Positions 1 to 64,000 of a stretch of DNA of 64,000 nucleotides are shown here, one piece after another (within the stretch, counting starts at the first letter, position 1; the number at the start of each line of letters is the position of its first letter). The stretch is taken from assembly GCF_000721705.1 (NCBI RefSeq), contig NZ_JOJL01000021.1:310001-374000 (forward strand). The letters are read 5' to 3'. Made by a program: the position numbers and the translations under genes. This stretch comes from Actinoplanes subtropicus. Its GTDB lineage: Bacteria; Actinomycetota; Actinomycetes; Mycobacteriales; Micromonosporaceae. The notes under the pieces were generated by a model. That model ran no database searches, had not been told where the DNA came from, and was given only the letters and a program-made list of their open reading frames with translations.

Positions 1-134
1 ACCACCACCCGGCCGGAGACGATGTGCAGGCCGCCGGCGAACCGGAGCAGGGCCGCCATCTCCGCGCGGCGGCAGCACGGCTTGGGCACGTCGACCCGGC
101 TCAGCTCGTCCTTGACCGCTGCCGTCATCGCCAT
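1..134 (-). CDS. whiA: WhiA sporulation/division regulator, 5' end only
   Basis: Only the first 44 codons lie in the window; the gene runs off the left edge. The N-terminus reads [20 protein letters not shown] and continues with a [18 protein letters not shown] stretch, the typical start of actinobacterial WhiA, a DNA-binding protein with a degenerate LAGLIDADG fold and a C-terminal helix-turn-helix that controls division and sporulation genes. A GAGGTGA ribosome site lies just before the ATG at 134; a second ATG two codons in is less well placed. It is the last visible gene of the uvrC-rapZ-yvcK-whiA series on this strand, 76 bases after yvcK, a conserved Gram-positive cluster. Confidence 0.93.
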
Positions 135-210
135 CGTTAGGTCACCTCATGCGACTGAACTTGATCGGTGTGTGTGCTGCACTACTAAGCCAACGGCACT
201 ACGCCACTGC

Positions 211-1173
211 TTAACGAGCCGGGCCCAATACTGGCACCAGTGCAACACCCAACGACTCAGGATCATGCCTGGGGCTGCCGTCCGCAACGGCCAGGGGTGC
301 CAACACCAGCCGGGCGCCCAGCGACTCGGCCGCCCGGTGCACCGGCTCCGGCTCGCCGACCCACTTCGCGTCGGCGAGGACCGCGTCGATCCGCAGCCCG
401 GGCAGGTACCAGCGCAGGGCGGCCAGGTGGTCGGCCACCGAGAGGCCGGAGGTCTCGTTGTCGGCGGCGAGGTTGAGCGTGACCAGCCGGCGGGCCGGGC
501 TCGCCGTGATCGCCCTGGCCAGCCCCGGAACCAGCAGATGCGGCAGCACGCTGGTGTACCAGCTGCCCGGGCCGAAGATCAGCCAGTCGGCGGCGTGGAT
601 CGCCTCGATCGCCTGCGAGCAGGTCGGCGGGTCGGCCGGCTCGATCCGGACCGCCTCGACGTGCCCGGGCGCGACCGCCACCGCGTGCTGCCCGCGCACG
701 GTGACCACCTCGCCGGGGCGGGCCGGGTCGGCGCCCAGGATCTCCGCCTCGATGCCGACCGCGTGCCGGGCCATCGGCAGCACCCGGCCCTGCGCGCCGA
801 CCATCGCGGCCGCGTGGTCGAGGGCGACGACCGGGTCGCCGAGCATTTCCATCAGCCCCAGCAGCAGCAGGTTGCCGACCGCGTGCCCGGCGAGCGGGTC
901 GTCGCCGGCGAACCGGTACTGCAGCAGATCGGCGGTGCGCTGGCGGATCGGGTCGTCGCAGGCCAGCGCGGCCAGCGCCTTGCGCAGGTCGCCGACGGGC
1001 AGCAACGCGTCCCGCTCGAGCAGCAGGCGGCCGCTGGAGCCGCCGTCGTCGCCGACGGTGACGATCGCGGTGATGTCCAGGTCGAGCTCGCTCGCGGCGC
1101 GCCGCAGGCCCCGCAGCGAAGCGGCCAGCCCGTGCCCGCCCCCGAACGCGACCACCCGGATCGGCGCCGTCAC
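211..1173 (-). CDS. yvcK: YvcK/GlmR-family gluconeogenesis factor (CofD-like)
   Basis: A 320-residue protein of the YvcK/CofD superfamily, which binds nucleotide-sugar ligands and in other Gram-positives supports cell-wall precursor supply on gluconeogenic carbon sources. Visible motifs are the N-terminal GGGHG loop (residues 11-15), GDDGGSSG (41-48), GNLLLLGLMEM (100-110) and GPGSWYTSVLPHLL (201-214), all diagnostic. Length is normal. The GTG start at 1173 overlaps the rapZ stop by four bases (GTGA), so the two are translationally coupled. Stop is TAA. Assignment is certain at family level; the physiological role here is inferred from homologues. Confidence 0.95.
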   Translation of the reverse strand: MTAPIRVVAFGGGHGLAASLRGLRRAASELDLDITAIVTVGDDGGSSGRLLLERDALLPVGDLRKALAALACDDPIRQRTADLLQYRFAGDDPLAGHAVGNLLLLGLMEMLGDPVVALDHAAAMVGAQGRVLPMARHAVGIEAEILGADPARPGEVVTVRGQHAVAVAPGHVEAVRIEPADPPTCSQAIEAIHAADWLIFGPGSWYTSVLPHLLVPGLARAITASPARRLVTLNLAADNETSGLSVADHLAALRWYLPGLRIDAVLADAKWVGEPEPVHRAAESLGARLVLAPLAVADGSPRHDPESLGVALVPVLGPAR

Positions 1174-2093
1174 TCCCGCCCCAGGTCGCGGTGCGAGGCG
1201 TGGGCCGCGAGCCGCATGTCGCGCAGCTGGGCGGTCAGCTCCTCGGCGATCGCGACGCTGCGGTGCTTGCCCCCGGTGCAGCCGACCGCCACGGTCAGGT
1301 ACCGCTTGCCCTCGCGCTCGAAGCCGGGCGCGGTCGACGCGACGAGCCCCGCGTAAGTCCGCACGAACTGGTCCGCGCCCTCCTGGTCGAGCACGTACTT
1401 GCTGACCGGCTCCTCCAGCCCGGTGTGGTCGCGCAGCTCGGGCACCCAGAACGGGTTGGGCAGGAACCGGGCGTCCAGCACGTAGTCGGCATCCGGCGGC
1501 AGGCCGTACTTGAAACCGAAGGACAGCACGGTGATCCGCAGCCGCCGCACGTCCTCGCCGCCGAACAGCTCCTCGACCCGGCGGCGCAGCTGGTTCACGT
1601 TGAGGTGGCTGGTGTCGATGATCACGTCGGCCTGCTCGCGAGCCTCCTCGAGCAGCTTGCGCTCGGCCGCGATGCCGTCGGCGAGCCGCCCGTCGCCCTG
1701 CAGCGGATGCGACCGGCGCACCGACTCGAACCGGCGGATCAGCACCTCGTCATCGGCGTCGACGAACACCACCCGCGGCGAGAAGCCGCGCTCCTTGAGG
1801 GCCCGCACCGCGCCGGCCAGGTCGGTGGAGAACGCCCGGCTCCGCACATCCAGCACCATGGCGGTACGCCGCGCGGCGCCGCCGGCCTGGAAGGCGAGCT
1901 GGGCCATGTCGAGCATCAGCGCCTGCGGCAGGTTGTCCACCACGTAGAAGCCGACATTCTCCAGGGCGCGGGCCACCGTGCTGCGCCCGCCGCCGGAAAC
2001 GCCGGTCACGACCACCAGATCGGTGGCCAACTCGTCCGGATCCACCACGCCCTCGACCGCGCCGTCAGGGAAATCCGGCAACGACTCCGTCAC
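1170..2093 (-). CDS. rapZ: RapZ (YvcJ) nucleotide-binding adapter protein
   Basis: RNase adapter/ATP-GTP-binding protein of the RapZ (YvcJ) family. The Walker A region is GVSGGGRST (about residues 31-39) and the conserved C-terminal signature GCTGGKHRS sits near residues 271-279. I place the start at the GTG at 2093 because a GGGAGG ribosome site lies six bases upstream; the open frame extends to another GTG at 2138 (15 more codons, weaker AGGAT site), which is the alternative. It sits between uvrC and yvcK. In enteric bacteria RapZ steers a small RNA of glmS control; in actinobacteria the partner is unknown. Confidence 0.93.
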   Translation of the reverse strand: MTESLPDFPDGAVEGVVDPDELATDLVVVTGVSGGGRSTVARALENVGFYVVDNLPQALMLDMAQLAFQAGGAARRTAMVLDVRSRAFSTDLAGAVRALKERGFSPRVVFVDADDEVLIRRFESVRRSHPLQGDGRLADGIAAERKLLEEAREQADVIIDTSHLNVNQLRRRVEELFGGEDVRRLRITVLSFGFKYGLPPDADYVLDARFLPNPFWVPELRDHTGLEEPVSKYVLDQEGADQFVRTYAGLVASTAPGFEREGKRYLTVAVGCTGGKHRSVAIAEELTAQLRDMRLAAHASHRDLGRE

Positions 2094-2144
2094 GAACGCC
2101 TCCCGCGTCGCCCCGCCCGCACCTCGTCGAGCGGACACACAATC

Positions 2145-4397
2145 CTATTCACCGCGCGCCCCGCTCACTCTTCGCCTCCAGACTTCGCCGCGTCGAGCCC
2201 GGCGGCGCCCGTCCCGGCGCCCTCGCTCGGCGGCGCCGCCGTGACAGCGAGTGCGGACACGGGCGCGGCCCCCGCCACAGACGCGGCCCCCGACACCGGC
2301 GCGGCCCCCGACACCGGCGCGGCCCCCGACACGGAGGCGCCCCCGGACACGGGCGCGCCCCCGGACACGGGCGCGCCCCCGGACACGGGCGCGCCCCCGG
2401 ACACGGGCGCGCCCCCGGACACGGGCCCCGGGCTGGGGCGGGTTGAGCGCGGCCAGCAGCGCCTCGGCGGTCCGCTTGCCGATCCCGGGCACCTCGGTAA
2501 TCTCCTCCACGGTGGCGGCGGACAGCCGTTTCAACGACCCGAATTGCCGCAGCAGCGCCTTGCGCCGGGTCTCGCCGAGGCCGGGCACGCTGTCCAGCGC
2601 CGACGCGGTCATCCGTTTCGACCGGCGCTGCCGGTGATACGTGATCGCGAACCGGTGCGCCTCGTCGCGGACCCGCTGCAACAAATACAACGCCTCCGAG
2701 GTGCGCGGCAGGATCACCGGGAAGTCCTCCCCCGGCAGCCACACCTCTTCGAGGCGCTTGGCCAGCCCGCACAGCGCCACGTCGGTGATGCCGAGGTCGG
2801 ACAGCACCGCGGCGACGGCGTTGACCTGCGGCTGCCCACCGTCCACCACGACCAGTTGCGGCGGGTAGGCGAATCGCCGCGCCTTGCCGGTCAACGGGTC
2901 GATCCCCGGCAGCTCGTTGGTGGCGATCTCGTCGCCGTCCTCCGAAGCCGGGATGATGGCTTCCTCCTCGATGAGCTGCCCGGCGCCCGCCTGCGCCTTG
3001 TACCGCGCGAACCGCCGCCGCATCACCTCGCTCATCGCGGACAGATCGTCCATCCCGCTGCCGTCCGCGTTGCCCCGCACGGCGAAGCGCCTGTACTCGC
3101 TCTTGCGGGCCAGGCCGTCCTCGAAGACCACCATGGACGCCACCACGTCGGTGCCCTGGATCTGCGACACGTCGAAGCACTCGATGCGCAGCGGCGACGT
3201 CTCCATCCCGAGCGCCTCGGCGATCTCGTCGAGCGCCTTGCTGCGGGTGGTCAGGTCGCCGGCCCGGCGCAGCTTGTGCCGCTGCAGCGACTCCCCCGCG
3301 TTGCGGGACACCGTCTCCAGCAGGGCACGCTTGTCGCCGCGCTGCGGGACCCGCAGGTGCACCCGGCTGCCGCGGTGGTCGGAGAGCCAGTCGGCCAGGG
3401 CCGCCGCGTCCTCCGGCAACTCGGGCACCAGCAGCTCGCGCGGCACGTCGCCCTCGCCGGACTCGCCGCCGTACATCTGCGAGCAGAAATGGTGCACCAG
3501 GTCGCCGGTGGACAGGTCCTCCACCTTCTCCACGACCCAGCCGCGCTGGCCGCGCACCCGCCCGTCGCGGACGTGGAACACCTGCACGGCCGCCTCGAGC
3601 GGGTCCTCGGCGAAGGCCACCACGTCGGCGTCGGTGCCGTCGCCCAGCACCACGGTCTGCTTTTCCATCGCGCGGCGCAGGGCGGCGATGTCGTCGCGCA
3701 GCCGGGCCGCCCGCTCGAACTCCAGCTCCTCCGAGGCCTGCAGCATCTCGCGCTCGAGGCGTTTCACGAACGTATCCGTACGCCCGGCCATGAAGTCGCA
3801 GAAGTCGTCGACGATCGCCCGGTGCTCGTCGGCGCTGACCCGCTCGACGCACGGCGCCGAGCACTTGCCGATATACCCCAGCAGGCAGGGGCGCCCGATC
3901 TGGCCGGCCCGCTTGAAGACCCCGGACGAGCACGTACGCGCCGGGAAGACCCGCAGCAGCAGGTCGAGCGTCTCGCGGATGGCCCAGGCGTGCGAATACG
4001 GCCCGAAGTAGCGCACGCCCTTGCGCTTGGCCCCGCGCATCACCTGCAGGCGGGGAAACTCCTCATTGAGGGTGACCGCGAGGAACGGGTACGACTTGTC
4101 GTCGCGGTACTTCACGTTGAACCGCGGGTCGAACTCCTTGATCCAGGAGAACTCCAGCTGGAGGGCCTCGACCTCGGTCCCGACGGTGACCCAGTCCACA
4201 CTGGCCGCGGTGGTCACCATCTGCTGGGTGCGGGCGTGCAGCGACCAGGTGTCGGCGAAGTAGGAATTCAGGCGATTCCGCAGGTTCTTGGCCTTGCCGA
4301 CATAGATCACGCGGCCGGCCGGGTCGCGGAAACGGTAGACGCCTGGCGACTCCGGAATGGTCCCCGGCGCCGGACGGTACGTGGACGGGTCTGGCAC
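2145..4397 (-). CDS. uvrC: UvrABC excinuclease subunit C with Arg/Gly-rich repeat tail
   Basis: Nucleotide-excision repair nuclease that makes both incisions around a lesion loaded by UvrB. The GIY-YIG domain is at the N-terminus ([14 protein letters not shown], residues 30-43). A four-cysteine set (156, 171, 179, 183) matches the reported iron-sulfur ligands. The UVR motif (about 222-245), RNase H-like nuclease and two helix-hairpin-helix motifs ([14 protein letters not shown]) follow. The normal protein ends near residue 655; the last 95 residues are Arg/Gly-rich and come from an 18-bp tandem array. Start: an ATG at 4427 would add ten codons, but it lies inside a damage-type promoter. The GTG at 4397 sits seven bases after the -10 box, so I prefer a leaderless start there. 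Confidence 0.93.
2256..2430 (-). repeat. 18-bp tandem array, ten units, inside uvrC 3' end
   Basis: Ten units in 18-bp register start at 2256 and recur at 2274, 2292, 2310 and so on to 2418. The core on the plus strand is GACACGGGCGCG followed by five or six C. The 5' units differ (CCGGCGCGG, GGAGGCGCC variants) while the units from 2346 on are nearly identical, suggesting recent expansion there. Because 18 is a multiple of three the uvrC frame is kept; on the minus strand it encodes the hexapeptide RVRGRA and variants such as GVGGRA. The same array read in other frames gives PVSGGA or DTGAPP, but those are shadows. Confidence 0.9.
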
Positions 4398-4404
4398 GGG
4401 CTCA

Positions 4405-4427
4405 ACAGTAGTGCGGGGGACTGACAT
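4405..4427 (-). promoter_or_regulatory. PafBC/RecA-independent damage-type promoter of uvrC
   Basis: Read on the minus strand the site is ATGTCAGTC, eight bases, then TACTGT. This fits the mycobacterial RecA-NDp consensus TTGTCRGTG-N8-TANNNT with exact spacing and 7 of 9 bases in the upstream half. The -10 hexamer (4410-4405) is followed by seven bases and the GTG at 4397. The conventional ATG at 4427 forms part of the upstream element. Confidence 0.7.
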
Positions 4428-4437
4428 TATTGTCCGA

Positions 4438-4477
4438 CCGGAGGTCCGTTGCCGCCGCCACGGCGTCGGACCTCCGG
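4438..4477 (-). terminator. Hairpin terminator downstream of the Rieske gene
   Basis: An 11-bp perfect outer stem (CCGGAGGTCCG pairing with CGGACCTCCGG) encloses a second GCCG/CGGC stem with a six-base loop. There is no T-run, which is usual for actinobacterial terminators. It lies between the Rieske stop (4521) and the uvrC promoter and would insulate uvrC from upstream transcription. Confidence 0.6.
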
Positions 4478-4520
4478 CCGACTGCGCCCAATTCTCCTGG
4501 CAGGTCGAACGCTCGGCGGA

Positions 4521-5075
4521 TCAGGCCTTGACGATGTTGTTGCCGTCCACCTTGACCTTGGTCTCGGCGAGACCCTTCGTCGCCGGCCCGGCGGTCACCG
4601 CGCCCGTGTTCACGTCGAACTTGCTGCCGTGGCAGGGGCAGCTGATCACCCCGTCGGCCACCTTGTTCACGTCGCAGCCCTGGTGCGGGCACACCTTGCT
4701 GAACGCCTTGTACTCGCCGGCGGTCGGCTGGGTGATCACGTAGTCGGCGGTGATGATGCCCCCGCCCTTCGGCACGTCGGCCGTGGTGGCCAGCGCGCTG
4801 CCGCCGGTCGAGCCGTTCGCCTTGCCGCCGGTGTCGCCGGGGTTGGCGTTGGCCTTGCCGCTGCCGGCCGGCGCCGGCTCGTTGCTGTAGTCCGTGCCGC
4901 TGGTGTTGCTGGCGGTGGTGCTGGTGCCGCAGGCGGCCAGGACCGCCGTGGCGCCGACGGCGCCGGCGCCGAGCAGGACGAGCCGGCGCGGCGAGCCGGT
5001 ACCCGGACGGCCCGGCTCCTCGGCGTTGTGCTCGGTCTCGGTCTCGGTCTCGGTCGTCGTCTGCACGTCTGTCAT
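4521..5075 (-). CDS. Rieske [2Fe-2S] lipoprotein, Tat-type signal
   Basis: A 184-residue exported iron-sulfur protein. A short acidic TETETETE-rich leader is followed by a twin-arginine (residues 30-31), a hydrophobic stretch and a lipobox LAAC with Cys49, so it is probably folded in the cytoplasm, exported by Tat and lipid-anchored outside. The Rieske ligands are Cys129-x-His131 and Cys146-x-x-His149, with Cys134 and Cys148 placed for the stabilising disulfide. The start at 5075 has a GGAGGG site; the frame is open 13 codons further up without one. It lacks the extra domains of the cytochrome bc Rieske subunit. It is likely a small electron carrier or ubiquinol-type Rieske relative; its redox partner is unknown. 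Confidence 0.88.
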   Translation of the reverse strand: MTDVQTTTETETETEHNAEEPGRPGTGSPRRLVLLGAGAVGATAVLAACGTSTTASNTSGTDYSNEPAPAGSGKANANPGDTGGKANGSTGGSALATTADVPKGGGIITADYVITQPTAGEYKAFSKVCPHQGCDVNKVADGVISCPCHGSKFDVNTGAVTAGPATKGLAETKVKVDGNNIVKA

Positions 5076-5328
5076 CGGTTGGCCCTCCAGTGCATGGTCC
5101 GCGAGTGTGGTCACGCGGCGTCGCAGTTGTGTACGCGGTCGCGGGCTGGCCGGTTCAGGAATCCCACGAAATTGTCCCGCCTCAGCGCGGTTGTTTCCCC
5201 GCTTTTGGGCACCTTTGCCCGGCGCCTTCGCGCGCTGTTAACACACGGTTCGGCGCCCGTCCGAGACTAGGATCCGGAACGGGTGCCGTAGCTATGAGTT
5301 ACCTGTGACTTAGCTGGTTACCGAGCCC

Positions 5329-8289
<2,961 letters not shown>

Positions 8290-8330
8290 CAGCCAGCCTC
8301 TCCGTACATGTGTTTGAAAGAGCCGCGGCC

Positions 8331-8353
8331 ACTCTAGCCATGGGGTACGACAA
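8331..8353 (-). promoter_or_regulatory. PafBC/RecA-independent damage-type promoter of uvrA
   Basis: On the minus strand TTGTCGTAC, eight bases, TAGAGT: an exact spacing match to TTGTCRGTG-N8-TANNNT. Unlike uvrB, uvrC and polA, the start codon is some 40 bases downstream and has its own ribosome site. Confidence 0.75.
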
Positions 8354-8429
8354 GTTTTCGCCGGAACCGGCCCGTCCAGGTGCAGCGACTGTCACATGCT
8401 GCACATTCCCGCAGTTCGCGCGGCCAAGC

Positions 8430-10229
8430 TCACTCGGCCGGGGGAACCGGCAACGACCGCATGTCCCATACTTCCACGCCGCCGACGAGCTGCGGCTTGC
8501 CGAGCGCGTCGGTCAGCGTCGCGAGCAGCGCGTCCCCGTTACGGCTGTTCGGGATGAGCACGACGACCCCGGCCCGCCAGAAGATCAGGTCGTCCCGGAT
8601 CCGCTGCCGGTCGGTGGCGTCGAGCACGGCCGGGTCGCCGTACTCGCGGACCCGCCAGAGCAGTCTGTAGGTGAACCGGCTGGGCGCGTTCCACGAGCCG
8701 GTGCGGTCGGCCGGCGGGTTGACCGGGCCCATGAAGTAGCCGCGCGGCGACCTGTACTCGAGCTTGGTCAGCGCCGCCCACCGCATCCCGTCCCGCCCGG
8801 TGGTCACCTCCGGCAGCGGCACGGTGACCAGGGTGCGGTCGGCCGCCACGTACTGCCGCCAGGTTCCCTGGGCCAGGAAGGCGGGCAGCGGATCGCCCGC
8901 GACGACCGGCAGCGGCTTGGGCGCGAGCGGCACCAGCGCGAGCGCCAGGCCGACCCGGAACCAGGTGCGGCGCCGGCCGGCGGGCCACTCGCGGACCCGG
9001 TCGGTGGCCAGCGCGACCAGCAGGCCGGCGATCGTGGCGGCCACCATAGCGAACCGGGTGACGCTCACCAGGTCGATGATCGGCAGGCGGCTGACCAGGC
9101 CGAACGGCAGCGGCACGCGAGTGTTCCAGCCGAACACCTTGAGCGTCGGGCCCATCGAGGCGACCAGCAGCAGCAGGCCGGCGATCGCCGCGGCGCGGGC
9201 GGCCACGTTGCGCCACAGCACCCGCACCGACACCACGATCATCGCGAGGCCGGCCGGCCCGAAGAAGGTGTTGTCCTCGGTGCCGCTGACGCTCATGTGC
9301 CGGGTCAGCCAGGCGTTGCCGGCCAGCGACTGGCGGGCGAACGCGCCGATCGACAGCAGATCGGTCGAATACTTGTCCGGCAGGAACGGCTGCCCGTGAT
9401 AGCTGCCCGGCCCGGTGAACTGGAAGTACAGCGGATAGGCCAGCAGCACGCCGGCGGTCACCAGCGCGATGCCGAGGCCGGCCAGGAAGTGCCGCGCCGC
9501 ACGCTTCGCCTGCTGGAAAGACATGCTTGCGTACGCAATGACAAAGACGCCGAGCGCAAGCGCGGTGAAAAGCAGGGTCTCCTCGTTGATGAAGACCTGC
9601 AGCACGACCAGCAGCCCCAGGATGATCCCGCCGCGGACCGCCCGGCCCGGCTCGCGCAGCCGCAGCACCTGCCAGACGATGAACGGGGTCACGTACTGGC
9701 TCACGAAGTTGACGTGCGCGTTCGCGTGCGACACCAGGGCCGGCGCGAAACCGCACCACAGCCCGCCGATCCAGGCCGCGACCCGGCTCGTCACCAGGTG
9801 CCGGGAGAGCACCCGGTACCAGGCGGTGGCGGTGCCGAACAGGCCCAGCGTCAGGGCCAGCACCACGGCGACGCCCGGGCCGAGGAAGTGCGTGATCGGG
9901 GCGAACGGGAGGCTGATCGCCAGCACCGACGTGTTGGCCATCATGTTCACGCCGTCCGGCACGTTCAGCCGGTCGTCGAAGAGCGGGTTCGCGCCGTGGA
10001 ACAGCACCCGCTCGCCGTGCGCGAACACGTACAGGAAGAAGCCGTGGTCGTCCTTGTTGCTCGCCAGCACCCGGCCGCTCGGGTCCCGCCAGAGCTGGAT
10101 CATCACCAGCACGGCGATCGCCAGGTAGCTCAGCGGCGCCCAGAGATCGGCCCGGCGGCGCGGCGCGGCGACCGGCGGCGTCGAGGCCTCGGGGGCCGAC
10201 TGTCCGACACCCTCGTCCACCGCACGCAT
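8430..10229 (-). CDS. Large multi-pass membrane protein, GT-C glycosyltransferase-like
   Basis: A 599-residue integral membrane protein with roughly ten or more hydrophobic segments (for example LSYLAIAVLVMIQL, VAVVLALTLGLFGTA, GIILGLLVVLQVF) and an extracytoplasmic C-terminal portion. After the first membrane segment the loop carries KDDHGFF, resembling the acidic catalytic motif of lipid-linked-sugar (GT-C) glycosyltransferases. I do not recognise a specific family. It may glycosylate a cell-envelope component, but that is inference from topology alone. The ATG at 10229 lies 23 bases after the rsgA stop, so the two are probably cotranscribed. Confidence 0.75.
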   Translation of the reverse strand: MRAVDEGVGQSAPEASTPPVAAPRRRADLWAPLSYLAIAVLVMIQLWRDPSGRVLASNKDDHGFFLYVFAHGERVLFHGANPLFDDRLNVPDGVNMMANTSVLAISLPFAPITHFLGPGVAVVLALTLGLFGTATAWYRVLSRHLVTSRVAAWIGGLWCGFAPALVSHANAHVNFVSQYVTPFIVWQVLRLREPGRAVRGGIILGLLVVLQVFINEETLLFTALALGVFVIAYASMSFQQAKRAARHFLAGLGIALVTAGVLLAYPLYFQFTGPGSYHGQPFLPDKYSTDLLSIGAFARQSLAGNAWLTRHMSVSGTEDNTFFGPAGLAMIVVSVRVLWRNVAARAAAIAGLLLLVASMGPTLKVFGWNTRVPLPFGLVSRLPIIDLVSVTRFAMVAATIAGLLVALATDRVREWPAGRRRTWFRVGLALALVPLAPKPLPVVAGDPLPAFLAQGTWRQYVAADRTLVTVPLPEVTTGRDGMRWAALTKLEYRSPRGYFMGPVNPPADRTGSWNAPSRFTYRLLWRVREYGDPAVLDATDRQRIRDDLIFWRAGVVVLIPNSRNGDALLATLTDALGKPQLVGGVEVWDMRSLPVPPAE

Positions 10230-10252
10230 CGGTGCATTCTTACAGACCGGGT

Positions 10253-11290
10253 TCAGCCCCGCCGATGACGGTGACCGGCGGCCGTGGCCTGCCGGGCCTT
10301 CTGCCGGGCGGATTCCACCTCCACCTCGTGCCGCAGCTTGCGCCAGCTGGCCAGCCGGCGCGCCGAGAGCGACCCGTTCGCCAGGGCCGCGGCGACCGCG
10401 CAGCCCGGTTCGGCTCCGTGCCGGCAGTCGCCGTAGCGACAGTGCGCGGCCAGCTCGGCGATGTCGGCGAAGGCCCGGTCCAGCCCCTCGGCGGTGTCCA
10501 GCAGGCCGACGCCCCTGATCCCCGGGGTGTCCAGCACCGCGCCGCCGCCGGGCAGCGGAACGAGATTCCGGTACGCGGTGGTGTGCCGGCCCTTGCCGTC
10601 GGCGTCACGGATCGCCTGCACCGGCATGACGGCGGCGCCGGCCAGCGCGTTGACCAGGGTCGACTTGCCGGCGCCCGAACGGCCCAGCAACGCCAGGGTG
10701 CGCCCGCCCCCGGCGTACGCCCGAATTTGGTCTATGCCTTTCCTGCCCCGCACGCTCACCGGAACCACCGGCACCCCCGGCGCGAGCTCGGCGAGCTGCC
10801 GGGCCACCGCTTCCGGATCGGTGGAGGTGTCGGCCTTGCTCAGGACGAGCAGGGGCTTCGCCCCGGACTCCCAGGCCAGCGCGAGCAACCGCTCGACCCG
10901 GGCGTCGTCGGGCTCGGGATGGATCGGCTCGACGACGGCGACCGTGTCCATGTTGGCGGCCAGCAGCTGGCCGGTGGCGTCCTTGTCGGAGGTGCGGCGG
11001 ATCAGCGCGGTACGCCGGGGCAGGATCGCCTCCAGCGTGACCCGGCGGTCGGGCCAGCGGCGGGTCACCACCCAGTCGCCGGCGCAGGGCAGCCGGACCG
11101 GGTCCCGCGCGGCGCCCAGCAGCACGCTGCCGGCCAGGCTGGCCCGGGTGACACCCGACTCGCCGAGCACGGTGCAGACGCCGCGGTCGGCCCGCAGCAC
11201 GCGCGCCGGTTCGGCGTCGGGACGGTCGAAGGGACGGTACGAGGATGCCAGGGAGTCGTCCCAGCCGAGCCGGGACAGGTCGTGCGACAT
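10253..11290 (-). CDS. rsgA: Ribosome small-subunit-dependent GTPase A
   Basis: Circularly permuted GTPase of the RsgA/YjeQ/EngC family (345 residues) that assists late 30S subunit maturation. The order is an N-terminal OB-like domain, G4-like LSKADT, then G1 GRSGAGKST, then G3-like DTPGI, which is the permuted arrangement. The C-terminal zinc element is HCRYGDCRHGAEPGC. The start is the ATG at 11290, whose product begins MSHDLSRLGWDD. It is divergent from the maleylpyruvate-isomerase-like gene across about 280 bases in which I can see no confident operator. The downstream partner is the membrane-protein gene. Confidence 0.95.
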   Translation of the reverse strand: MSHDLSRLGWDDSLASSYRPFDRPDAEPARVLRADRGVCTVLGESGVTRASLAGSVLLGAARDPVRLPCAGDWVVTRRWPDRRVTLEAILPRRTALIRRTSDKDATGQLLAANMDTVAVVEPIHPEPDDARVERLLALAWESGAKPLLVLSKADTSTDPEAVARQLAELAPGVPVVPVSVRGRKGIDQIRAYAGGGRTLALLGRSGAGKSTLVNALAGAAVMPVQAIRDADGKGRHTTAYRNLVPLPGGGAVLDTPGIRGVGLLDTAEGLDRAFADIAELAAHCRYGDCRHGAEPGCAVAAALANGSLSARRLASWRKLRHEVEVESARQKARQATAAGHRHRRG

Positions 11291-11572
11291 GGGAACCCTT
11301 TGCGGGACGGGAGGGCGCCTGGCCGGGTGGTCAGGCGTCGACCTCCGGGTGAAGGGACGCGAAAACGACTAACGGCACGTTCCCCACCTCCTCCGCGGGT
11401 CGGACCGGCGCGTCTGCGATCGACGGTAGGTCGTGCCCACCCCGAGCGAAAGCGAATTCTGTGCTGTGCTGCCACCGACGCCTGGTCCTACGGATGGCGT
11501 GGAGAATCCGAGCCCTCGCGGGGCCGTACCAGTCCCCAACCTCTTCGGCGCCATGCCAGTAGGGTGGCCCTC

Positions 11573-12277
11573 GTGACGATGGATCCGCTGGTTCTGCTCA
11601 CCGACGTCGACCGCGCCACCGACAATCTGCTGCGCGCCGCCGCCGACCTCGACCCGGCGGTGATCTCCGCGCCGTCGCTGCTGCCCGGCTGGACCGTCGG
11701 GCACGTGCTGACGCACATCGCGCGCAACGCCGACGCGTACACGAATCTGCTCACCTGGGCCCGCACCGGCGTGGAGACCCCGGCCTACGCGTCACCGGCG
11801 GCCCGCGAGGCGGCGATCGCCGAGGGCGCCGCCCGGCCGCTGCGCGAGCAACTCGAGGACATCCGCGCGGCGCACGAGCGGTTCGCCGACGCGGGCGCCG
11901 CGATGCCGGCCCAGGCGTGGACCTTCCACCTGGAGTTCATCAAGCTGCCCGCCGCCGGGGTGCCGTGGGCGCGGCTGCGCGAGGTCGAGGTGCATCACGT
12001 CGACCTGGGCCAGGGCTACACGCCGGCCAACTGGTCCGACGCGTTCGCGCTGCGGCTGCTCCGCGAGGTGGTCACCACCGCGAGCGCCGAGTTCCCGGCG
12101 ATGGTCCTGCGCCCGTACGGCATCGACCACCCGCTGACCATCGGCACCGCCGACAACCCGCCGGTCGTCGGCGGCCCGACCAAGTCGCTGGCCGCCTGGC
12201 TCTCCGGCCGCGGCGACGGCGCCGACCTGACCGTCTCGCCCGACGGCGAGCTCCCGACCCCCGCGAGGTGGAAGTGA
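11573..12277 (+). CDS. Maleylpyruvate isomerase-family mycothiol-dependent protein
   Basis: About 234 residues, with the DinB/MDMPI-fold signature PGWTVGHVLTHIARNADA near the N-terminus and EVEVHHVDLGQGY in the middle; these supply the three metal-binding histidines of mycothiol-dependent maleylpyruvate isomerases and related thiol-transferases. Start is GTG at 11573 with an AGGGTGG site; the ATG two codons in (11579) is the alternative. It is followed after two bases by an MBL-fold hydrolase, and I recall this pair near uvrA in many actinobacteria. The substrate is unknown: the family is broad and includes detoxification enzymes. Confidence 0.88.
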   Translation: MTMDPLVLLTDVDRATDNLLRAAADLDPAVISAPSLLPGWTVGHVLTHIARNADAYTNLLTWARTGVETPAYASPAAREAAIAEGAARPLREQLEDIRAAHERFADAGAAMPAQAWTFHLEFIKLPAAGVPWARLREVEVHHVDLGQGYTPANWSDAFALRLLREVVTTASAEFPAMVLRPYGIDHPLTIGTADNPPVVGGPTKSLAAWLSGRGDGADLTVSPDGELPTPARWK

Positions 12278-12279
12278 CC

Positions 12280-12924
12280 ATGGCCTACACCGGAGACGTC
12301 TCCCGGGGCAGCGCGCCCGCCGTCCGTACGCTCGACCACCTGACCATCACGAAGGTCTCGGTCGGCCCGATGGACAACAACGCGTACCTGCTGCGCTGCG
12401 GCGACGACCAGCTGCTGATCGACGCGGCCAACGACGACGAGACCCTGCTGGCCCTGATCGGCCACGCCGGCCTGACGACGGTGGTCACCACCCACCGGCA
12501 CGGCGACCACTGGCAGGCCCTGGAGGACGTGGTCGAGGCGACCGGCGCCCGCTCGCTGGCGCACGCCGCCGACGCCGGCGAGATCCCGGTCGTCACCGGC
12601 ACCCTGGCCGAGGGCGACACGGTCACCGTCGGCGACTGCGAGCTCGAGGTGATCCACCTGGTCGGGCACACGCCGGGCTCGATCGCCCTGCTCTACCGCG
12701 ACCCGAACGGCCACGCCCACCTGTGGACCGGCGACAGCCTCTTCCCCGGCGGTCCTGGCCGGACAACAAACCCGACGGAATTCCACTCACTCATGACGGA
12801 CCTGGAGACCAAGGTCTTCGGCCGGCTCCCCGACGAGACCTGGTTCTACCCGGGTCACGGGCGGGACAGCACGCTCGGCAAGGAGCGGCCGTCAATCCCG
12901 GAGTGGCGAGCCCGCGGCTGGTGA
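12280..12924 (+). CDS. MBL-fold metallohydrolase (glyoxalase II-like)
   Basis: A 214-residue metallo-beta-lactamase-fold hydrolase. Metal ligands are in THRHGDHW (His72, His74, Asp76, His77), LVGHTPGS, WTGDSLF and WFYPGHG, so both zinc sites look complete. The start is the ATG at 12280, two bases after the preceding stop, with the ribosome site (GAGGTGG) inside that gene. It resembles hydroxyacylglutathione hydrolases, which in mycothiol-using bacteria probably act on mycothiol thioesters; with the upstream isomerase-like gene a thiol-linked detoxification role is plausible. A decayed C-terminal copy lies 400 bases downstream. Confidence 0.92.
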   Translation: MAYTGDVSRGSAPAVRTLDHLTITKVSVGPMDNNAYLLRCGDDQLLIDAANDDETLLALIGHAGLTTVVTTHRHGDHWQALEDVVEATGARSLAHAADAGEIPVVTGTLAEGDTVTVGDCELEVIHLVGHTPGSIALLYRDPNGHAHLWTGDSLFPGGPGRTTNPTEFHSLMTDLETKVFGRLPDETWFYPGHGRDSTLGKERPSIPEWRARGW

Positions 12925-12940
12925 TCGACCGGCCAGCTGC

Positions 12941-13274
12941 CGCCGCGGCGACCTGCTGAAACTCCTCGCCCTGCGGGCAAGCCGTACCGGTCAGCTCCTC
13001 GTGCCGGCCGCACTGTCGAGCCAGTCGGGCCTTCCGCGCACAACGCTCGTGCGTTACCTGGAACTGCTTGCCTCGGTCTTTCTCATCAAGACCATCCCGG
13101 CCTGGTCCTCGAATCTGACTCGGCTGGCCCGGCAGCTCACCTGGTCCGATGAACGTGGCGCTCGGTGAGCGTTTCGTCGCCGGCTTCGTCCTTTACACCG
13201 GGGCACAGACCCTGCCATTCGGCGACAAGATCCGGGCCGTACCGCTCGATGCGCTGTGGCGCGTGGCGCCGTGA
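12941..13274 (+). pseudogene. Remnant of a DUF4143-type AAA ATPase
   Basis: Two pieces in different frames are recognisable. Frame from 12941 reads RRGDLLKLLALRASRTGQLL and then a VRYLELLASVFLIKTIPAW segment, matching the winged-helix and early DUF4143 part. It stops at 13168. The second piece, 13149-13274, reads ERFVAGFVLYTGAQTLPFGD and ends at LDALWRVAP, matching the extreme C-terminus of the same family. The region between them and the whole N-terminal AAA domain are missing. These proteins are common mobile or defence-associated orphan ATPases. This is a decayed copy, not a gene. Confidence 0.7.
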
Positions 13275-13337
13275 AGCCGCCACGGCCACAGCACAAGTGA
13301 TCAGATGTCGGCACGGTCGATACCGGGCGCGCAAGGG

Positions 13338-13524
13338 TTCCCCGCCGGCGTCGGCAACACGCGCGGCAACAGGGGAGAACTTCACGTCCCTGATCGACGA
13401 CGTGGAGCACGAACTGTTCGACCGGCTCCCCGACGACATTTGTTTCTATCCGGGCCACGGCAAGGACTCGACGCTCGGCGCCGAGCGCCCCCACCTCGCG
13501 GAGTGGCGCACCCGCGGCTGGTGA
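13338..13524 (+). pseudogene. C-terminal fragment of a second MBL-fold hydrolase
   Basis: A FPAGVGNTRGN segment is followed, after a frameshift near 13375, by FTSLIDDVEHELFDRLPDD and FYPGHGKDSTLGAERPHL, ending EWRTRGW. It aligns over its whole length with the last 60 residues of the intact hydrolase that ends at 12924, including the same terminal GW. The metal-binding N-terminal half is absent. The ATPase remnant sits between the intact gene and this fragment, as if inserted into a tandem duplicate. Confidence 0.8.
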
Positions 13525-13540
13525 CCAGCCGTCCACCTCG

Positions 13541-13654
13541 TTACTCGCCGCATTGCCGCGTCCGGGCGACGCGCCAGACGTCGTCGGGGTCGTAGTGCGC
13601 CGGCACCGCCTGCCCGGAGACCGGCCCCAGGTCCACCCAGCACACGTCGTTCAG
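13541..13654 (-). pseudogene. Possible MazF/PemK toxin remnant
   Basis: A 37-codon open stretch reads LNDVCWVDLGPVSGQAVP and continues with AHYDPDDVW before a stop. The first part resembles the N-terminal strand of MazF-type toxins (D-V-x-W-V-D-L-G-P), but nothing downstream matches and there is no good start codon. I regard it as a short fragment within the same decayed patch. Low confidence. Confidence 0.3.
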
Positions 13655-13711
13655 GGCGTCACGCCCCCGCCTGCCGAGCCGGCTGATGGGGGCGCCTCGC
13701 CGCGGGCGGGG

Positions 13712-14341
13712 TCAGCCGCGGCCCTGCACGGCGTCCTTCAGCACGTGGATACCGCCGGCGAACTCGACCATGTCGGCGTCGGTCCACCCGCGGGCATCCC
13801 AGATCTGCACCAGCAGCCAGATCCCGTTGGGCTGCTTCACCCACAGGTTCTTGCCGTGTTCGGTGCCGAGGCCCCCGTTGATGACGCCCGGCCTACCGCC
13901 CACCGTCACCCCGGTGCCGGAGGGCGTGGAGTGGTCGTCCTGCGACTGCAGCATGACGGCGATCTTGCCCACGAAGCTGTCCGGGTTCTTGTCCTTCGCG
14001 CCGACCGGCGCGATGGTCAGCGCGCCCGGGCTCACGCCCTGCACCTCCCAGCCGGCCGGTACCTTGTCGATCGTGAAGCCCTTCGGCTGCGCACCCTGGT
14101 AGGCGACCAGGTGGGCGGAGGCCACGGTGGGCGTGGTCGCCGGGTGGGACACCGCCGAGGTGCCGTAGGCCACCACGGCCACCAGCGCCGCAACGGCGAA
14201 GGCCGACGCGCCGGCGGAGCGGAACAGCCGGCGCCGGCGCAGCGCCCGCCGGCCGCGGGCCACGTCCGCGTCCGCCTGCTCGGCCGAGGGTGCGCCGGAC
14301 GGCCCGGCGAGGGTGGCGAGTCGGTCGTGCAGATCCATCAT
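13712..14341 (-). CDS. Membrane-anchored partner of the SigE-type sigma factor
   Basis: A 209-residue protein with an Arg-rich cytoplasmic N-terminus (RRALRRRR, 32-39), one membrane segment (about 42-62) and an extracytoplasmic domain of 140 residues without a recognisable catalytic motif. Its start overlaps the stop of the upstream sigma gene (ATGA) and has an AGGAGT ribosome site, so it is translationally coupled to it. Position and topology suggest an anti-sigma or regulatory lipoprotein-like partner, but I do not see a zinc anti-sigma motif. Function unproven. Confidence 0.8.
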   Translation of the reverse strand: MMDLHDRLATLAGPSGAPSAEQADADVARGRRALRRRRLFRSAGASAFAVAALVAVVAYGTSAVSHPATTPTVASAHLVAYQGAQPKGFTIDKVPAGWEVQGVSPGALTIAPVGAKDKNPDSFVGKIAVMLQSQDDHSTPSGTGVTVGGRPGVINGGLGTEHGKNLWVKQPNGIWLLVQIWDARGWTDADMVEFAGGIHVLKDAVQGRG

Positions 14342-14859
14342 CGGGTCACTCCTGTCAGGGGAATCTCGGTCTCGGCCAGCACCCCGCGCAGCCGGTCGAG
14401 CGCTCGCGCGGTCTGGCTCTTCACCGTTCCCTCGGTGCATCCGAGGGCATCGGCGGTGTCGGCGACGTCGAGGTCGTAGAAGTAGCGGAACACCAGCGCG
14501 GCCCGCATCCTCGGCGGCAACTCGCGCAGCGCCGCCCGCAACCCGTCGTCCTGATCGTCCTCGCCCGTGCCCGCGGCGTGCGGCCGATCCGGGAGTTCCG
14601 CGACGCTGCGCTCGTGGCGGCGCCACCACCGGCGGCGTTCGTCGGTCAGCGCGTTCACCAGCGTGCGGCGTACGTAACCCTCGGGATTGTCGGCCCGCCG
14701 GAACGACGGCCACGCGACATAAAGCTTGGTCAGGGCCGACTGGACCAGGTCCTCGGCCAGGTGACCGTCGCCGGCCGTCAGCAGCGTCGCCGTCCGGATC
14801 AGGGCCGCCCGGTGGTTGAGCACGAAGCTGTGGAACTGCTCGTCCCGCTCTGTCCTCAC
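14338..14859 (-). CDS. SigE-family RNA polymerase sigma factor
   Basis: A 173-residue group 4 sigma factor of the actinobacterial SigE family. Region 2 is represented by FHSFVLNHRAALIRTATLL with the LAEDLVQSALTKLY helix; region 4 by LRELPPRMRAALVFRYFYDL and the helix-turn-helix CTEGTVKSQTARAL. The GTG at 14859 has a strong AAGGAGGG ribosome site; the frame is open 34 codons further up but those lack coding character. It would direct polymerase to a small regulon, with its activity set by the coupled membrane protein downstream. Confidence 0.92.
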   Translation of the reverse strand: MRTERDEQFHSFVLNHRAALIRTATLLTAGDGHLAEDLVQSALTKLYVAWPSFRRADNPEGYVRRTLVNALTDERRRWWRRHERSVAELPDRPHAAGTGEDDQDDGLRAALRELPPRMRAALVFRYFYDLDVADTADALGCTEGTVKSQTARALDRLRGVLAETEIPLTGVTR

Positions 14860-14971
14860 GTTCCCTCCTTCGCTCTCACACGCCCCTGACGATTCGCCGC
14901 CCCCACGAGGTTGCATGGGCCGCACAAAAAGTGGCCGCCGGCGATGATCGCCGGCGGCCACGAAATATTCA

Positions 14972-15133
14972 TCAGGCGGGTTCGGGCACCCCTCCCGGGG
15001 ACGGTTCAGGTTCGGGTGTGGGCTCGATCGGAGGCGGGGGCAACGGATCCGGCGCTTCCGGGGTGAGTTCGCCCGGATCGTCCGGAATCGGTGCTCCCGG
15101 GTCCAACGGCGGGTAGCGATCGGGACTGGTCAT
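14972..15133 (-). CDS. Small proline-rich acidic protein, 53 residues
   Basis: A short open frame starting MTSPDRYPPLDPGAPIPDD and ending in a PEPEP-rich segment. It contains 22 prolines, about 10 acidic residues and no cysteine or membrane segment, so it is probably disordered. The GC bias at third positions is like that of neighbouring genes, supporting coding. The ribosome site is weak (CCGGGG). It stands alone between the sigma factor and the cupin gene. I do not recognise a family; similar tiny Pro/Asp-rich proteins occur in related actinomycetes, as I recall. Confidence 0.5.
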   Translation of the reverse strand: MTSPDRYPPLDPGAPIPDDPGELTPEAPDPLPPPPIEPTPEPEPSPGGVPEPA

Positions 15134-15275
15134 CCCCGGTTATTACCCGGGACAGCGCAATTCATCCATTTCGCACATGATGAGGGCATGACCGCCTGCA
15201 CCGAGCGGCACCTGCCGCAACGTGCGGGCGGCGTCGCAGGCGAGGCCAGAAGGGCATGCCTAAGGAGGGCACAGT

Positions 15276-15755
15276 ATGACCTATCCACCACCGCTCTACC
15301 ACGGCGAATCCGGTGAGATCAGCGCGACGTACCGGCCGGCCGCGACCGAGCCGGAACTCGTCTACCCCAACGGGACCAAGGTCCACTATCTGTCGACCGG
15401 CGCGTCGACCGGGGGCCTGTTCGGCATCTACCGCTGGGCGTGCGGACCGGGCGTCACCGGCCCCGACCCGCATTTCCACCGCAGCCTCGCCGAGTCGTTC
15501 TACATCCTGTCCGGCACCATGCGGATCTACGACGGCAAGCAGTGGCTCGACACCGAGCCCGGCGACTGGGTGCACGTCCCGGCCGGCGGCGTGCACGGCT
15601 TCAAGAACGAGTCCGGCGAGCCCGCCTCGATGCTGCTGCACTTCGCGCCGGGCGCGCCGCGCGAGGGCTACTTCGAGGGCCTGCTGCACCTCTCCGAGAT
15701 GAGCGAACAGGAGCGGCTCGCCTTCTACCTGGAGCACGACAACCATTGGCTTTAA
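15276..15755 (+). CDS. Cupin-domain protein
   Basis: A 159-residue single-domain cupin. The first motif (DPHFHRSLAESFYILSGTM, residues about 68-86) supplies histidine and glutamate metal ligands; the second (PGDWVHVPAGGVHGFKN) supplies the last histidine. An AAGGAGGG ribosome site precedes the ATG. It converges on the racemase gene with a four-base overlap of stop codons. The cupin fold is shared by dioxygenases, isomerases and sensors, so substrate is open; the adjoining hydantoin-type racemase and NCS1 permease suggest nitrogen-compound metabolism. Confidence 0.9.
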   Translation: MTYPPPLYHGESGEISATYRPAATEPELVYPNGTKVHYLSTGASTGGLFGIYRWACGPGVTGPDPHFHRSLAESFYILSGTMRIYDGKQWLDTEPGDWVHVPAGGVHGFKNESGEPASMLLHFAPGAPREGYFEGLLHLSEMSEQERLAFYLEHDNHWL

Positions 15756-16480
15756 CGGGCGAAGGCCGCGAGCATCCCGGCGTACGGCTTGACCGGCGGC
15801 CGGGCGTACTCGCTCCGCCGTGAGGTGCTCAGCCGCAGGGTCACCAGTGACTGGACGAACATGGTCGCGGCGGCCACCCCGTCGATCACCGGGACCTCGA
15901 GCTCGGCCTGGACGGCGGCGGCCAGCCCGGCCAGGCCGGCGCAGCCGAGGACGATGACGTCGGAGCCGTCGCGATCGAGCGCCGCGCGGGCCAGGGCGAC
16001 GACCCGCTGGAGCACGGCCGGGTCGCTGTCGAGGGCCAGCACCGGGATGTCGCAGGCGTGGACGCCCCGGCACGCGCCCGCCGGTGCGTAGCGCGCCGCC
16101 AGATCGTGGGCGCGCCCACGCGTACGGGAAAGGGTTGTCACCACGCTGAAAGCGCGACCGATCAACGTGGCCGCATGCATCGCGGCCTCGGCGATGCCCA
16201 CCACGGGGCCGGCCGCGGCCTCCCGGGCCGCGTCGAGCCCGGGGTCGCCGAAGCAGGCCAGCACGTAGCCGTCCACGCCCGCGCTCTCCCCCTCGGCCAC
16301 GGCGGCCAGCACGCCGGGCACCGCCAATGCCTCGTCGTAGTGGCTCTCGATCGAGGCCGGCCCCATGGCCGAGGTGACCGCGTCGAGGGTCGTGCCCGGG
16401 CCGATCACGGCCCGGGCGCTCTCCTCGATCAGCGCGGTCATCGACTCCGTGGTGTTCGGATTGACGACCCGGAGGTGCAT
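15752..16480 (-). CDS. Asp/Glu/hydantoin racemase-family protein
   Basis: A 242-residue member of the aspartate/glutamate-hydantoin racemase superfamily. It begins MHLRVVNPNTTESMT, the hallmark NPN(T/S) phosphate/substrate loop. The two catalytic cysteines are in ACFGDPGLD and VLGCAGLA. Length is typical of hydantoin or allantoin racemase. The ATG overlaps the permease stop by one base (TGATG), so the two are an operon. Together they look like uptake and racemisation of a hydantoin- or allantoin-type ring; the hydrolase for ring opening is not adjacent. Confidence 0.88.
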   Translation of the reverse strand: MHLRVVNPNTTESMTALIEESARAVIGPGTTLDAVTSAMGPASIESHYDEALAVPGVLAAVAEGESAGVDGYVLACFGDPGLDAAREAAAGPVVGIAEAAMHAATLIGRAFSVVTTLSRTRGRAHDLAARYAPAGACRGVHACDIPVLALDSDPAVLQRVVALARAALDRDGSDVIVLGCAGLAGLAAAVQAELEVPVIDGVAAATMFVQSLVTLRLSTSRRSEYARPPVKPYAGMLAAFAR

Positions 16481-18030
16481 CAGGCCGGCTCGGGCACGGG
16501 CATCGGGACGGCTTCGGTGACCCGGCTGGACGCGGCCACCCGGAAGCGGGACGCGAGCCCGAGGTAGCCGAGCAGGCCCAGGCCCATGCCGATGAACCAG
16601 CTGTACTGCGCGGTGGTGTGCATGCCGGGCACGCCGGTGGCCAGGACCGGGATCACGGCCACGGCCGCGCCCAGCACGGTCGCGATGATCGCCGCGGGGT
16701 TGTAGCCCTTGCTGTACCAGTAGCGGCCCTCCGGCGCCATCGTGAACATGTCGTCGACCACTACCCGCTGCCGGCGGACCAGGTAGTAGTCCGCGATCAG
16801 CACGCCGAACAGCGGCCCGATCGCCGCGCCCAGCGTCTCCAGCGTGTAGTGGATGACCTCGGGGTTGTTGTAGAGGTTCCAGGGGGTGATCAGCACCGAG
16901 CCGACCGCGGCGATCATGCCGCCGGCCCGCCAGCTGATCCGCTGAGGCGAGACGTTGGAGAAGTCGAACGCCGGGGAGATGAAGTTGGCCACGATGTTGA
17001 TGCCGATCGTGGCGATGGTGAAGGTGAGGGCGCCGAGGACGATGGCGAAGGTGCTGTCGATCCTCGACACGGTCGTCACCGGGTCGGTGATCAGCTCGCC
17101 GAAGACCGGGATCGTCAACGAAGAGGTCACGACGACGAGAATCGAGAAGGCCAGGAAGTTGACCGGAAGCCCGAGCAGGTTGCCCCGTTTGACGGCGGCA
17201 AAGGACTTCCCATAGCGGGAAAAATCACCAAAATTCAGCATTGGTCCGGAGAAGTACGAGACCACCAGCGCGATCGCCCCGAGCATGATCGGAATCGCGT
17301 CGAGCCCGGTGTACTTGACCGTGCCCAGGTTCAGGTTGATCGACGACCAGCCGGCCTTGTAGATCAGATAGCCGGCCAGGATGATCATCACGACGTAGAC
17401 GGCCGGCCCGCAGAAGTCGATGAACTTGCGGATCGTCTCCATCCCGGTCCAGAACACGGCGGCCTGCAAGACCCACAGGATCGCGTACGTGCACCAGCCG
17501 AGCAGCGGCAACCCGAGGAAGCCGTGCTGATGGACATCGGCGTACGGGGCCAGGCTCGGCCAGATCTTGAGCACCACCACGTCGAGCGCCGCCGACGCGA
17601 GGTACGTCTGGATGCCGTACCAGGCGACCGCGATCGCTCCCCGGATGATCGCCGGGACATTGGCCCCGAGCACCCCGAACGCCGAACGGTTGATCACCGG
17701 GTACGGCACGCCGGTACGCTGGCTCGGCTTGGCGACCAGATTGCAGAAGAAGTAGACGATCGTGATGCCCACGACCAGGGAGATCAGCACCTGCCAGCTG
17801 GACAGCCCGAGAGCGAACAGGCTGCCCGCCGTCACGTACCCGCCGACGCTGTGCACGTCGGACATCCAGAACGCGAAGATGTTGTACGAGCCCCAGTGCT
17901 GGTCCTTCAGGGGCGCGAGGTCCTCGTTGGTGAGCCGAGGGTCGTACCCCGGCTCGACGATGCCGCTGCCGACCGGCATGCCGGCGGCTTCGACCAGGTC
18001 CTGTGGCGTGCTCTCGCGGGTGTCGGCCAT
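16480..18030 (-). CDS. NCS1-family nucleobase/hydantoin:cation symporter
   Basis: A 516-residue permease with about twelve membrane segments. Family hallmarks include NEDLAPLKDQHWGSYNIFAFWMSD at the N-terminus (split here: NEDLAPLKDQHW then GSYNIFAFWMSD), PVINRSAFGVLGANVPAIIR in the centre and the C-terminal ADYYLVRRQ. NCS1 carriers import uracil, cytosine, allantoin or hydantoins. Coupling to the racemase gene favours hydantoin or allantoin, but I cannot fix the substrate. The transcript would start upstream near the ferredoxin gene or in the 72 bases between them. Confidence 0.93.
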   Translation of the reverse strand: MADTRESTPQDLVEAAGMPVGSGIVEPGYDPRLTNEDLAPLKDQHWGSYNIFAFWMSDVHSVGGYVTAGSLFALGLSSWQVLISLVVGITIVYFFCNLVAKPSQRTGVPYPVINRSAFGVLGANVPAIIRGAIAVAWYGIQTYLASAALDVVVLKIWPSLAPYADVHQHGFLGLPLLGWCTYAILWVLQAAVFWTGMETIRKFIDFCGPAVYVVMIILAGYLIYKAGWSSINLNLGTVKYTGLDAIPIMLGAIALVVSYFSGPMLNFGDFSRYGKSFAAVKRGNLLGLPVNFLAFSILVVVTSSLTIPVFGELITDPVTTVSRIDSTFAIVLGALTFTIATIGINIVANFISPAFDFSNVSPQRISWRAGGMIAAVGSVLITPWNLYNNPEVIHYTLETLGAAIGPLFGVLIADYYLVRRQRVVVDDMFTMAPEGRYWYSKGYNPAAIIATVLGAAVAVIPVLATGVPGMHTTAQYSWFIGMGLGLLGYLGLASRFRVAASSRVTEAVPMPVPEPA

Positions 18031-18102
18031 GCGATCACGCTAGGAACCCGCTGTTTCGCGGCGATGAGCGGAACTGTATATCTTCCGTTCACCGACCGGC
18101 GT

Positions 18103-18417
18103 TCACGTCGAGGGCTGCGCCGCCACGAACGCCGCGTCCTTGTCGATCTTGCCCAGCTTGGCGGCACCGCCCGGCGAGCCGAGATCCTCGAAGAACTCGT
18201 AGTTCGCGTTCGTGTAGTCCTTCCACTGCTCCGGCACGTCGTCCTCGTAGAAGATCGCCTCGACCGGGCAGACCGGCTCGCACGCCCCGCAGTCCACGCA
18301 CTCGTCCGGGTGGATGTAGAGCATCCGGTTGCCCTCGTAGATGCAATCCACGGGACACTCCTCGACGCATGCCCGGTCGAGGACATCGACGCAGGGCTCG
18401 GCGATGATGTAGGTCAT
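18103..18417 (-). CDS. fdxA: 7Fe ferredoxin
   Basis: A 104-residue bacterial ferredoxin, beginning MTYIIAEPCVDVLDRACVEE. The clusters are held by CVDVLDRACVEECPVDC (3Fe-4S side) and CVDCGACEPVCP (4Fe-4S side), the FdxA arrangement of mycobacteria and streptomycetes. The C-terminal acidic extension is also typical. A TACATT hexamer lies six bases before the ATG and no ribosome site is visible, so the mRNA is probably leaderless. It donates electrons to unidentified oxidoreductases; its position within the permease/regulator set looks incidental. Confidence 0.95.
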   Translation of the reverse strand: MTYIIAEPCVDVLDRACVEECPVDCIYEGNRMLYIHPDECVDCGACEPVCPVEAIFYEDDVPEQWKDYTNANYEFFEDLGSPGGAAKLGKIDKDAAFVAAQPST

Positions 18418-18439
18418 TCAAGCAATGTAGAACAGAACC

Positions 18440-19150
18440 TCAGCCCGGCTCGAACAACCCCGTGTCCTGCGGAAGCGCACCGATCGCCCGCTGCAGCCGA
18501 TGATGGTGTGCGGCGAAGACCGCGGTGAGCCCGCCGGCGTCCCGATCGAGGAACGCGGCCAGCATGCCGGCGTGGTCGGCGTGCAGCGCGGCCCGCTCGG
18601 CATCGCCGAGGTGGGACATCGGCTGGAGGGGCTCGGTCATGTTCCACGCGACGTCGAGCATGTGCAGCAGGCGCCGCATCCGGCAGGGCCGGATCAGGGC
18701 GAGATGGAAGCGCCGGCTCTCCCGGTGGTAGAGCCGGCCGTCGTACGCGCGGACGGCCACGTCCAGCGCGCCGAGCGCGGCCCCAGCCCGCTGGTCGTCC
18801 TCGGCCGTGGCGAGCTCGACGGCGGCCCGCAGCGCCGCCGTCTCGAGCGCCTCGCGCACCAGGTAGATCTCGGTGAACTCGGGCGCCGTCATCATCGCCA
18901 CCCGGTACCCGGCGTTCGGCCGGTGATCGACCAGGCCCTCCCCGATCAGCGTCATCAGCGCCTCGCGCACCGGGATACGGCTGACCCCGAACGCGGCCGC
19001 CACCGCGTCCACCGGGATGGCCGAGCCGGGCGGCACCTCCCCGTCGAGGATGACGCCGCGCAGCTCGTCGACTATCGCGCTCTGCGCCCCGGCCGGCGGA
19101 CGGCCGGCCAGCCGGGCGACCAGAGCCGACCGGCGGCGTGGACCAGGCAT
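18440..19150 (-). CDS. GntR/FadR-family transcriptional regulator (FCD domain)
   Basis: A 236-residue regulator with a winged helix at about residues 24-83 (AIVDELRGVILDGEVPPGS ... VDAVAAAFGVSRIPVREAL) and an all-helical FCD effector domain behind it. FadR-type members bind small carboxylates and usually repress a neighbouring catabolic operon. It lies 23 bases after the cysteine-hydrolase gene on the same strand and upstream of fdxA, the NCS1 permease and the racemase, so it is the natural candidate regulator of that set. Effector unknown. Confidence 0.93.
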   Translation of the reverse strand: MPGPRRRSALVARLAGRPPAGAQSAIVDELRGVILDGEVPPGSAIPVDAVAAAFGVSRIPVREALMTLIGEGLVDHRPNAGYRVAMMTAPEFTEIYLVREALETAALRAAVELATAEDDQRAGAALGALDVAVRAYDGRLYHRESRRFHLALIRPCRMRRLLHMLDVAWNMTEPLQPMSHLGDAERAALHADHAGMLAAFLDRDAGGLTAVFAAHHHRLQRAIGALPQDTGLFEPG

Positions 19151-19173
19151 GCCCGGACCCTAGACCGCCCGCG

Positions 19174-19788
19174 TTACAAAGCGGCTATCACCTGCGCCGA
19201 CTCCACCGGGATCGAGAACATCGGATAGTCGTACGCGATGGCGTTGTCGTGCTCCTCCGCCGAGGTCGCCGCCGTGCAGTCGGTGAGCGTGACGACCCGG
19301 TAGCCGTTCTCGTACGCGCTGCGCATCGTCGACTCGACGCAGCAGTTCGTCAGGAACCCGCCGAGGACGACCGTCTCGATGCCTTTGCTGCGCAGGATGA
19401 AGTCGAGGTTGGTGCTCGCGAACGTGTCCAGCCCCCGCTTGCCCTCGATCACGATGTCCCCCGCGGCCGGCGTCAACGCGTCGACGATCGCGGCGCCCCA
19501 CGTCCCCTTCACGAAGGCGTTCCCGTCGACAACGCCTTTCAGGATGCCGTACGGGTGCCGCGACAACTCGCCATACCCCGGCGCGAACGTGATCGGCGCG
19601 TGCATGATGGTCACGCCCGCGGCCCGGGCCGCCTCGACCAGCGCGACGGTCTTCTCCAGCATCCCGGTCTTCGCCATCACCGGCGCCACCGCCCCGTGCA
19701 GCACGCCGCCCTCGCTGGTGAACTCGTTCTGGTACTCGATCAGCACGACCGCGGTCTTCGCCGGGTCCAGCTGCAACGCCTCCGCCAT
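19174..19788 (-). CDS. Isochorismatase-family cysteine hydrolase
   Basis: A 204-residue alpha/beta hydrolase of the isochorismatase-like family (amidases such as biuret, carbamoylsarcosine and ureidoacrylate hydrolases). Catalytic Cys is in GGFLTNCCVESTMRSAYE and Lys in IEGKRGLDTF. The position normally held by the catalytic Asp (VxDxQN) reads LIEYQNEF, with Glu instead. This is known in a subfamily, as I recall, but it is a point to check. Genetic linkage to GntR, permease and racemase suggests hydrolysis of an amide released from the transported compound. Confidence 0.88.
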   Translation of the reverse strand: MAEALQLDPAKTAVVLIEYQNEFTSEGGVLHGAVAPVMAKTGMLEKTVALVEAARAAGVTIMHAPITFAPGYGELSRHPYGILKGVVDGNAFVKGTWGAAIVDALTPAAGDIVIEGKRGLDTFASTNLDFILRSKGIETVVLGGFLTNCCVESTMRSAYENGYRVVTLTDCTAATSAEEHDNAIAYDYPMFSIPVESAQVIAAL

Positions 19789-19844
19789 GCCAGCCTCCTG
19801 TGGCCCTGATCACTCCCTTCAGCATGCCACGCGAGCCCGGCCCG

Positions 19845-20264
19845 TCAGCCCTCGAACGGATTGACCACCGGCACGCCCGTCCGTGCGACATCGGCGACGT
19901 TCCGCGTGGCCAGCGTGAGCCGGTGCGCCCGGGCGGTGGCCGCCATCAGCCCGTCGATCACCGGCGGCTGCGCCGCGGCGGCCATCCGCCCCCACTCCTC
20001 GGCCACGGCCACCGTTACCGGCAGGATCCGGCCGCCGTAGGCCTCGACCAGTTCCCCGAGCCACGCCTCCAGCGCGACGGCTCGCCGGGGATCGCGAGGG
20101 CGCAGCATCTCGATGCCCTTCCGGATCTCGCCGACCGACAGCACGCTGAGGTAGACCTCGGCCCTCGCCGCCTCGAGGCGCCGCAGCCAGGTCACCACCC
20201 GCCGGTGTGGAGTGGCCTTGCGCAGCTCCGATATGACGTTGGTATCGAGCAGATACGCCACCAT
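19845..20264 (-). CDS. vapC: PIN-domain toxin (VapC family)
   Basis: A 139-residue PIN-domain ribonuclease. The acidic metal site is formed by Asp7 (YLLDTNVISEL), Glu46 (LSVGEIRKG), Asp104 (PVIDGLMAAT) and Asp125 (RNVADVA). All four are present, so the toxin is probably active. The start ATG overlaps the antitoxin stop by one base (TGATG). VapC toxins typically cleave initiator tRNA or rRNA loops; target here unknown. Confidence 0.92.
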   Translation of the reverse strand: MVAYLLDTNVISELRKATPHRRVVTWLRRLEAARAEVYLSVLSVGEIRKGIEMLRPRDPRRAVALEAWLGELVEAYGGRILPVTVAVAEEWGRMAAAAQPPVIDGLMAATARAHRLTLATRNVADVARTGVPVVNPFEG

Positions 20265-20530
20265 CAGTCGAAGAAGTTGATCTCGCGGAGCGGCTCGCGG
20301 CTTCGCTCGATGTCGAAGTCGTCCGGGATCTCCTCACCCTCCTTGGGCCGCTTCATCAGGAATTCCAGGATCGTCATGCGTTCCTCGCCTTGCAGGCGTC
20401 GATACTCCCGCATGTCCATCACCACCGCTATCTCCTCGCCGTGCCGGGTGACGATCTGCGGCTCACCCGTTGCCGCGGCCCGGAGCAACTCACTGAAGCG
20501 CTGCTTGGCCTCTTGCACTTGCCAGCGCAT
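20264..20530 (-). CDS. Phd/YefM-type antitoxin paired with VapC
   Basis: An 88-residue antitoxin. The N-terminal Phd/YefM DNA-binding fold reads MRWQVQEAKQRFSELLRAA followed by GEPQIVTRHGEEIAVVM. The C-terminal half (RPKEGEEIPDDFDIERS) is acidic and would wrap the toxin. I choose the ATG at 20530, with a GGGGA site; the frame begins at TTG 20539, three codons further up. Autoregulation is likely through the repeat at 20561-20578. Confidence 0.92.
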   Translation of the reverse strand: MRWQVQEAKQRFSELLRAAATGEPQIVTRHGEEIAVVMDMREYRRLQGEERMTILEFLMKRPKEGEEIPDDFDIERSREPLREINFFD

Positions 20531-20560
20531 ATCGATCAATCCCCAACCGCAACGACACTC

Positions 20561-20578
20561 TGTCCAGACTGTCTAGAC
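20561..20578 (-). promoter_or_regulatory. Candidate operator of the VapBC-type pair
   Basis: Two adjacent 9-mers, TGTCCAGAC and TGTCTAGAC, differ at one base; the second contains the palindrome GTCTAGAC. They lie 31-48 bases before the antitoxin start, where Phd-type antitoxins usually bind. Confidence 0.45.
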
Positions 20579-20657
20579 CGTACCACATCCGCCGACAGCG
20601 GAATGGGTCGATACCAGCGAGGGTCCGCACCTAGGCTGATGAGGTAGGAGGTACCTG

Positions 20658-21281
20658 GTGGAGCTGCGACACGACCCGATGCGCTGGGGCCAGCCCCCGC
20701 ACCACTCCCCCGAGCCCTGGCCCGCGTCCCACCCCGGCGCCGGCCCGGCCCTGCCCGGCTGGCTCGAGGAGCGCCTGTTCGACCAGCGGATCGTCATGGT
20801 GCGCGGCGCGCTCACCGGCGAGGCCGCCACCGGCGTCGCCGCCGCCCTGCTCACCCTCGACGCGGCCGGCCCCGCCCCGGTCCAGCTGCACGTGGCCAGC
20901 GACGGCGGCGAGCTCGCCGCGGCGCTCTCCGTGATCGACGTGATCGATGCGATGGCCGCGCCGGTGCACGCGCTGGTCACCGCCCAGGCCGGCGGCGCCG
21001 TGGTGGCCGTGCTGGCGGCCGCCGACAAGCGGGCGGCCTATCGGCACGCCCGATTCAAGCTCACCGAGCCGCGCGCGGCCGGGGTGACCGGCACCGCCGA
21101 CGAGGTGACCCGGGCCGCCGGGCAGCACCTGCGCGAGCTGGAGGAGGTCGTGCTGCGGCTGGTCGAGGTGACCGGGCAGACCCGCAGCCGGATAGAGGAC
21201 GATCTGCAGGCGGGCCGGTCGCTCACCGCCCAGGAGGCCGTCGAGTACGGCTTGATCGACGAGATCGTCGGGAAGGCATGA
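20658..21281 (+). CDS. ClpP-like protein lacking the catalytic triad
   Basis: A 207-residue ClpP-fold protein starting at GTG 20658 behind an AGGAGGT site. Alignment by eye is clear: LHVASDGGELAAALSVIDVI corresponds to the glycine-rich INSPGGS region and the C-terminal SLTAQEAVEYGLIDEIVG to the family end. The catalytic serine position (GQAASMG in ClpP) reads AQAGGAV, so Ser is Gly113. The histidine position (MIHQP) reads KLTEP, so His is Thr136. It cannot be a serine protease of the usual type. Such proteins may form mixed rings with active ClpP or act as scaffolds. It is convergent with the L11 gene. Confidence 0.88.
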   Translation: MELRHDPMRWGQPPHHSPEPWPASHPGAGPALPGWLEERLFDQRIVMVRGALTGEAATGVAAALLTLDAAGPAPVQLHVASDGGELAAALSVIDVIDAMAAPVHALVTAQAGGAVVAVLAAADKRAAYRHARFKLTEPRAAGVTGTADEVTRAAGQHLRELEEVVLRLVEVTGQTRSRIEDDLQAGRSLTAQEAVEYGLIDEIVGKA

Positions 21282-21282
21282 A

Positions 21283-21311
21283 AAAAGCCCCCGGGAATCC
21301 CGGGGGCTTTT
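21283..21311. terminator. Bidirectional terminator between clpP-like and L11 genes
   Basis: A perfect 13-bp stem, AAAAGCCCCCGGG with CCCGGGGGCTTTT, around a three-base loop. The A-run and T-run make it a classical terminator in both directions for the two convergent genes. Confidence 0.92.
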
Positions 21312-21322
21312 CAGCGCGTCGC

Positions 21323-21745
21323 TCAGGGGGTCTTGACGCCCATCGAGCGCGCGGTGCCGGCGACGACCTTGATCGCCGCGTCGAGGTCGTTCGCGTTGAG
21401 GTCGGGGAGCTTACGCTCGGCGATCTCCTTGATCTGCTGCGCGCTGAGCGTGCCGACGGTCTGCGTCAACGGGTTCGACGCGCCCGACTGGATGCCCAGG
21501 GCCTTGCGGATCAGGAAGCTGGTCGGCGGGGTCTTGTAGGCCAGCGTGTGGCTGCGGTCCTCGTAGACCGACACGATCACCGGGATGATCTCGCCACGGT
21601 TCTTCGCCGTCGCCTCGTCGTACTCCACCTTCACGGCACGCATGTTGGCCCCGGTCGGACCAAGCATCTTGCCGAGGTCGACCATCGCGGCGTTACCCGC
21701 CTCAAGCGCGAGGGTTACCTCATGGGTCTTTTTCTTGGGCGGCAT
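21323..21745 (-). CDS. rplK: Divergent ribosomal protein L11 paralogue
   Basis: A 140-residue L11-family protein. The C-terminal rRNA-binding half is well conserved (KKLPDLNANDLDAA in the form RKLPDLNANDLDAA, GTARSMGV), and RGEIIPVIVSVYEDRSHTL is family-like. The N-terminal domain is not: the proline-rich PAPPVGPALGQHGVNI of ordinary L11 is replaced by AMVDLGKMLGPTGANM. Those prolines form part of the thiopeptide and factor-binding site. It stands alone, away from nusG, secE and rplA, so it is almost certainly an additional copy rather than the housekeeping gene. Confidence 0.88.
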   Translation of the reverse strand: MPPKKKTHEVTLALEAGNAAMVDLGKMLGPTGANMRAVKVEYDEATAKNRGEIIPVIVSVYEDRSHTLAYKTPPTSFLIRKALGIQSGASNPLTQTVGTLSAQQIKEIAERKLPDLNANDLDAAIKVVAGTARSMGVKTP

Positions 21746-21893
21746 TGCGTAGGGCTCCTTTAGGTGAGCTGCACGGGCCGTAAGTCGCAGCTCGCCAGCT
21801 TGAAATCAACACACAACAACCCCGGGACCTTACAACCGCGTCGCCGGACGGGTCAAAACGGAGGTCCCGGGTACCACCGGCAAGTGTAGCTCG

Positions 21894-22688
21894 CTAGTAC
21901 TGGTCGCACTGACACCGGGTCATCAGGGCGCGCACCGCCGCCACGTACTCGGGATTGGGCAGGGTCTTGGTCGCGGCCGCCGCCTCGATGCCGCCCTGGC
22001 CGGCGTTGTAGCCCGAGATCACCACGTTGAGCAGGCACCACGACGTGTGCGACTTGCACTTGCCCGCACTCAAGTCGTAGCTGTTGTTGAAGTAGTTGTA
22101 CGACGCCCACTTGGTCAGCCACGCCAGGTAGTTGGCGCCCACGTACGCATTGTCCTGGTACTTCGACGGGTCGTAGGTGAGGCCGAAGCGCTGGTTGATC
22201 ATCTCGACCGTGGCGGGCATGACCTGCATGATGCCGGCCCCGCCGTCGCAGTTGTGGATGTTGCTCTTCCAGCCGCTCTCCTGCCAGGCGATGGCCTTGA
22301 CCAGCGGGTAGTTCAGCTTCAGCGTGGGCGCCTCGGTCTGCCAGTAGACGCGCCCGGCCGCCGACTTCAGCGCCGCCTTGACCTTGCCCTTGGCGACCGG
22401 CGTGGTTTTGTCGTAGTGCGCGCAGGCGGGCAGCTGGCTCCAGAACGGCGGCGCCGTCGGCTCGGTCGCCTTCGGCTTCGGCTTGGTGGTCGTCCTGGAC
22501 GGGGTCGGGCTGGGTGATTCCGCTGACAGATCGGCCGAGGTCGGCTCCTCGGACGGCGTCGACGACGCCCCGACCGGATCGACGGACGGCGGCGCGGCGG
22601 CCGTCCCCTTGTCGTGCCCGGTCAGGCCGCAACCGGCCGCCACCACCAGCGCGATGGCCGCGGCCAGCAACTTTCCTCGATGACCCAT
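21894..22688 (-). CDS. Lytic transglycosylase (SLT-type) lipoprotein
   Basis: A 264-residue secreted lipoprotein. The signal peptide ends at a VAAGC lipobox (Cys20). A Ser/Pro/Thr/Lys-rich linker (about 25-80) crosses the wall. The catalytic domain has AWQESGW with Glu137, GGAGIMQVMPATVEM and ISGYNAG, which are the three SLT motifs. It would cleave the glycan strand of peptidoglycan to leave anhydro ends. Two C-terminal cysteines (CQC) may form a disulfide. It is divergent from typA with about 150 bases between. Confidence 0.92.
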   Translation of the reverse strand: MGHRGKLLAAAIALVVAAGCGLTGHDKGTAAAPPSVDPVGASSTPSEEPTSADLSAESPSPTPSRTTTKPKPKATEPTAPPFWSQLPACAHYDKTTPVAKGKVKAALKSAAGRVYWQTEAPTLKLNYPLVKAIAWQESGWKSNIHNCDGGAGIMQVMPATVEMINQRFGLTYDPSKYQDNAYVGANYLAWLTKWASYNYFNNSYDLSAGKCKSHTSWCLLNVVISGYNAGQGGIEAAAATKTLPNPEYVAAVRALMTRCQCDQY

Positions 22689-22836
22689 CGACGAACAACC
22701 TCCCCGTTAAGCGCCGAAGGCGAACGCTAACAGGCCTCGCACCTGGCCCGCAGCCCGGCGAAACGGATAAAGCGCCCACCCTCCGTCGATTGACCCCGCA
22801 GCCGTGACAGCAACCGAGACCGGGGACAATGGATGC

Positions 22837-24702
<1,866 letters not shown>

Positions 24703-24892
24703 AACCATCCGGCCGTACGCCCGGCGGCTCCCCAACCGCATCGAGGCCGCCCCCGCGTCACCTCGCAAGCTCTCCCGGTGGTCGCGCCTTTGCCGCGACC
24801 ACCGGGCTGAGCTGCCGGGTCAGGCTCCTCGCCGCGGCCGTCCACACTCTCGCTCGCTCGCCCGCCGCTCGCCCGCACCCCGCTCGCCCGCA

Positions 24893-25135
24893 CCCCGCTC
24901 GCTCGCCTGCCGCACCCCGCTCGCTCGCCTGCCGCACCCCGCTCGCTCGCCTGCCGCACCCCGCTCGCTCGCCTGCCGCGCCTGCGCGCCCGCCGCGCCC
25001 GCGCGCCTGCCGCGCCTGCCGCGCCCGCTTGCCCGCCGCGCCCGCTCGGCCGCCGCGCCCGCGCGCCTGCCGCGCCCGCTTGCCCGCCGCGCCCGCGCGC
25101 CTGCCGCGCCTGCCGCGCCCGCTTGGCCGCCGCGT
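24893..25135. repeat. GC-rich tandem repeats in the typA-terC gap
   Basis: The 460 bases between typA and terC hold no credible gene. From 24893 there are four copies of a 22-bp unit (CCCCGCTCGCTCGCCTGCCG plus CA) in exact register, ending at 24980. The rest to about 25135 is a shuffled mixture of GCCTGCCGCGCC and CGCGCCCGCTTGCCCGC blocks. Open frames through it are compositionally biased artefacts. It lies downstream of both convergent genes. Confidence 0.8.
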
Positions 25136-25162
25136 CCCTCGCCGCGCGGGTCCTCTGCCGGG

Positions 25163-26164
25163 TCAGGCTTTCGCTTCGGTCAGTTCTCTTTTCCGGTCGC
25201 GGCTCGATTTCGCCAGGCTGGCGAGCGTCGCGGCGCCCAGCGTGCCGAGAATGACCAGCAGGCTCAGCCAGATGGGGATCTCCGGCGCCCAGTCCACCCC
25301 GTCACCGCCGTTGACGAACGGCAGGCTGTTGGTGTGCAGCGCCTCGGCGAAGAGCTTGGCCCCGATGAAGGCCAGCACCGCGGCGAGCCCGTAGTTGAGG
25401 TAGACCAGCCGCTCGAGCAGCCCGCCCAGCAGGAAGTAGAGCTGGCGCAGCCCCATCAGCGCGAAGACGTTCGCGGTGAAGACCAGGTACGGCTCCTTGG
25501 TGATGCCGAAGATCGCCGGAATCGAGTCGAGCGCGAACAGCAGATCCGTGGTCCCGAGCGCGATCATCACGATCAGCATCGGCGTGAACAGGCGCTTCCC
25601 ACTCGACGTCGGGATGGTCAGCCGCCCGTTCCCGAACGAGGAGGACACCGGGAGGGCCCGCTTCGCCCACCGGATCAGGACGTTCTCCTGGAAGTCGTCC
25701 TCGTCGGTCTGCCCCTCCCTCAACAGCGAGACCGCCGTGTACACCAGGAACGCGCCGAAGATGTAGAAGACCCAGGAGAACTGCGCGATCAACGCCGCGC
25801 CGGCCGCGATGAACAGGCCACGCATCACCAGCGCCAGCACGATGCCGACGAGCAGCACCTCCTGCTGGAACCGCCGGGGCACCGCGAACCGCGCCATGAT
25901 GATGACGAAGACGAAAAGATTGTCGACACTCAACGAGTACTCGGTGAGCCAACCGGTATAGAACTCCCCCGCGTACCTGCCGCCCGCCACGAGCCAGACG
26001 CCGGCCCCGAAGAGCACCGCCAGCCCGACGTAGAACGCGACCCAGGCGCCCGACTCCTTCATCGAGGGCTCGTGCGGCCGCCGGCCGATGATCAGCAGAT
26101 CGACGGCCAGCACGGCGACGAGGGCAACTAGGGTGGCGATCCACGCCCAGGACGACACAGTCAA
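25163..26164 (-). CDS. TerC-family integral membrane protein (probable Mn exporter)
   Basis: A 333-residue TerC/Alx-family protein with about nine membrane segments. Key acidic membrane motifs are ...LSVDNLFVFVIIM (in the YSLSVDNLF segment) and LFALDSIPAIFGIT, where the Asp residues are thought to bind metal. I start it at the TTG at 26164 because GGAGG lies six bases upstream and the protein then begins LTVSSWAWIATLVALVAVL as a membrane segment. The open frame runs on to 26461, but that part is the riboswitch leader. Manganese export is inferred from the riboswitch class and known TerC proteins. Confidence 0.93.
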   Translation of the reverse strand: MTVSSWAWIATLVALVAVLAVDLLIIGRRPHEPSMKESGAWVAFYVGLAVLFGAGVWLVAGGRYAGEFYTGWLTEYSLSVDNLFVFVIIMARFAVPRRFQQEVLLVGIVLALVMRGLFIAAGAALIAQFSWVFYIFGAFLVYTAVSLLREGQTDEDDFQENVLIRWAKRALPVSSSFGNGRLTIPTSSGKRLFTPMLIVMIALGTTDLLFALDSIPAIFGITKEPYLVFTANVFALMGLRQLYFLLGGLLERLVYLNYGLAAVLAFIGAKLFAEALHTNSLPFVNGGDGVDWAPEIPIWLSLLVILGTLGAATLASLAKSSRDRKRELTEAKA

Positions 26165-26238
26165 CGAAAACCTCCGGCAGACACGAGTCATCGCCATGTC
26201 CGCCCGAGGTCGAGCGAGCACAGCGACGTGCGGCTGTC

Positions 26239-26334
26239 GGAGGTCTCTTCCGCCGCCTGAGCGACCACCGGCCCCGGGTAGCCCACGTGGGCATTCCGTG
26301 CTGACGAGACCGGCGCGAGGGAATACTCCCCTCC
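26239..26334 (-). ncRNA. yybP-ykoY manganese riboswitch upstream of terC
   Basis: Minus-strand RNA, 5' to 3': GGAGGGGAGTATTCCC, then GGTCTCGTCAGCACGG, a GCCCACGTGGGC hairpin, CCCGGGGCCGG, and finally GGAAGAGACCTCC. GGAGG and CCTCC close the P1 stem. The GGGGAGTA and CGTCA...AGACC elements are the conserved Mn-binding loops of the yybP-ykoY class. It ends about 75 bases before the terC start, which is the usual position for a genetic ON switch when Mn is high. Confidence 0.85.
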
Positions 26335-27075
26335 TACGGCAGCCATTGTGTCTCATCCCAGACCCAATGGCACGGCACCCCGGAAAGCAAGCCCGGCCGC
26401 AGCCGGAACCACCCATCCAGTTAGGTTCCGCTAACCAGCTTACCGCGCCCCCACCCGCCATCCGTCATCCGCAGCGGACGACCAGATCACCCCCACTGTG
26501 TCCCACGTCGCCCGACCCCATCACTCCACCGGCGTGCCCCCACCCGCAGCGACCCAGGCTTCCTAGGAGGCTAGCTCACTTCGCCACCCCACGACCTGAC
26601 GAGGCAACGACCCAGGCCGGCCGAACCCGCGCAAGCAGGTCAGGCCCCACCGACAAAGTCCCACCCACCCGAGCTCAGACCCGGCCGCCGATTCGCACGG
26701 CAGGTTCGGAACCCCGCACACCAAGACACGCGGCCGGGCTCACGACCGCGCACGCCGAGTCACGGCGCCCAGCTCGGGCACGCGCCCACCTCCGCAACGC
26801 AGGCGAGGCTCGGGAACGCGCGCGCGGCTCGGGTCGGGGCTGCGCAGGCCGAGTTACGCTGCCCAGTTCGGGAACGCACGCTGAGCGGCCCGGGTCCGGG
26901 CCGCGCGGGCCGAGTCACGCGGGCGGGCCGGAGCCGCGCACTCGAGCCACGCGGCCCGGCTCGGAGGCCCACACGCCGAGTCACACCGCCCGCGTCGGAG
27001 CCCTGCGCCGGTTCACGCGGCCGGGGTCCGGGGCGGCCGGGCGATCCTGGGCGGCTGCTGGCCTGGCGCCGGTGG
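26335..27075. other. Gap between uvrB and the terC riboswitch
   Basis: No credible gene. The terC promoter should lie in the first 150 bases. From about 26690 to 27020 there are imperfect repeats built around GCCGAGTCACG followed by CCCAG(C/T)TCGGG, spaced some 60-100 bases apart, in very GC-rich sequence. A long plus-strand frame across it is Arg/Pro/Thr-rich and looks like a compositional artefact. Confidence 0.6.
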
Positions 27076-29193
<2,118 letters not shown>

Positions 29194-29200
29194 GGGGACC

Positions 29201-29223
29201 ACGGTACGTCGGGGGTATGACAA
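29201..29223 (-). promoter_or_regulatory. PafBC/RecA-independent damage-type promoter of uvrB
   Basis: Minus strand: TTGTCATAC, eight bases, TACCGT, with the exact RecA-NDp spacing. Seven bases separate the -10 hexamer from the ATG at 29193, consistent with transcription starting at or next to the start codon. Confidence 0.75.
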
Positions 29224-29490
29224 GTTCTCCCCGTCGAGGTCCGCTCTCGGCGAACCGGCGTGCTGAGGGTGCACATTCGCCGCGTTGTCCGGCCTTGCGC
29301 GCCTCGCCTAGCCTGTTCGGGTAGGCCGCTCGCGGCGGCCGCCCGGCACGATGACGGATCACCACACGGTCCGTCCGGCCGGACCGTGGTTGATGCGCCC
29401 CGGCTCTTCCGGGCGAGCGCACCCGCGGGGGTCGCGCTGAGCGCTGACCGGCCGCCGCGAGCGCCCTTCTCTTGTCCGGCCGGGGAGGGG

Positions 29491-30675
29491 CTATGTGCCG
29501 GGCTCCCAGCCGGTTTCCTCGGCCCAGTCGTCGGCCGCCCGCGCCTCGGTGTCGAACCACGGCTCCTTGGCCTCGCCGTACGCCGAACGGTCTTGATGTT
29601 GAAGGGCCCACTGAGCCTTCGCCGCGGCATAGGCCTCGCGGGCCGCCGGGATCGCGCGCAGGTGGTCCCGCATGAGCAGGGCGAACCGCCAGCCCGGCGA
29701 ACCCGTCACCCGCACGTGCAGATTGACCGGGCGCCCCGGGTCGGCGTTGCCGTGCAGCCTTTTCGGCCAGGTCTCGCCGGGTACGCCGCGCGTGTTGTCC
29801 GCCCACTCCCCCGGCCGCCGCGGGAAACCGGCCTCGGCCAGCCGGTCGGCCAGCGCGTCGGCCTCGTCGAGGGTGCGCACGGCGAGCATCAGGTCGATGA
29901 TGTCCTTGGCCGGCAGCCCGGCGACCGCGGTCGAGCCGATGTGCTCGACCGCCGCCTCGGCGCCGGTCGCGTGCCGGATCCGGGCGATCAGCCGGGCCGC
30001 CTGCTCGGGCCAGGTCGGGTCGGGCTCGGCGATGACCAACTCGGGGCCGAGCGGCGCGCTGGTGCGCAGCCGCAGGTGCCTCTCGAACGGCACGAGCCGC
30101 TCCCGGTAGAGCCGGTCCACCCGGTCGTGCAGCTGCTCCAGGGTGCCGTTGTTCTCCAGCAGCACGTCGCACGCGGCCCGGCGCCGGGCGTCGTCGGCCT
30201 GCGCGCTGATCCGCGCGGTCGCCTCCTCGGTGGCCATCCCGCGGGTCTCCCGGAGACGCCGCAGTCTTGACTCGAGCCGGGTCTCCACCACCAGGGCCAG
30301 ATGGTACGTGCCGGGGAGCCCCGCCTCGACCAGGAGCGGAACGTCGTTGACCACGATGGCGTCGGGCGCGGCCGCCGCGGTCATCTCGACGGTCCGCGCG
30401 CGCACCCGGGGATGGATGATCCGCTCGAGCCGGCGGCGGGCCGGCTCGTCGCCGAAGACCTTGGCACCCAGCGCCGGCCGATCGAGCTCGCCGTCGCCGG
30501 TGAGCACCCCGGACCCGAACGCCTCGACGACCTCGGCCAGCCCCGGCGTGCCGGCCGCCACCACCTCGCGGGCCAGCTTGTCGGCGTCGATGATCACCGC
30601 GCCGCGCTCGGCCAGCCGGCTCGCGACCGCGCTCTTGCCCGCCCCGATCCCGCCGGTCAATCCCACCCTCAGCAC
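29491..30675 (-). CDS. coaE: Dephospho-CoA kinase fused to a GrpB/UPF0157 domain
   Basis: A 394-residue fusion. Residues 1 to about 200 are dephospho-CoA kinase, the last step of CoA synthesis: P-loop GLTGGIGAGKS (5-15), DADKLARE and NDVPLLVE. From about residue 212 (ELVIAEPDPTWPEQAARL) the GrpB domain of the nucleotidyltransferase fold begins, with EHIGSTAVAGLPAKDIIDLM and NLHVRV. The same fusion is known in mycobacterial CoaE, where the extra domain is thought to help folding or regulate the kinase. It lies between rpsA and uvrB as in other actinobacteria. Confidence 0.96.
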   Translation of the reverse strand: MLRVGLTGGIGAGKSAVASRLAERGAVIIDADKLAREVVAAGTPGLAEVVEAFGSGVLTGDGELDRPALGAKVFGDEPARRRLERIIHPRVRARTVEMTAAAAPDAIVVNDVPLLVEAGLPGTYHLALVVETRLESRLRRLRETRGMATEEATARISAQADDARRRAACDVLLENNGTLEQLHDRVDRLYRERLVPFERHLRLRTSAPLGPELVIAEPDPTWPEQAARLIARIRHATGAEAAVEHIGSTAVAGLPAKDIIDLMLAVRTLDEADALADRLAEAGFPRRPGEWADNTRGVPGETWPKRLHGNADPGRPVNLHVRVTGSPGWRFALLMRDHLRAIPAAREAYAAAKAQWALQHQDRSAYGEAKEPWFDTEARAADDWAEETGWEPGT

Positions 30676-30778
30676 GGCTCAATTATCGTCGCCGGCGGAC
30701 CCACGTGCCCGCCCGGCCCGGCTCGCCGGTCCGGAGCTGGCGAAGGACCGCCGGCCCACGAACGGTCCCGGGCACGGC

Positions 30779-30809
30779 GAAGGGCCGCCCCGAACCGGGA
30801 CGGCCCTTC
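30779..30809 (-). terminator. Terminator after rpsA
   Basis: A 14-base stem, GAAGGGCCGCCCCG with CGGGACGGCCCTTC (one G-T pair), around an AAC loop, 19 bases past the rpsA stop. It separates rpsA from coaE. Confidence 0.85.
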
Positions 30810-30827
30810 GTACTGCCGTGTGTTACC

Positions 30828-32336
30828 TCAGCTCTTGCCGCCGGCGAGCTTCTCGCGCAGGGCGGCGAGGGCCTCGTCGGTGGCCAGGGTGCCGGCCGGC
30901 TCCTCGGCGGCCCGCGCCGGAGCCGGCGAGCTCGACGAGGTGGCCGACGCGGCGGCGGGACCACCGGCGGCGGCCGGAGCCGGGTTGAGCGCGGCCTCGG
31001 CGTCGGCGTCGCGGGACGCCTGCACCTGCTTGGTGTGCGCCTCCCAGCGCTCGCGGGCGTCGGCGTACTGCTTCTCCCACGTCTCGCGCTGCTTCTCGAA
31101 GCCCTCGAGCCACTCGCCCGTCTCCGGGTCGAAGCCCTCCGGGTAGATGTAGTTGCCCTCGGCGTCGTAGGTCGCGGCCATGCCGTACAGGGTCGGGTCG
31201 AAGTGCTCCTCGCCCTCGACGAAGCCCTCGTTGGCCTGCTTGAGCGACAGCGAGATGCGCCGGCGCTCCAGGTCGATGTCGATGACCTTGACCAGGACGT
31301 CGGAGCCCACCTGGACGACCTGCTCGGGCAGCTCGACGTGCCGCTCGGCCAGCTCGGAGATGTGCACCAGGCCCTCGATACCGTCGTCGACGCGGACGAA
31401 CGCGCCGAACGGAACCAGCTTGGTGACCTTGCCCGGCACGATCTGGTTGATCGCGTGGGTCCGGGCGAACTGGCGCCACGGGTCTTCCTGGGTCGCCTTC
31501 AGCGACAGCGAGACGCGCTCGCGGTCCAGGTCGACGTCGAGCACCTCGACCTCGACCTCCTGGCCGACCTCGACGACCTCGGAGGGGTGGTCGATGTGCT
31601 TCCAGGAGAGCTCGGAGACGTGCACCAGGCCGTCGACGCCGCCGAGGTCGACGAACGCGCCGAAGTTGACGATCGAGGAGACGACGCCCTTGCGGACCTG
31701 GCCCTTCTGCAGCTTGTTGAGGAACTCGGTGCGAACCTCGGACTGCGTCTGCTCCAGCCAGGCGCGGCGGGACAGGACCACGTTGTTGCGGTTCTTGTCC
31801 AGCTCGATGATCTTCGCCTCGAGCTCACGGCCCACGTACGGCTGCAGGTCACGCACGCGACGCATCTCGACCAGGGAGGCCGGCAGGAAGCCGCGGAGAC
31901 CGATGTCGAGGATGAGACCACCCTTGACGACCTCGATGACGGAGCCACGCACGACGCCGTCGTCTTCCTTGATCTTCTCGATCGTGCCCCAGGCCCGCTC
32001 GTACTGAGCGCGTTTCTTGGACAGGATCAGGCGGCCTTCCTTGTCCTCCTTGGTGAGAACAAGAGCCTCGATGTGGTCACCGACCGACACCACTTCCGCG
32101 GGGTCCACGTCATGCTTGATCGACAACTCGCGCGAGGGGATGACACCCTCGGTCTTGTAGCCGATGTCGAGCAGGACCTCGTCCCGATCGACCTTGACGA
32201 CGGTGCCTTCGACAATGTCGCCGTCGTTGAAGTACTTGATGGTCTCGTCGATTGCGGCGAGGAAAGCCTCCTCGGAACCGAGGTCGTCGACGGTGACCTT
32301 GTTGGCGCTCGAGGTGGCCTCGATGCTGCTCGTCAT
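30828..32336 (-). CDS. rpsA: 30S ribosomal protein S1
   Basis: A 502-residue S1 with four S1/OB domains (about 36-105, 123-188, 209-277 and 294-363), the actinobacterial number rather than the six of E. coli. Domain signatures are seen as VNFGAFVDLGGVDGLVHVSE and VPFGAFVRVDDGIEGLVHIS. The tail is Ala/Pro/Ser-rich and ends in ALREKLAGGKS. It starts at the ATG at 32336 (MTSSIEATSSANKVTVDD) with GGAGC upstream. It binds mRNA and brings it to the 30S subunit. Confidence 0.97.
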   Translation of the reverse strand: MTSSIEATSSANKVTVDDLGSEEAFLAAIDETIKYFNDGDIVEGTVVKVDRDEVLLDIGYKTEGVIPSRELSIKHDVDPAEVVSVGDHIEALVLTKEDKEGRLILSKKRAQYERAWGTIEKIKEDDGVVRGSVIEVVKGGLILDIGLRGFLPASLVEMRRVRDLQPYVGRELEAKIIELDKNRNNVVLSRRAWLEQTQSEVRTEFLNKLQKGQVRKGVVSSIVNFGAFVDLGGVDGLVHVSELSWKHIDHPSEVVEVGQEVEVEVLDVDLDRERVSLSLKATQEDPWRQFARTHAINQIVPGKVTKLVPFGAFVRVDDGIEGLVHISELAERHVELPEQVVQVGSDVLVKVIDIDLERRRISLSLKQANEGFVEGEEHFDPTLYGMAATYDAEGNYIYPEGFDPETGEWLEGFEKQRETWEKQYADARERWEAHTKQVQASRDADAEAALNPAPAAAGGPAAASATSSSSPAPARAAEEPAGTLATDEALAALREKLAGGKS

Positions 32337-32624
32337 GTGGACAGTTGCTCCGAACGGATGGATTGTGGTGTCTCTAGCGCTCCACGGAACTGCCACCGGG
32401 CACGCCACGAACGATTGAAATGATCATGACGAGACCGGTGACCACGGAGCCTGCTCCCTGCCGAGGCACACGATCCGCGAGCGCATCGACTAGCTTACCG
32501 TGCGCATTACCACAGGTTGCAAGCCCTCCTGACGACGGCGGCACAATGTTCGGCGGAAACCCCGCATCGTGCCCGTAATGTACCGAATCAGGACCATGGC
32601 GTGCCCTCACGTACCGTTGGTCAC

Positions 32625-33461
32625 GTGATCGATATTCCGGGTCCCGGGACGGCTGTCCCGGCCAGCGAGACGACGGTGCTGCGCCGGCCGGTTACCGACG
32701 ACGAGAGCCGGCGCGCGAGCCGCGCCTGGTGGGATCTCGACGCCGACGACTACCAGGGCGAACACGGCGCCTTCCTGGGCGACAACGACTTCGTCTGGTG
32801 CCCGGAGGGGCTGCGCGAGGCGGACGCCCGGCTGCTCGGCGACGTGCGCGGCCGGCGGGTGCTCGAACTGGGCGCCGGCGCCGCCGCCGGGGCGCGCTGG
32901 CTGGACGGGCAGGGCGCGAACGTGGTGGCCATGGATCTCTCCGCGGGCATGTTGCGGCAGGCGCGGGCCGGCGAGGAGAGGTCCGGCGTACGCGTGCCGC
33001 TGGCACAAGCCGACGCGCTGGCCCTGCCGTTCGCGGACAGCGTATTCGACATCGTCTGCACCGCCTTCGGGGCGATCCCGTTCGTGGCCGACTCGGGCGC
33101 CGCGATGCTCGAGGTGGCCCGGGTGCTCAGGCCCGGCGGCACCTGGGTGTTCTCGATCACCCACCCGATGCGCTGGATTTTCTGGGACGAACCGGATGAG
33201 AGCGGCCTGATCGCCCGGAACTCGTACTTCGACCGGCGGCCGTACGTCGAGGTCGACGAGCGGGGCCGGCCGACCTACGTCGAGCAGCACCGCACGCTCG
33301 GCGACCGGGTGCGCGAGCTGGTCGCGGCCGGTTTCGTGCTGCGCGACCTGATCGAGCCGGAGTGGCCGGCCGGGCACGACCAGGTCTGGGGCCAGTGGAG
33401 CCCGCTGCGCGGCCGCCTCTTCCCCGGCACCGCCATCTTCGTCGCCGACCTGCCGGCCTGA
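32625..33461 (+). CDS. Class I SAM-dependent methyltransferase
   Basis: A 278-residue methyltransferase. Motif I is VLELGAGAAAGARWL (about 79-93), followed by VVAMDLSAGMLRQA (acidic ribose-binding residue), DALALPFADSVFDIV and LRPGGTWVFSITHPM. It resembles UbiE/small-molecule methyltransferases; the substrate is unknown. The GTG at 32625 follows a TACCGT hexamer by seven bases without a ribosome site, so it is likely leaderless. It is divergent from rpsA over 288 bases that must hold the rpsA promoter. Confidence 0.9.
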   Translation: MIDIPGPGTAVPASETTVLRRPVTDDESRRASRAWWDLDADDYQGEHGAFLGDNDFVWCPEGLREADARLLGDVRGRRVLELGAGAAAGARWLDGQGANVVAMDLSAGMLRQARAGEERSGVRVPLAQADALALPFADSVFDIVCTAFGAIPFVADSGAAMLEVARVLRPGGTWVFSITHPMRWIFWDEPDESGLIARNSYFDRRPYVEVDERGRPTYVEQHRTLGDRVRELVAAGFVLRDLIEPEWPAGHDQVWGQWSPLRGRLFPGTAIFVADLPA

Positions 33462-33505
33462 CGACGCGGCCGGGGTCACCGCGACCTGACTGGTCGATTC
33501 GGCTG

Positions 33506-33585
33506 CCGGTCCACCCGGCGGCTCGTCCACCCAGCGGCTCGTCCATCCAGCGGCCGGTCCACCCAGCGGCCGGTCCACCCAGCGG
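33506..33585. repeat. 16-bp tandem repeat, five units
   Basis: Units start at 33506, 33522, 33538, 33554 and 33570, with the consensus CCGGTCCACCCAGCGG (two units have CTCGTCCA). It lies 45 bases downstream of the methyltransferase stop, in a gap of 1,043 bases without a gene. Confidence 0.88.
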
Positions 33586-33601
33586 CCGAAACGATCCACC
33601 C

Positions 33602-33682
33602 CGCGTCGCCCGAGCCTGCCTCCGCGTCGCGCAAGCCTCTCCCGCGTCGCGCAAGCCTCTCCCGCGTCGCGCAAGCGTGCCC
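33602..33682. repeat. 20-bp tandem repeat, about four units
   Basis: Units at 33623, 33643 and 33663 have the consensus CGCGTCGCGCAAGCCTCTCC; a diverged copy begins at 33602. Adjacent to, but unrelated in sequence to, the 16-bp array before it. Confidence 0.85.
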
Positions 33683-33790
33683 CGCCTCGTATTTTCCCGG
33701 TTCTGGATGTTTGGGGGTAGACCCTGGGCTCCGCCCAGACCCGGCCATCGCTGCAGAGATCAGCCTGGCGATGTTGGTTGCGGTGGGGAC

Positions 33791-33920
33791 GGTGGGTGAT
33801 CTCCTTGCGACGACAACCGTAGGGGATCTGCTGGTGGGAGGCGGCGCAAGCAAACCCCGCTTGCGCCGCCTCCCACCAGCAGATGGCGCTTTGGCTGCCG
33901 TCGCAAGGAGATCACCCACC
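33791..33920. repeat. Long two-part inverted repeat (130-bp hairpin)
   Basis: Outer arms of 22 bases (33791-33812 and 33899-33920) are perfect complements, starting GGTGGGTGATCTCCTTGCG. Inner arms of 26 bases (33826-33851 and 33859-33884) are also perfect, starting ATCTGCTGGTGGGAGGCGG, with a seven-base loop. The 13 and 14 unpaired bases between arms form a symmetric internal loop. No target duplication or terminal gene is visible. Confidence 0.92.
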
Positions 33921-33965
33921 TACGGGTTGGGGTGCGGCGGCTGCGCCGCCTTGGCCGGTGAGTGT

Positions 33966-34140
33966 GGTTGCGGCCGGCGGCCGGCGGCGGCTCGGCTGGC
34001 GGGTTGGTTGCGGCCGGCGGCCGGCGGCGGCTCGGCTGGCGGGTGTGGCGGCGGCCGGCGTCCAGCGGCGGCTCGGCTGGCGGGTTGGTTGCGGCCGGCG
34101 GCCGGCGGCGGCTCGGCTGGCGGGTTGGTTGCGGCCGGCT
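33966..34140. repeat. 40-bp tandem repeat, about four units
   Basis: Units begin near 33966, 34006, 34046, 34087 and a partial at 34127. The consensus opens GGTTGCGGCCGGCGGCCGGC and ends GGCTCGGCTGGCGGGTT. The third unit is diverged and one base longer. Frames across it on either strand are repetitive and I do not call a gene. The remainder up to 34504 shows nothing I can name. Confidence 0.88.
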
Positions 34141-34504
34141 GCGGAACGCCGGGCTCAGGAGCACAAACTCTCCACGATCGGCTCCGGGCCGCAGACCTTG
34201 ATGCGTTCGTGTTCGGTGCGCGCACCAGCGCTTCACCCCTGCCTACCCGACCGGCCGCGCCGCCCGATTTGAGGGGAATATCAGGACAGTCGGCAGGGCA
34301 GAATCCCAGCATGTGACCGCGACGATCAATATGCGGGAGCCTCGGCCAGCATGCGAAACGCAGCCCACCAACCGGCACGGCCGACCCACCATGCGAGACG
34401 GATGCCGCGCTCGGGTGAGAGCGCCGCCCGATCCTCCGCCGCTGGCCTCGGGCAAACTCAGCGACGCCGGCAAAACGCAGCGACGCCGGCAAGCTCAGCA
34501 CAGC

Positions 34505-34870
34505 TCAGCTTATGAAGTTCTGGCCTGCGTCCAGCAGGGCGGCCAGCACGGTGAGGCCGGCGGGAATGAGCCGGTAATACACCCACGTGCCGCGCCGGTC
34601 CGAGTCGACCAGGCCCGCCTCGCGCAGTACCCGCAGGTGGTGCGAGATGGTCGGGCCGGTCAGGTGGAAGGCACCGGTCAGGTCGCAGACGCAGACCTCG
34701 CCGCCGCCCGCGGAGGCGATCATCGAGAGCAGCCGGAGGCGCACCGGGTCGCCGAGCGCCTTGAACATCGGAGCAAACCTGCTCGCCTGCGCCGGGTCCA
34801 TCGGGCCCTGCGCTATCGGAGCGCCGTCGGCCGTCACGGCCGCGGTCTCCCCCGTCGATTTTCTCAGCAT
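34505..34870 (-). CDS. ArsR/SmtB-family metalloregulator
   Basis: A 121-residue winged-helix repressor. FKALGDPVRLRLLSMIA opens the domain, GGGEVCVCDLTGAFHLTG carries Cys60-Val-Cys62 in the position of the arsenite sensor (ELCVCDL) helix, and PTISHHLRVLREAGLVDSDR is the recognition helix. The start at 34870 is the ATG giving MLRKSTGETA; a GTG- or ATG-led extension to 34939 lacks support. An As(III)/Sb(III)- or related thiophilic-metal sensor is likely, yet there is no arsenic pump or reductase gene beside it. Confidence 0.88.
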   Translation of the reverse strand: MLRKSTGETAAVTADGAPIAQGPMDPAQASRFAPMFKALGDPVRLRLLSMIASAGGGEVCVCDLTGAFHLTGPTISHHLRVLREAGLVDSDRRGTWVYYRLIPAGLTVLAALLDAGQNFIS

Positions 34871-35040
34871 CGGCCCAGCCTTTCCGTGGGCCACACGCCC
34901 CGTCCCCCACGCCGGTCGATTGTGTTCCGCAACCGGCACTTTTCGCCGCCCACGACACCTCCGCTCTCCGAACCAGCCGCGCAGACCTTACATCTACAAC
35001 CTGCGTGCGAAAACCGCACCCGCCTCCCGGCCAGAATGCG

Positions 35041-37740
35041 TCAGTGGTCGGCGCCGTTCCAGTCCCGGCCGGAGCCGACCGAGACCTCCAGCGGGACCGA
35101 CAGCGGGTGGGCGCCGCCCATCTCGCGGCGGACCAGTTCCTCGAGGGCCTCGCGCTCGCCCGGCGCCACGTCGAAGACCAGTTCGTCGTGCACCTGCAGC
35201 AGCATCCGGGAGCGCAGGCCGGCCTTCCGGATGGCCGCGTCGACCCGGAGCATGGCCACCTTGATGATGTCGGCCGCCGAGCCCTGGATCGGCGCGTTGA
35301 GCGCCATCCGCTCGGCCATCTCGCGGCGCTGCCGGTTGTCGCTGGACAGGTCGGGCAGGTAGCGGCGCCGGCCGAGGATGGTGGCCGTGTAGCCGTCCTG
35401 CACCGCCCGTTTCACGACCGCCTGCAAATACTCGCGGACGCCGCCGAACCGCTCGAAATACTCCTCCATCAGCGCGCGCGCCTCGTCCACCCCGATCGTC
35501 AGCTGGTTGGACAGACCGTAGGCGGACAATCCGTACGCCAGCCCGTAGTTCATGGCTTTGATCTTGCGGCGCTGGTCGGGGACGACCTCCTCCACCGGGA
35601 CGTGGAAGACCGACGAGGCGGTGGCGGCGTGGAAGTCGAACGCCGAGTTGAACGCCGCGATCAGCGCCTCGTCGCCGGACAGGTGCGCCATGATGCGCAT
35701 CTCGATCTGGCTGTAGTCGGCCGTCATCAGCTGCTCGAAGCCGTCGCCGACGACGAACGCGCGGCGGATCCGCCGGCCCTCCTCGGTACGGATCGGGATG
35801 TTCTGCAGGTTGGGGTCGGTCGACGAGAGCCGGCCGGTGGCGGCCACGGTCTGGTTGAACGTGGTGTGGATGCGCCCGTCGTCCGAGACCGACTTGAGCA
35901 GCCCGTCGACCGTGGACTTGAGCTTGGCGACGTCCCGGTGCCGCAGCAGGTGGGCCAGCAGCGGGTCCTCGGTCTGCGCGTACAGGCTCTGCAGCGCGTC
36001 GGCATCGGTCGTGTACCCGGACTTGATCTTCTTGGTCTTGGGCAGGTTGCGCTCGGTGAACAGGATCTCCTGCAGCTGCTTGGGCGAGCCGAGGTTGAAT
36101 TCCCGGCCGACCACCTCGTGCGCCGCCTGCTGCGCCGCCTTGACCTCGGCCGCGAAATGCGCCTCGAGCTCGGAGAGATAGTGCGTGTCGGCGGCGATGC
36201 CGAGGTGCTCCATCTCGGCGAGCACCCGGGACAGCGGCTGCTCGACCTCGGTGAGCAGGGCCTGGGACGCCCCGCCGTCGCGGGACAGCTCCTCGGTGAG
36301 CACGTCGGCGAGGTCGAGGGTGGCCCGGGCCCGCAGCATCAGGCCTTCCTCGGCCTGGGCGTCGTGGCTCTCCTCCAGACCGGACAGCAGGTCGAGCTGG
36401 CCGCTCGCCGGCTCCTCGACCCGCAGCTCACGCTTGAGGTAGCGCAGGGCGAGATCGGTCAGGTCGTACGCCCGCTGGTCGGGTTTCGCCAGGTAGGCCG
36501 CGAGCGCCGTGTCGACGCGGACGCCCTCGAGGCGCCAGCCGTGCGCGCGCATCGCCAGCGACGCGGGCTTGGCGTCGTGCACCACCTTGGGCCGGTCGGG
36601 GTCGGCCAGCCAGGTCGCGACCGCGGTCTCGTCGGACTGGTCGAGCGCGGCCGGGTCGAACCACCCGGCCGGGCCGTCGCCGGTGGCGACCGCTACACCG
36701 GTGAGGGTGCCGGTGCCGCGGCCGAACGAGCCGGTGACGGCGACGCCGACCGGCGCCCCGGCCGCGTGCCTGGTCAGCCAGGCGGCGACCTCGCCGGCCC
36801 GCAGGGTCTGCCCGGACAGGTCGAAGCCGGCCTCCGCCTCGGGCTCGACCGCGTCCAGGTACGAATACAGCCGCTCCCGCAGGACCCGGAACTCGAGCGC
36901 GTCGAAGACCTGGTGGACGGCCTCGCGGTCCCACCCGTGCCACTTCGCGTCGGCCGGCGTCAGCGGCAGCTCGAGCTCGCGCTTGAGCGCGTTCACCTCG
37001 TAGTTGCGCAGCACCCCGGCCAGGTTGGCGCGCAGGCTGTCGCCGGCCTTGCCCTTGATCTTGTCGACGTGGGCGACGATGCCGTCGAGGCCGCCGAACT
37101 CGTTGATCCACTTGGCGGCGGTCTTGTCGCCGACGCCGGGCACCCCGGGCAGGTTGTCGCTGGCCTCGCCGACCAGGGCCGCCTTCTCCCGGTAGCGGGA
37201 CGGGGGCACGAAGTATTTCGCCTCGATCGCCTCGGGGGTCATCCGCCACACCTCGGAGACGCCGCGCACCGGGTAGAGGATCGTGGTGTGCTCGTCGGCC
37301 AGCTGGAACGCGTCACGGTCGCCGGTCGAGATGATCACTTCCATGCCGGCCTCGCGGCCCTGCCGGGAGAGGGTGGCGATCACGTCGTCGGCCTCGAAGC
37401 CCTCCTTCTCCACCACGGGGATGCGCAGGGCGTCGAGGACCTCCTTGATCAGGCTGACCTGACCCAGGAACGGCTTCGGCGTCTCGGAGCGGCCGGCCTT
37501 GTACTCCGGGTAGATCGCCGTGCGGAAGGAGATGCGGGAGACGTCGAACGCGACCACGATGTGCGTCGGCTTCTCGTCGCGCAGCATGTTGATCAGCATC
37601 GAGGTGAAGCCGAACACCGCGTTCGTCGCCTGGCCGGTGGCGGTGCTGAAGTTGTCCACCGGCAGGGCGTAATAGGCCCGATACGCCAGCGAGTGGCCGT
37701 CGAGCAGCAGCAAACGGGGGGTCAGGGCGTCGTCGCTCAC
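35041..37740 (-). CDS. polA: DNA polymerase I
   Basis: An 899-residue family A polymerase for Okazaki-fragment processing and repair synthesis. The 5' nuclease domain begins RLLLLDGHSLAYRAYYALPV. In the central domain no DxE exonuclease motif is visible (VGVAVTGSFGRGTGTLTG at the expected place), so proofreading is probably absent, as in other actinobacteria. Polymerase motif A is DYSQIEMRIMAHLSGD, motif B RRKIKAMNYGLAYGLSAYG and motif C VHDELVFD. The GTG at 37740 lies eight bases after a damage-type -10 box, so the transcript is probably leaderless. The ArsR gene is 170 bases downstream. Confidence 0.96.
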   Translation of the reverse strand: MSDDALTPRLLLLDGHSLAYRAYYALPVDNFSTATGQATNAVFGFTSMLINMLRDEKPTHIVVAFDVSRISFRTAIYPEYKAGRSETPKPFLGQVSLIKEVLDALRIPVVEKEGFEADDVIATLSRQGREAGMEVIISTGDRDAFQLADEHTTILYPVRGVSEVWRMTPEAIEAKYFVPPSRYREKAALVGEASDNLPGVPGVGDKTAAKWINEFGGLDGIVAHVDKIKGKAGDSLRANLAGVLRNYEVNALKRELELPLTPADAKWHGWDREAVHQVFDALEFRVLRERLYSYLDAVEPEAEAGFDLSGQTLRAGEVAAWLTRHAAGAPVGVAVTGSFGRGTGTLTGVAVATGDGPAGWFDPAALDQSDETAVATWLADPDRPKVVHDAKPASLAMRAHGWRLEGVRVDTALAAYLAKPDQRAYDLTDLALRYLKRELRVEEPASGQLDLLSGLEESHDAQAEEGLMLRARATLDLADVLTEELSRDGGASQALLTEVEQPLSRVLAEMEHLGIAADTHYLSELEAHFAAEVKAAQQAAHEVVGREFNLGSPKQLQEILFTERNLPKTKKIKSGYTTDADALQSLYAQTEDPLLAHLLRHRDVAKLKSTVDGLLKSVSDDGRIHTTFNQTVAATGRLSSTDPNLQNIPIRTEEGRRIRRAFVVGDGFEQLMTADYSQIEMRIMAHLSGDEALIAAFNSAFDFHAATASSVFHVPVEEVVPDQRRKIKAMNYGLAYGLSAYGLSNQLTIGVDEARALMEEYFERFGGVREYLQAVVKRAVQDGYTATILGRRRYLPDLSSDNRQRREMAERMALNAPIQGSAADIIKVAMLRVDAAIRKAGLRSRMLLQVHDELVFDVAPGEREALEELVRREMGGAHPLSVPLEVSVGSGRDWNGADH

Positions 37741-37748
37741 GTCCAGAA

Positions 37749-37771
37749 ACTCTAGCCCTGGGGTACGACAG
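37749..37771 (-). promoter_or_regulatory. PafBC/RecA-independent damage-type promoter of polA
   Basis: Minus strand: CTGTCGTAC, eight bases, TAGAGT. Spacing and both halves match the uvrA site almost base for base (GTCGTACCCCA in common). Eight bases then lead to the GTG at 37740. Confidence 0.72.
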
Positions 37772-37795
37772 AAACTCCGACCGCCCCGGTCGCCT

Positions 37796-38557
37796 TTACA
37801 ACACTTTGCTGAGGAATGCCTTGGTACGGTCCTGCTTCGGATTCGCGATGATCTCGGCGGGCGGGCCCTGCTCGACCACGACGCCGCCGTCCATGAACAC
37901 CACGGTGTCGCCCACCTCGCGGGCAAAGCCGATCTCGTGGGTCACCACCACCATGGTCATCCCGTCCCGGGCCAGGTCCTTCATCACGTCCAGGACCTCG
38001 CCGACCAGTTCCGGGTCGAGCGCGCTGGTCGGCTCGTCGAAGAGCATCAGCTTGGGCCGCATCGCCAGCGCCCGGGCGATCGCCACCCGCTGCTGCTGGC
38101 CGCCGGAGAGCTGGCCGGGGTAATTGTCCTTCTTGGCCCCGAGCCCGACCCGATCGAGGAGGCCGACCGCCCGGTCCCGTACGGCCGCCTTGTCCTCTTT
38201 TTTCACCCGGCAGGGCGCCTCCATGACGTTCTGCAGAACGGTCATGTGCGGGAAGAGGTTGAACCGCTGGAACACCATGCCGATCTGCTGGCGCTGGCGG
38301 GAGACCTCGCTGTCCTTCATCTCGTGCAGCTTGCCGCCGCGCTCGTGGTAGCCGACCAGGTCGCCGTCCACGAAGATCTTCCCGGCGTTGATCTTCTCGA
38401 GGTGGTTGACGCAGCGCAGGAACGTCGACTTGCCGGAGCCGGACGGGCCCAGCACGCAGCACACCTCGCCCGACCTCACGACCAGGTCGATGCCCTTGAG
38501 CACCTCGAGCGAGCCGAACGACTTGTGCACGTTGTCGGCCTTGATCATCTCGGTCAT
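37796..38557 (-). CDS. Polar amino-acid ABC transporter, ATP-binding protein
   Basis: A 253-residue GlnQ/HisP-type ATPase. Walker A is GPSGSGKST, the signature [17 protein letters not shown] and Walker [15 protein letters not shown]. Start ATG at 38557 overlaps the permease stop by four bases (ATGA). It is the last gene of an eight-gene transporter run that begins at livK. It powers import of a polar amino acid by the adjoining permease and binding protein. Confidence 0.95.
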
Positions 38558-39561
38558 GTGGGGCCTCCTCCCTCGACGACGATCCGGCCGCTCTGCTCGG
38601 CCTCGATGTCGCGCAGCTTCTGCCGGGCGCGGCCGGTAGCGCCGTAGCCCTTGCCGAAGTGCCGCTCCAGGAAATACTGACCGATCATCAGCACCGTGCA
38701 CAGGATCAGGTACCAGAGCACCGCGGCGACCAGCACCGGGAACACCACGAAGGTCCGGGCCGCCACCGCGTTGAGCTGGAAGTACAGCTCGAACGTGACC
38801 GGCACGTAGGCCACCAGCGAGGTGTCCTTGACCATCGCGATGACCTCGTTGCCGGTCGGCGGCACGATCACCCGCATCGCCTGCGGCAGCACGACCCGGC
38901 GCAGCACCAGCGCCCGGGACAGGCCCAGCGCGGTCGCCGCCTCGGCCTGGCCGGGGTCGACCGACTGGATGCCGGCCCGGACGATCTCGGCCATGTACGC
39001 GCCCTCGGACAGGCCCAGCGCCAGCATGCCGGCCACGAACCCGGCCAGCAGGTCGCTCGCCTTCACGCTGTAGAACTGCGCGTTCAGGTCGTTGATGCCG
39101 AACAGCTTGCCGATCTGATGGTCGAACGGCAGGCCGAACCCGATCCGGTTCCACAGGATGTTCAGGTTGCCGAACAGGACCGCGAGCACGAGCCGCGGCA
39201 CCGCCCGGAAGAACCAGGTGTAGACGAACGCGACCGCCTTGAGGACCGGGTTGTCGGACAGCCGCATGATCGCGATGAAGACACCCAGGACGATGCCGAT
39301 CAGCATCGACGTGATGGTCAGCAGGATGGTGCCGCGCAGGCCGTCGAGGACCGGCCCGGTGAACATCACGCCGCGCTTGCCCGGCGCGTACGAGACGAAG
39401 ATGAACTTCCAGTCGAACTGGTGGTTCGTCACCAGCACGTGCGCGAACATCGCCGCCAGCACCGCGAGCACGGCGATGAGAACCCATCGCCCGGGGTGCC
39501 GCACGGGCACGGCCTTGATCGGTTCAGGCCGTGCCCGCTCGGGGGTTTTCAGGTCGGTCAT
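38554..39561 (-). CDS. Polar amino-acid ABC transporter, permease
   Basis: A 335-residue HisM/GlnP-type permease with about five to eight membrane segments. The EAA loop that contacts the ATPase reads [22 protein letters not shown] 60-residue N-terminal extension with an extra membrane segment precedes the core. It starts seven bases after the binding-protein stop. A single permease gene suggests a homodimer. Confidence 0.94.
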
Positions 39562-39568
39562 CGACGAC

Positions 39569-40480
39569 TCAGACGGTCGGGTTCACCGTGGGGTCGGTGA
39601 TGGCGCCCGCGTCGACGCCCCACTTCGCCAGGATCGTCTTGTAGGTGCCGTCGGCGATCAGCGCCTTCAGCGCGCCCTGGACCGCGACGGCCATCGTGTC
39701 GGCCTGGTCCTTGGGCAGCACGTAGCCGTACGGCGCCGAGTCGTAGATGCTGCCGAGCAGGGCCAGCTGGCCGTTGGTCTGCTTCACCGCGTACGCGCAG
39801 ACCGGCGAGTCGGCGAGCATCGCGTCGTCCTTGCCGGTCACCACGGCGTTGGTGGCGTCCGACTGGGCCTGGTACTGGTCGACGGTGATCTTCGCCTTGC
39901 CGCCGTCGGTGCACTTCTTCGACCGGGCCGCGATGTCGTCGGCCTGGACCGTCGAGGTCTGCACCGCGATCTTCTTGCCGCAGGCGTTGTCCGGGTCGAT
40001 CGTGGCGCCGGTCTTCGCCGCCCACTGGGTGCCGGCGTTGAAGTAGCTGACCATGGTGACCTGCTTCAGCCGATCCTTGTTGATCGTGAAGGAGGAGACG
40101 CCGGCGGCGTACTTCTTGCTGGTCACGCCCGGGATGATGCTGTCGAACTTCGCCGACTCCCACTGGGTGGTCAGGCCCAGCTTCTGCGCGACCGCGTTGA
40201 ACAGGTCGACGTCGAAGCCGATGACGGTCTTGCCGTCGGTGTCCAGGAACTCGCTGGGCGCGTACGTCGAGTCGGTGCCGATGACCAGCTTGCCGGCCGC
40301 CTTGACGTCGGCCGGGACCTTGTCGGCCAGGCTCGTGTCGGCGGAGGCGCTGGACACGGGGGTCGAGCCGGTGCCGCTGTTGTCGCCGGACTCCGAACCG
40401 CAGGCGGCGGCGGAGGTCGTCAGCGCCACCGCGACGGCCAGCCCGAGGATCGCCCGTCGGCCTGGGGAGGTGCGGAACAT
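39569..40480 (-). CDS. Polar amino-acid ABC transporter, substrate-binding lipoprotein
   Basis: A 303-residue family 3 solute-binding protein. Signal peptide and lipobox SAAAC give Cys27 as the lipid-bearing residue. The mature part has GTDSTYAPSEFLDTDGKTVI and GFDVDLFNAVAQKLGL, hallmark of amino-acid receptors. The start at 40480 lies 30 bases after the livF stop, so the set appears joined to the branched-chain operon. Substrate unknown. Confidence 0.94.
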   Translation of the reverse strand: MFRTSPGRRAILGLAVAVALTTSAAACGSESGDNSGTGSTPVSSASADTSLADKVPADVKAAGKLVIGTDSTYAPSEFLDTDGKTVIGFDVDLFNAVAQKLGLTTQWESAKFDSIIPGVTSKKYAAGVSSFTINKDRLKQVTMVSYFNAGTQWAAKTGATIDPDNACGKKIAVQTSTVQADDIAARSKKCTDGGKAKITVDQYQAQSDATNAVVTGKDDAMLADSPVCAYAVKQTNGQLALLGSIYDSAPYGYVLPKDQADTMAVAVQGALKALIADGTYKTILAKWGVDAGAITDPTVNPTV

Positions 40481-40510
40481 AAGAACTCCTCTGTTGCGGG
40501 ATGAATCTGG

Positions 40511-41221
40511 TTAGGCGACACCCAGGTAGGCGTCCTTGACCGCCGGGTCGTGCAGGAGCTCGGCGCCGGTGCCCGCCTTCACTATCCGTCCGGTCTCCAG
40601 AACGTACGCCCGATGTGCCCGGGAAAGCGCCTGCTGGGCGTTCTGTTCGACCAGCAGGATCGTGGTGCCCTGTTGGTTGATCTCCACGATGATGTCGAAG
40701 ATCTGCTGGATCAGCATCGGGGCCAGGCCCATCGACGGCTCGTCCAGCAGCAGCAGCTTCGGCCGGCTCATCAGCGCCCGGCCCACCGCCAGCATCTGCT
40801 GCTCGCCGCCGGAGAGCGTGCCGCCGGACTGCTTCTCCCGCTCCTTCATGCGCGGGAACAGGCCGAACACCCGCTCCAGGTCCTCGTCGATCTCGGCGCG
40901 TACCCGGCGCGTGTAGGCGCCCATCTCGAGGTTCTCCCGCACCGACATGCCGGGGAAGATGCCGCGGCCCTCGGGCGACTGCGACACCCCGCGGACCACG
41001 CGCAGGTCGGCGCGCAGCCGCGTGATGTCCTTGCCGTCGAACTTGATCGAGCCCTGCGACACCGGGCGCAGGCCCGAGATGGCCCGCATGGTCGTCGACT
41101 TCCCGGCGCCGTTCGCGCCGATCAGCGCGACGATCTCGCCCTGGCCGACGGTGAGGCTGATCCCGTGCAGGGCCTGGATCCGGCCGTACGCGAGAGAGAT
41201 GTTGTCCAGCTCAAGCAGCAT
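40511..41221 (-). CDS. livF: Branched-chain amino-acid ABC transporter ATPase LivF
   Basis: A 236-residue ATPase: Walker A GANGAGKST, signature LSGGEQQMLAVGRALM, Walker B LLLLDEPSMGLAP. The LivF subfamily feature SMGLAPMLIQQIF is present. Its start overlaps the end of livG by eleven bases, so translation is coupled. Confidence 0.95.
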   Translation of the reverse strand: MLLELDNISLAYGRIQALHGISLTVGQGEIVALIGANGAGKSTTMRAISGLRPVSQGSIKFDGKDITRLRADLRVVRGVSQSPEGRGIFPGMSVRENLEMGAYTRRVRAEIDEDLERVFGLFPRMKEREKQSGGTLSGGEQQMLAVGRALMSRPKLLLLDEPSMGLAPMLIQQIFDIIVEINQQGTTILLVEQNAQQALSRAHRAYVLETGRIVKAGTGAELLHDPAVKDAYLGVA

Positions 41222-42098
41222 CGGTCGGCACCCCCAGATACGCGGCGATGACCGCCGGGTTGTCCCGCACCTCGGCCGGCGTCCCCTCGGCGATCTTCTT
41301 GCCGAACTCCAGCACCACGATCCGGTCGGTCACGCCCATCACCAGGCGCATGTCGTGCTCGATCAGCAGCACCGTCACGCCGAGATCCCGGATCCGGCGA
41401 ATCAGTTGCAGCAGGTCCACCTTCTCGGCCGGGTTGAAGCCGGCCGCCGGCTCGTCCAGGCAGAGCAGCGTCGGGTTGGTGGCCAGCGCCCGCGCGATCT
41501 CCAGCCGGCGCTGCTCGCCGTACGAGAGATTGCGGCTGACGTCCCCGGCCCGGTGCGAGATCCCGACGAAGCGCAGCAGCTCGAGCGAGCGTTCCCGGCC
41601 GGAGCGCTCCTCCTGCCAGTGCCGCGGCAGCCGGAACAACGCGCCGACCACGCTCGTCTTGTGGTGCGCGTCCGCGCCCACCATGACGTTCTCCAGCGCG
41701 GTCATCTCCGGGAACAACCGGACGTTCTGGAACGTACGGGCGATGCCGCCCCGGGTGATCTCGTGCTTCTTCTTGCCGACGATCGACTCGCCGTTGAACC
41801 GGATCGCCCCGCTGGTCGGCCGGTACACCCCGGTCATCGCGTTGAAGCAGGTGGTCTTCCCGGCGCCGTTCGGCCCGATCAGCCCGAAGATCTCGCCCCG
41901 GCGCAGCGAGAAGCTGACGTCGTTGAGCGCGACCACACCGCCGAACCGCAGGGTCACATGGTCAACTTCAAGAAGAACATCCGGATCGTGTACGCCGGGA
42001 TCCTCGACATTGTCGCGGCCCGTCGGAGCGGCCTGGTCGACCGGGCGCGCGTTCTCGCGGTCGAGCTCCTCCGGAGTCTCGATGTGCGGCTCACTCAC
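41211..42098 (-). CDS. livG: Branched-chain amino-acid ABC transporter ATPase LivG
   Basis: A 295-residue ATPase with Walker A GPNGAGKTT, signature LSYGEQRRLEIARALA and Walker B LLCLDEPAAGFNP. An acidic 40-residue leader (SEPHIETPEELDRENAR) precedes the core. The GTG at 42098 has a strong AAGGAGGTGG site and overlaps the livM stop (GTGA). Confidence 0.95.
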   Translation of the reverse strand: MSEPHIETPEELDRENARPVDQAAPTGRDNVEDPGVHDPDVLLEVDHVTLRFGGVVALNDVSFSLRRGEIFGLIGPNGAGKTTCFNAMTGVYRPTSGAIRFNGESIVGKKKHEITRGGIARTFQNVRLFPEMTALENVMVGADAHHKTSVVGALFRLPRHWQEERSGRERSLELLRFVGISHRAGDVSRNLSYGEQRRLEIARALATNPTLLCLDEPAAGFNPAEKVDLLQLIRRIRDLGVTVLLIEHDMRLVMGVTDRIVVLEFGKKIAEGTPAEVRDNPAVIAAYLGVPTDAA

Positions 42099-43225
42099 AG
42101 CGGAGCCACCTCCTTCTCCCGGTCCTTGAGCTCCATCGCGCGGCGCCGGCTCGGAATGAGGCCCTGCGGCCGCACGATCATGATGGCGATGATCACGGCA
42201 CCGAACATCGCGAACCGGTACTCGTACAGGTCCGTGCCGCCCAGCGAGATGCCCCGCAACCGGTCCGGGATGTACGAGATCAGCGCGCCGCCCAGGATCG
42301 CGCCCGCCATGTTGCCCGAGCCACCCATGACCACGCCGGCCAGCACCAGGATCGAGAACTGCAGCACGAACGTGGACGAGTTGATGAAGCCCTGCTCGCC
42401 GGCGAACAGCACGCCGCCCAGGCCACCGATGAACGCGCCCACCGAGAACGCCCACAGCTTGAACTTGGTGGTCCGCACGCCCATGATCTCGGCGGCCTCC
42501 TCGTCCTCCCGGATGGCCAGCCAGGAGCGCCCGACCCGGGACCGGTCCAGGTTCCGCACCCCGAAGATCACCAGAATGATGACCACGAGGCCGAGCCAGA
42601 AGTACGGCGTCGCGTCGGTCACCCCGAAGATCGGCTTACCGCCGGACGAGCCCGGCGGGTGCGGCACGTTGGTGAAGCCCCGGTCACCGCGGAAGGTGGT
42701 CGTGTTCGTCGCCACGATCCGGATGATCTCCGCGAAGCCCAGCGTCACGATCGCCAGATAGTCGCCGCGCAGCCGCAGCGTCGGATAGCCCAGGATCAGG
42801 CCGGCCAGCATGGTCGCCGCCAGCGCCACCGGCGCCGCGCCCAGCCAGGCCCAGCCGGTGTGCGAGTACAGCACGCTGTCCGGCGAGGTCAGCAGCGCCG
42901 TCCCGTACGCCCCGATGGCGAAGAAGCCGACGTACCCCAGGTCCAGCAGGCCCGCGTAGCCGACCACCACGTTCAGGCCCAGGGCCAGCAGCACGTAGTA
43001 CGACATGTTGAACAGGGCCGACGGCCAGTCGATGCCCTCGGTGGTGATCTGCGGGCCGATCACCGGGATGTCCCCGGCGTACGGCAGCAGGAACGCCAGC
43101 ACCGCGAACAGCAACATCACCGCCCAGCGCACCCACGCCGGTTGCCGGCCGAACCAGCCCCGCACCCCACCGTTCTCCCGGAAGGTCGCCTTCTCCTTCG
43201 CCGGGGCCACCGCGGTGTCGCTCAT
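42095..43225 (-). CDS. livM: Branched-chain amino-acid ABC transporter permease LivM
   Basis: A 376-residue permease with about ten membrane segments. LivM motifs are LGLNVVVGYAGLLDLGYVGF and the coupling loop SRVGRSWLAIREDEEAAEIM. The ATG overlaps the livH stop by four bases. It pairs with LivH to form the channel. Confidence 0.95.
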   Translation of the reverse strand: MSDTAVAPAKEKATFRENGGVRGWFGRQPAWVRWAVMLLFAVLAFLLPYAGDIPVIGPQITTEGIDWPSALFNMSYYVLLALGLNVVVGYAGLLDLGYVGFFAIGAYGTALLTSPDSVLYSHTGWAWLGAAPVALAATMLAGLILGYPTLRLRGDYLAIVTLGFAEIIRIVATNTTTFRGDRGFTNVPHPPGSSGGKPIFGVTDATPYFWLGLVVIILVIFGVRNLDRSRVGRSWLAIREDEEAAEIMGVRTTKFKLWAFSVGAFIGGLGGVLFAGEQGFINSSTFVLQFSILVLAGVVMGGSGNMAGAILGGALISYIPDRLRGISLGGTDLYEYRFAMFGAVIIAIMIVRPQGLIPSRRRAMELKDREKEVAPL

Positions 43226-44172
43226 GCTCGCGCCCTTCCGAGAGACTCACCCAACAGACCCGTCGGACGGAACATCAGGATCAGCACCAGCAGCACGAAC
43301 GCGGCGCCGTGCAGCCAGCTCGAGCCGAACAGACCGGCCGCGTAGTTCTGCAACACGCCCAGCAACAGGCCGCCCACCAGCGCGCCGCGCAGGTTGCCGA
43401 TACCGCCCAGCACGGCCGCGGTGAACGCGTCGATGCCGAGCAGGAAGCCCGCGTCGTACTTGGTCACACCGATCTTCAGGTCGTACATCACCGCGGCGAT
43501 GCCCGCCATCAGCCCGCCGAGCAGGAAGACCAGCGAGATCACCCGGGACTTGTTGACGCCCATCAGCGCAGCGCTGTCCGGGCTCTGCGCCACCGCGCGG
43601 ATGCCCCGGCCCAGACGTGAGCCGTTGATGAAACGATCCAGCACGAACATCATCACCAGCGCCAGCACCACGATCAGGATCTGCAGATTCGTGATGTGCG
43701 TGTTGCCGATGGTGATCACGGTCTTCGCCTGGATGATCGGCGGAACACCCCTCTGGACCCGGTGGGTCAACACGCCCACCGTCTCCGAAATGGCCAGCGA
43801 CGCGCCGATCGCCGTGATCAGGAACGCCAGCGGCGGCGCGTTACGACGGCGCAGCGGCCGATAGGCCACCAACTCGACCAGCAGCGCGACCAGGCCCGAG
43901 GCGACGATCGCCACCACCAGACCCAGCGCCATGTAACCCAGCATCGCGCCGAGATCCGGCGCCGCGGAGTTCTGGTCGAGACCGAACCAACCCCAGGCGA
44001 TCAAGCAGGCGTACGTGCCCACCAGAAACACCTCGGAGTGTGCGAAGTTGATCAGCCGCAACACGCCGTAGACCAGCGTGTACCCAAGGGCGAACAACGC
44101 GATGATCGCGCCCTGTGCCAGACCGGCGACGGTGAGCGGCCCGAATTCGTTGATCAGACCGGAGAAGTTCAC
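43222..44172 (-). CDS. livH: Branched-chain amino-acid ABC transporter permease LivH
   Basis: A 316-residue permease with about eight membrane segments. GAIIALFALGYTLVYGVLRL and NFAHSEVFLVGTY at the N-terminus and GSRLGRGIRAVAQSPDSAAL (coupling loop) identify LivH. It starts at GTG 44172, 82 bases after the livK stop. Confidence 0.95.
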   Translation of the reverse strand: MNFSGLINEFGPLTVAGLAQGAIIALFALGYTLVYGVLRLINFAHSEVFLVGTYACLIAWGWFGLDQNSAAPDLGAMLGYMALGLVVAIVASGLVALLVELVAYRPLRRRNAPPLAFLITAIGASLAISETVGVLTHRVQRGVPPIIQAKTVITIGNTHITNLQILIVVLALVMMFVLDRFINGSRLGRGIRAVAQSPDSAALMGVNKSRVISLVFLLGGLMAGIAAVMYDLKIGVTKYDAGFLLGIDAFTAAVLGGIGNLRGALVGGLLLGVLQNYAAGLFGSSWLHGAAFVLLVLILMFRPTGLLGESLGRARA

Positions 44173-44254
44173 AGAGGGGCTCCCAAAACGACGAGGTCGG
44201 TGCGGCCGGAGATCAATCCGGCCGCACCGGCCCTACGAGAGTGTTACGACGCGC

Positions 44255-45421
44255 TCAGGAGGTCTTGATCTGCTGGTCCTTCACCGGGTTGCCGGTGGCG
44301 TCGAACTTGAACGCCCACACCTTGATCAGCGACGGGTCGAGCTCGCCGGTCGAGGTGAACTTGTACGTGTTCGCGATGCCCTTGTAGTTCACCGTGGACA
44401 GGTAGTCGTTCAGCTTCTGCGGCGTGGTGTTACCCGCGTCGATACCCTGCAGGAAGATGTTCGCCGCGTCGAACGCCACGTCGGAGTACGTGCCGGCGTC
44501 CTGGTTCCACTTCGCCTTGTAGTCGTTCACGAAGGTGCCGCCGGCCGCCTCGGGCGGCGAACACGGGCAGGTCACCACGGTGCCCACCGCGGCCGCCGTG
44601 CCGGACGCCTTGGCCAGGCCCGGGTCCTTCATGCCGTCGCCGCCGACCAGCGTGCCCTTCCAGCCCGCCGCCGTCAGCTGCTTGCGGATGATGCCCGCGT
44701 TCGTGTAGTAGCCGCCGTAGAACAGCGCGGTCGCGCCGGAGGCCTGCACCTTCGACACCAGCGCCGAGAAGTCCGACTGCTTGCCGTCGGCCTCGGTCTT
44801 GTCCGACTGCACGACCAGCGAGCCGAGCGTCTTCTTCACCACGTCGGACAGGCCGGCGCCGTACGCCGACTGGTCGTCCGCGACGAAGACCTTCTGCGCC
44901 TTCAGCACATCCTTGATGTACGAGGCGGCCGCGGGGCCCTGCGCGTCGTCGTTGGCGACCGCGCGGTGGAAGACCTTCCAGCCGCTCGACGACAGCGACG
45001 TACGGGTCGCGGACGGCGTGATGGTCGGGATACCGGCCGCTTCGAAGATCGGGTCGGCCGCGGCGGACTCGCCGGAGAACGGCGGCCCGACGATGCCCAG
45101 GACCTTCTTGTCCGCCACCAGGCTCCGCGCGACACCGGGGGCGACCTCGGGGGCGCCCTGCGAGTCGAACTTCGCCACGGTGATGCAGTCGGAGCCCTTC
45201 TGCTTGTTGTACTGCTGAACGGCCAGCTCGAAGCCCTGCTCGATGTTCACACCGAGGTTGGCAGCCGAGCCGGTGAGAGCGCCGAAGAAAGCGAGCTTGT
45301 AGCCGCAGTTCGAGCCGCTCGCCGTGTTGTCGCTGCTCGAAGACTTATTACAAGCAGCGGCACCGGCGATGAGCCCGATGATGGCCACCCCGCCGATGGC
45401 TCGTGCGAGAACCTGCCTCAA
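44255..45421 (-). CDS. livK: Branched-chain amino-acid binding lipoprotein LivK
   Basis: A 388-residue type I periplasmic-binding protein. I start it at the TTG at 45421, eight bases after GGAGGG; the product then has a normal signal peptide (RQVLARAIGGVAIIGLIAG) and lipobox AAAC with Cys24. The frame runs 49 codons further up with poor coding character. The receptor fold is shown by GYKLAFFGALTGSAANLG and GIVGPPFSGES. First gene of the transporter run; pdtaR lies 212 bases upstream. Confidence 0.94.
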   Translation of the reverse strand: MRQVLARAIGGVAIIGLIAGAAACNKSSSSDNTASGSNCGYKLAFFGALTGSAANLGVNIEQGFELAVQQYNKQKGSDCITVAKFDSQGAPEVAPGVARSLVADKKVLGIVGPPFSGESAAADPIFEAAGIPTITPSATRTSLSSSGWKVFHRAVANDDAQGPAAASYIKDVLKAQKVFVADDQSAYGAGLSDVVKKTLGSLVVQSDKTEADGKQSDFSALVSKVQASGATALFYGGYYTNAGIIRKQLTAAGWKGTLVGGDGMKDPGLAKASGTAAAVGTVVTCPCSPPEAAGGTFVNDYKAKWNQDAGTYSDVAFDAANIFLQGIDAGNTTPQKLNDYLSTVNYKGIANTYKFTSTGELDPSLIKVWAFKFDATGNPVKDQQIKTS

Positions 45422-45633
45422 GGTTGGAACCCTCCTCCATACCGAACCCACCGAGCCACCGGCGGCCGATTGGCACTTGCGTGCACACACGACCACACCG
45501 CGCCCGTCATGGGGCGGGACGCTATCCCAGTCTTCGGGCCTGCCAAAAGACTTCGATCGGGCTTTCACCGAACCGTTACGTCAGGTCATTCGCAGGCGGG
45601 AGCAGGTGTTACAACATGAGCGTTACGGCGAGA

Positions 45634-46257
45634 TCAACTGGTGGCGGGTTGCGCGCCCCCCGCCTCCTGACTCTCCGCCAGGATCCGGTCGGCCACCTCA
45701 CGCATCGTCATCCGGTGGTCCATCGCCGTCCGCTGAATCCACTTGAACGCCTGCGGCTCGGTCATCTGGTACTTCGTCATCAGCTCGCCCTTGGCGCGCT
45801 CCACCGACTTACGCGTCTCCAGCCGATCGGTCAGGCCGGCGACCTCGGACTCCAGCGCCGCGATCTCCGAATACCGGGACAGGGCGATCTCGATCGCCGG
45901 CACCAGGTCCGACTTCTGGAACGGCTTCACCAGGTACGCCATCGCCCCGGCCGCCCGCGCCCGCTCCACCAGATCACGCTGGCTGAACGCGGTCAGGATC
46001 ACCACCGGCGCGATCCGCCCCCCGGCGATCCGCTCGGCGGCCGCCAGCCCATCCATGATCGGCATCTTGATGTCGAGAATCACGAGGTCGGGCCGGAGCT
46101 CCTCGGCCAGACGCACGGCGGTCTCGCCGTCACCGGCCTCCCCGACGACGTCGTAGCCCTCCTCGACCAGCATCTCGGCCAGGTCCAGACGGATGAGGGC
46201 CTCGTCCTCGGCGATCAGCACCCGCTTGCGATCGCCCCCAGCCTGCGTGTCGGCCAC
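45634..46257 (-). CDS. pdtaR: ANTAR-domain response regulator (PdtaR type)
   Basis: A 207-residue two-domain regulator. The receiver has the acidic pair near residues 17-19, phosphoacceptor Asp62 (VILDIKMPIMDG), Thr89 and Lys111. The C-terminal ANTAR domain (about 140-195: KSVERAKGELMTKYQMTEPQ) binds paired hexaloop RNA hairpins and prevents termination. The partner histidine kinase PdtaS is not in the window, as is usual. Start is GTG 46257 behind a G-rich site. In mycobacteria this pair controls nutrient and antibiotic responses; targets here are unknown. Confidence 0.94.
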   Translation of the reverse strand: MADTQAGGDRKRVLIAEDEALIRLDLAEMLVEEGYDVVGEAGDGETAVRLAEELRPDLVILDIKMPIMDGLAAAERIAGGRIAPVVILTAFSQRDLVERARAAGAMAYLVKPFQKSDLVPAIEIALSRYSEIAALESEVAGLTDRLETRKSVERAKGELMTKYQMTEPQAFKWIQRTAMDHRMTMREVADRILAESQEAGGAQPATS

Positions 46258-46386
46258 GGAACCCCTACCCCCAACACTCCCGAAGTCGCGACACCCCGGT
46301 ATGTGGGTACCGCCGCCCTAAGCGTAGTAGGTAGGCTGTCGGAAGCTCATCCTGGCGTGGCCTACTCGTGCGGGACGGGTTTGCTG

Positions 46387-46460
46387 GCCCCTGTATTCCA
46401 ACCGGCAGAGAAGATGGTCTCAAACACCATACAGTGTGGGTTCGAATCCCACCGGGGGCA
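46387..46460 (+). tRNA. tRNA with Leu(CAA) anticodon and short variable loop
   Basis: Acceptor arms GCCCCTG and CGGGGGC pair over seven positions (one T-G), with discriminator A at 46460 and no encoded CCA. The D stem is TTC/GAA with an 11-base loop containing AA and GG. The anticodon stem ATGGT/ACCAT frames the loop CTCAAAC, giving anticodon CAA (reads UUG). The variable region is only five bases (ACAGT), then the T arm GTGGG-TTCGAAT-CCCAC. A normal tRNA-Leu has a long variable arm, so charging identity is uncertain. Confidence 0.78.
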
Positions 46461-46466
46461 CGAAAA

Positions 46467-46489
46467 TTGTCGTAGCCACGCGAGATGAT
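46467..46489 (+). promoter_or_regulatory. Possible damage-type promoter of the LAGLIDADG gene
   Basis: TTGTCGTAG, eight bases, GATGAT, then six bases to the GTG at 46496. The upstream half matches the uvrA/polA sites in eight of nine positions and the spacing is identical; the -10 has one mismatch to TANNNT. Weak evidence on its own. Confidence 0.35.
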
Positions 46490-46495
46490 TTCCGC

Positions 46496-47242
46496 GTGCA
46501 CCCTCCTCACTTGCGTCTCGCGGCCCTCAGATTGCATGCCGAGGGTGTGCCATTCACCGAGATCCACCGTCAGTTGGGATTGTCGCGCAACACGGTTGCC
46601 TGCGGGCTCTACAACCGCCGCTCGGCGCACATAAAGATCGACAACAGGTGTCCCCGATGCGACCGGCCGCCCCGTCCGCTCGACGACCCGCGTGCATATG
46701 CCTACCTCTTGGGGCAGTATCTCGGCGACGGGCATCTGCTCACCACCCAACGCGTGCCGCTGCTGACGGTCACCTGCGACGTGCGGTATCCCGGGCTCAT
46801 CCACGAGGTGTCGCAGGCGATGGAGGCGTGCGGCGCCCGGACGGTCGGATATCAGGAGCGCGTCGGCTGCATGTGTGTCCGCGCACATTGGACGCATTGG
46901 CCCTGCCTATTGCCGCAGCACGGCCCCGGCGCCAAACATCTCCGAAAGATTGAATTGGCGGATTGGCAACAGGAAGTGACAGCCGCCGAGCCGAGACGAT
47001 TTCTGCGCGGGCTTTTCCACTCCGACGGCAGCCGGTTCACCAATCGAACCGTTCGGAACGGCAAGACTTACACCTATCCGCGTTGCACGTTCGTCAACGA
47101 ATCCGCCGACATCATGGCCCTGTGCGCCCGGACGCTCGACAGCCTTGACATCAGCTGGCGGATGGCCCGGCGCAACACCCTGTCGGTGGCGCGGAGGGAG
47201 GCGGCAGCACGACTCGACGAGTTCATCGGCCCGAAATGGTGA
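46496..47242 (+). CDS. HTH-LAGLIDADG protein next to a tRNA
   Basis: A 248-residue protein from the GTG at 46496 (HPPHLRLAALRLHAEGV). Residues 7-38 form a helix-turn-helix (FTEIHRQLGLSRNTVACGL). A zinc knuckle half (CPRC, 52-55) follows. Two LAGLIDADG motifs are present: YLLGQYLGDGH (70-80) and FLRGLFHSDGS (169-179), each with the Asp that would bind metal. That is the architecture of a monomeric homing endonuclease. Codon use is less GC-biased than in neighbours, suggesting transfer. The open frame extends into the tRNA T arm (GTG at 46436). I recall similar HTH-LAGLIDADG frames abutting tRNAs in Streptomyces; function is not established. Confidence 0.8.
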   Translation: MHPPHLRLAALRLHAEGVPFTEIHRQLGLSRNTVACGLYNRRSAHIKIDNRCPRCDRPPRPLDDPRAYAYLLGQYLGDGHLLTTQRVPLLTVTCDVRYPGLIHEVSQAMEACGARTVGYQERVGCMCVRAHWTHWPCLLPQHGPGAKHLRKIELADWQQEVTAAEPRRFLRGLFHSDGSRFTNRTVRNGKTYTYPRCTFVNESADIMALCARTLDSLDISWRMARRNTLSVARREAAARLDEFIGPKW

Positions 47243-47510
47243 GCGCCGGCCGATCTTGCCTGCCTCCACAGCGCTCCCGCGGCACCCCGGGCAGGACTCC
47301 GTCTCTCTGCGTGACCTTGACCTTGCGGAGCGCAGCGTCCGGTAACGGGTGCCGATGACCCGCGGTGCTCACGCCGCCCGGGCATCCGGCGGGCGGGGCG
47401 GGCTCGACCGGCGGCAATTCGGTGCGGGGCACGTCTGCGGCGCCTCTCCAGCCGGGTCTCGGTCGGTGCGGCGACCACGGGCCGAGTGACCATTCGCGGC
47501 GTGGCGGGTG

Positions 47511-48632
47511 TCAGCGGGCGGCCGTCGGTGGCGTCGACGAAGGCGCGCTGGTCGGCGTTGGCACCGGCGGCACACCGGTCCCAGCAGCGCCCGTTGGGCC
47601 AGGTGGCACGCCGGGCGGGCTCTGCGACGCGTCGGCTGGGCTCTGCGACGCGCCGGCTGGGCTCTGCGACGCGCCGGCTGGGCTCTGCGACGCGCCGGGC
47701 TGCGGCGAGCCGCTCGGCTGCGGCCTGGGCCCCGGCTTGGAACTCGCCAGTGGCGCAGACGGGGCCGACCGACGCAGCGCTGCGCAGTACCGCTCGACGC
47801 CGTTCTCCCCGCCGGCCGCGGCCACGAGCCTCCGCCGGTTCTCGAGGCTGAGCGGCGAGTCGCCCGACGGTGATGGGCCTGGCGGGGATGCGTCCCGTGG
47901 GGCTGGGCCCTGTGACGAGGCGCCCAACGGCGAAGAGCCCAGTGGGGAAGAGCCCGGCGAGGACGGGCCCTGTGGGGATGGGCCCTGTGGGGATGGGCCC
48001 TGTGGGGATGGGCCCTGCGGCAAGGCGGCCTGAGACGAGGCGGCCTGAGACGAGGCGCCGAGCGGTGACACACCCTGAGGCGACGCGCCCAGCGGCGAAG
48101 GCCCCCTCGACGAGGCGCCTTCCCCCGGCCCGCCCGCCGGGGACCTGCCCGCCAACCCCGGCCCCTGCCACGAGTCGCACCAGCTCAGGGCCGCCACCAA
48201 CGGCGCACGCGCCGTACTCGGGGACGAGCCACCTGTTCTCGGCGCCGGTACTCCCAGCGCCGAGAACAAGCGGTGCGCGTGCCGCTGGGCTTCCTCTGGG
48301 AGGTTGCCGGTGCGGGCCGCTACGGCGGTGCCGGCGGACAGGAAAGCCACGCCGGTCGTGACTGCCACGATCGCGGTCCTCGTCCGGGCCCGGTGTCGCC
48401 GGGCGGCACGGGCAGCGCGCCGGCGGTGCGCGGTGAACGCGGCGACCGCGGCCCTCTCGCCGCTGAGCTCGTCGGCGGTCGCTGGGGCGCGGGCGGCGTC
48501 GAGGAGTTCCCTCAGGGCGGCGTGCGGGGGGCCGGGCAGGTCGCCGGCGACCAGTCGATCGGCCTCGGCTTGGCCGATGCGGTGGGTTCTCCGGATGCGC
48601 GTCGCGTGGAGAAAGGCGCGCGGGGTCCACAT
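47511..48632 (-). CDS. Anti-sigma-like membrane protein with Ser/Pro/Gly repeats
   Basis: A 373-residue protein in three parts. The cytoplasmic N-terminus (1-85, with a basic RRRAARAARRHRARTR stretch) is followed by one membrane segment (about 88-108). The outer part carries low-complexity repeats: GPSPQ-type units near residues 170-250 and GASQSPA units near 315-345. A short ordered island between them reads ENRRRLVAAAGGENGVERYCA. Four bases separate it from the upstream sigma gene. This arrangement fits an anti-sigma factor with a wall-spanning sensor arm; I see no zinc anti-sigma motif. Confidence 0.8.
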   Translation of the reverse strand: MWTPRAFLHATRIRRTHRIGQAEADRLVAGDLPGPPHAALRELLDAARAPATADELSGERAAVAAFTAHRRRAARAARRHRARTRTAIVAVTTGVAFLSAGTAVAARTGNLPEEAQRHAHRLFSALGVPAPRTGGSSPSTARAPLVAALSWCDSWQGPGLAGRSPAGGPGEGASSRGPSPLGASPQGVSPLGASSQAASSQAALPQGPSPQGPSPQGPSPQGPSSPGSSPLGSSPLGASSQGPAPRDASPPGPSPSGDSPLSLENRRRLVAAAGGENGVERYCAALRRSAPSAPLASSKPGPRPQPSGSPQPGASQSPAGASQSPAGASQSPADASQSPPGVPPGPTGAAGTGVPPVPTPTSAPSSTPPTAAR

Positions 48633-48636
48633 TCCG

Positions 48637-49197
48637 TTACACCTCCGCGGCCGCCTCGCGGGCGGTTCGGTCGCATACCTGCGGGTGTGTGGCGAGCCGC
48701 CGGAGTCCGTGCATGGTGGCGACGCGTACGGCGCCCGGTCTTTTGCCGAGGATCTGCGCGGTGGTGGCGACGTCGAGCCCGGCGACGATCCGCAGCATGA
48801 CGGCCTCGGCCTGGTCGCTCGGCAGGGTGGCGATCACTTGCAGCGCCCAGTCGGTGCCCTCCCCCTCGATGGCGACGGTCGCGGCGTCGGGCGAAGTCCG
48901 GTCGGCGTCCTCGGCCGGGGTGGCGTGGCGCCGGCGGTGCTCGTCCAGGGCGCGGTGCCGGGCGATGCGGAACAGCCAGCCGCGGAAGGCGCCGAGGTCG
49001 CCCCGGAACCGGTCGAGGTCGCGGATGACCTGGAGCCACGTCTCGCTGGCGGCGTCCTCGGCGTGGTCGCCGGCGACGACCCGCAGGTAGCGCAGCAGGG
49101 CGGGCTGCAGGGCGCGCCACAGCTGGGCGAACCCGTGCGGGTCGCCGTCGCGGGCGGCGGCCAGGGCGGGGCCGAGGTCGGGGGTGGGGCGTCGCAC
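48637..49197 (-). CDS. ECF RNA polymerase sigma factor
   Basis: A 186-residue extracytoplasmic-function sigma factor. Region 2: FAQLWRALQPALLRYLRVVAG, AEDAASETWLQVIRDL and FRGWLFRIARHRALDEHRR. Region 4: LPSDQAEAVMLRIVAGLDVA with the recognition helix GAVRVATMHGLRRLA. Start GTG at 49197 with GGAG seven bases ahead. It is divergent from the DUF308-like gene. Paired with the membrane protein downstream, it probably responds to an envelope signal. Confidence 0.93.
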   Translation of the reverse strand: MRRPTPDLGPALAAARDGDPHGFAQLWRALQPALLRYLRVVAGDHAEDAASETWLQVIRDLDRFRGDLGAFRGWLFRIARHRALDEHRRRHATPAEDADRTSPDAATVAIEGEGTDWALQVIATLPSDQAEAVMLRIVAGLDVATTAQILGKRPGAVRVATMHGLRRLATHPQVCDRTAREAAAEV

Positions 49198-49326
49198 GGG
49201 CGGGCTCCGGGGGTGGGCGGTTGCGCGTGCTTTACCCCGGGGGCGGTCCGGTGAATCTGGCGGAACGGCGGGTCGCCGCGGGACGCGGATGTTGTCATGG
49301 CAGGGACACCTTCGGCAGGAGGCCTC

Positions 49327-50163
49327 ATGTTGTGGTCCGGTTCCTCTCCCATGACCGTCATGCGCGACAGCATGTGGGGTTTTCTGCTGTTCGCGGGGGT
49401 GGCGTGGCTGGCGATCGGGTGGAGTGTGCTGCGGCTGGAGCCGGCGGATGTGGCGCCGGTGGCCGGGCCGGTGGTGCTCTTCGGGGCGTTGTGCGAGGCC
49501 GTCCGGGCGCTGGCCGGTACGCGTACCTGGTGGTTGAACGCGGGGATGGCGCTGCTGTTCGGGGCCACCGCGGCGGTGCTGCTGCTAAATCGGGACGCCA
49601 CCTATGCCACACCGGCCTCGCTGATCGGCTGGTTCCTGCTGGTGCGGGGCGCGATGGACGTCGCGGTGTCGACGATGAACCGCGGGATCGACCGGACCTG
49701 GGGGATGATGCTGGCGGTCGGAGTGGCGCAGGCGGCGCTGGGCTTCTACGCGGCCGGGCCGCTCGCCCGCCGGTCCGACCCGGTGATCCTGGTGCTGGGC
49801 GGGCTCGGCGTGTTGCGCGCGGTGGCGGATCTGGTCACCGCCCTGCGGTTACGGGAGGTCTCCGTACGCCATGAGGTCTTGCATCTGACGCCGGAGCGGG
49901 AGGCGGGCGTGTCCGGGTACTCGGCCGGGCTGGCCGACTACGAGGGGACGCCGCCGCCGGCCAAGGCGAAGCACCGGGCCGACACGCCGGGGCCGAAGAC
50001 GTTCCACGAGGAGGTCCTGCGCAGCACCATGGACCTGGACGCCAAGATCGCGCAGGCCGGGGTGACCGGCACCGGAACGGCGGCCCGGCTGCCCGAGGAC
50101 CTGCCGCCGGTGCCGGACACGCCGGCCGGCGTGGAGCCGGCGAGGAGCCTCACTGAGGAATGA
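49327..50163 (+). CDS. DUF308/HdeD-like membrane protein
   Basis: A 278-residue protein with six hydrophobic segments in the first 190 residues (WGFLLFAGVAWLAIGWSVLR, WWLNAGMALLFGATAAVLLL, LIGWFLLVRGAMDV and others), the three-hairpin pattern of the HdeD/DUF308 family. A 90-residue hydrophilic tail follows. I start at the ATG at 49327, five bases after AGGAGG, rather than ten codons upstream at 49297. HdeD relates to acid resistance in enterics; the role here is unknown. Confidence 0.85.
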   Translation: MLWSGSSPMTVMRDSMWGFLLFAGVAWLAIGWSVLRLEPADVAPVAGPVVLFGALCEAVRALAGTRTWWLNAGMALLFGATAAVLLLNRDATYATPASLIGWFLLVRGAMDVAVSTMNRGIDRTWGMMLAVGVAQAALGFYAAGPLARRSDPVILVLGGLGVLRAVADLVTALRLREVSVRHEVLHLTPEREAGVSGYSAGLADYEGTPPPAKAKHRADTPGPKTFHEEVLRSTMDLDAKIAQAGVTGTGTAARLPEDLPPVPDTPAGVEPARSLTEE

Positions 50164-50174
50164 ATGTCCCCGGT

Positions 50175-50228
50175 CCCGCCGGGCGGAATCCACCAGGCCG
50201 GTCGCCAGGCCGGATTCCGCCCGGCGGG
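50175..50228. terminator. Bidirectional hairpin between convergent genes
   Basis: A perfect 17-bp stem (CCCGCCGGGCGGAATCC with its complement at 50212-50228) around a 20-base loop, placed between the convergent DUF308-like and tesB stops. Confidence 0.85.
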
Positions 50229-50243
50229 GCTTAAAGCGGGAAG

Positions 50244-51128
50244 TCAGGCGCGACTGCCCACTCGACGCAACAAACCCTCCTGCACGGCGCTGGCGATGTG
50301 CCGGCCGTCCTGGGTGAACATCCGCCCCATCGCGAGCCCCCGGCTCCCGCTCGCCGACGGGCTGGTGCAGTCGTAGAGGAACCACTCGTCCGCCCGGAAC
50401 GGCCGGTGCAGCCACAGCGCGTGGTCCAGGCTCGCCCCGATCACGCCGCCCGGCCCCCACACCTCGCCGTGTGCGGAGAGCACCGAATCCAGCAGCGACA
50501 GATCGGACGCATAGGTCAGGGCGCACGCGTGGATCAGCGGGTCGTCCGGCAGGGTGCCGTTGATCCGCATCCAGACCCGCTGCAGCTTGCTGGCCTCCCG
50601 GTCGCCCGGTGGCACCCACCCGGGCACCCCGACATACCGCACGTCGATCGCCTGCGGCGCGGCCGCGAAGACCCCGAACCGCCCGGGATACCGCGCCACC
50701 CAGTCGGCCATCGTCGGCACCTCGTCGGGCCCGGGCACGTCGGCCGGTGCCGGCAGGTAGTGGTCGAGCCCCTCCTCGCGTACCTGGAAGGAGGCCGACA
50801 TGAAGAAGATCGTCCGCCCGTGCTGCTGGGCCACCGAGCGCCGCACCGAGAAGGACCGGCCGTCGCGGATGTTCTCCACGCTGAACTGGATCGGCTCGGT
50901 CGGGTCGCCCGGCCGCACGAAGTAGCCGTGCAGGGAGTGCACGAACCGGGACGGGTCGACCGTGCGGCCGGCGGCGACCAGGGCCTGACCGGCGACCTGG
51001 CCGCCGAAGACGCGCTGCGCCCCGGTCTGCGGGCTCTCCCCCACGAACGTGGCCGCGTCGACCTGCTTGAGGTCGAGGATCTCCAGAAGCTGGTCGACAG
51101 CGGCCTGTCCGCGAAGTGGTGAGGTCAC
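50244..51128 (-). CDS. tesB: Acyl-CoA thioesterase II
   Basis: A 294-residue double hot-dog thioesterase of the TesB family, hydrolysing acyl-CoA to free acid and CoA. Recognisable parts are the N-terminal hot-dog (RVFGGQVAGQALVAAGRTV, VHSLHGYFVRPGDPTEPI) and the C-terminal one (ASLDHALWLHRPFRADEWFL with DHALWLHRPF). Start GTG at 51128 is 26 bases after the pyk stop, so they form an operon; the same pyk-tesB order is found in Mycobacterium. Confidence 0.94.
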   Translation of the reverse strand: MTSPLRGQAAVDQLLEILDLKQVDAATFVGESPQTGAQRVFGGQVAGQALVAAGRTVDPSRFVHSLHGYFVRPGDPTEPIQFSVENIRDGRSFSVRRSVAQQHGRTIFFMSASFQVREEGLDHYLPAPADVPGPDEVPTMADWVARYPGRFGVFAAAPQAIDVRYVGVPGWVPPGDREASKLQRVWMRINGTLPDDPLIHACALTYASDLSLLDSVLSAHGEVWGPGGVIGASLDHALWLHRPFRADEWFLYDCTSPSASGSRGLAMGRMFTQDGRHIASAVQEGLLRRVGSRA

Positions 51129-51154
51129 GCCCCGAGCCTAAGGCGTGCGAACGG

Positions 51155-52591
51155 TCACACCGTGGACGGGTCGACGAGCGAACCCAACTGGTGCACCCGC
51201 AGCGTGTTGGTCGAGCCCGGCGCGTTCGGCGGGGAGCCGGCCACGACGACCACGTAGTCGCCGGGCTTGGCCAGCCCGAGGCCCAGCATCTTCGCGTCGA
51301 CCTGCCGGAACATGTCGTCGGTGTGCTGCACGAAGTCGGTGAGGAACGTCTCCACGCCCCAGCTCATCGCCAGCTGGTCGCGCACCGCGGGGACCGGGGT
51401 GAACGCGTACAGCGGGAGCTCGCAGTGCAGCCGGGCGAGCCGGCGCACGGTGTCGCCGGTCTGCGAGAACGCGACCAGCGCCTTCGCCCCGATGTTGCGG
51501 GCAATCTGGGAGGCCGCCACGGTCAGCGCGCCGCCGTGCGTACGCGGGTCGTGCTGCAGGCGCGGCACCGGGATCGAGCCGGCCTCGGTGGTCGAGACGA
51601 TCTTCGCCATCGTGCTGACGGTGAGCACCGGGTACTTACCGACCGAGGTCTCGCCGGAGAGCATCACCGCGTCGGTGCCGTCGAGCACCGCGTTCGCCAC
51701 GTCGGAGGCCTCGGCGCGGGTCGGGCGGGAATTCTCGATCATCGAGTCGAGCATCTGGGTCGCCACGATGACCGGCTTCGCGTTCTCCCGGCACAGCTGC
51801 ACGGCGCGTTTCTGCACCAGCGGCACCTGGTCGAGGGGCAGCTCGACGCCGAGGTCGCCGCGGGCCACCATGACGCCGTCGAAGGCGAGCACGATCTGCT
51901 CCAGGTGGTCGACCGCCTCGGGCTTCTCCACCTTGGCGATGACCGGGACCGTACGGCCCTCCTCGGTCATCACGGCGTGCACCAGCTTGATGTCGTCGGG
52001 CGAGCGGACGAACGACAGCGCGACCAGGTCGACGCCCAGCGACAGGGCGAAGCGCAGGTCCTCCTCGTCCTTGTCGCTCATCGCCGGGACGCTGACCGCA
52101 ACGTTCGGCAGCGAGACGCCCTTGTTGTTGCTGACCGGGCCGCCCTCGATGACCAGGCAGCGGATGTCGTTGCCCTCGACGCCGGCCACCTCGACGGCCA
52201 CCTTGCCGTCGTCGATCAGCAGCCGGTCGCCGGTCTTGACCTCTTGCGGAAGCTTCTTGTACGTGCAGGAGACGCGGTCGACGGTGCCCAGGATCTCGTC
52301 GCTGGTGATGGTCACCAGGTCACCGGTGTTCCACACGTGCGGGCCGTCGGCGAACTTGCCCAGCCGGATCTTCGGCCCCTGCAGGTCGGCGAGGACGGCG
52401 ACCGCGCGACCGGTCTGCCGGGCGGCCTCGCGCACGAGGTCGTACACCTTCTGGTGGTCCTCGTGGCTGCCATGGCTGAAGTTCATGCGGGCCACGTCCA
52501 TGCCCGCCTCGACGAGCCCGAGCATGCGCTCGGCGGATGCGGTCGCGGGCCCCATGGTGCAGACGATCTTTACGCGGCGTGTCACAGCCAT
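51155..52591 (-). CDS. pyk: Pyruvate kinase
   Basis: A 478-residue glycolytic enzyme (PEP + ADP to pyruvate + ATP). It begins TRRVKIVCTMGPATASAER; DVARMNFSHGSHEDH and the active-site VPVIAKVEKPEAVDHLEQI and MVARGDLGVELPLDQVPLVQ regions are intact. The C-terminal allosteric domain is complete (ALVAFSQTGDTVRRLARL). The promoter must lie in the 299 bases upstream. Confidence 0.96.
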   Translation of the reverse strand: MAVTRRVKIVCTMGPATASAERMLGLVEAGMDVARMNFSHGSHEDHQKVYDLVREAARQTGRAVAVLADLQGPKIRLGKFADGPHVWNTGDLVTITSDEILGTVDRVSCTYKKLPQEVKTGDRLLIDDGKVAVEVAGVEGNDIRCLVIEGGPVSNNKGVSLPNVAVSVPAMSDKDEEDLRFALSLGVDLVALSFVRSPDDIKLVHAVMTEEGRTVPVIAKVEKPEAVDHLEQIVLAFDGVMVARGDLGVELPLDQVPLVQKRAVQLCRENAKPVIVATQMLDSMIENSRPTRAEASDVANAVLDGTDAVMLSGETSVGKYPVLTVSTMAKIVSTTEAGSIPVPRLQHDPRTHGGALTVAASQIARNIGAKALVAFSQTGDTVRRLARLHCELPLYAFTPVPAVRDQLAMSWGVETFLTDFVQHTDDMFRQVDAKMLGLGLAKPGDYVVVVAGSPPNAPGSTNTLRVHQLGSLVDPSTV

Positions 52592-52890
52592 CAGGCTAGT
52601 CTCTCTTCCGGATCGGCCTTTTGACCGACCCCCGTCATGCGGGTGAACGGTAGGCGGCGAGGCCTTCCTCCGGAGGGAAACCGCAGGTGCGCTGCGCCGT
52701 CTCGCGGGCGTCGACGACCGCGCGTGACAGCTTAATCCTTCGCTTCCGGGCCGTCCGGCGACAACCCCCTTTGCCGTACGAGGCCCGGACCGTCACCGAC
52801 CGCAATGATGACCGTTACCGCCTCGCCAACGCGATCGAGCTGCATGGCGAGGCCGTGGACGCGCCTCTCGCGTGTGGCGGTGGTCCGGCT
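52592..52890. other. Gap between gltD and pyk
   Basis: The 299 bases hold no credible gene. The pyk promoter should be in the part near 52600-52750. I see no clear terminator hairpin or operator. Confidence 0.5.
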
Positions 52891-58909
<6,019 letters not shown>

Positions 58910-59129
58910 CGGGCCTCCTGTCGTCACTGGTGTTACACATCAAGGTCGGGACGACGTCGGCCCTGCAAAGTCTCTAGAGTCTACGTTAAGGAGCACCGAT
59001 CTCCGCCAGTTCGGATGGATCACACTTGGATCGGGGCGAACCGGCACGTACGCGGGCAATTTGCTAAGGGCCAATGTGAGGGGAGTTGGCTGAGCGGCGC
59101 TTCGTTGCGCCATTCGGTAGTCTCGCGCG

Positions 59130-60053
59130 GTGCCAAACCCGGATAGCGACGCCCCGGAATCCGACGTCTTCGTCAGGCTCGAGCGGTTCTACGACGCTCT
59201 CCCCCGACCCTACGCACGTGTGGAGGAAATCGGGGAGCTTGTGCTTTTCGTCCGCGAGGGCGAGGGGTGGCCCTACTACGCCCGGCCCCGGGTAGGGGCG
59301 CAAACGCCATCTGCCGCTGATATTACTGCCACCCGGCGCAGGCAGCGAGATTTGGGCGTCCCGGAGGCTTTCGAGTGGGTCCACGAGACCACGCCCGACC
59401 TGCTGGCCGTGGCCCGTTCGGCCGGGCTCGAGGTGCTGCTCGCCCCGCTGCTGGTGCTCGATCCGGCGGCGCTGGTGCCCGACCTGCCGGTCCCCGGCGC
59501 CACGGTCAGCCTGCTCGACCCGTCCTCCCCCACGTACGCGTCGGATCTCGCGGCGTCGCGCGCGGTGGCGAACCTCGCGTTCGCCGACCCGCCGGCCGCG
59601 ACCCCGCTCGAGGAGGTCACCGCGGTCGCCACCGAGCCCGCCCAGCCGCTCGAACCGGCCCTGCTGGTCGAGCCGGCCGGCCCGGCCGAGCGCGACGCCG
59701 CCACCCAGCCGTTGAGCGAGGCCATGGTCGAGGGCTTCCGCGCCCGGGCGGCGGACGGCACGTACGTCTCCGCGGTGGTGACCTCCCCGGCCGACGGCAT
59801 CCTCGCCGGCGGCATCCTGATGCGCTCGGGCGACGTCGCCGAGGTGGCCGGCGTGTCGACGCTGCCGTCCGCCCGCCGCCGCGGCTACGCCTCCCAGCTC
59901 ACCGCCGCCCTGGCCCGCCGGGCGCTGGCCGACCACGTCTCGCTGGTCTTTCTCTCGGCCGGCAACGACGACGTGGCCCGCCTCTATACCCGGGTCGGGT
60001 TCCGCCGCATCGGCACCGCCTGCATCGCCGAGCCCGCCGCCGCCCCGATGTAG
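59130..60053 (+). CDS. GNAT-family N-acetyltransferase
   Basis: A 307-residue protein. The C-terminal GNAT domain shows [20 protein letters not shown] (acetyl-CoA loop RRRGYA) and [17 protein letters not shown]. The N-terminal 120 residues form a second, degenerate GNAT-like half. The GTG at 59130 lies six bases after a TAGTCT hexamer with no ribosome site, so it is probably leaderless. Its 3' end overlaps the decayed GH15 frame by 70 bases on the other strand. Substrate unknown. Confidence 0.88.
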
Positions 60054-60945
60054 CCGGGCCGCCGCAGCCGGTCGTCGAGGGCCAGGGCCGCGTTGATCAG
60101 CGCCAGGTGGGTGAAGGTCTGCGGGAAGTTGCCGATCTGTTCGCCGGTGAGGGCGATCTCCTCGGAGTACAGGCCCAGGTGATTGGCGTACGTCAGCATC
60201 TTCGCGAAGGTCATCCGGGCCTGGTCGACGCGGCCGGAGCGGGCCAGCGCCTCCACGTACTGGCGGAACGCCTGGCGGGCCGGGCTCCAGCCGAGCTGCA
60301 TGATCTGGTCGTAGATCGCGTCCCGCTCGCGGATCCACCGGGCCAGCGGCGCCGGCTGGCCGCTCTCGGTGGCCAGGCGAATGCCCCGGTCGAGGGCCAC
60401 CCAGCTCATCAGGCGGCCGTAGGTGAAGTCCTGGCGGCCGCCGCGGGTCTCCCAGATGCCCTCCTCCGGCTGGTCCCAGTTGTCGCCGAGCCAGGCGAGC
60501 AGGTCACAGATCTTGCGCCAGCCCAGGCGGCCGGCCGCGATGCCGTGGCGGTCGGCGAAGTACAGGCACGCGCGAGGTCCACCGTGAAGGTCATCGCGCC
60601 CCGGACGCAGCGGACCAGCCGGACGAGCCGATGGACGTCCGTCCGGGTTTTTCCGGAGATCGGCATGAAGTCGATGACTTCGCCGACACCGTCCTCGGTC
60701 AGGAAGCGGGTGATCAGGATGGCCGTGTCGGGGACGTAGAGCTGCCGCACGGTCGTCGGCCCGGCACGCACCGGACCAATCCGGAAATATCCGCCGGAAT
60801 CGGCGTGGAGGAGCGCGCCGAAGATGCTGGGCGAGTCGAAGCGGGGCGCGCAGAACCAGTCGACCGAGCCGTCGGTGGCCACCAGCGCGGCCGTCTGCAG
60901 GTCGCCGATCAGGCCGTGCTCGGCGATGGGCGGATAGTCAGCCAT
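59984..60945 (-). pseudogene. Broken glycoside hydrolase family 15 gene
   Basis: A GH15 (glucoamylase/trehalase-type) protein of roughly 600 residues is reduced to pieces. The N-terminus is good: MADYPPIAEHGLIGDLQTAA through about residue 125 (AMTFTVDLAR). A frameshift and large deletion then join it to [20 protein letters not shown] in another frame, running through [21 protein letters not shown] second internal gap joins SPARQAFRQ directly to [20 protein letters not shown]. The end ([20 protein letters not shown]) is family-like. The segment that normally carries the EEGTFSMCSFW catalytic motif is gone. Inactive. Confidence 0.85.
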
Positions 60946-60981
60946 ACCGCCGAGCGTTCGTGGTCACCCCGCGATCGCGCA

Positions 60982-61929
60982 TCATGCCTCGCGAATGATG
61001 CGGGACTCGACCACCTGGCCGGGGATACGCTCCTGCTCCCGGGCCAGCATCGCGAGCGCCCGCTCGTCCGCCCCGGTCGGGTGCGCCCGGTCCAGGGCAC
61101 GCGGCCACAACCGCGCGCGCCGGACCACGGCGATCTCGGCCACCGCGACCAGCGCCTGGCTGACCAGGTAGAGCAGGGCGAACAGGCCGGCCACGGTGGC
61201 GAACGCGCCGTACACCGGGCCCGCCTTGCGGACCAGCAGGGTGAGCACCGGGGCGCCCACGTGCAGGACCACGGCCAGCAGCAGCGCTCCGGAGGCGGCC
61301 GGGCGCCACAGGGCGGCCACCGGCGCCGGGCGCAACAGCAGGATCCGGACGCCGAACATCAGCACGGCGAACGCGGCGACGCCGGTGCCGAGCGCGGCGA
61401 ACAGCCGGTCCGGGAGGCCGATGCTGGGCAGCGCGGCCGTCGCCACGGTGAGACCGCCGCCGGCGATCACGCCGACCAGCAGGAGCAGGGCCACCCCGAC
61501 GACCCGGGCGTACGCGCCGATCGGGTTGGGGAAGTCACGCATCCGGACGCCGGCCACGTGGTTGAGCGTGCGGTACGCGGCGTACACCACCCCCGTCGCC
61601 GACCAGACCAGGCCGATCGCGCCGATCACGAACGCCACCGGCGAGGTGGGCAGCGCCGAGGCGGCCGCGTCGACGGTGGACTGCAGCGCCGTCGGGACGA
61701 TCGCGGTGACCACGCTGTGCCGCAGGCCGGGGTCGGTGGCCAGCAGGCGGGAGACGACCGCGACACCGAGCAGCAGCAGCGGGAACATGCTCAGGAATCC
61801 GTAGTACGTGATCAGCGCGGCGTGGCGCGGGCCGTCGTCGTCGAGATACTTGATGATCACCGCGTACGGGAAGCCGGCCGCGCGGTGCTCCCGCTGGAAC
61901 CGGTCGAGGCGGGCGAGCACGTCGTTCAT
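60982..61929 (-). CDS. YihY/BrkB-family membrane protein
   Basis: A 315-residue integral membrane protein with six main segments. Family features are RHAALITYYGFLSMFPLLLL near the N-terminus, GLVWSATGVVYAAYRTLNHV and YGAFATVAGLFALLYLVSQA. The function is not established in general (early claims of RNase BN were withdrawn). Starts ATG 61929, 49 bases after the monooxygenase stop, so probably in the same transcript. Confidence 0.92.
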   Translation of the reverse strand: MNDVLARLDRFQREHRAAGFPYAVIIKYLDDDGPRHAALITYYGFLSMFPLLLLGVAVVSRLLATDPGLRHSVVTAIVPTALQSTVDAAASALPTSPVAFVIGAIGLVWSATGVVYAAYRTLNHVAGVRMRDFPNPIGAYARVVGVALLLLVGVIAGGGLTVATAALPSIGLPDRLFAALGTGVAAFAVLMFGVRILLLRPAPVAALWRPAASGALLLAVVLHVGAPVLTLLVRKAGPVYGAFATVAGLFALLYLVSQALVAVAEIAVVRRARLWPRALDRAHPTGADERALAMLAREQERIPGQVVESRIIREA

Positions 61930-61978
61930 GGTCCGGTTGTCTCTGCCCCGCGGGTGTCATCCGGGCGGGATGAACGCT

Positions 61979-63220
61979 TCACTCCGGCGGCATCCAGTCG
62001 CCCGAACCCATGGCGTGGCCGCCGAGGATGCGGGGGCGCATGTGGTTGAGCGCGGCGTCCCGGGCGCGCAGCGCGAGCCGGCCGCGGGCCTGCACGACCG
62101 CGGACATCCGCCGGGTCTGCCGCACCACGCTGGTGGTCCGGGGGCGGCGCAGCCGGCTGTACTCGTCGATCGCCGCGACCAGTGCCTCGCCGGGCGCCGC
62201 GTCGGCGGCCAGCGAGCGCAGCGTGGCCGCGTCCTCGAAGGCGAGGCAGGCGCCCTGGCCCAGGTGGTGCGGCATGGCGTGGGCCGCGTCGCCGAGCAGC
62301 ACCACGCCGCCCGGGCCGGAGCGGAACCCGTACGACCGGGGCAGCGGCCGCAGCTCGCGCACCTCCTGCGGCACCAGGTCCTCCGGGTGGGTCGCCTCGA
62401 TCAGCGCGGCCACCGGCGGGTGCCAGTCGGCGAACCAGCGACGCAGCAGCGCGAGCTGGGTCGCGGGCGACTCGGGCCGGGGCGCGCCGGCCGCGGTCGC
62501 CACCCAGTAGACGCCGCCCCGGCCGGCGGCCCGCTCGCCGAGCGGGATCGAGACGAACCGGTAGCCGGCGCCGAGCGTCTCGCCGCCGGCCGCCTCCTCC
62601 GGGGACAGGCGCGGCACCCGGTACGCCGGGATCACCGCCTGCCAGGCCGCGAAGCCGGAGCCGACCGCCACCGACTCGGGCGCGAACGCGCGGCGCACCG
62701 GGCTGTCGATGCCGTCGGCGGCCACCACCAGGTCGGCCTCGATCGGCGTGCGGCCGACCTCGACCACGGGGCGGTTGCGGGCGCTGGTCCGGACCGTGGT
62801 CACCGTGCAGCCGGTGCGGATCTCCACCCGGTCGCTGAGGCCGGCGACGAGCGCGTCGTACAGGTCCTGGAGGTGCACGACGGCGGGTGCCGGCCCAGCC
62901 CCGGAGGGGCTCGGGTTCTCCGCGCCGTCGGTAGCCGGCTGTGCCGAAGCGCCGTTGCGGGCGCGCGGGGGGACCAGCCACTGGCCGTCCGGGCGGCGCA
63001 CCCCACCGTCGGGCAGCGGCGCGGCGATCGCCGACCAGCCGCCGTCGGGGTCGAGGGACTCCAGGGCGCGGCGGCCGTTCGACCACAGCACCAGGGCGGT
63101 GGGCGAGGCGGCGACCCGCTCGCCCCGCTCCAGCAGGATCACTTGCCAGCCGGCGCGCGACAGGGCTCCGGCGGTGGCCAGACCGGCCATCCCCGCGCCC
63201 ACCACTACCGCCGTACGCAC
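61979..63220 (-). CDS. FAD-dependent monooxygenase (PHBH-type)
   Basis: A 413-residue flavoprotein hydroxylase. Rossmann motif GAGMAGLATAGALSRAGW (8-25), the DG fingerprint LVVAADGIDSPVRRAF, and the GD motif VVLLGDAAHAMPHHLGQGAC are complete. A low-complexity insertion (ARNGASAQPATDGAENPSPS) lies near residues 87-110. It resembles salicylate/6-hydroxynicotinate hydroxylases; substrate is not clear. It begins 13 bases after the lgt stop. Confidence 0.92.
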   Translation of the reverse strand: MRTAVVVGAGMAGLATAGALSRAGWQVILLERGERVAASPTALVLWSNGRRALESLDPDGGWSAIAAPLPDGGVRRPDGQWLVPPRARNGASAQPATDGAENPSPSGAGPAPAVVHLQDLYDALVAGLSDRVEIRTGCTVTTVRTSARNRPVVEVGRTPIEADLVVAADGIDSPVRRAFAPESVAVGSGFAAWQAVIPAYRVPRLSPEEAAGGETLGAGYRFVSIPLGERAAGRGGVYWVATAAGAPRPESPATQLALLRRWFADWHPPVAALIEATHPEDLVPQEVRELRPLPRSYGFRSGPGGVVLLGDAAHAMPHHLGQGACLAFEDAATLRSLAADAAPGEALVAAIDEYSRLRRPRTTSVVRQTRRMSAVVQARGRLALRARDAALNHMRPRILGGHAMGSGDWMPPE

Positions 63221-63232
63221 GACGACCGCGGG

Positions 63233-64000
63233 TCAGTTCTCGTCGGCGGGGCGCTTGTCCACTTCGGCGTCGCCGCCGGTGGCGCCGTCGGGGCCGGTGG
63301 TCGCGGCCGCGCCGGTGGCGAGGACCGCCTCGGTGTTGCCGGCCGGCCCGGCCGGGTCGGGCTCGACCGGGTGGCCGCCGGCGGCGGCCTCCAGCGCCCG
63401 ATCCTCGGGGGTGTCCGGTGGCAGCACGCCGGTCTTCCGGTACGCCTCGAACCTCGGCTCGCTGACCAACTGGTAGCCCTTGGGCGCCCGCCGCGGGGAC
63501 TCCTCGGCCGGCTCGGCGACCTGGCCGTCCTCGGTGCGGACCTCGCCCGCCAAGGTCTCGGCGCCCGCCTCGGGGGCGGTCTCCGGCGCGTCGTCCGGCA
63601 CCACGTACGCCCGGGGGCCGCGGACGATCACGAAGTAGGCCAGCGCGGCCACGAACACGATCCCGGCGGTGAACACGTTGAGCCGGATGCCGAAGATGTG
63701 GTTGGCGTCGTCGATGCGCAGCATCTCGATCCAGAACCGGCCGGCGGTGTACGCCATCACGTACAGCGCGAACGCCCGGCCCCGCCCGAACTTGTACTTA
63801 CGGTCCAGCGCCCAGACCAGCCCCGCCACGCCCAGGTCCCACACCAGCTCGTACAGGAAGGTCGGCTGGTAGAGCCCCGCCTTGGTGACCGGCTGGCCGT
63901 CGATGGTCAGCGCGTGCCCCGGGTTGTTCGAATCCATGTCGTGCACCCGCAGGCCCCACGGCAGCGTGGTGGCCTTGCCGTACAACTCGTTGTTGAACCA
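63233..64000 (-). CDS. lgt: Prolipoprotein diacylglyceryl transferase, C-terminal part
   Basis: The 5' end is outside the window; 255 codons are visible. WFNNELYGKATTLPWGLRVH contains the conserved N-x-E-x-YG segment of Lgt, and TFLYELVWDLGVAGLVWALD and GRFWIEMLRID match the family. Lgt attaches diacylglycerol from phosphatidylglycerol to the lipobox cysteine of prelipoproteins, several of which are encoded in this window. The last 115 residues are a hydrophilic, Ala/Glu/Pro-rich extension typical of actinobacterial Lgt. The TTG at 63985 is an internal leucine codon, not a start. Confidence 0.95.
   Translation of the reverse strand, partial: WFNNELYGKATTLPWGLRVHDMDSNNPGHALTIDGQPVTKAGLYQPTFLYELVWDLGVAGLVWALDRKYKFGRGRAFALYVMAYTAGRFWIEMLRIDDANHIFGIRLNVFTAGIVFVAALAYFVIVRGPRAYVVPDDAPETAPEAGAETLAGEVRTEDGQVAEPAEESPRRAPKGYQLVSEPRFEAYRKTGVLPPDTPEDRALEAAAGGHPVEPDPAGPAGNTEAVLATGAAATTGPDGATGGDAEVDKRPADEN

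Follow-up and report, generated by a model that had tools for sequence, protein, structure and literature searches.

The window, by which we mean the whole 64-kb stretch of DNA analyzed here, carries uvrC, uvrA, uvrB and polA on its minus strand, and an element of the form TGTCR-N11-TANNNT precedes each of them on the same strand. The identity of the genes rests on NCBIfam equivalogs: uvrC (2145..4397; NF001824, TIGR00194), uvrA (5329..8289; NF001503, TIGR00630), uvrB (27076..29193; NF003673, TIGR00631) and polA (35041..37740; NF004397, TIGR00593). The element of uvrC (4427-4405) reads ATGTCAGTC-CCCCGCAC-TACTGT, with the TGTC core at 4426-4423 and TANNNT at 4410-4405. Those of uvrA (8353-8331), uvrB (29223-29201) and polA (37771-37749) read TTGTCGTAC-CCCATGGC-TAGAGT, TTGTCATAC-CCCCGACG-TACCGT and CTGTCGTAC-CCCAGGGC-TAGAGT. 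All four sites have the TGTCR core, and in all four a spacer of eight bases separates the nine-base block from TANNNT. The shared motif that the first-pass annotation had reported was thus confirmed by direct reading, and it also withstood shuffling. The pattern TGTCRNNCN8TANNNT, which was fitted to the four window sites themselves, matched four times in the window, versus a mean of 0.22 and a maximum of 1 in 100 dinucleotide-preserving shuffles. A less fitted core, TGTC-N12-TANNNT, likewise gave four matches on both strands of the window, all of them the four repair-gene sites.

The elements had been described as lying immediately ahead of their genes. This was true of uvrC, uvrB and polA, whose starts (GTG, ATG and GTG) lie 7, 7 and 8 nt past TANNNT, but not of uvrA, whose GTG lies 41 nt past it. 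At uvrC, the base preceding TGTC creates an in-frame ATG at 4427. We disfavor this codon as the start of the gene: the corresponding A was present in only one of four relatives, whereas a start codon 6-7 nt past TANNNT was kept in all four, and the GTG at 4397 is therefore the likely start. A classical sigma-70 type promoter would have a TTGACA-like hexamer 16-18 nt upstream of its -10 element; at uvrA, the one site read (by eye), GAAAAC stands 17 nt ahead of TAGAGT.

The four sites resemble the RecA-NDp (P1) promoter of mycobacteria, whose consensus is tTGTCRgtg-8 nt-TannnT (Gamulin 2004, as quoted in PMC5656591). TGTCR is followed by TAC at three window sites and by GTC at one, and three of the four share TGTCRTACCCC. 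GTG, a lower-case and less strict part of the consensus, follows TGTCR at none of the four, and for this reason we call the window sites a variant of the RecA-NDp class. The ends had been given earlier as GTAC or GTAT; no site ends in GTAT, that of uvrB is CATAC, and the form is better written R[T/G]ACC(C).

A scan of the host genome (11.26 Mb, 215 contigs), as suggested in the first-pass annotation, bore the motif out. TGTCRTACCCC-N5-TANNNT matched 16 times versus 0 for the reversed control. The looser TGTCRNNCN8TANNNT matched 65 times versus 18 for its control, so that about one quarter of the 65 may be chance matches. Among these 65, the triplet following TGTCR was TAC in 34, GAC in 10 and CAC in 6. 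The GTG form, TGTCRGTGN8TANNNT, is also present in the host, with nine matches versus one for the control. Positions -4 to -2 before TGTC were A or T in 79-86% of the 28 matches with TACC. An ATG or GTG was found 6-8 nt past TANNNT in 40 of the 65 matches, while other offsets up to 59 had a mean of 1.9 per offset. Judged from these start codons, most motif-bearing genes of the host look leaderless.

A coding-like frame started within 90 nt in 53 of the 65 looser matches, and the other 12 had no assigned frame. Five of the 53 were the window genes and recA (site at C7:3673-3694, GTG 7 nt past TANNNT); the remaining 48 were scanned with Pfam, and 7 of these had no match at an E value of 0.001. 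In addition to recA, the repair-type genes behind the looser matches encode NAD-dependent DNA ligase (ligA), an EndIII-like glycosylase (nth), RecQ, two AlkZ-like glycosylases, a RadA-like protein and a DEDD/GIY-YIG nuclease. Other Pfam identities were DNA polymerase III delta' (holB), LexA, ScpA, a Prim-Pol protein and a DEAD helicase, and further matches preceded genes for FtsH, for a member of the glutamate-cysteine-ligase family and for a WYL regulator. Families without a repair role (VOC, ABC, kinase, mutase and others) were also represented, and in many cases no repair gene followed the match. As a motif target, lexA is doubtful: the first frame starts 72 nt downstream and the LexA domain only at residue 66 of that frame. 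The WYL-domain regulator is preceded by the motif at G000:C50:32123-32144, and its counterpart in a genome of the same genus (64% identical; G323:C30:641271) is likewise motif-bearing. PafBC may thus feed a second WYL regulator.

We next consider whether the motif is kept at orthologous genes. The UvrB protein of the host is 84-93% identical to those of five genomes of its own family group (f1), 83% to that of Hamadaea tsunoensis and 77% to those of Saccharothrix, Mycolicibacterium and Nocardia. Hamadaea is nested among the f1 genomes in a tree of UvrB, though some supports are weak; from these protein comparisons, the host probably belongs to the Micromonosporaceae. The recA, uvrC and polA loci and the uvrB loci of two relatives (G204 and G296) were reached without use of the motif, by protein search or synteny. 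The core was kept upstream of recA in all 11 f1 genomes. The orthologous uvrC site was exact in three of four relatives, and the fourth had one mismatch in TGTC. The polA site, located by synteny, was kept in five of five relatives. For uvrB, the site was found in five of five relatives, including G204 and G296, and in H. tsunoensis, and for uvrA in five relatives; the agreement at uvrA and at three uvrB loci is not independent evidence, because these loci were reached through motif matches. The conservation argument is therefore carried by recA, uvrC and polA. The spelling of the promoter varies inside the f1 family: at uvrC, uvrB and polA, TACC stands in some relatives and GCGG, GAGG, GTGC, GGGG or CAGC in others. 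The earlier statement that GTG-type ends are replaced thus holds for the four window sites, from which GTG is absent, but not throughout the family, since some relatives use GTG, GAGG, GCGG or still other ends at part of the genes.

TGTCRTACCCC itself was present in 34 of the 41 family genomes sampled (145 matches versus 2 for the reversed pattern) and, across the phylum, in 41 of 296 genomes (2 matches for the reversed pattern). Downstream frames were sampled for 60 of the 129 matches in other family genomes and for 20 of the 22 in two genomes that lie outside the class. In 26 of the 60 family matches, the frame resembled a gene behind a host match (one weakly), and four had no frame; the 26 include UvrA (5), an ABC protein (4), UvrB (3), DUF4230 (3), RecA (1), RadA (1) and the DEDD nuclease (1). 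In the two genomes outside the class, 2 of the 20 agreed (RecA and HolB), and eight had no frame according to a GC-based caller. Among other frames behind the relatives' matches, two resembled a 3-methyladenine glycosylase and one each a macrodomain protein, RecN and Ku, as judged by eye only.

Across Actinomycetota, the region upstream of recA was compared in 58 genomes: the core was exact in 47, only near in 2 and absent in 7, and the recA N-terminus was missing in 2. Within the class of the host, the core was found in 25 of 26 genomes. The bases after TGTC at recA were R[T/G]ACC in 10 of the 11 f1 genomes and ATAGG in one, and in family f2 GGTG in five of six and GGAG in one. The spelling was GTG in f4 (one genome), f5 and f6, GAG in f7 and f8, GCG in f3 and GAGC in f50. 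ACC was found in f9, f31, f44, f45 and f65 and in one genome each of f47, f41 and f17; elsewhere the spelling differs or is hard to read. At named uvrB loci, the exact core was present in 26 of 43. Fifteen of these have GTG, including Mycolicibacterium, Nocardia, Planomonospora, Nocardioides and Arthrobacter; Hamadaea and Saccharothrix have TACC, two Acidimicrobiales or Acidimicrobiaceae genomes CACC, and one unclassified actinomycetote GACC; the remaining six have AG-, GCG- or other spellings. The exact core was not found at the other 17 of the 43 uvrB loci, including those of Corynebacterium, Rothia, Mobiluncus and both bifidobacteria examined. We conclude that, in the host family, TACC or GACC has mostly taken the place of the mycobacterial GTG end. 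GTG, GAG or GCG persists in other lineages, and ACC-type spelling reappears outside the class. The latter is not the local variant that the first-pass annotation had assumed, being family-wide and found also in lineages outside the class.

The regulator of this promoter class, PafBC, is encoded in the host genome. The predicted products of pafB (C4:80122-81105) and pafC (C4:81105-82127) match the M. smegmatis PafB and PafC chains of 7p5x (E 1.6e-71 and 2.1e-72), whereas NCBIfam profiles gave no match for either protein. The two orthologues are adjacent to each other and near the Pup locus: pafA (C4:74983-76338) ends 3.8 kb upstream of pafB-pafC, and a homologue search proposed earlier is thereby answered in the positive. 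We take a PrcA-like end farther upstream and Tat-like genes downstream, recognized by eye, to flank the locus. The 3.8-kb gap holds other frames; the mycobacterial pafA, pafB and pafC are organized as a single operon (as described in PMC5656591). The host PafC has a Ser/Gly-repeat stretch without counterpart in the M. smegmatis PafC aligned to it. PafB has, in each of the 11 f1 genomes, about four extra residues directly before the recognition helix that are not in the mycobacterial chain.

The host system is like the mycobacterial RecA-NDp system in its TGTCR core, its eight-base spacing to TANNNT, the presence of pafBC in the genome and the position of the motif ahead of recA, uvrA, uvrB and other repair genes. 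It differs in having TAC or GTC for GTG at the window sites, with R[T/G]ACC prevailing in the family, and in the A/T-rich stretch right before TGTC. The bases after TGTCR vary already in mycobacteria, as the M. tuberculosis PafBC motif is given in the excerpt of PMC8151990 as TGTCGG, TGTCAG or TGTCAC followed by N10-TA-N3-T. TGTCAC also occurs in the host (the six matches with CAC), but the commonest host form, TGTCGT/TGTCAT (the 34 matches with TAC), is outside the three forms given there. The same promoter class exists outside mycobacteria: RecA-NDp-type promoters of S. rimosus recA and of SCO6735 in Streptomyces are cited in PMC9411070. In two f4 genomes, Streptomyces by inference, the GTG form gave 52 and 49 matches versus 2 and 0 for the reversed pattern; the uvrB spelling of Streptomyces oceani is GTAG. 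The M. smegmatis PafBC motif is said, in the excerpted text of PMC9380542, not to be conserved in S. venezuelae, and the GTG-rich f4 genomes sit uneasily with this remark.

Taken together, the four elements are very probably PafBC-dependent promoters of the RecA-NDp type, belonging to a sigma-adaptation regulon whose spelling has drifted. The sites themselves, their genome-wide excess, their conservation at orthologues and the presence of pafB, pafC and pafA form its observed part. In M. smegmatis, single-stranded DNA activates PafBC, PafB touches the -26 motif and PafC touches sigma domain 4 (as reported in PMC11804915). In the M. smegmatis pafBC mutant, uvrB expression was down by 37% (PMC5656591, as excerpted). 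By extrapolation from the M. smegmatis work, which is our basis for PafBC binding and dependence, sigma adaptation, damage induction and the transcription starts in the host, single-stranded DNA arising from DNA damage would activate the PafB-PafC heterodimer. PafB would then read TGTCR and the following bases in the -26 region, PafC would make the bridge to the housekeeping sigma factor (domain 4), and promoter opening at TANNNT by the holoenzyme would yield mostly leaderless repair-gene mRNAs. In the host family, drift would have turned the GTG after TGTCR mainly into TACC or GACC. The one PafBC regulon postulated in the first-pass annotation gains support from the genome-wide class, its retention at orthologues and the presence of pafBC; its extent does not stand, as the set of motif-bearing genes is far larger than excision repair and polA. 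Counting against the PafBC reading are the lack of the consensus GTG at the four sites, the share of chance matches among the 65, the many matches not followed by a repair gene, and the cases in which the core is missing ahead of recA (7 of 58 genomes) or uvrB (17 of 43 loci).

Constitutive promoters could look similar. A leaderless housekeeping promoter needs TANNNT and a start codon 6-8 nt on in any case, and several motif-preceded genes are non-repair genes; TANNNT would then be the -10 element and the TGTCR block a general promoter preference read by no activator. However, the upstream block is kept with fixed spacing over large distances (at recA, in 47 of 58 genomes), the reversed pattern of equal base composition yields few or no matches, and the repair-gene bias is left unexplained, so we regard this reading as very unlikely. 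A reader of the motif other than PafBC is highly unlikely. ClgR has in the past been reported to bind the mycobacterial RecA-independent promoter (cited in PMC5656591), and another WYL regulator is possible because the host genome has eight WYL-domain matches, six besides PafB and PafC, one of which is itself motif-bearing. Nevertheless, P1 induction in M. smegmatis was fully blocked without pafBC, according to the same source, and by cryo-EM, PafB is positioned on the -26 motif (as reported in PMC11804915).

It is extremely unlikely that LexA induces the four genes and that the motif is incidental. Matches resembling the SOS box were at chance level in the window (56 versus 48.3 expected), and the best scores for TCGAAC-N4-GTTCGA at the four genes were 8-9 of 12, while 93 of 500 random 280-nt pieces reached at least 9. 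Three LexA-like genes above the family cut-off are nonetheless present in the host genome, and in S. venezuelae, LexA probably targets uvrA (PMC9380542, as excerpted). The uvrA leader also has a box-like stretch at 8301-8316 (9 of 12, a score to be expected by chance), with a similar stretch (8 of 12) in a same-genus relative but not in the other four relatives. Joint control of uvrA by LexA is possible and compatible with the SOS-box results.

On top of PafBC control, the bases after TGTCR might constitute a specificity code that, in Actinomycetota, switched more than once together with the PafB recognition helix, making lineage regulons partly orthogonal; we consider this rather unlikely. 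The residue x1 in EAF-x1-R-x-FERDK shows a suggestive pattern: ACC goes with Q, R or H at this position, and GTG, GAG or GCG with a small or acidic residue. The comparison comprised 44 of the 58 genomes, those in which the PafB helix could be read and the recA site was exact; 14 were dropped for lack of a helix, an exact site or a recA N-terminus in the locus, and the recA sites of f14, f20, f22 and f36 in the set may be chance matches. Base 8 of TGTCRNNN was C in 21 of 31 genomes with Q, K, R or H at x1 versus 0 of 13 with other residues, a grouping chosen after inspection of the data; counted by family, it was 7 of 15 versus 0 of 7 (Fisher p 0.051). K occurred mostly with the non-C class (C in one of six rows), and exceptions to the trend were G288 (K with GGAGG) and G307 (Q with ATAGG). 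In a scan of PafB columns with fitted splits, x1 (Q49, p 0.003) ranked below at least 12 other columns, several of them outside the DNA-binding domain. We rejected the covariation as an established link, because shared ancestry explains it equally well and other columns rank higher.

This promoter class and its regulator are already known, as is its occurrence in other actinobacteria (PMC8223512 and PMC9411070, as excerpted). No description of the ACC spelling was found in the literature searched, which covered few of the key papers, and none of the literature matches listed concerned PafBC in Micromonosporaceae or Acidimicrobiia. By our scans, this type of promoter seems to be widespread among Actinomycetota, with drift affecting the bases that follow TGTCR. 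The drifted spelling makes it testable which part of PafB reads these bases. The DNA-damage regulons of antibiotic-producing actinomycetes would thus be predictable with lineage-specific matrices rather than with the mycobacterial one.
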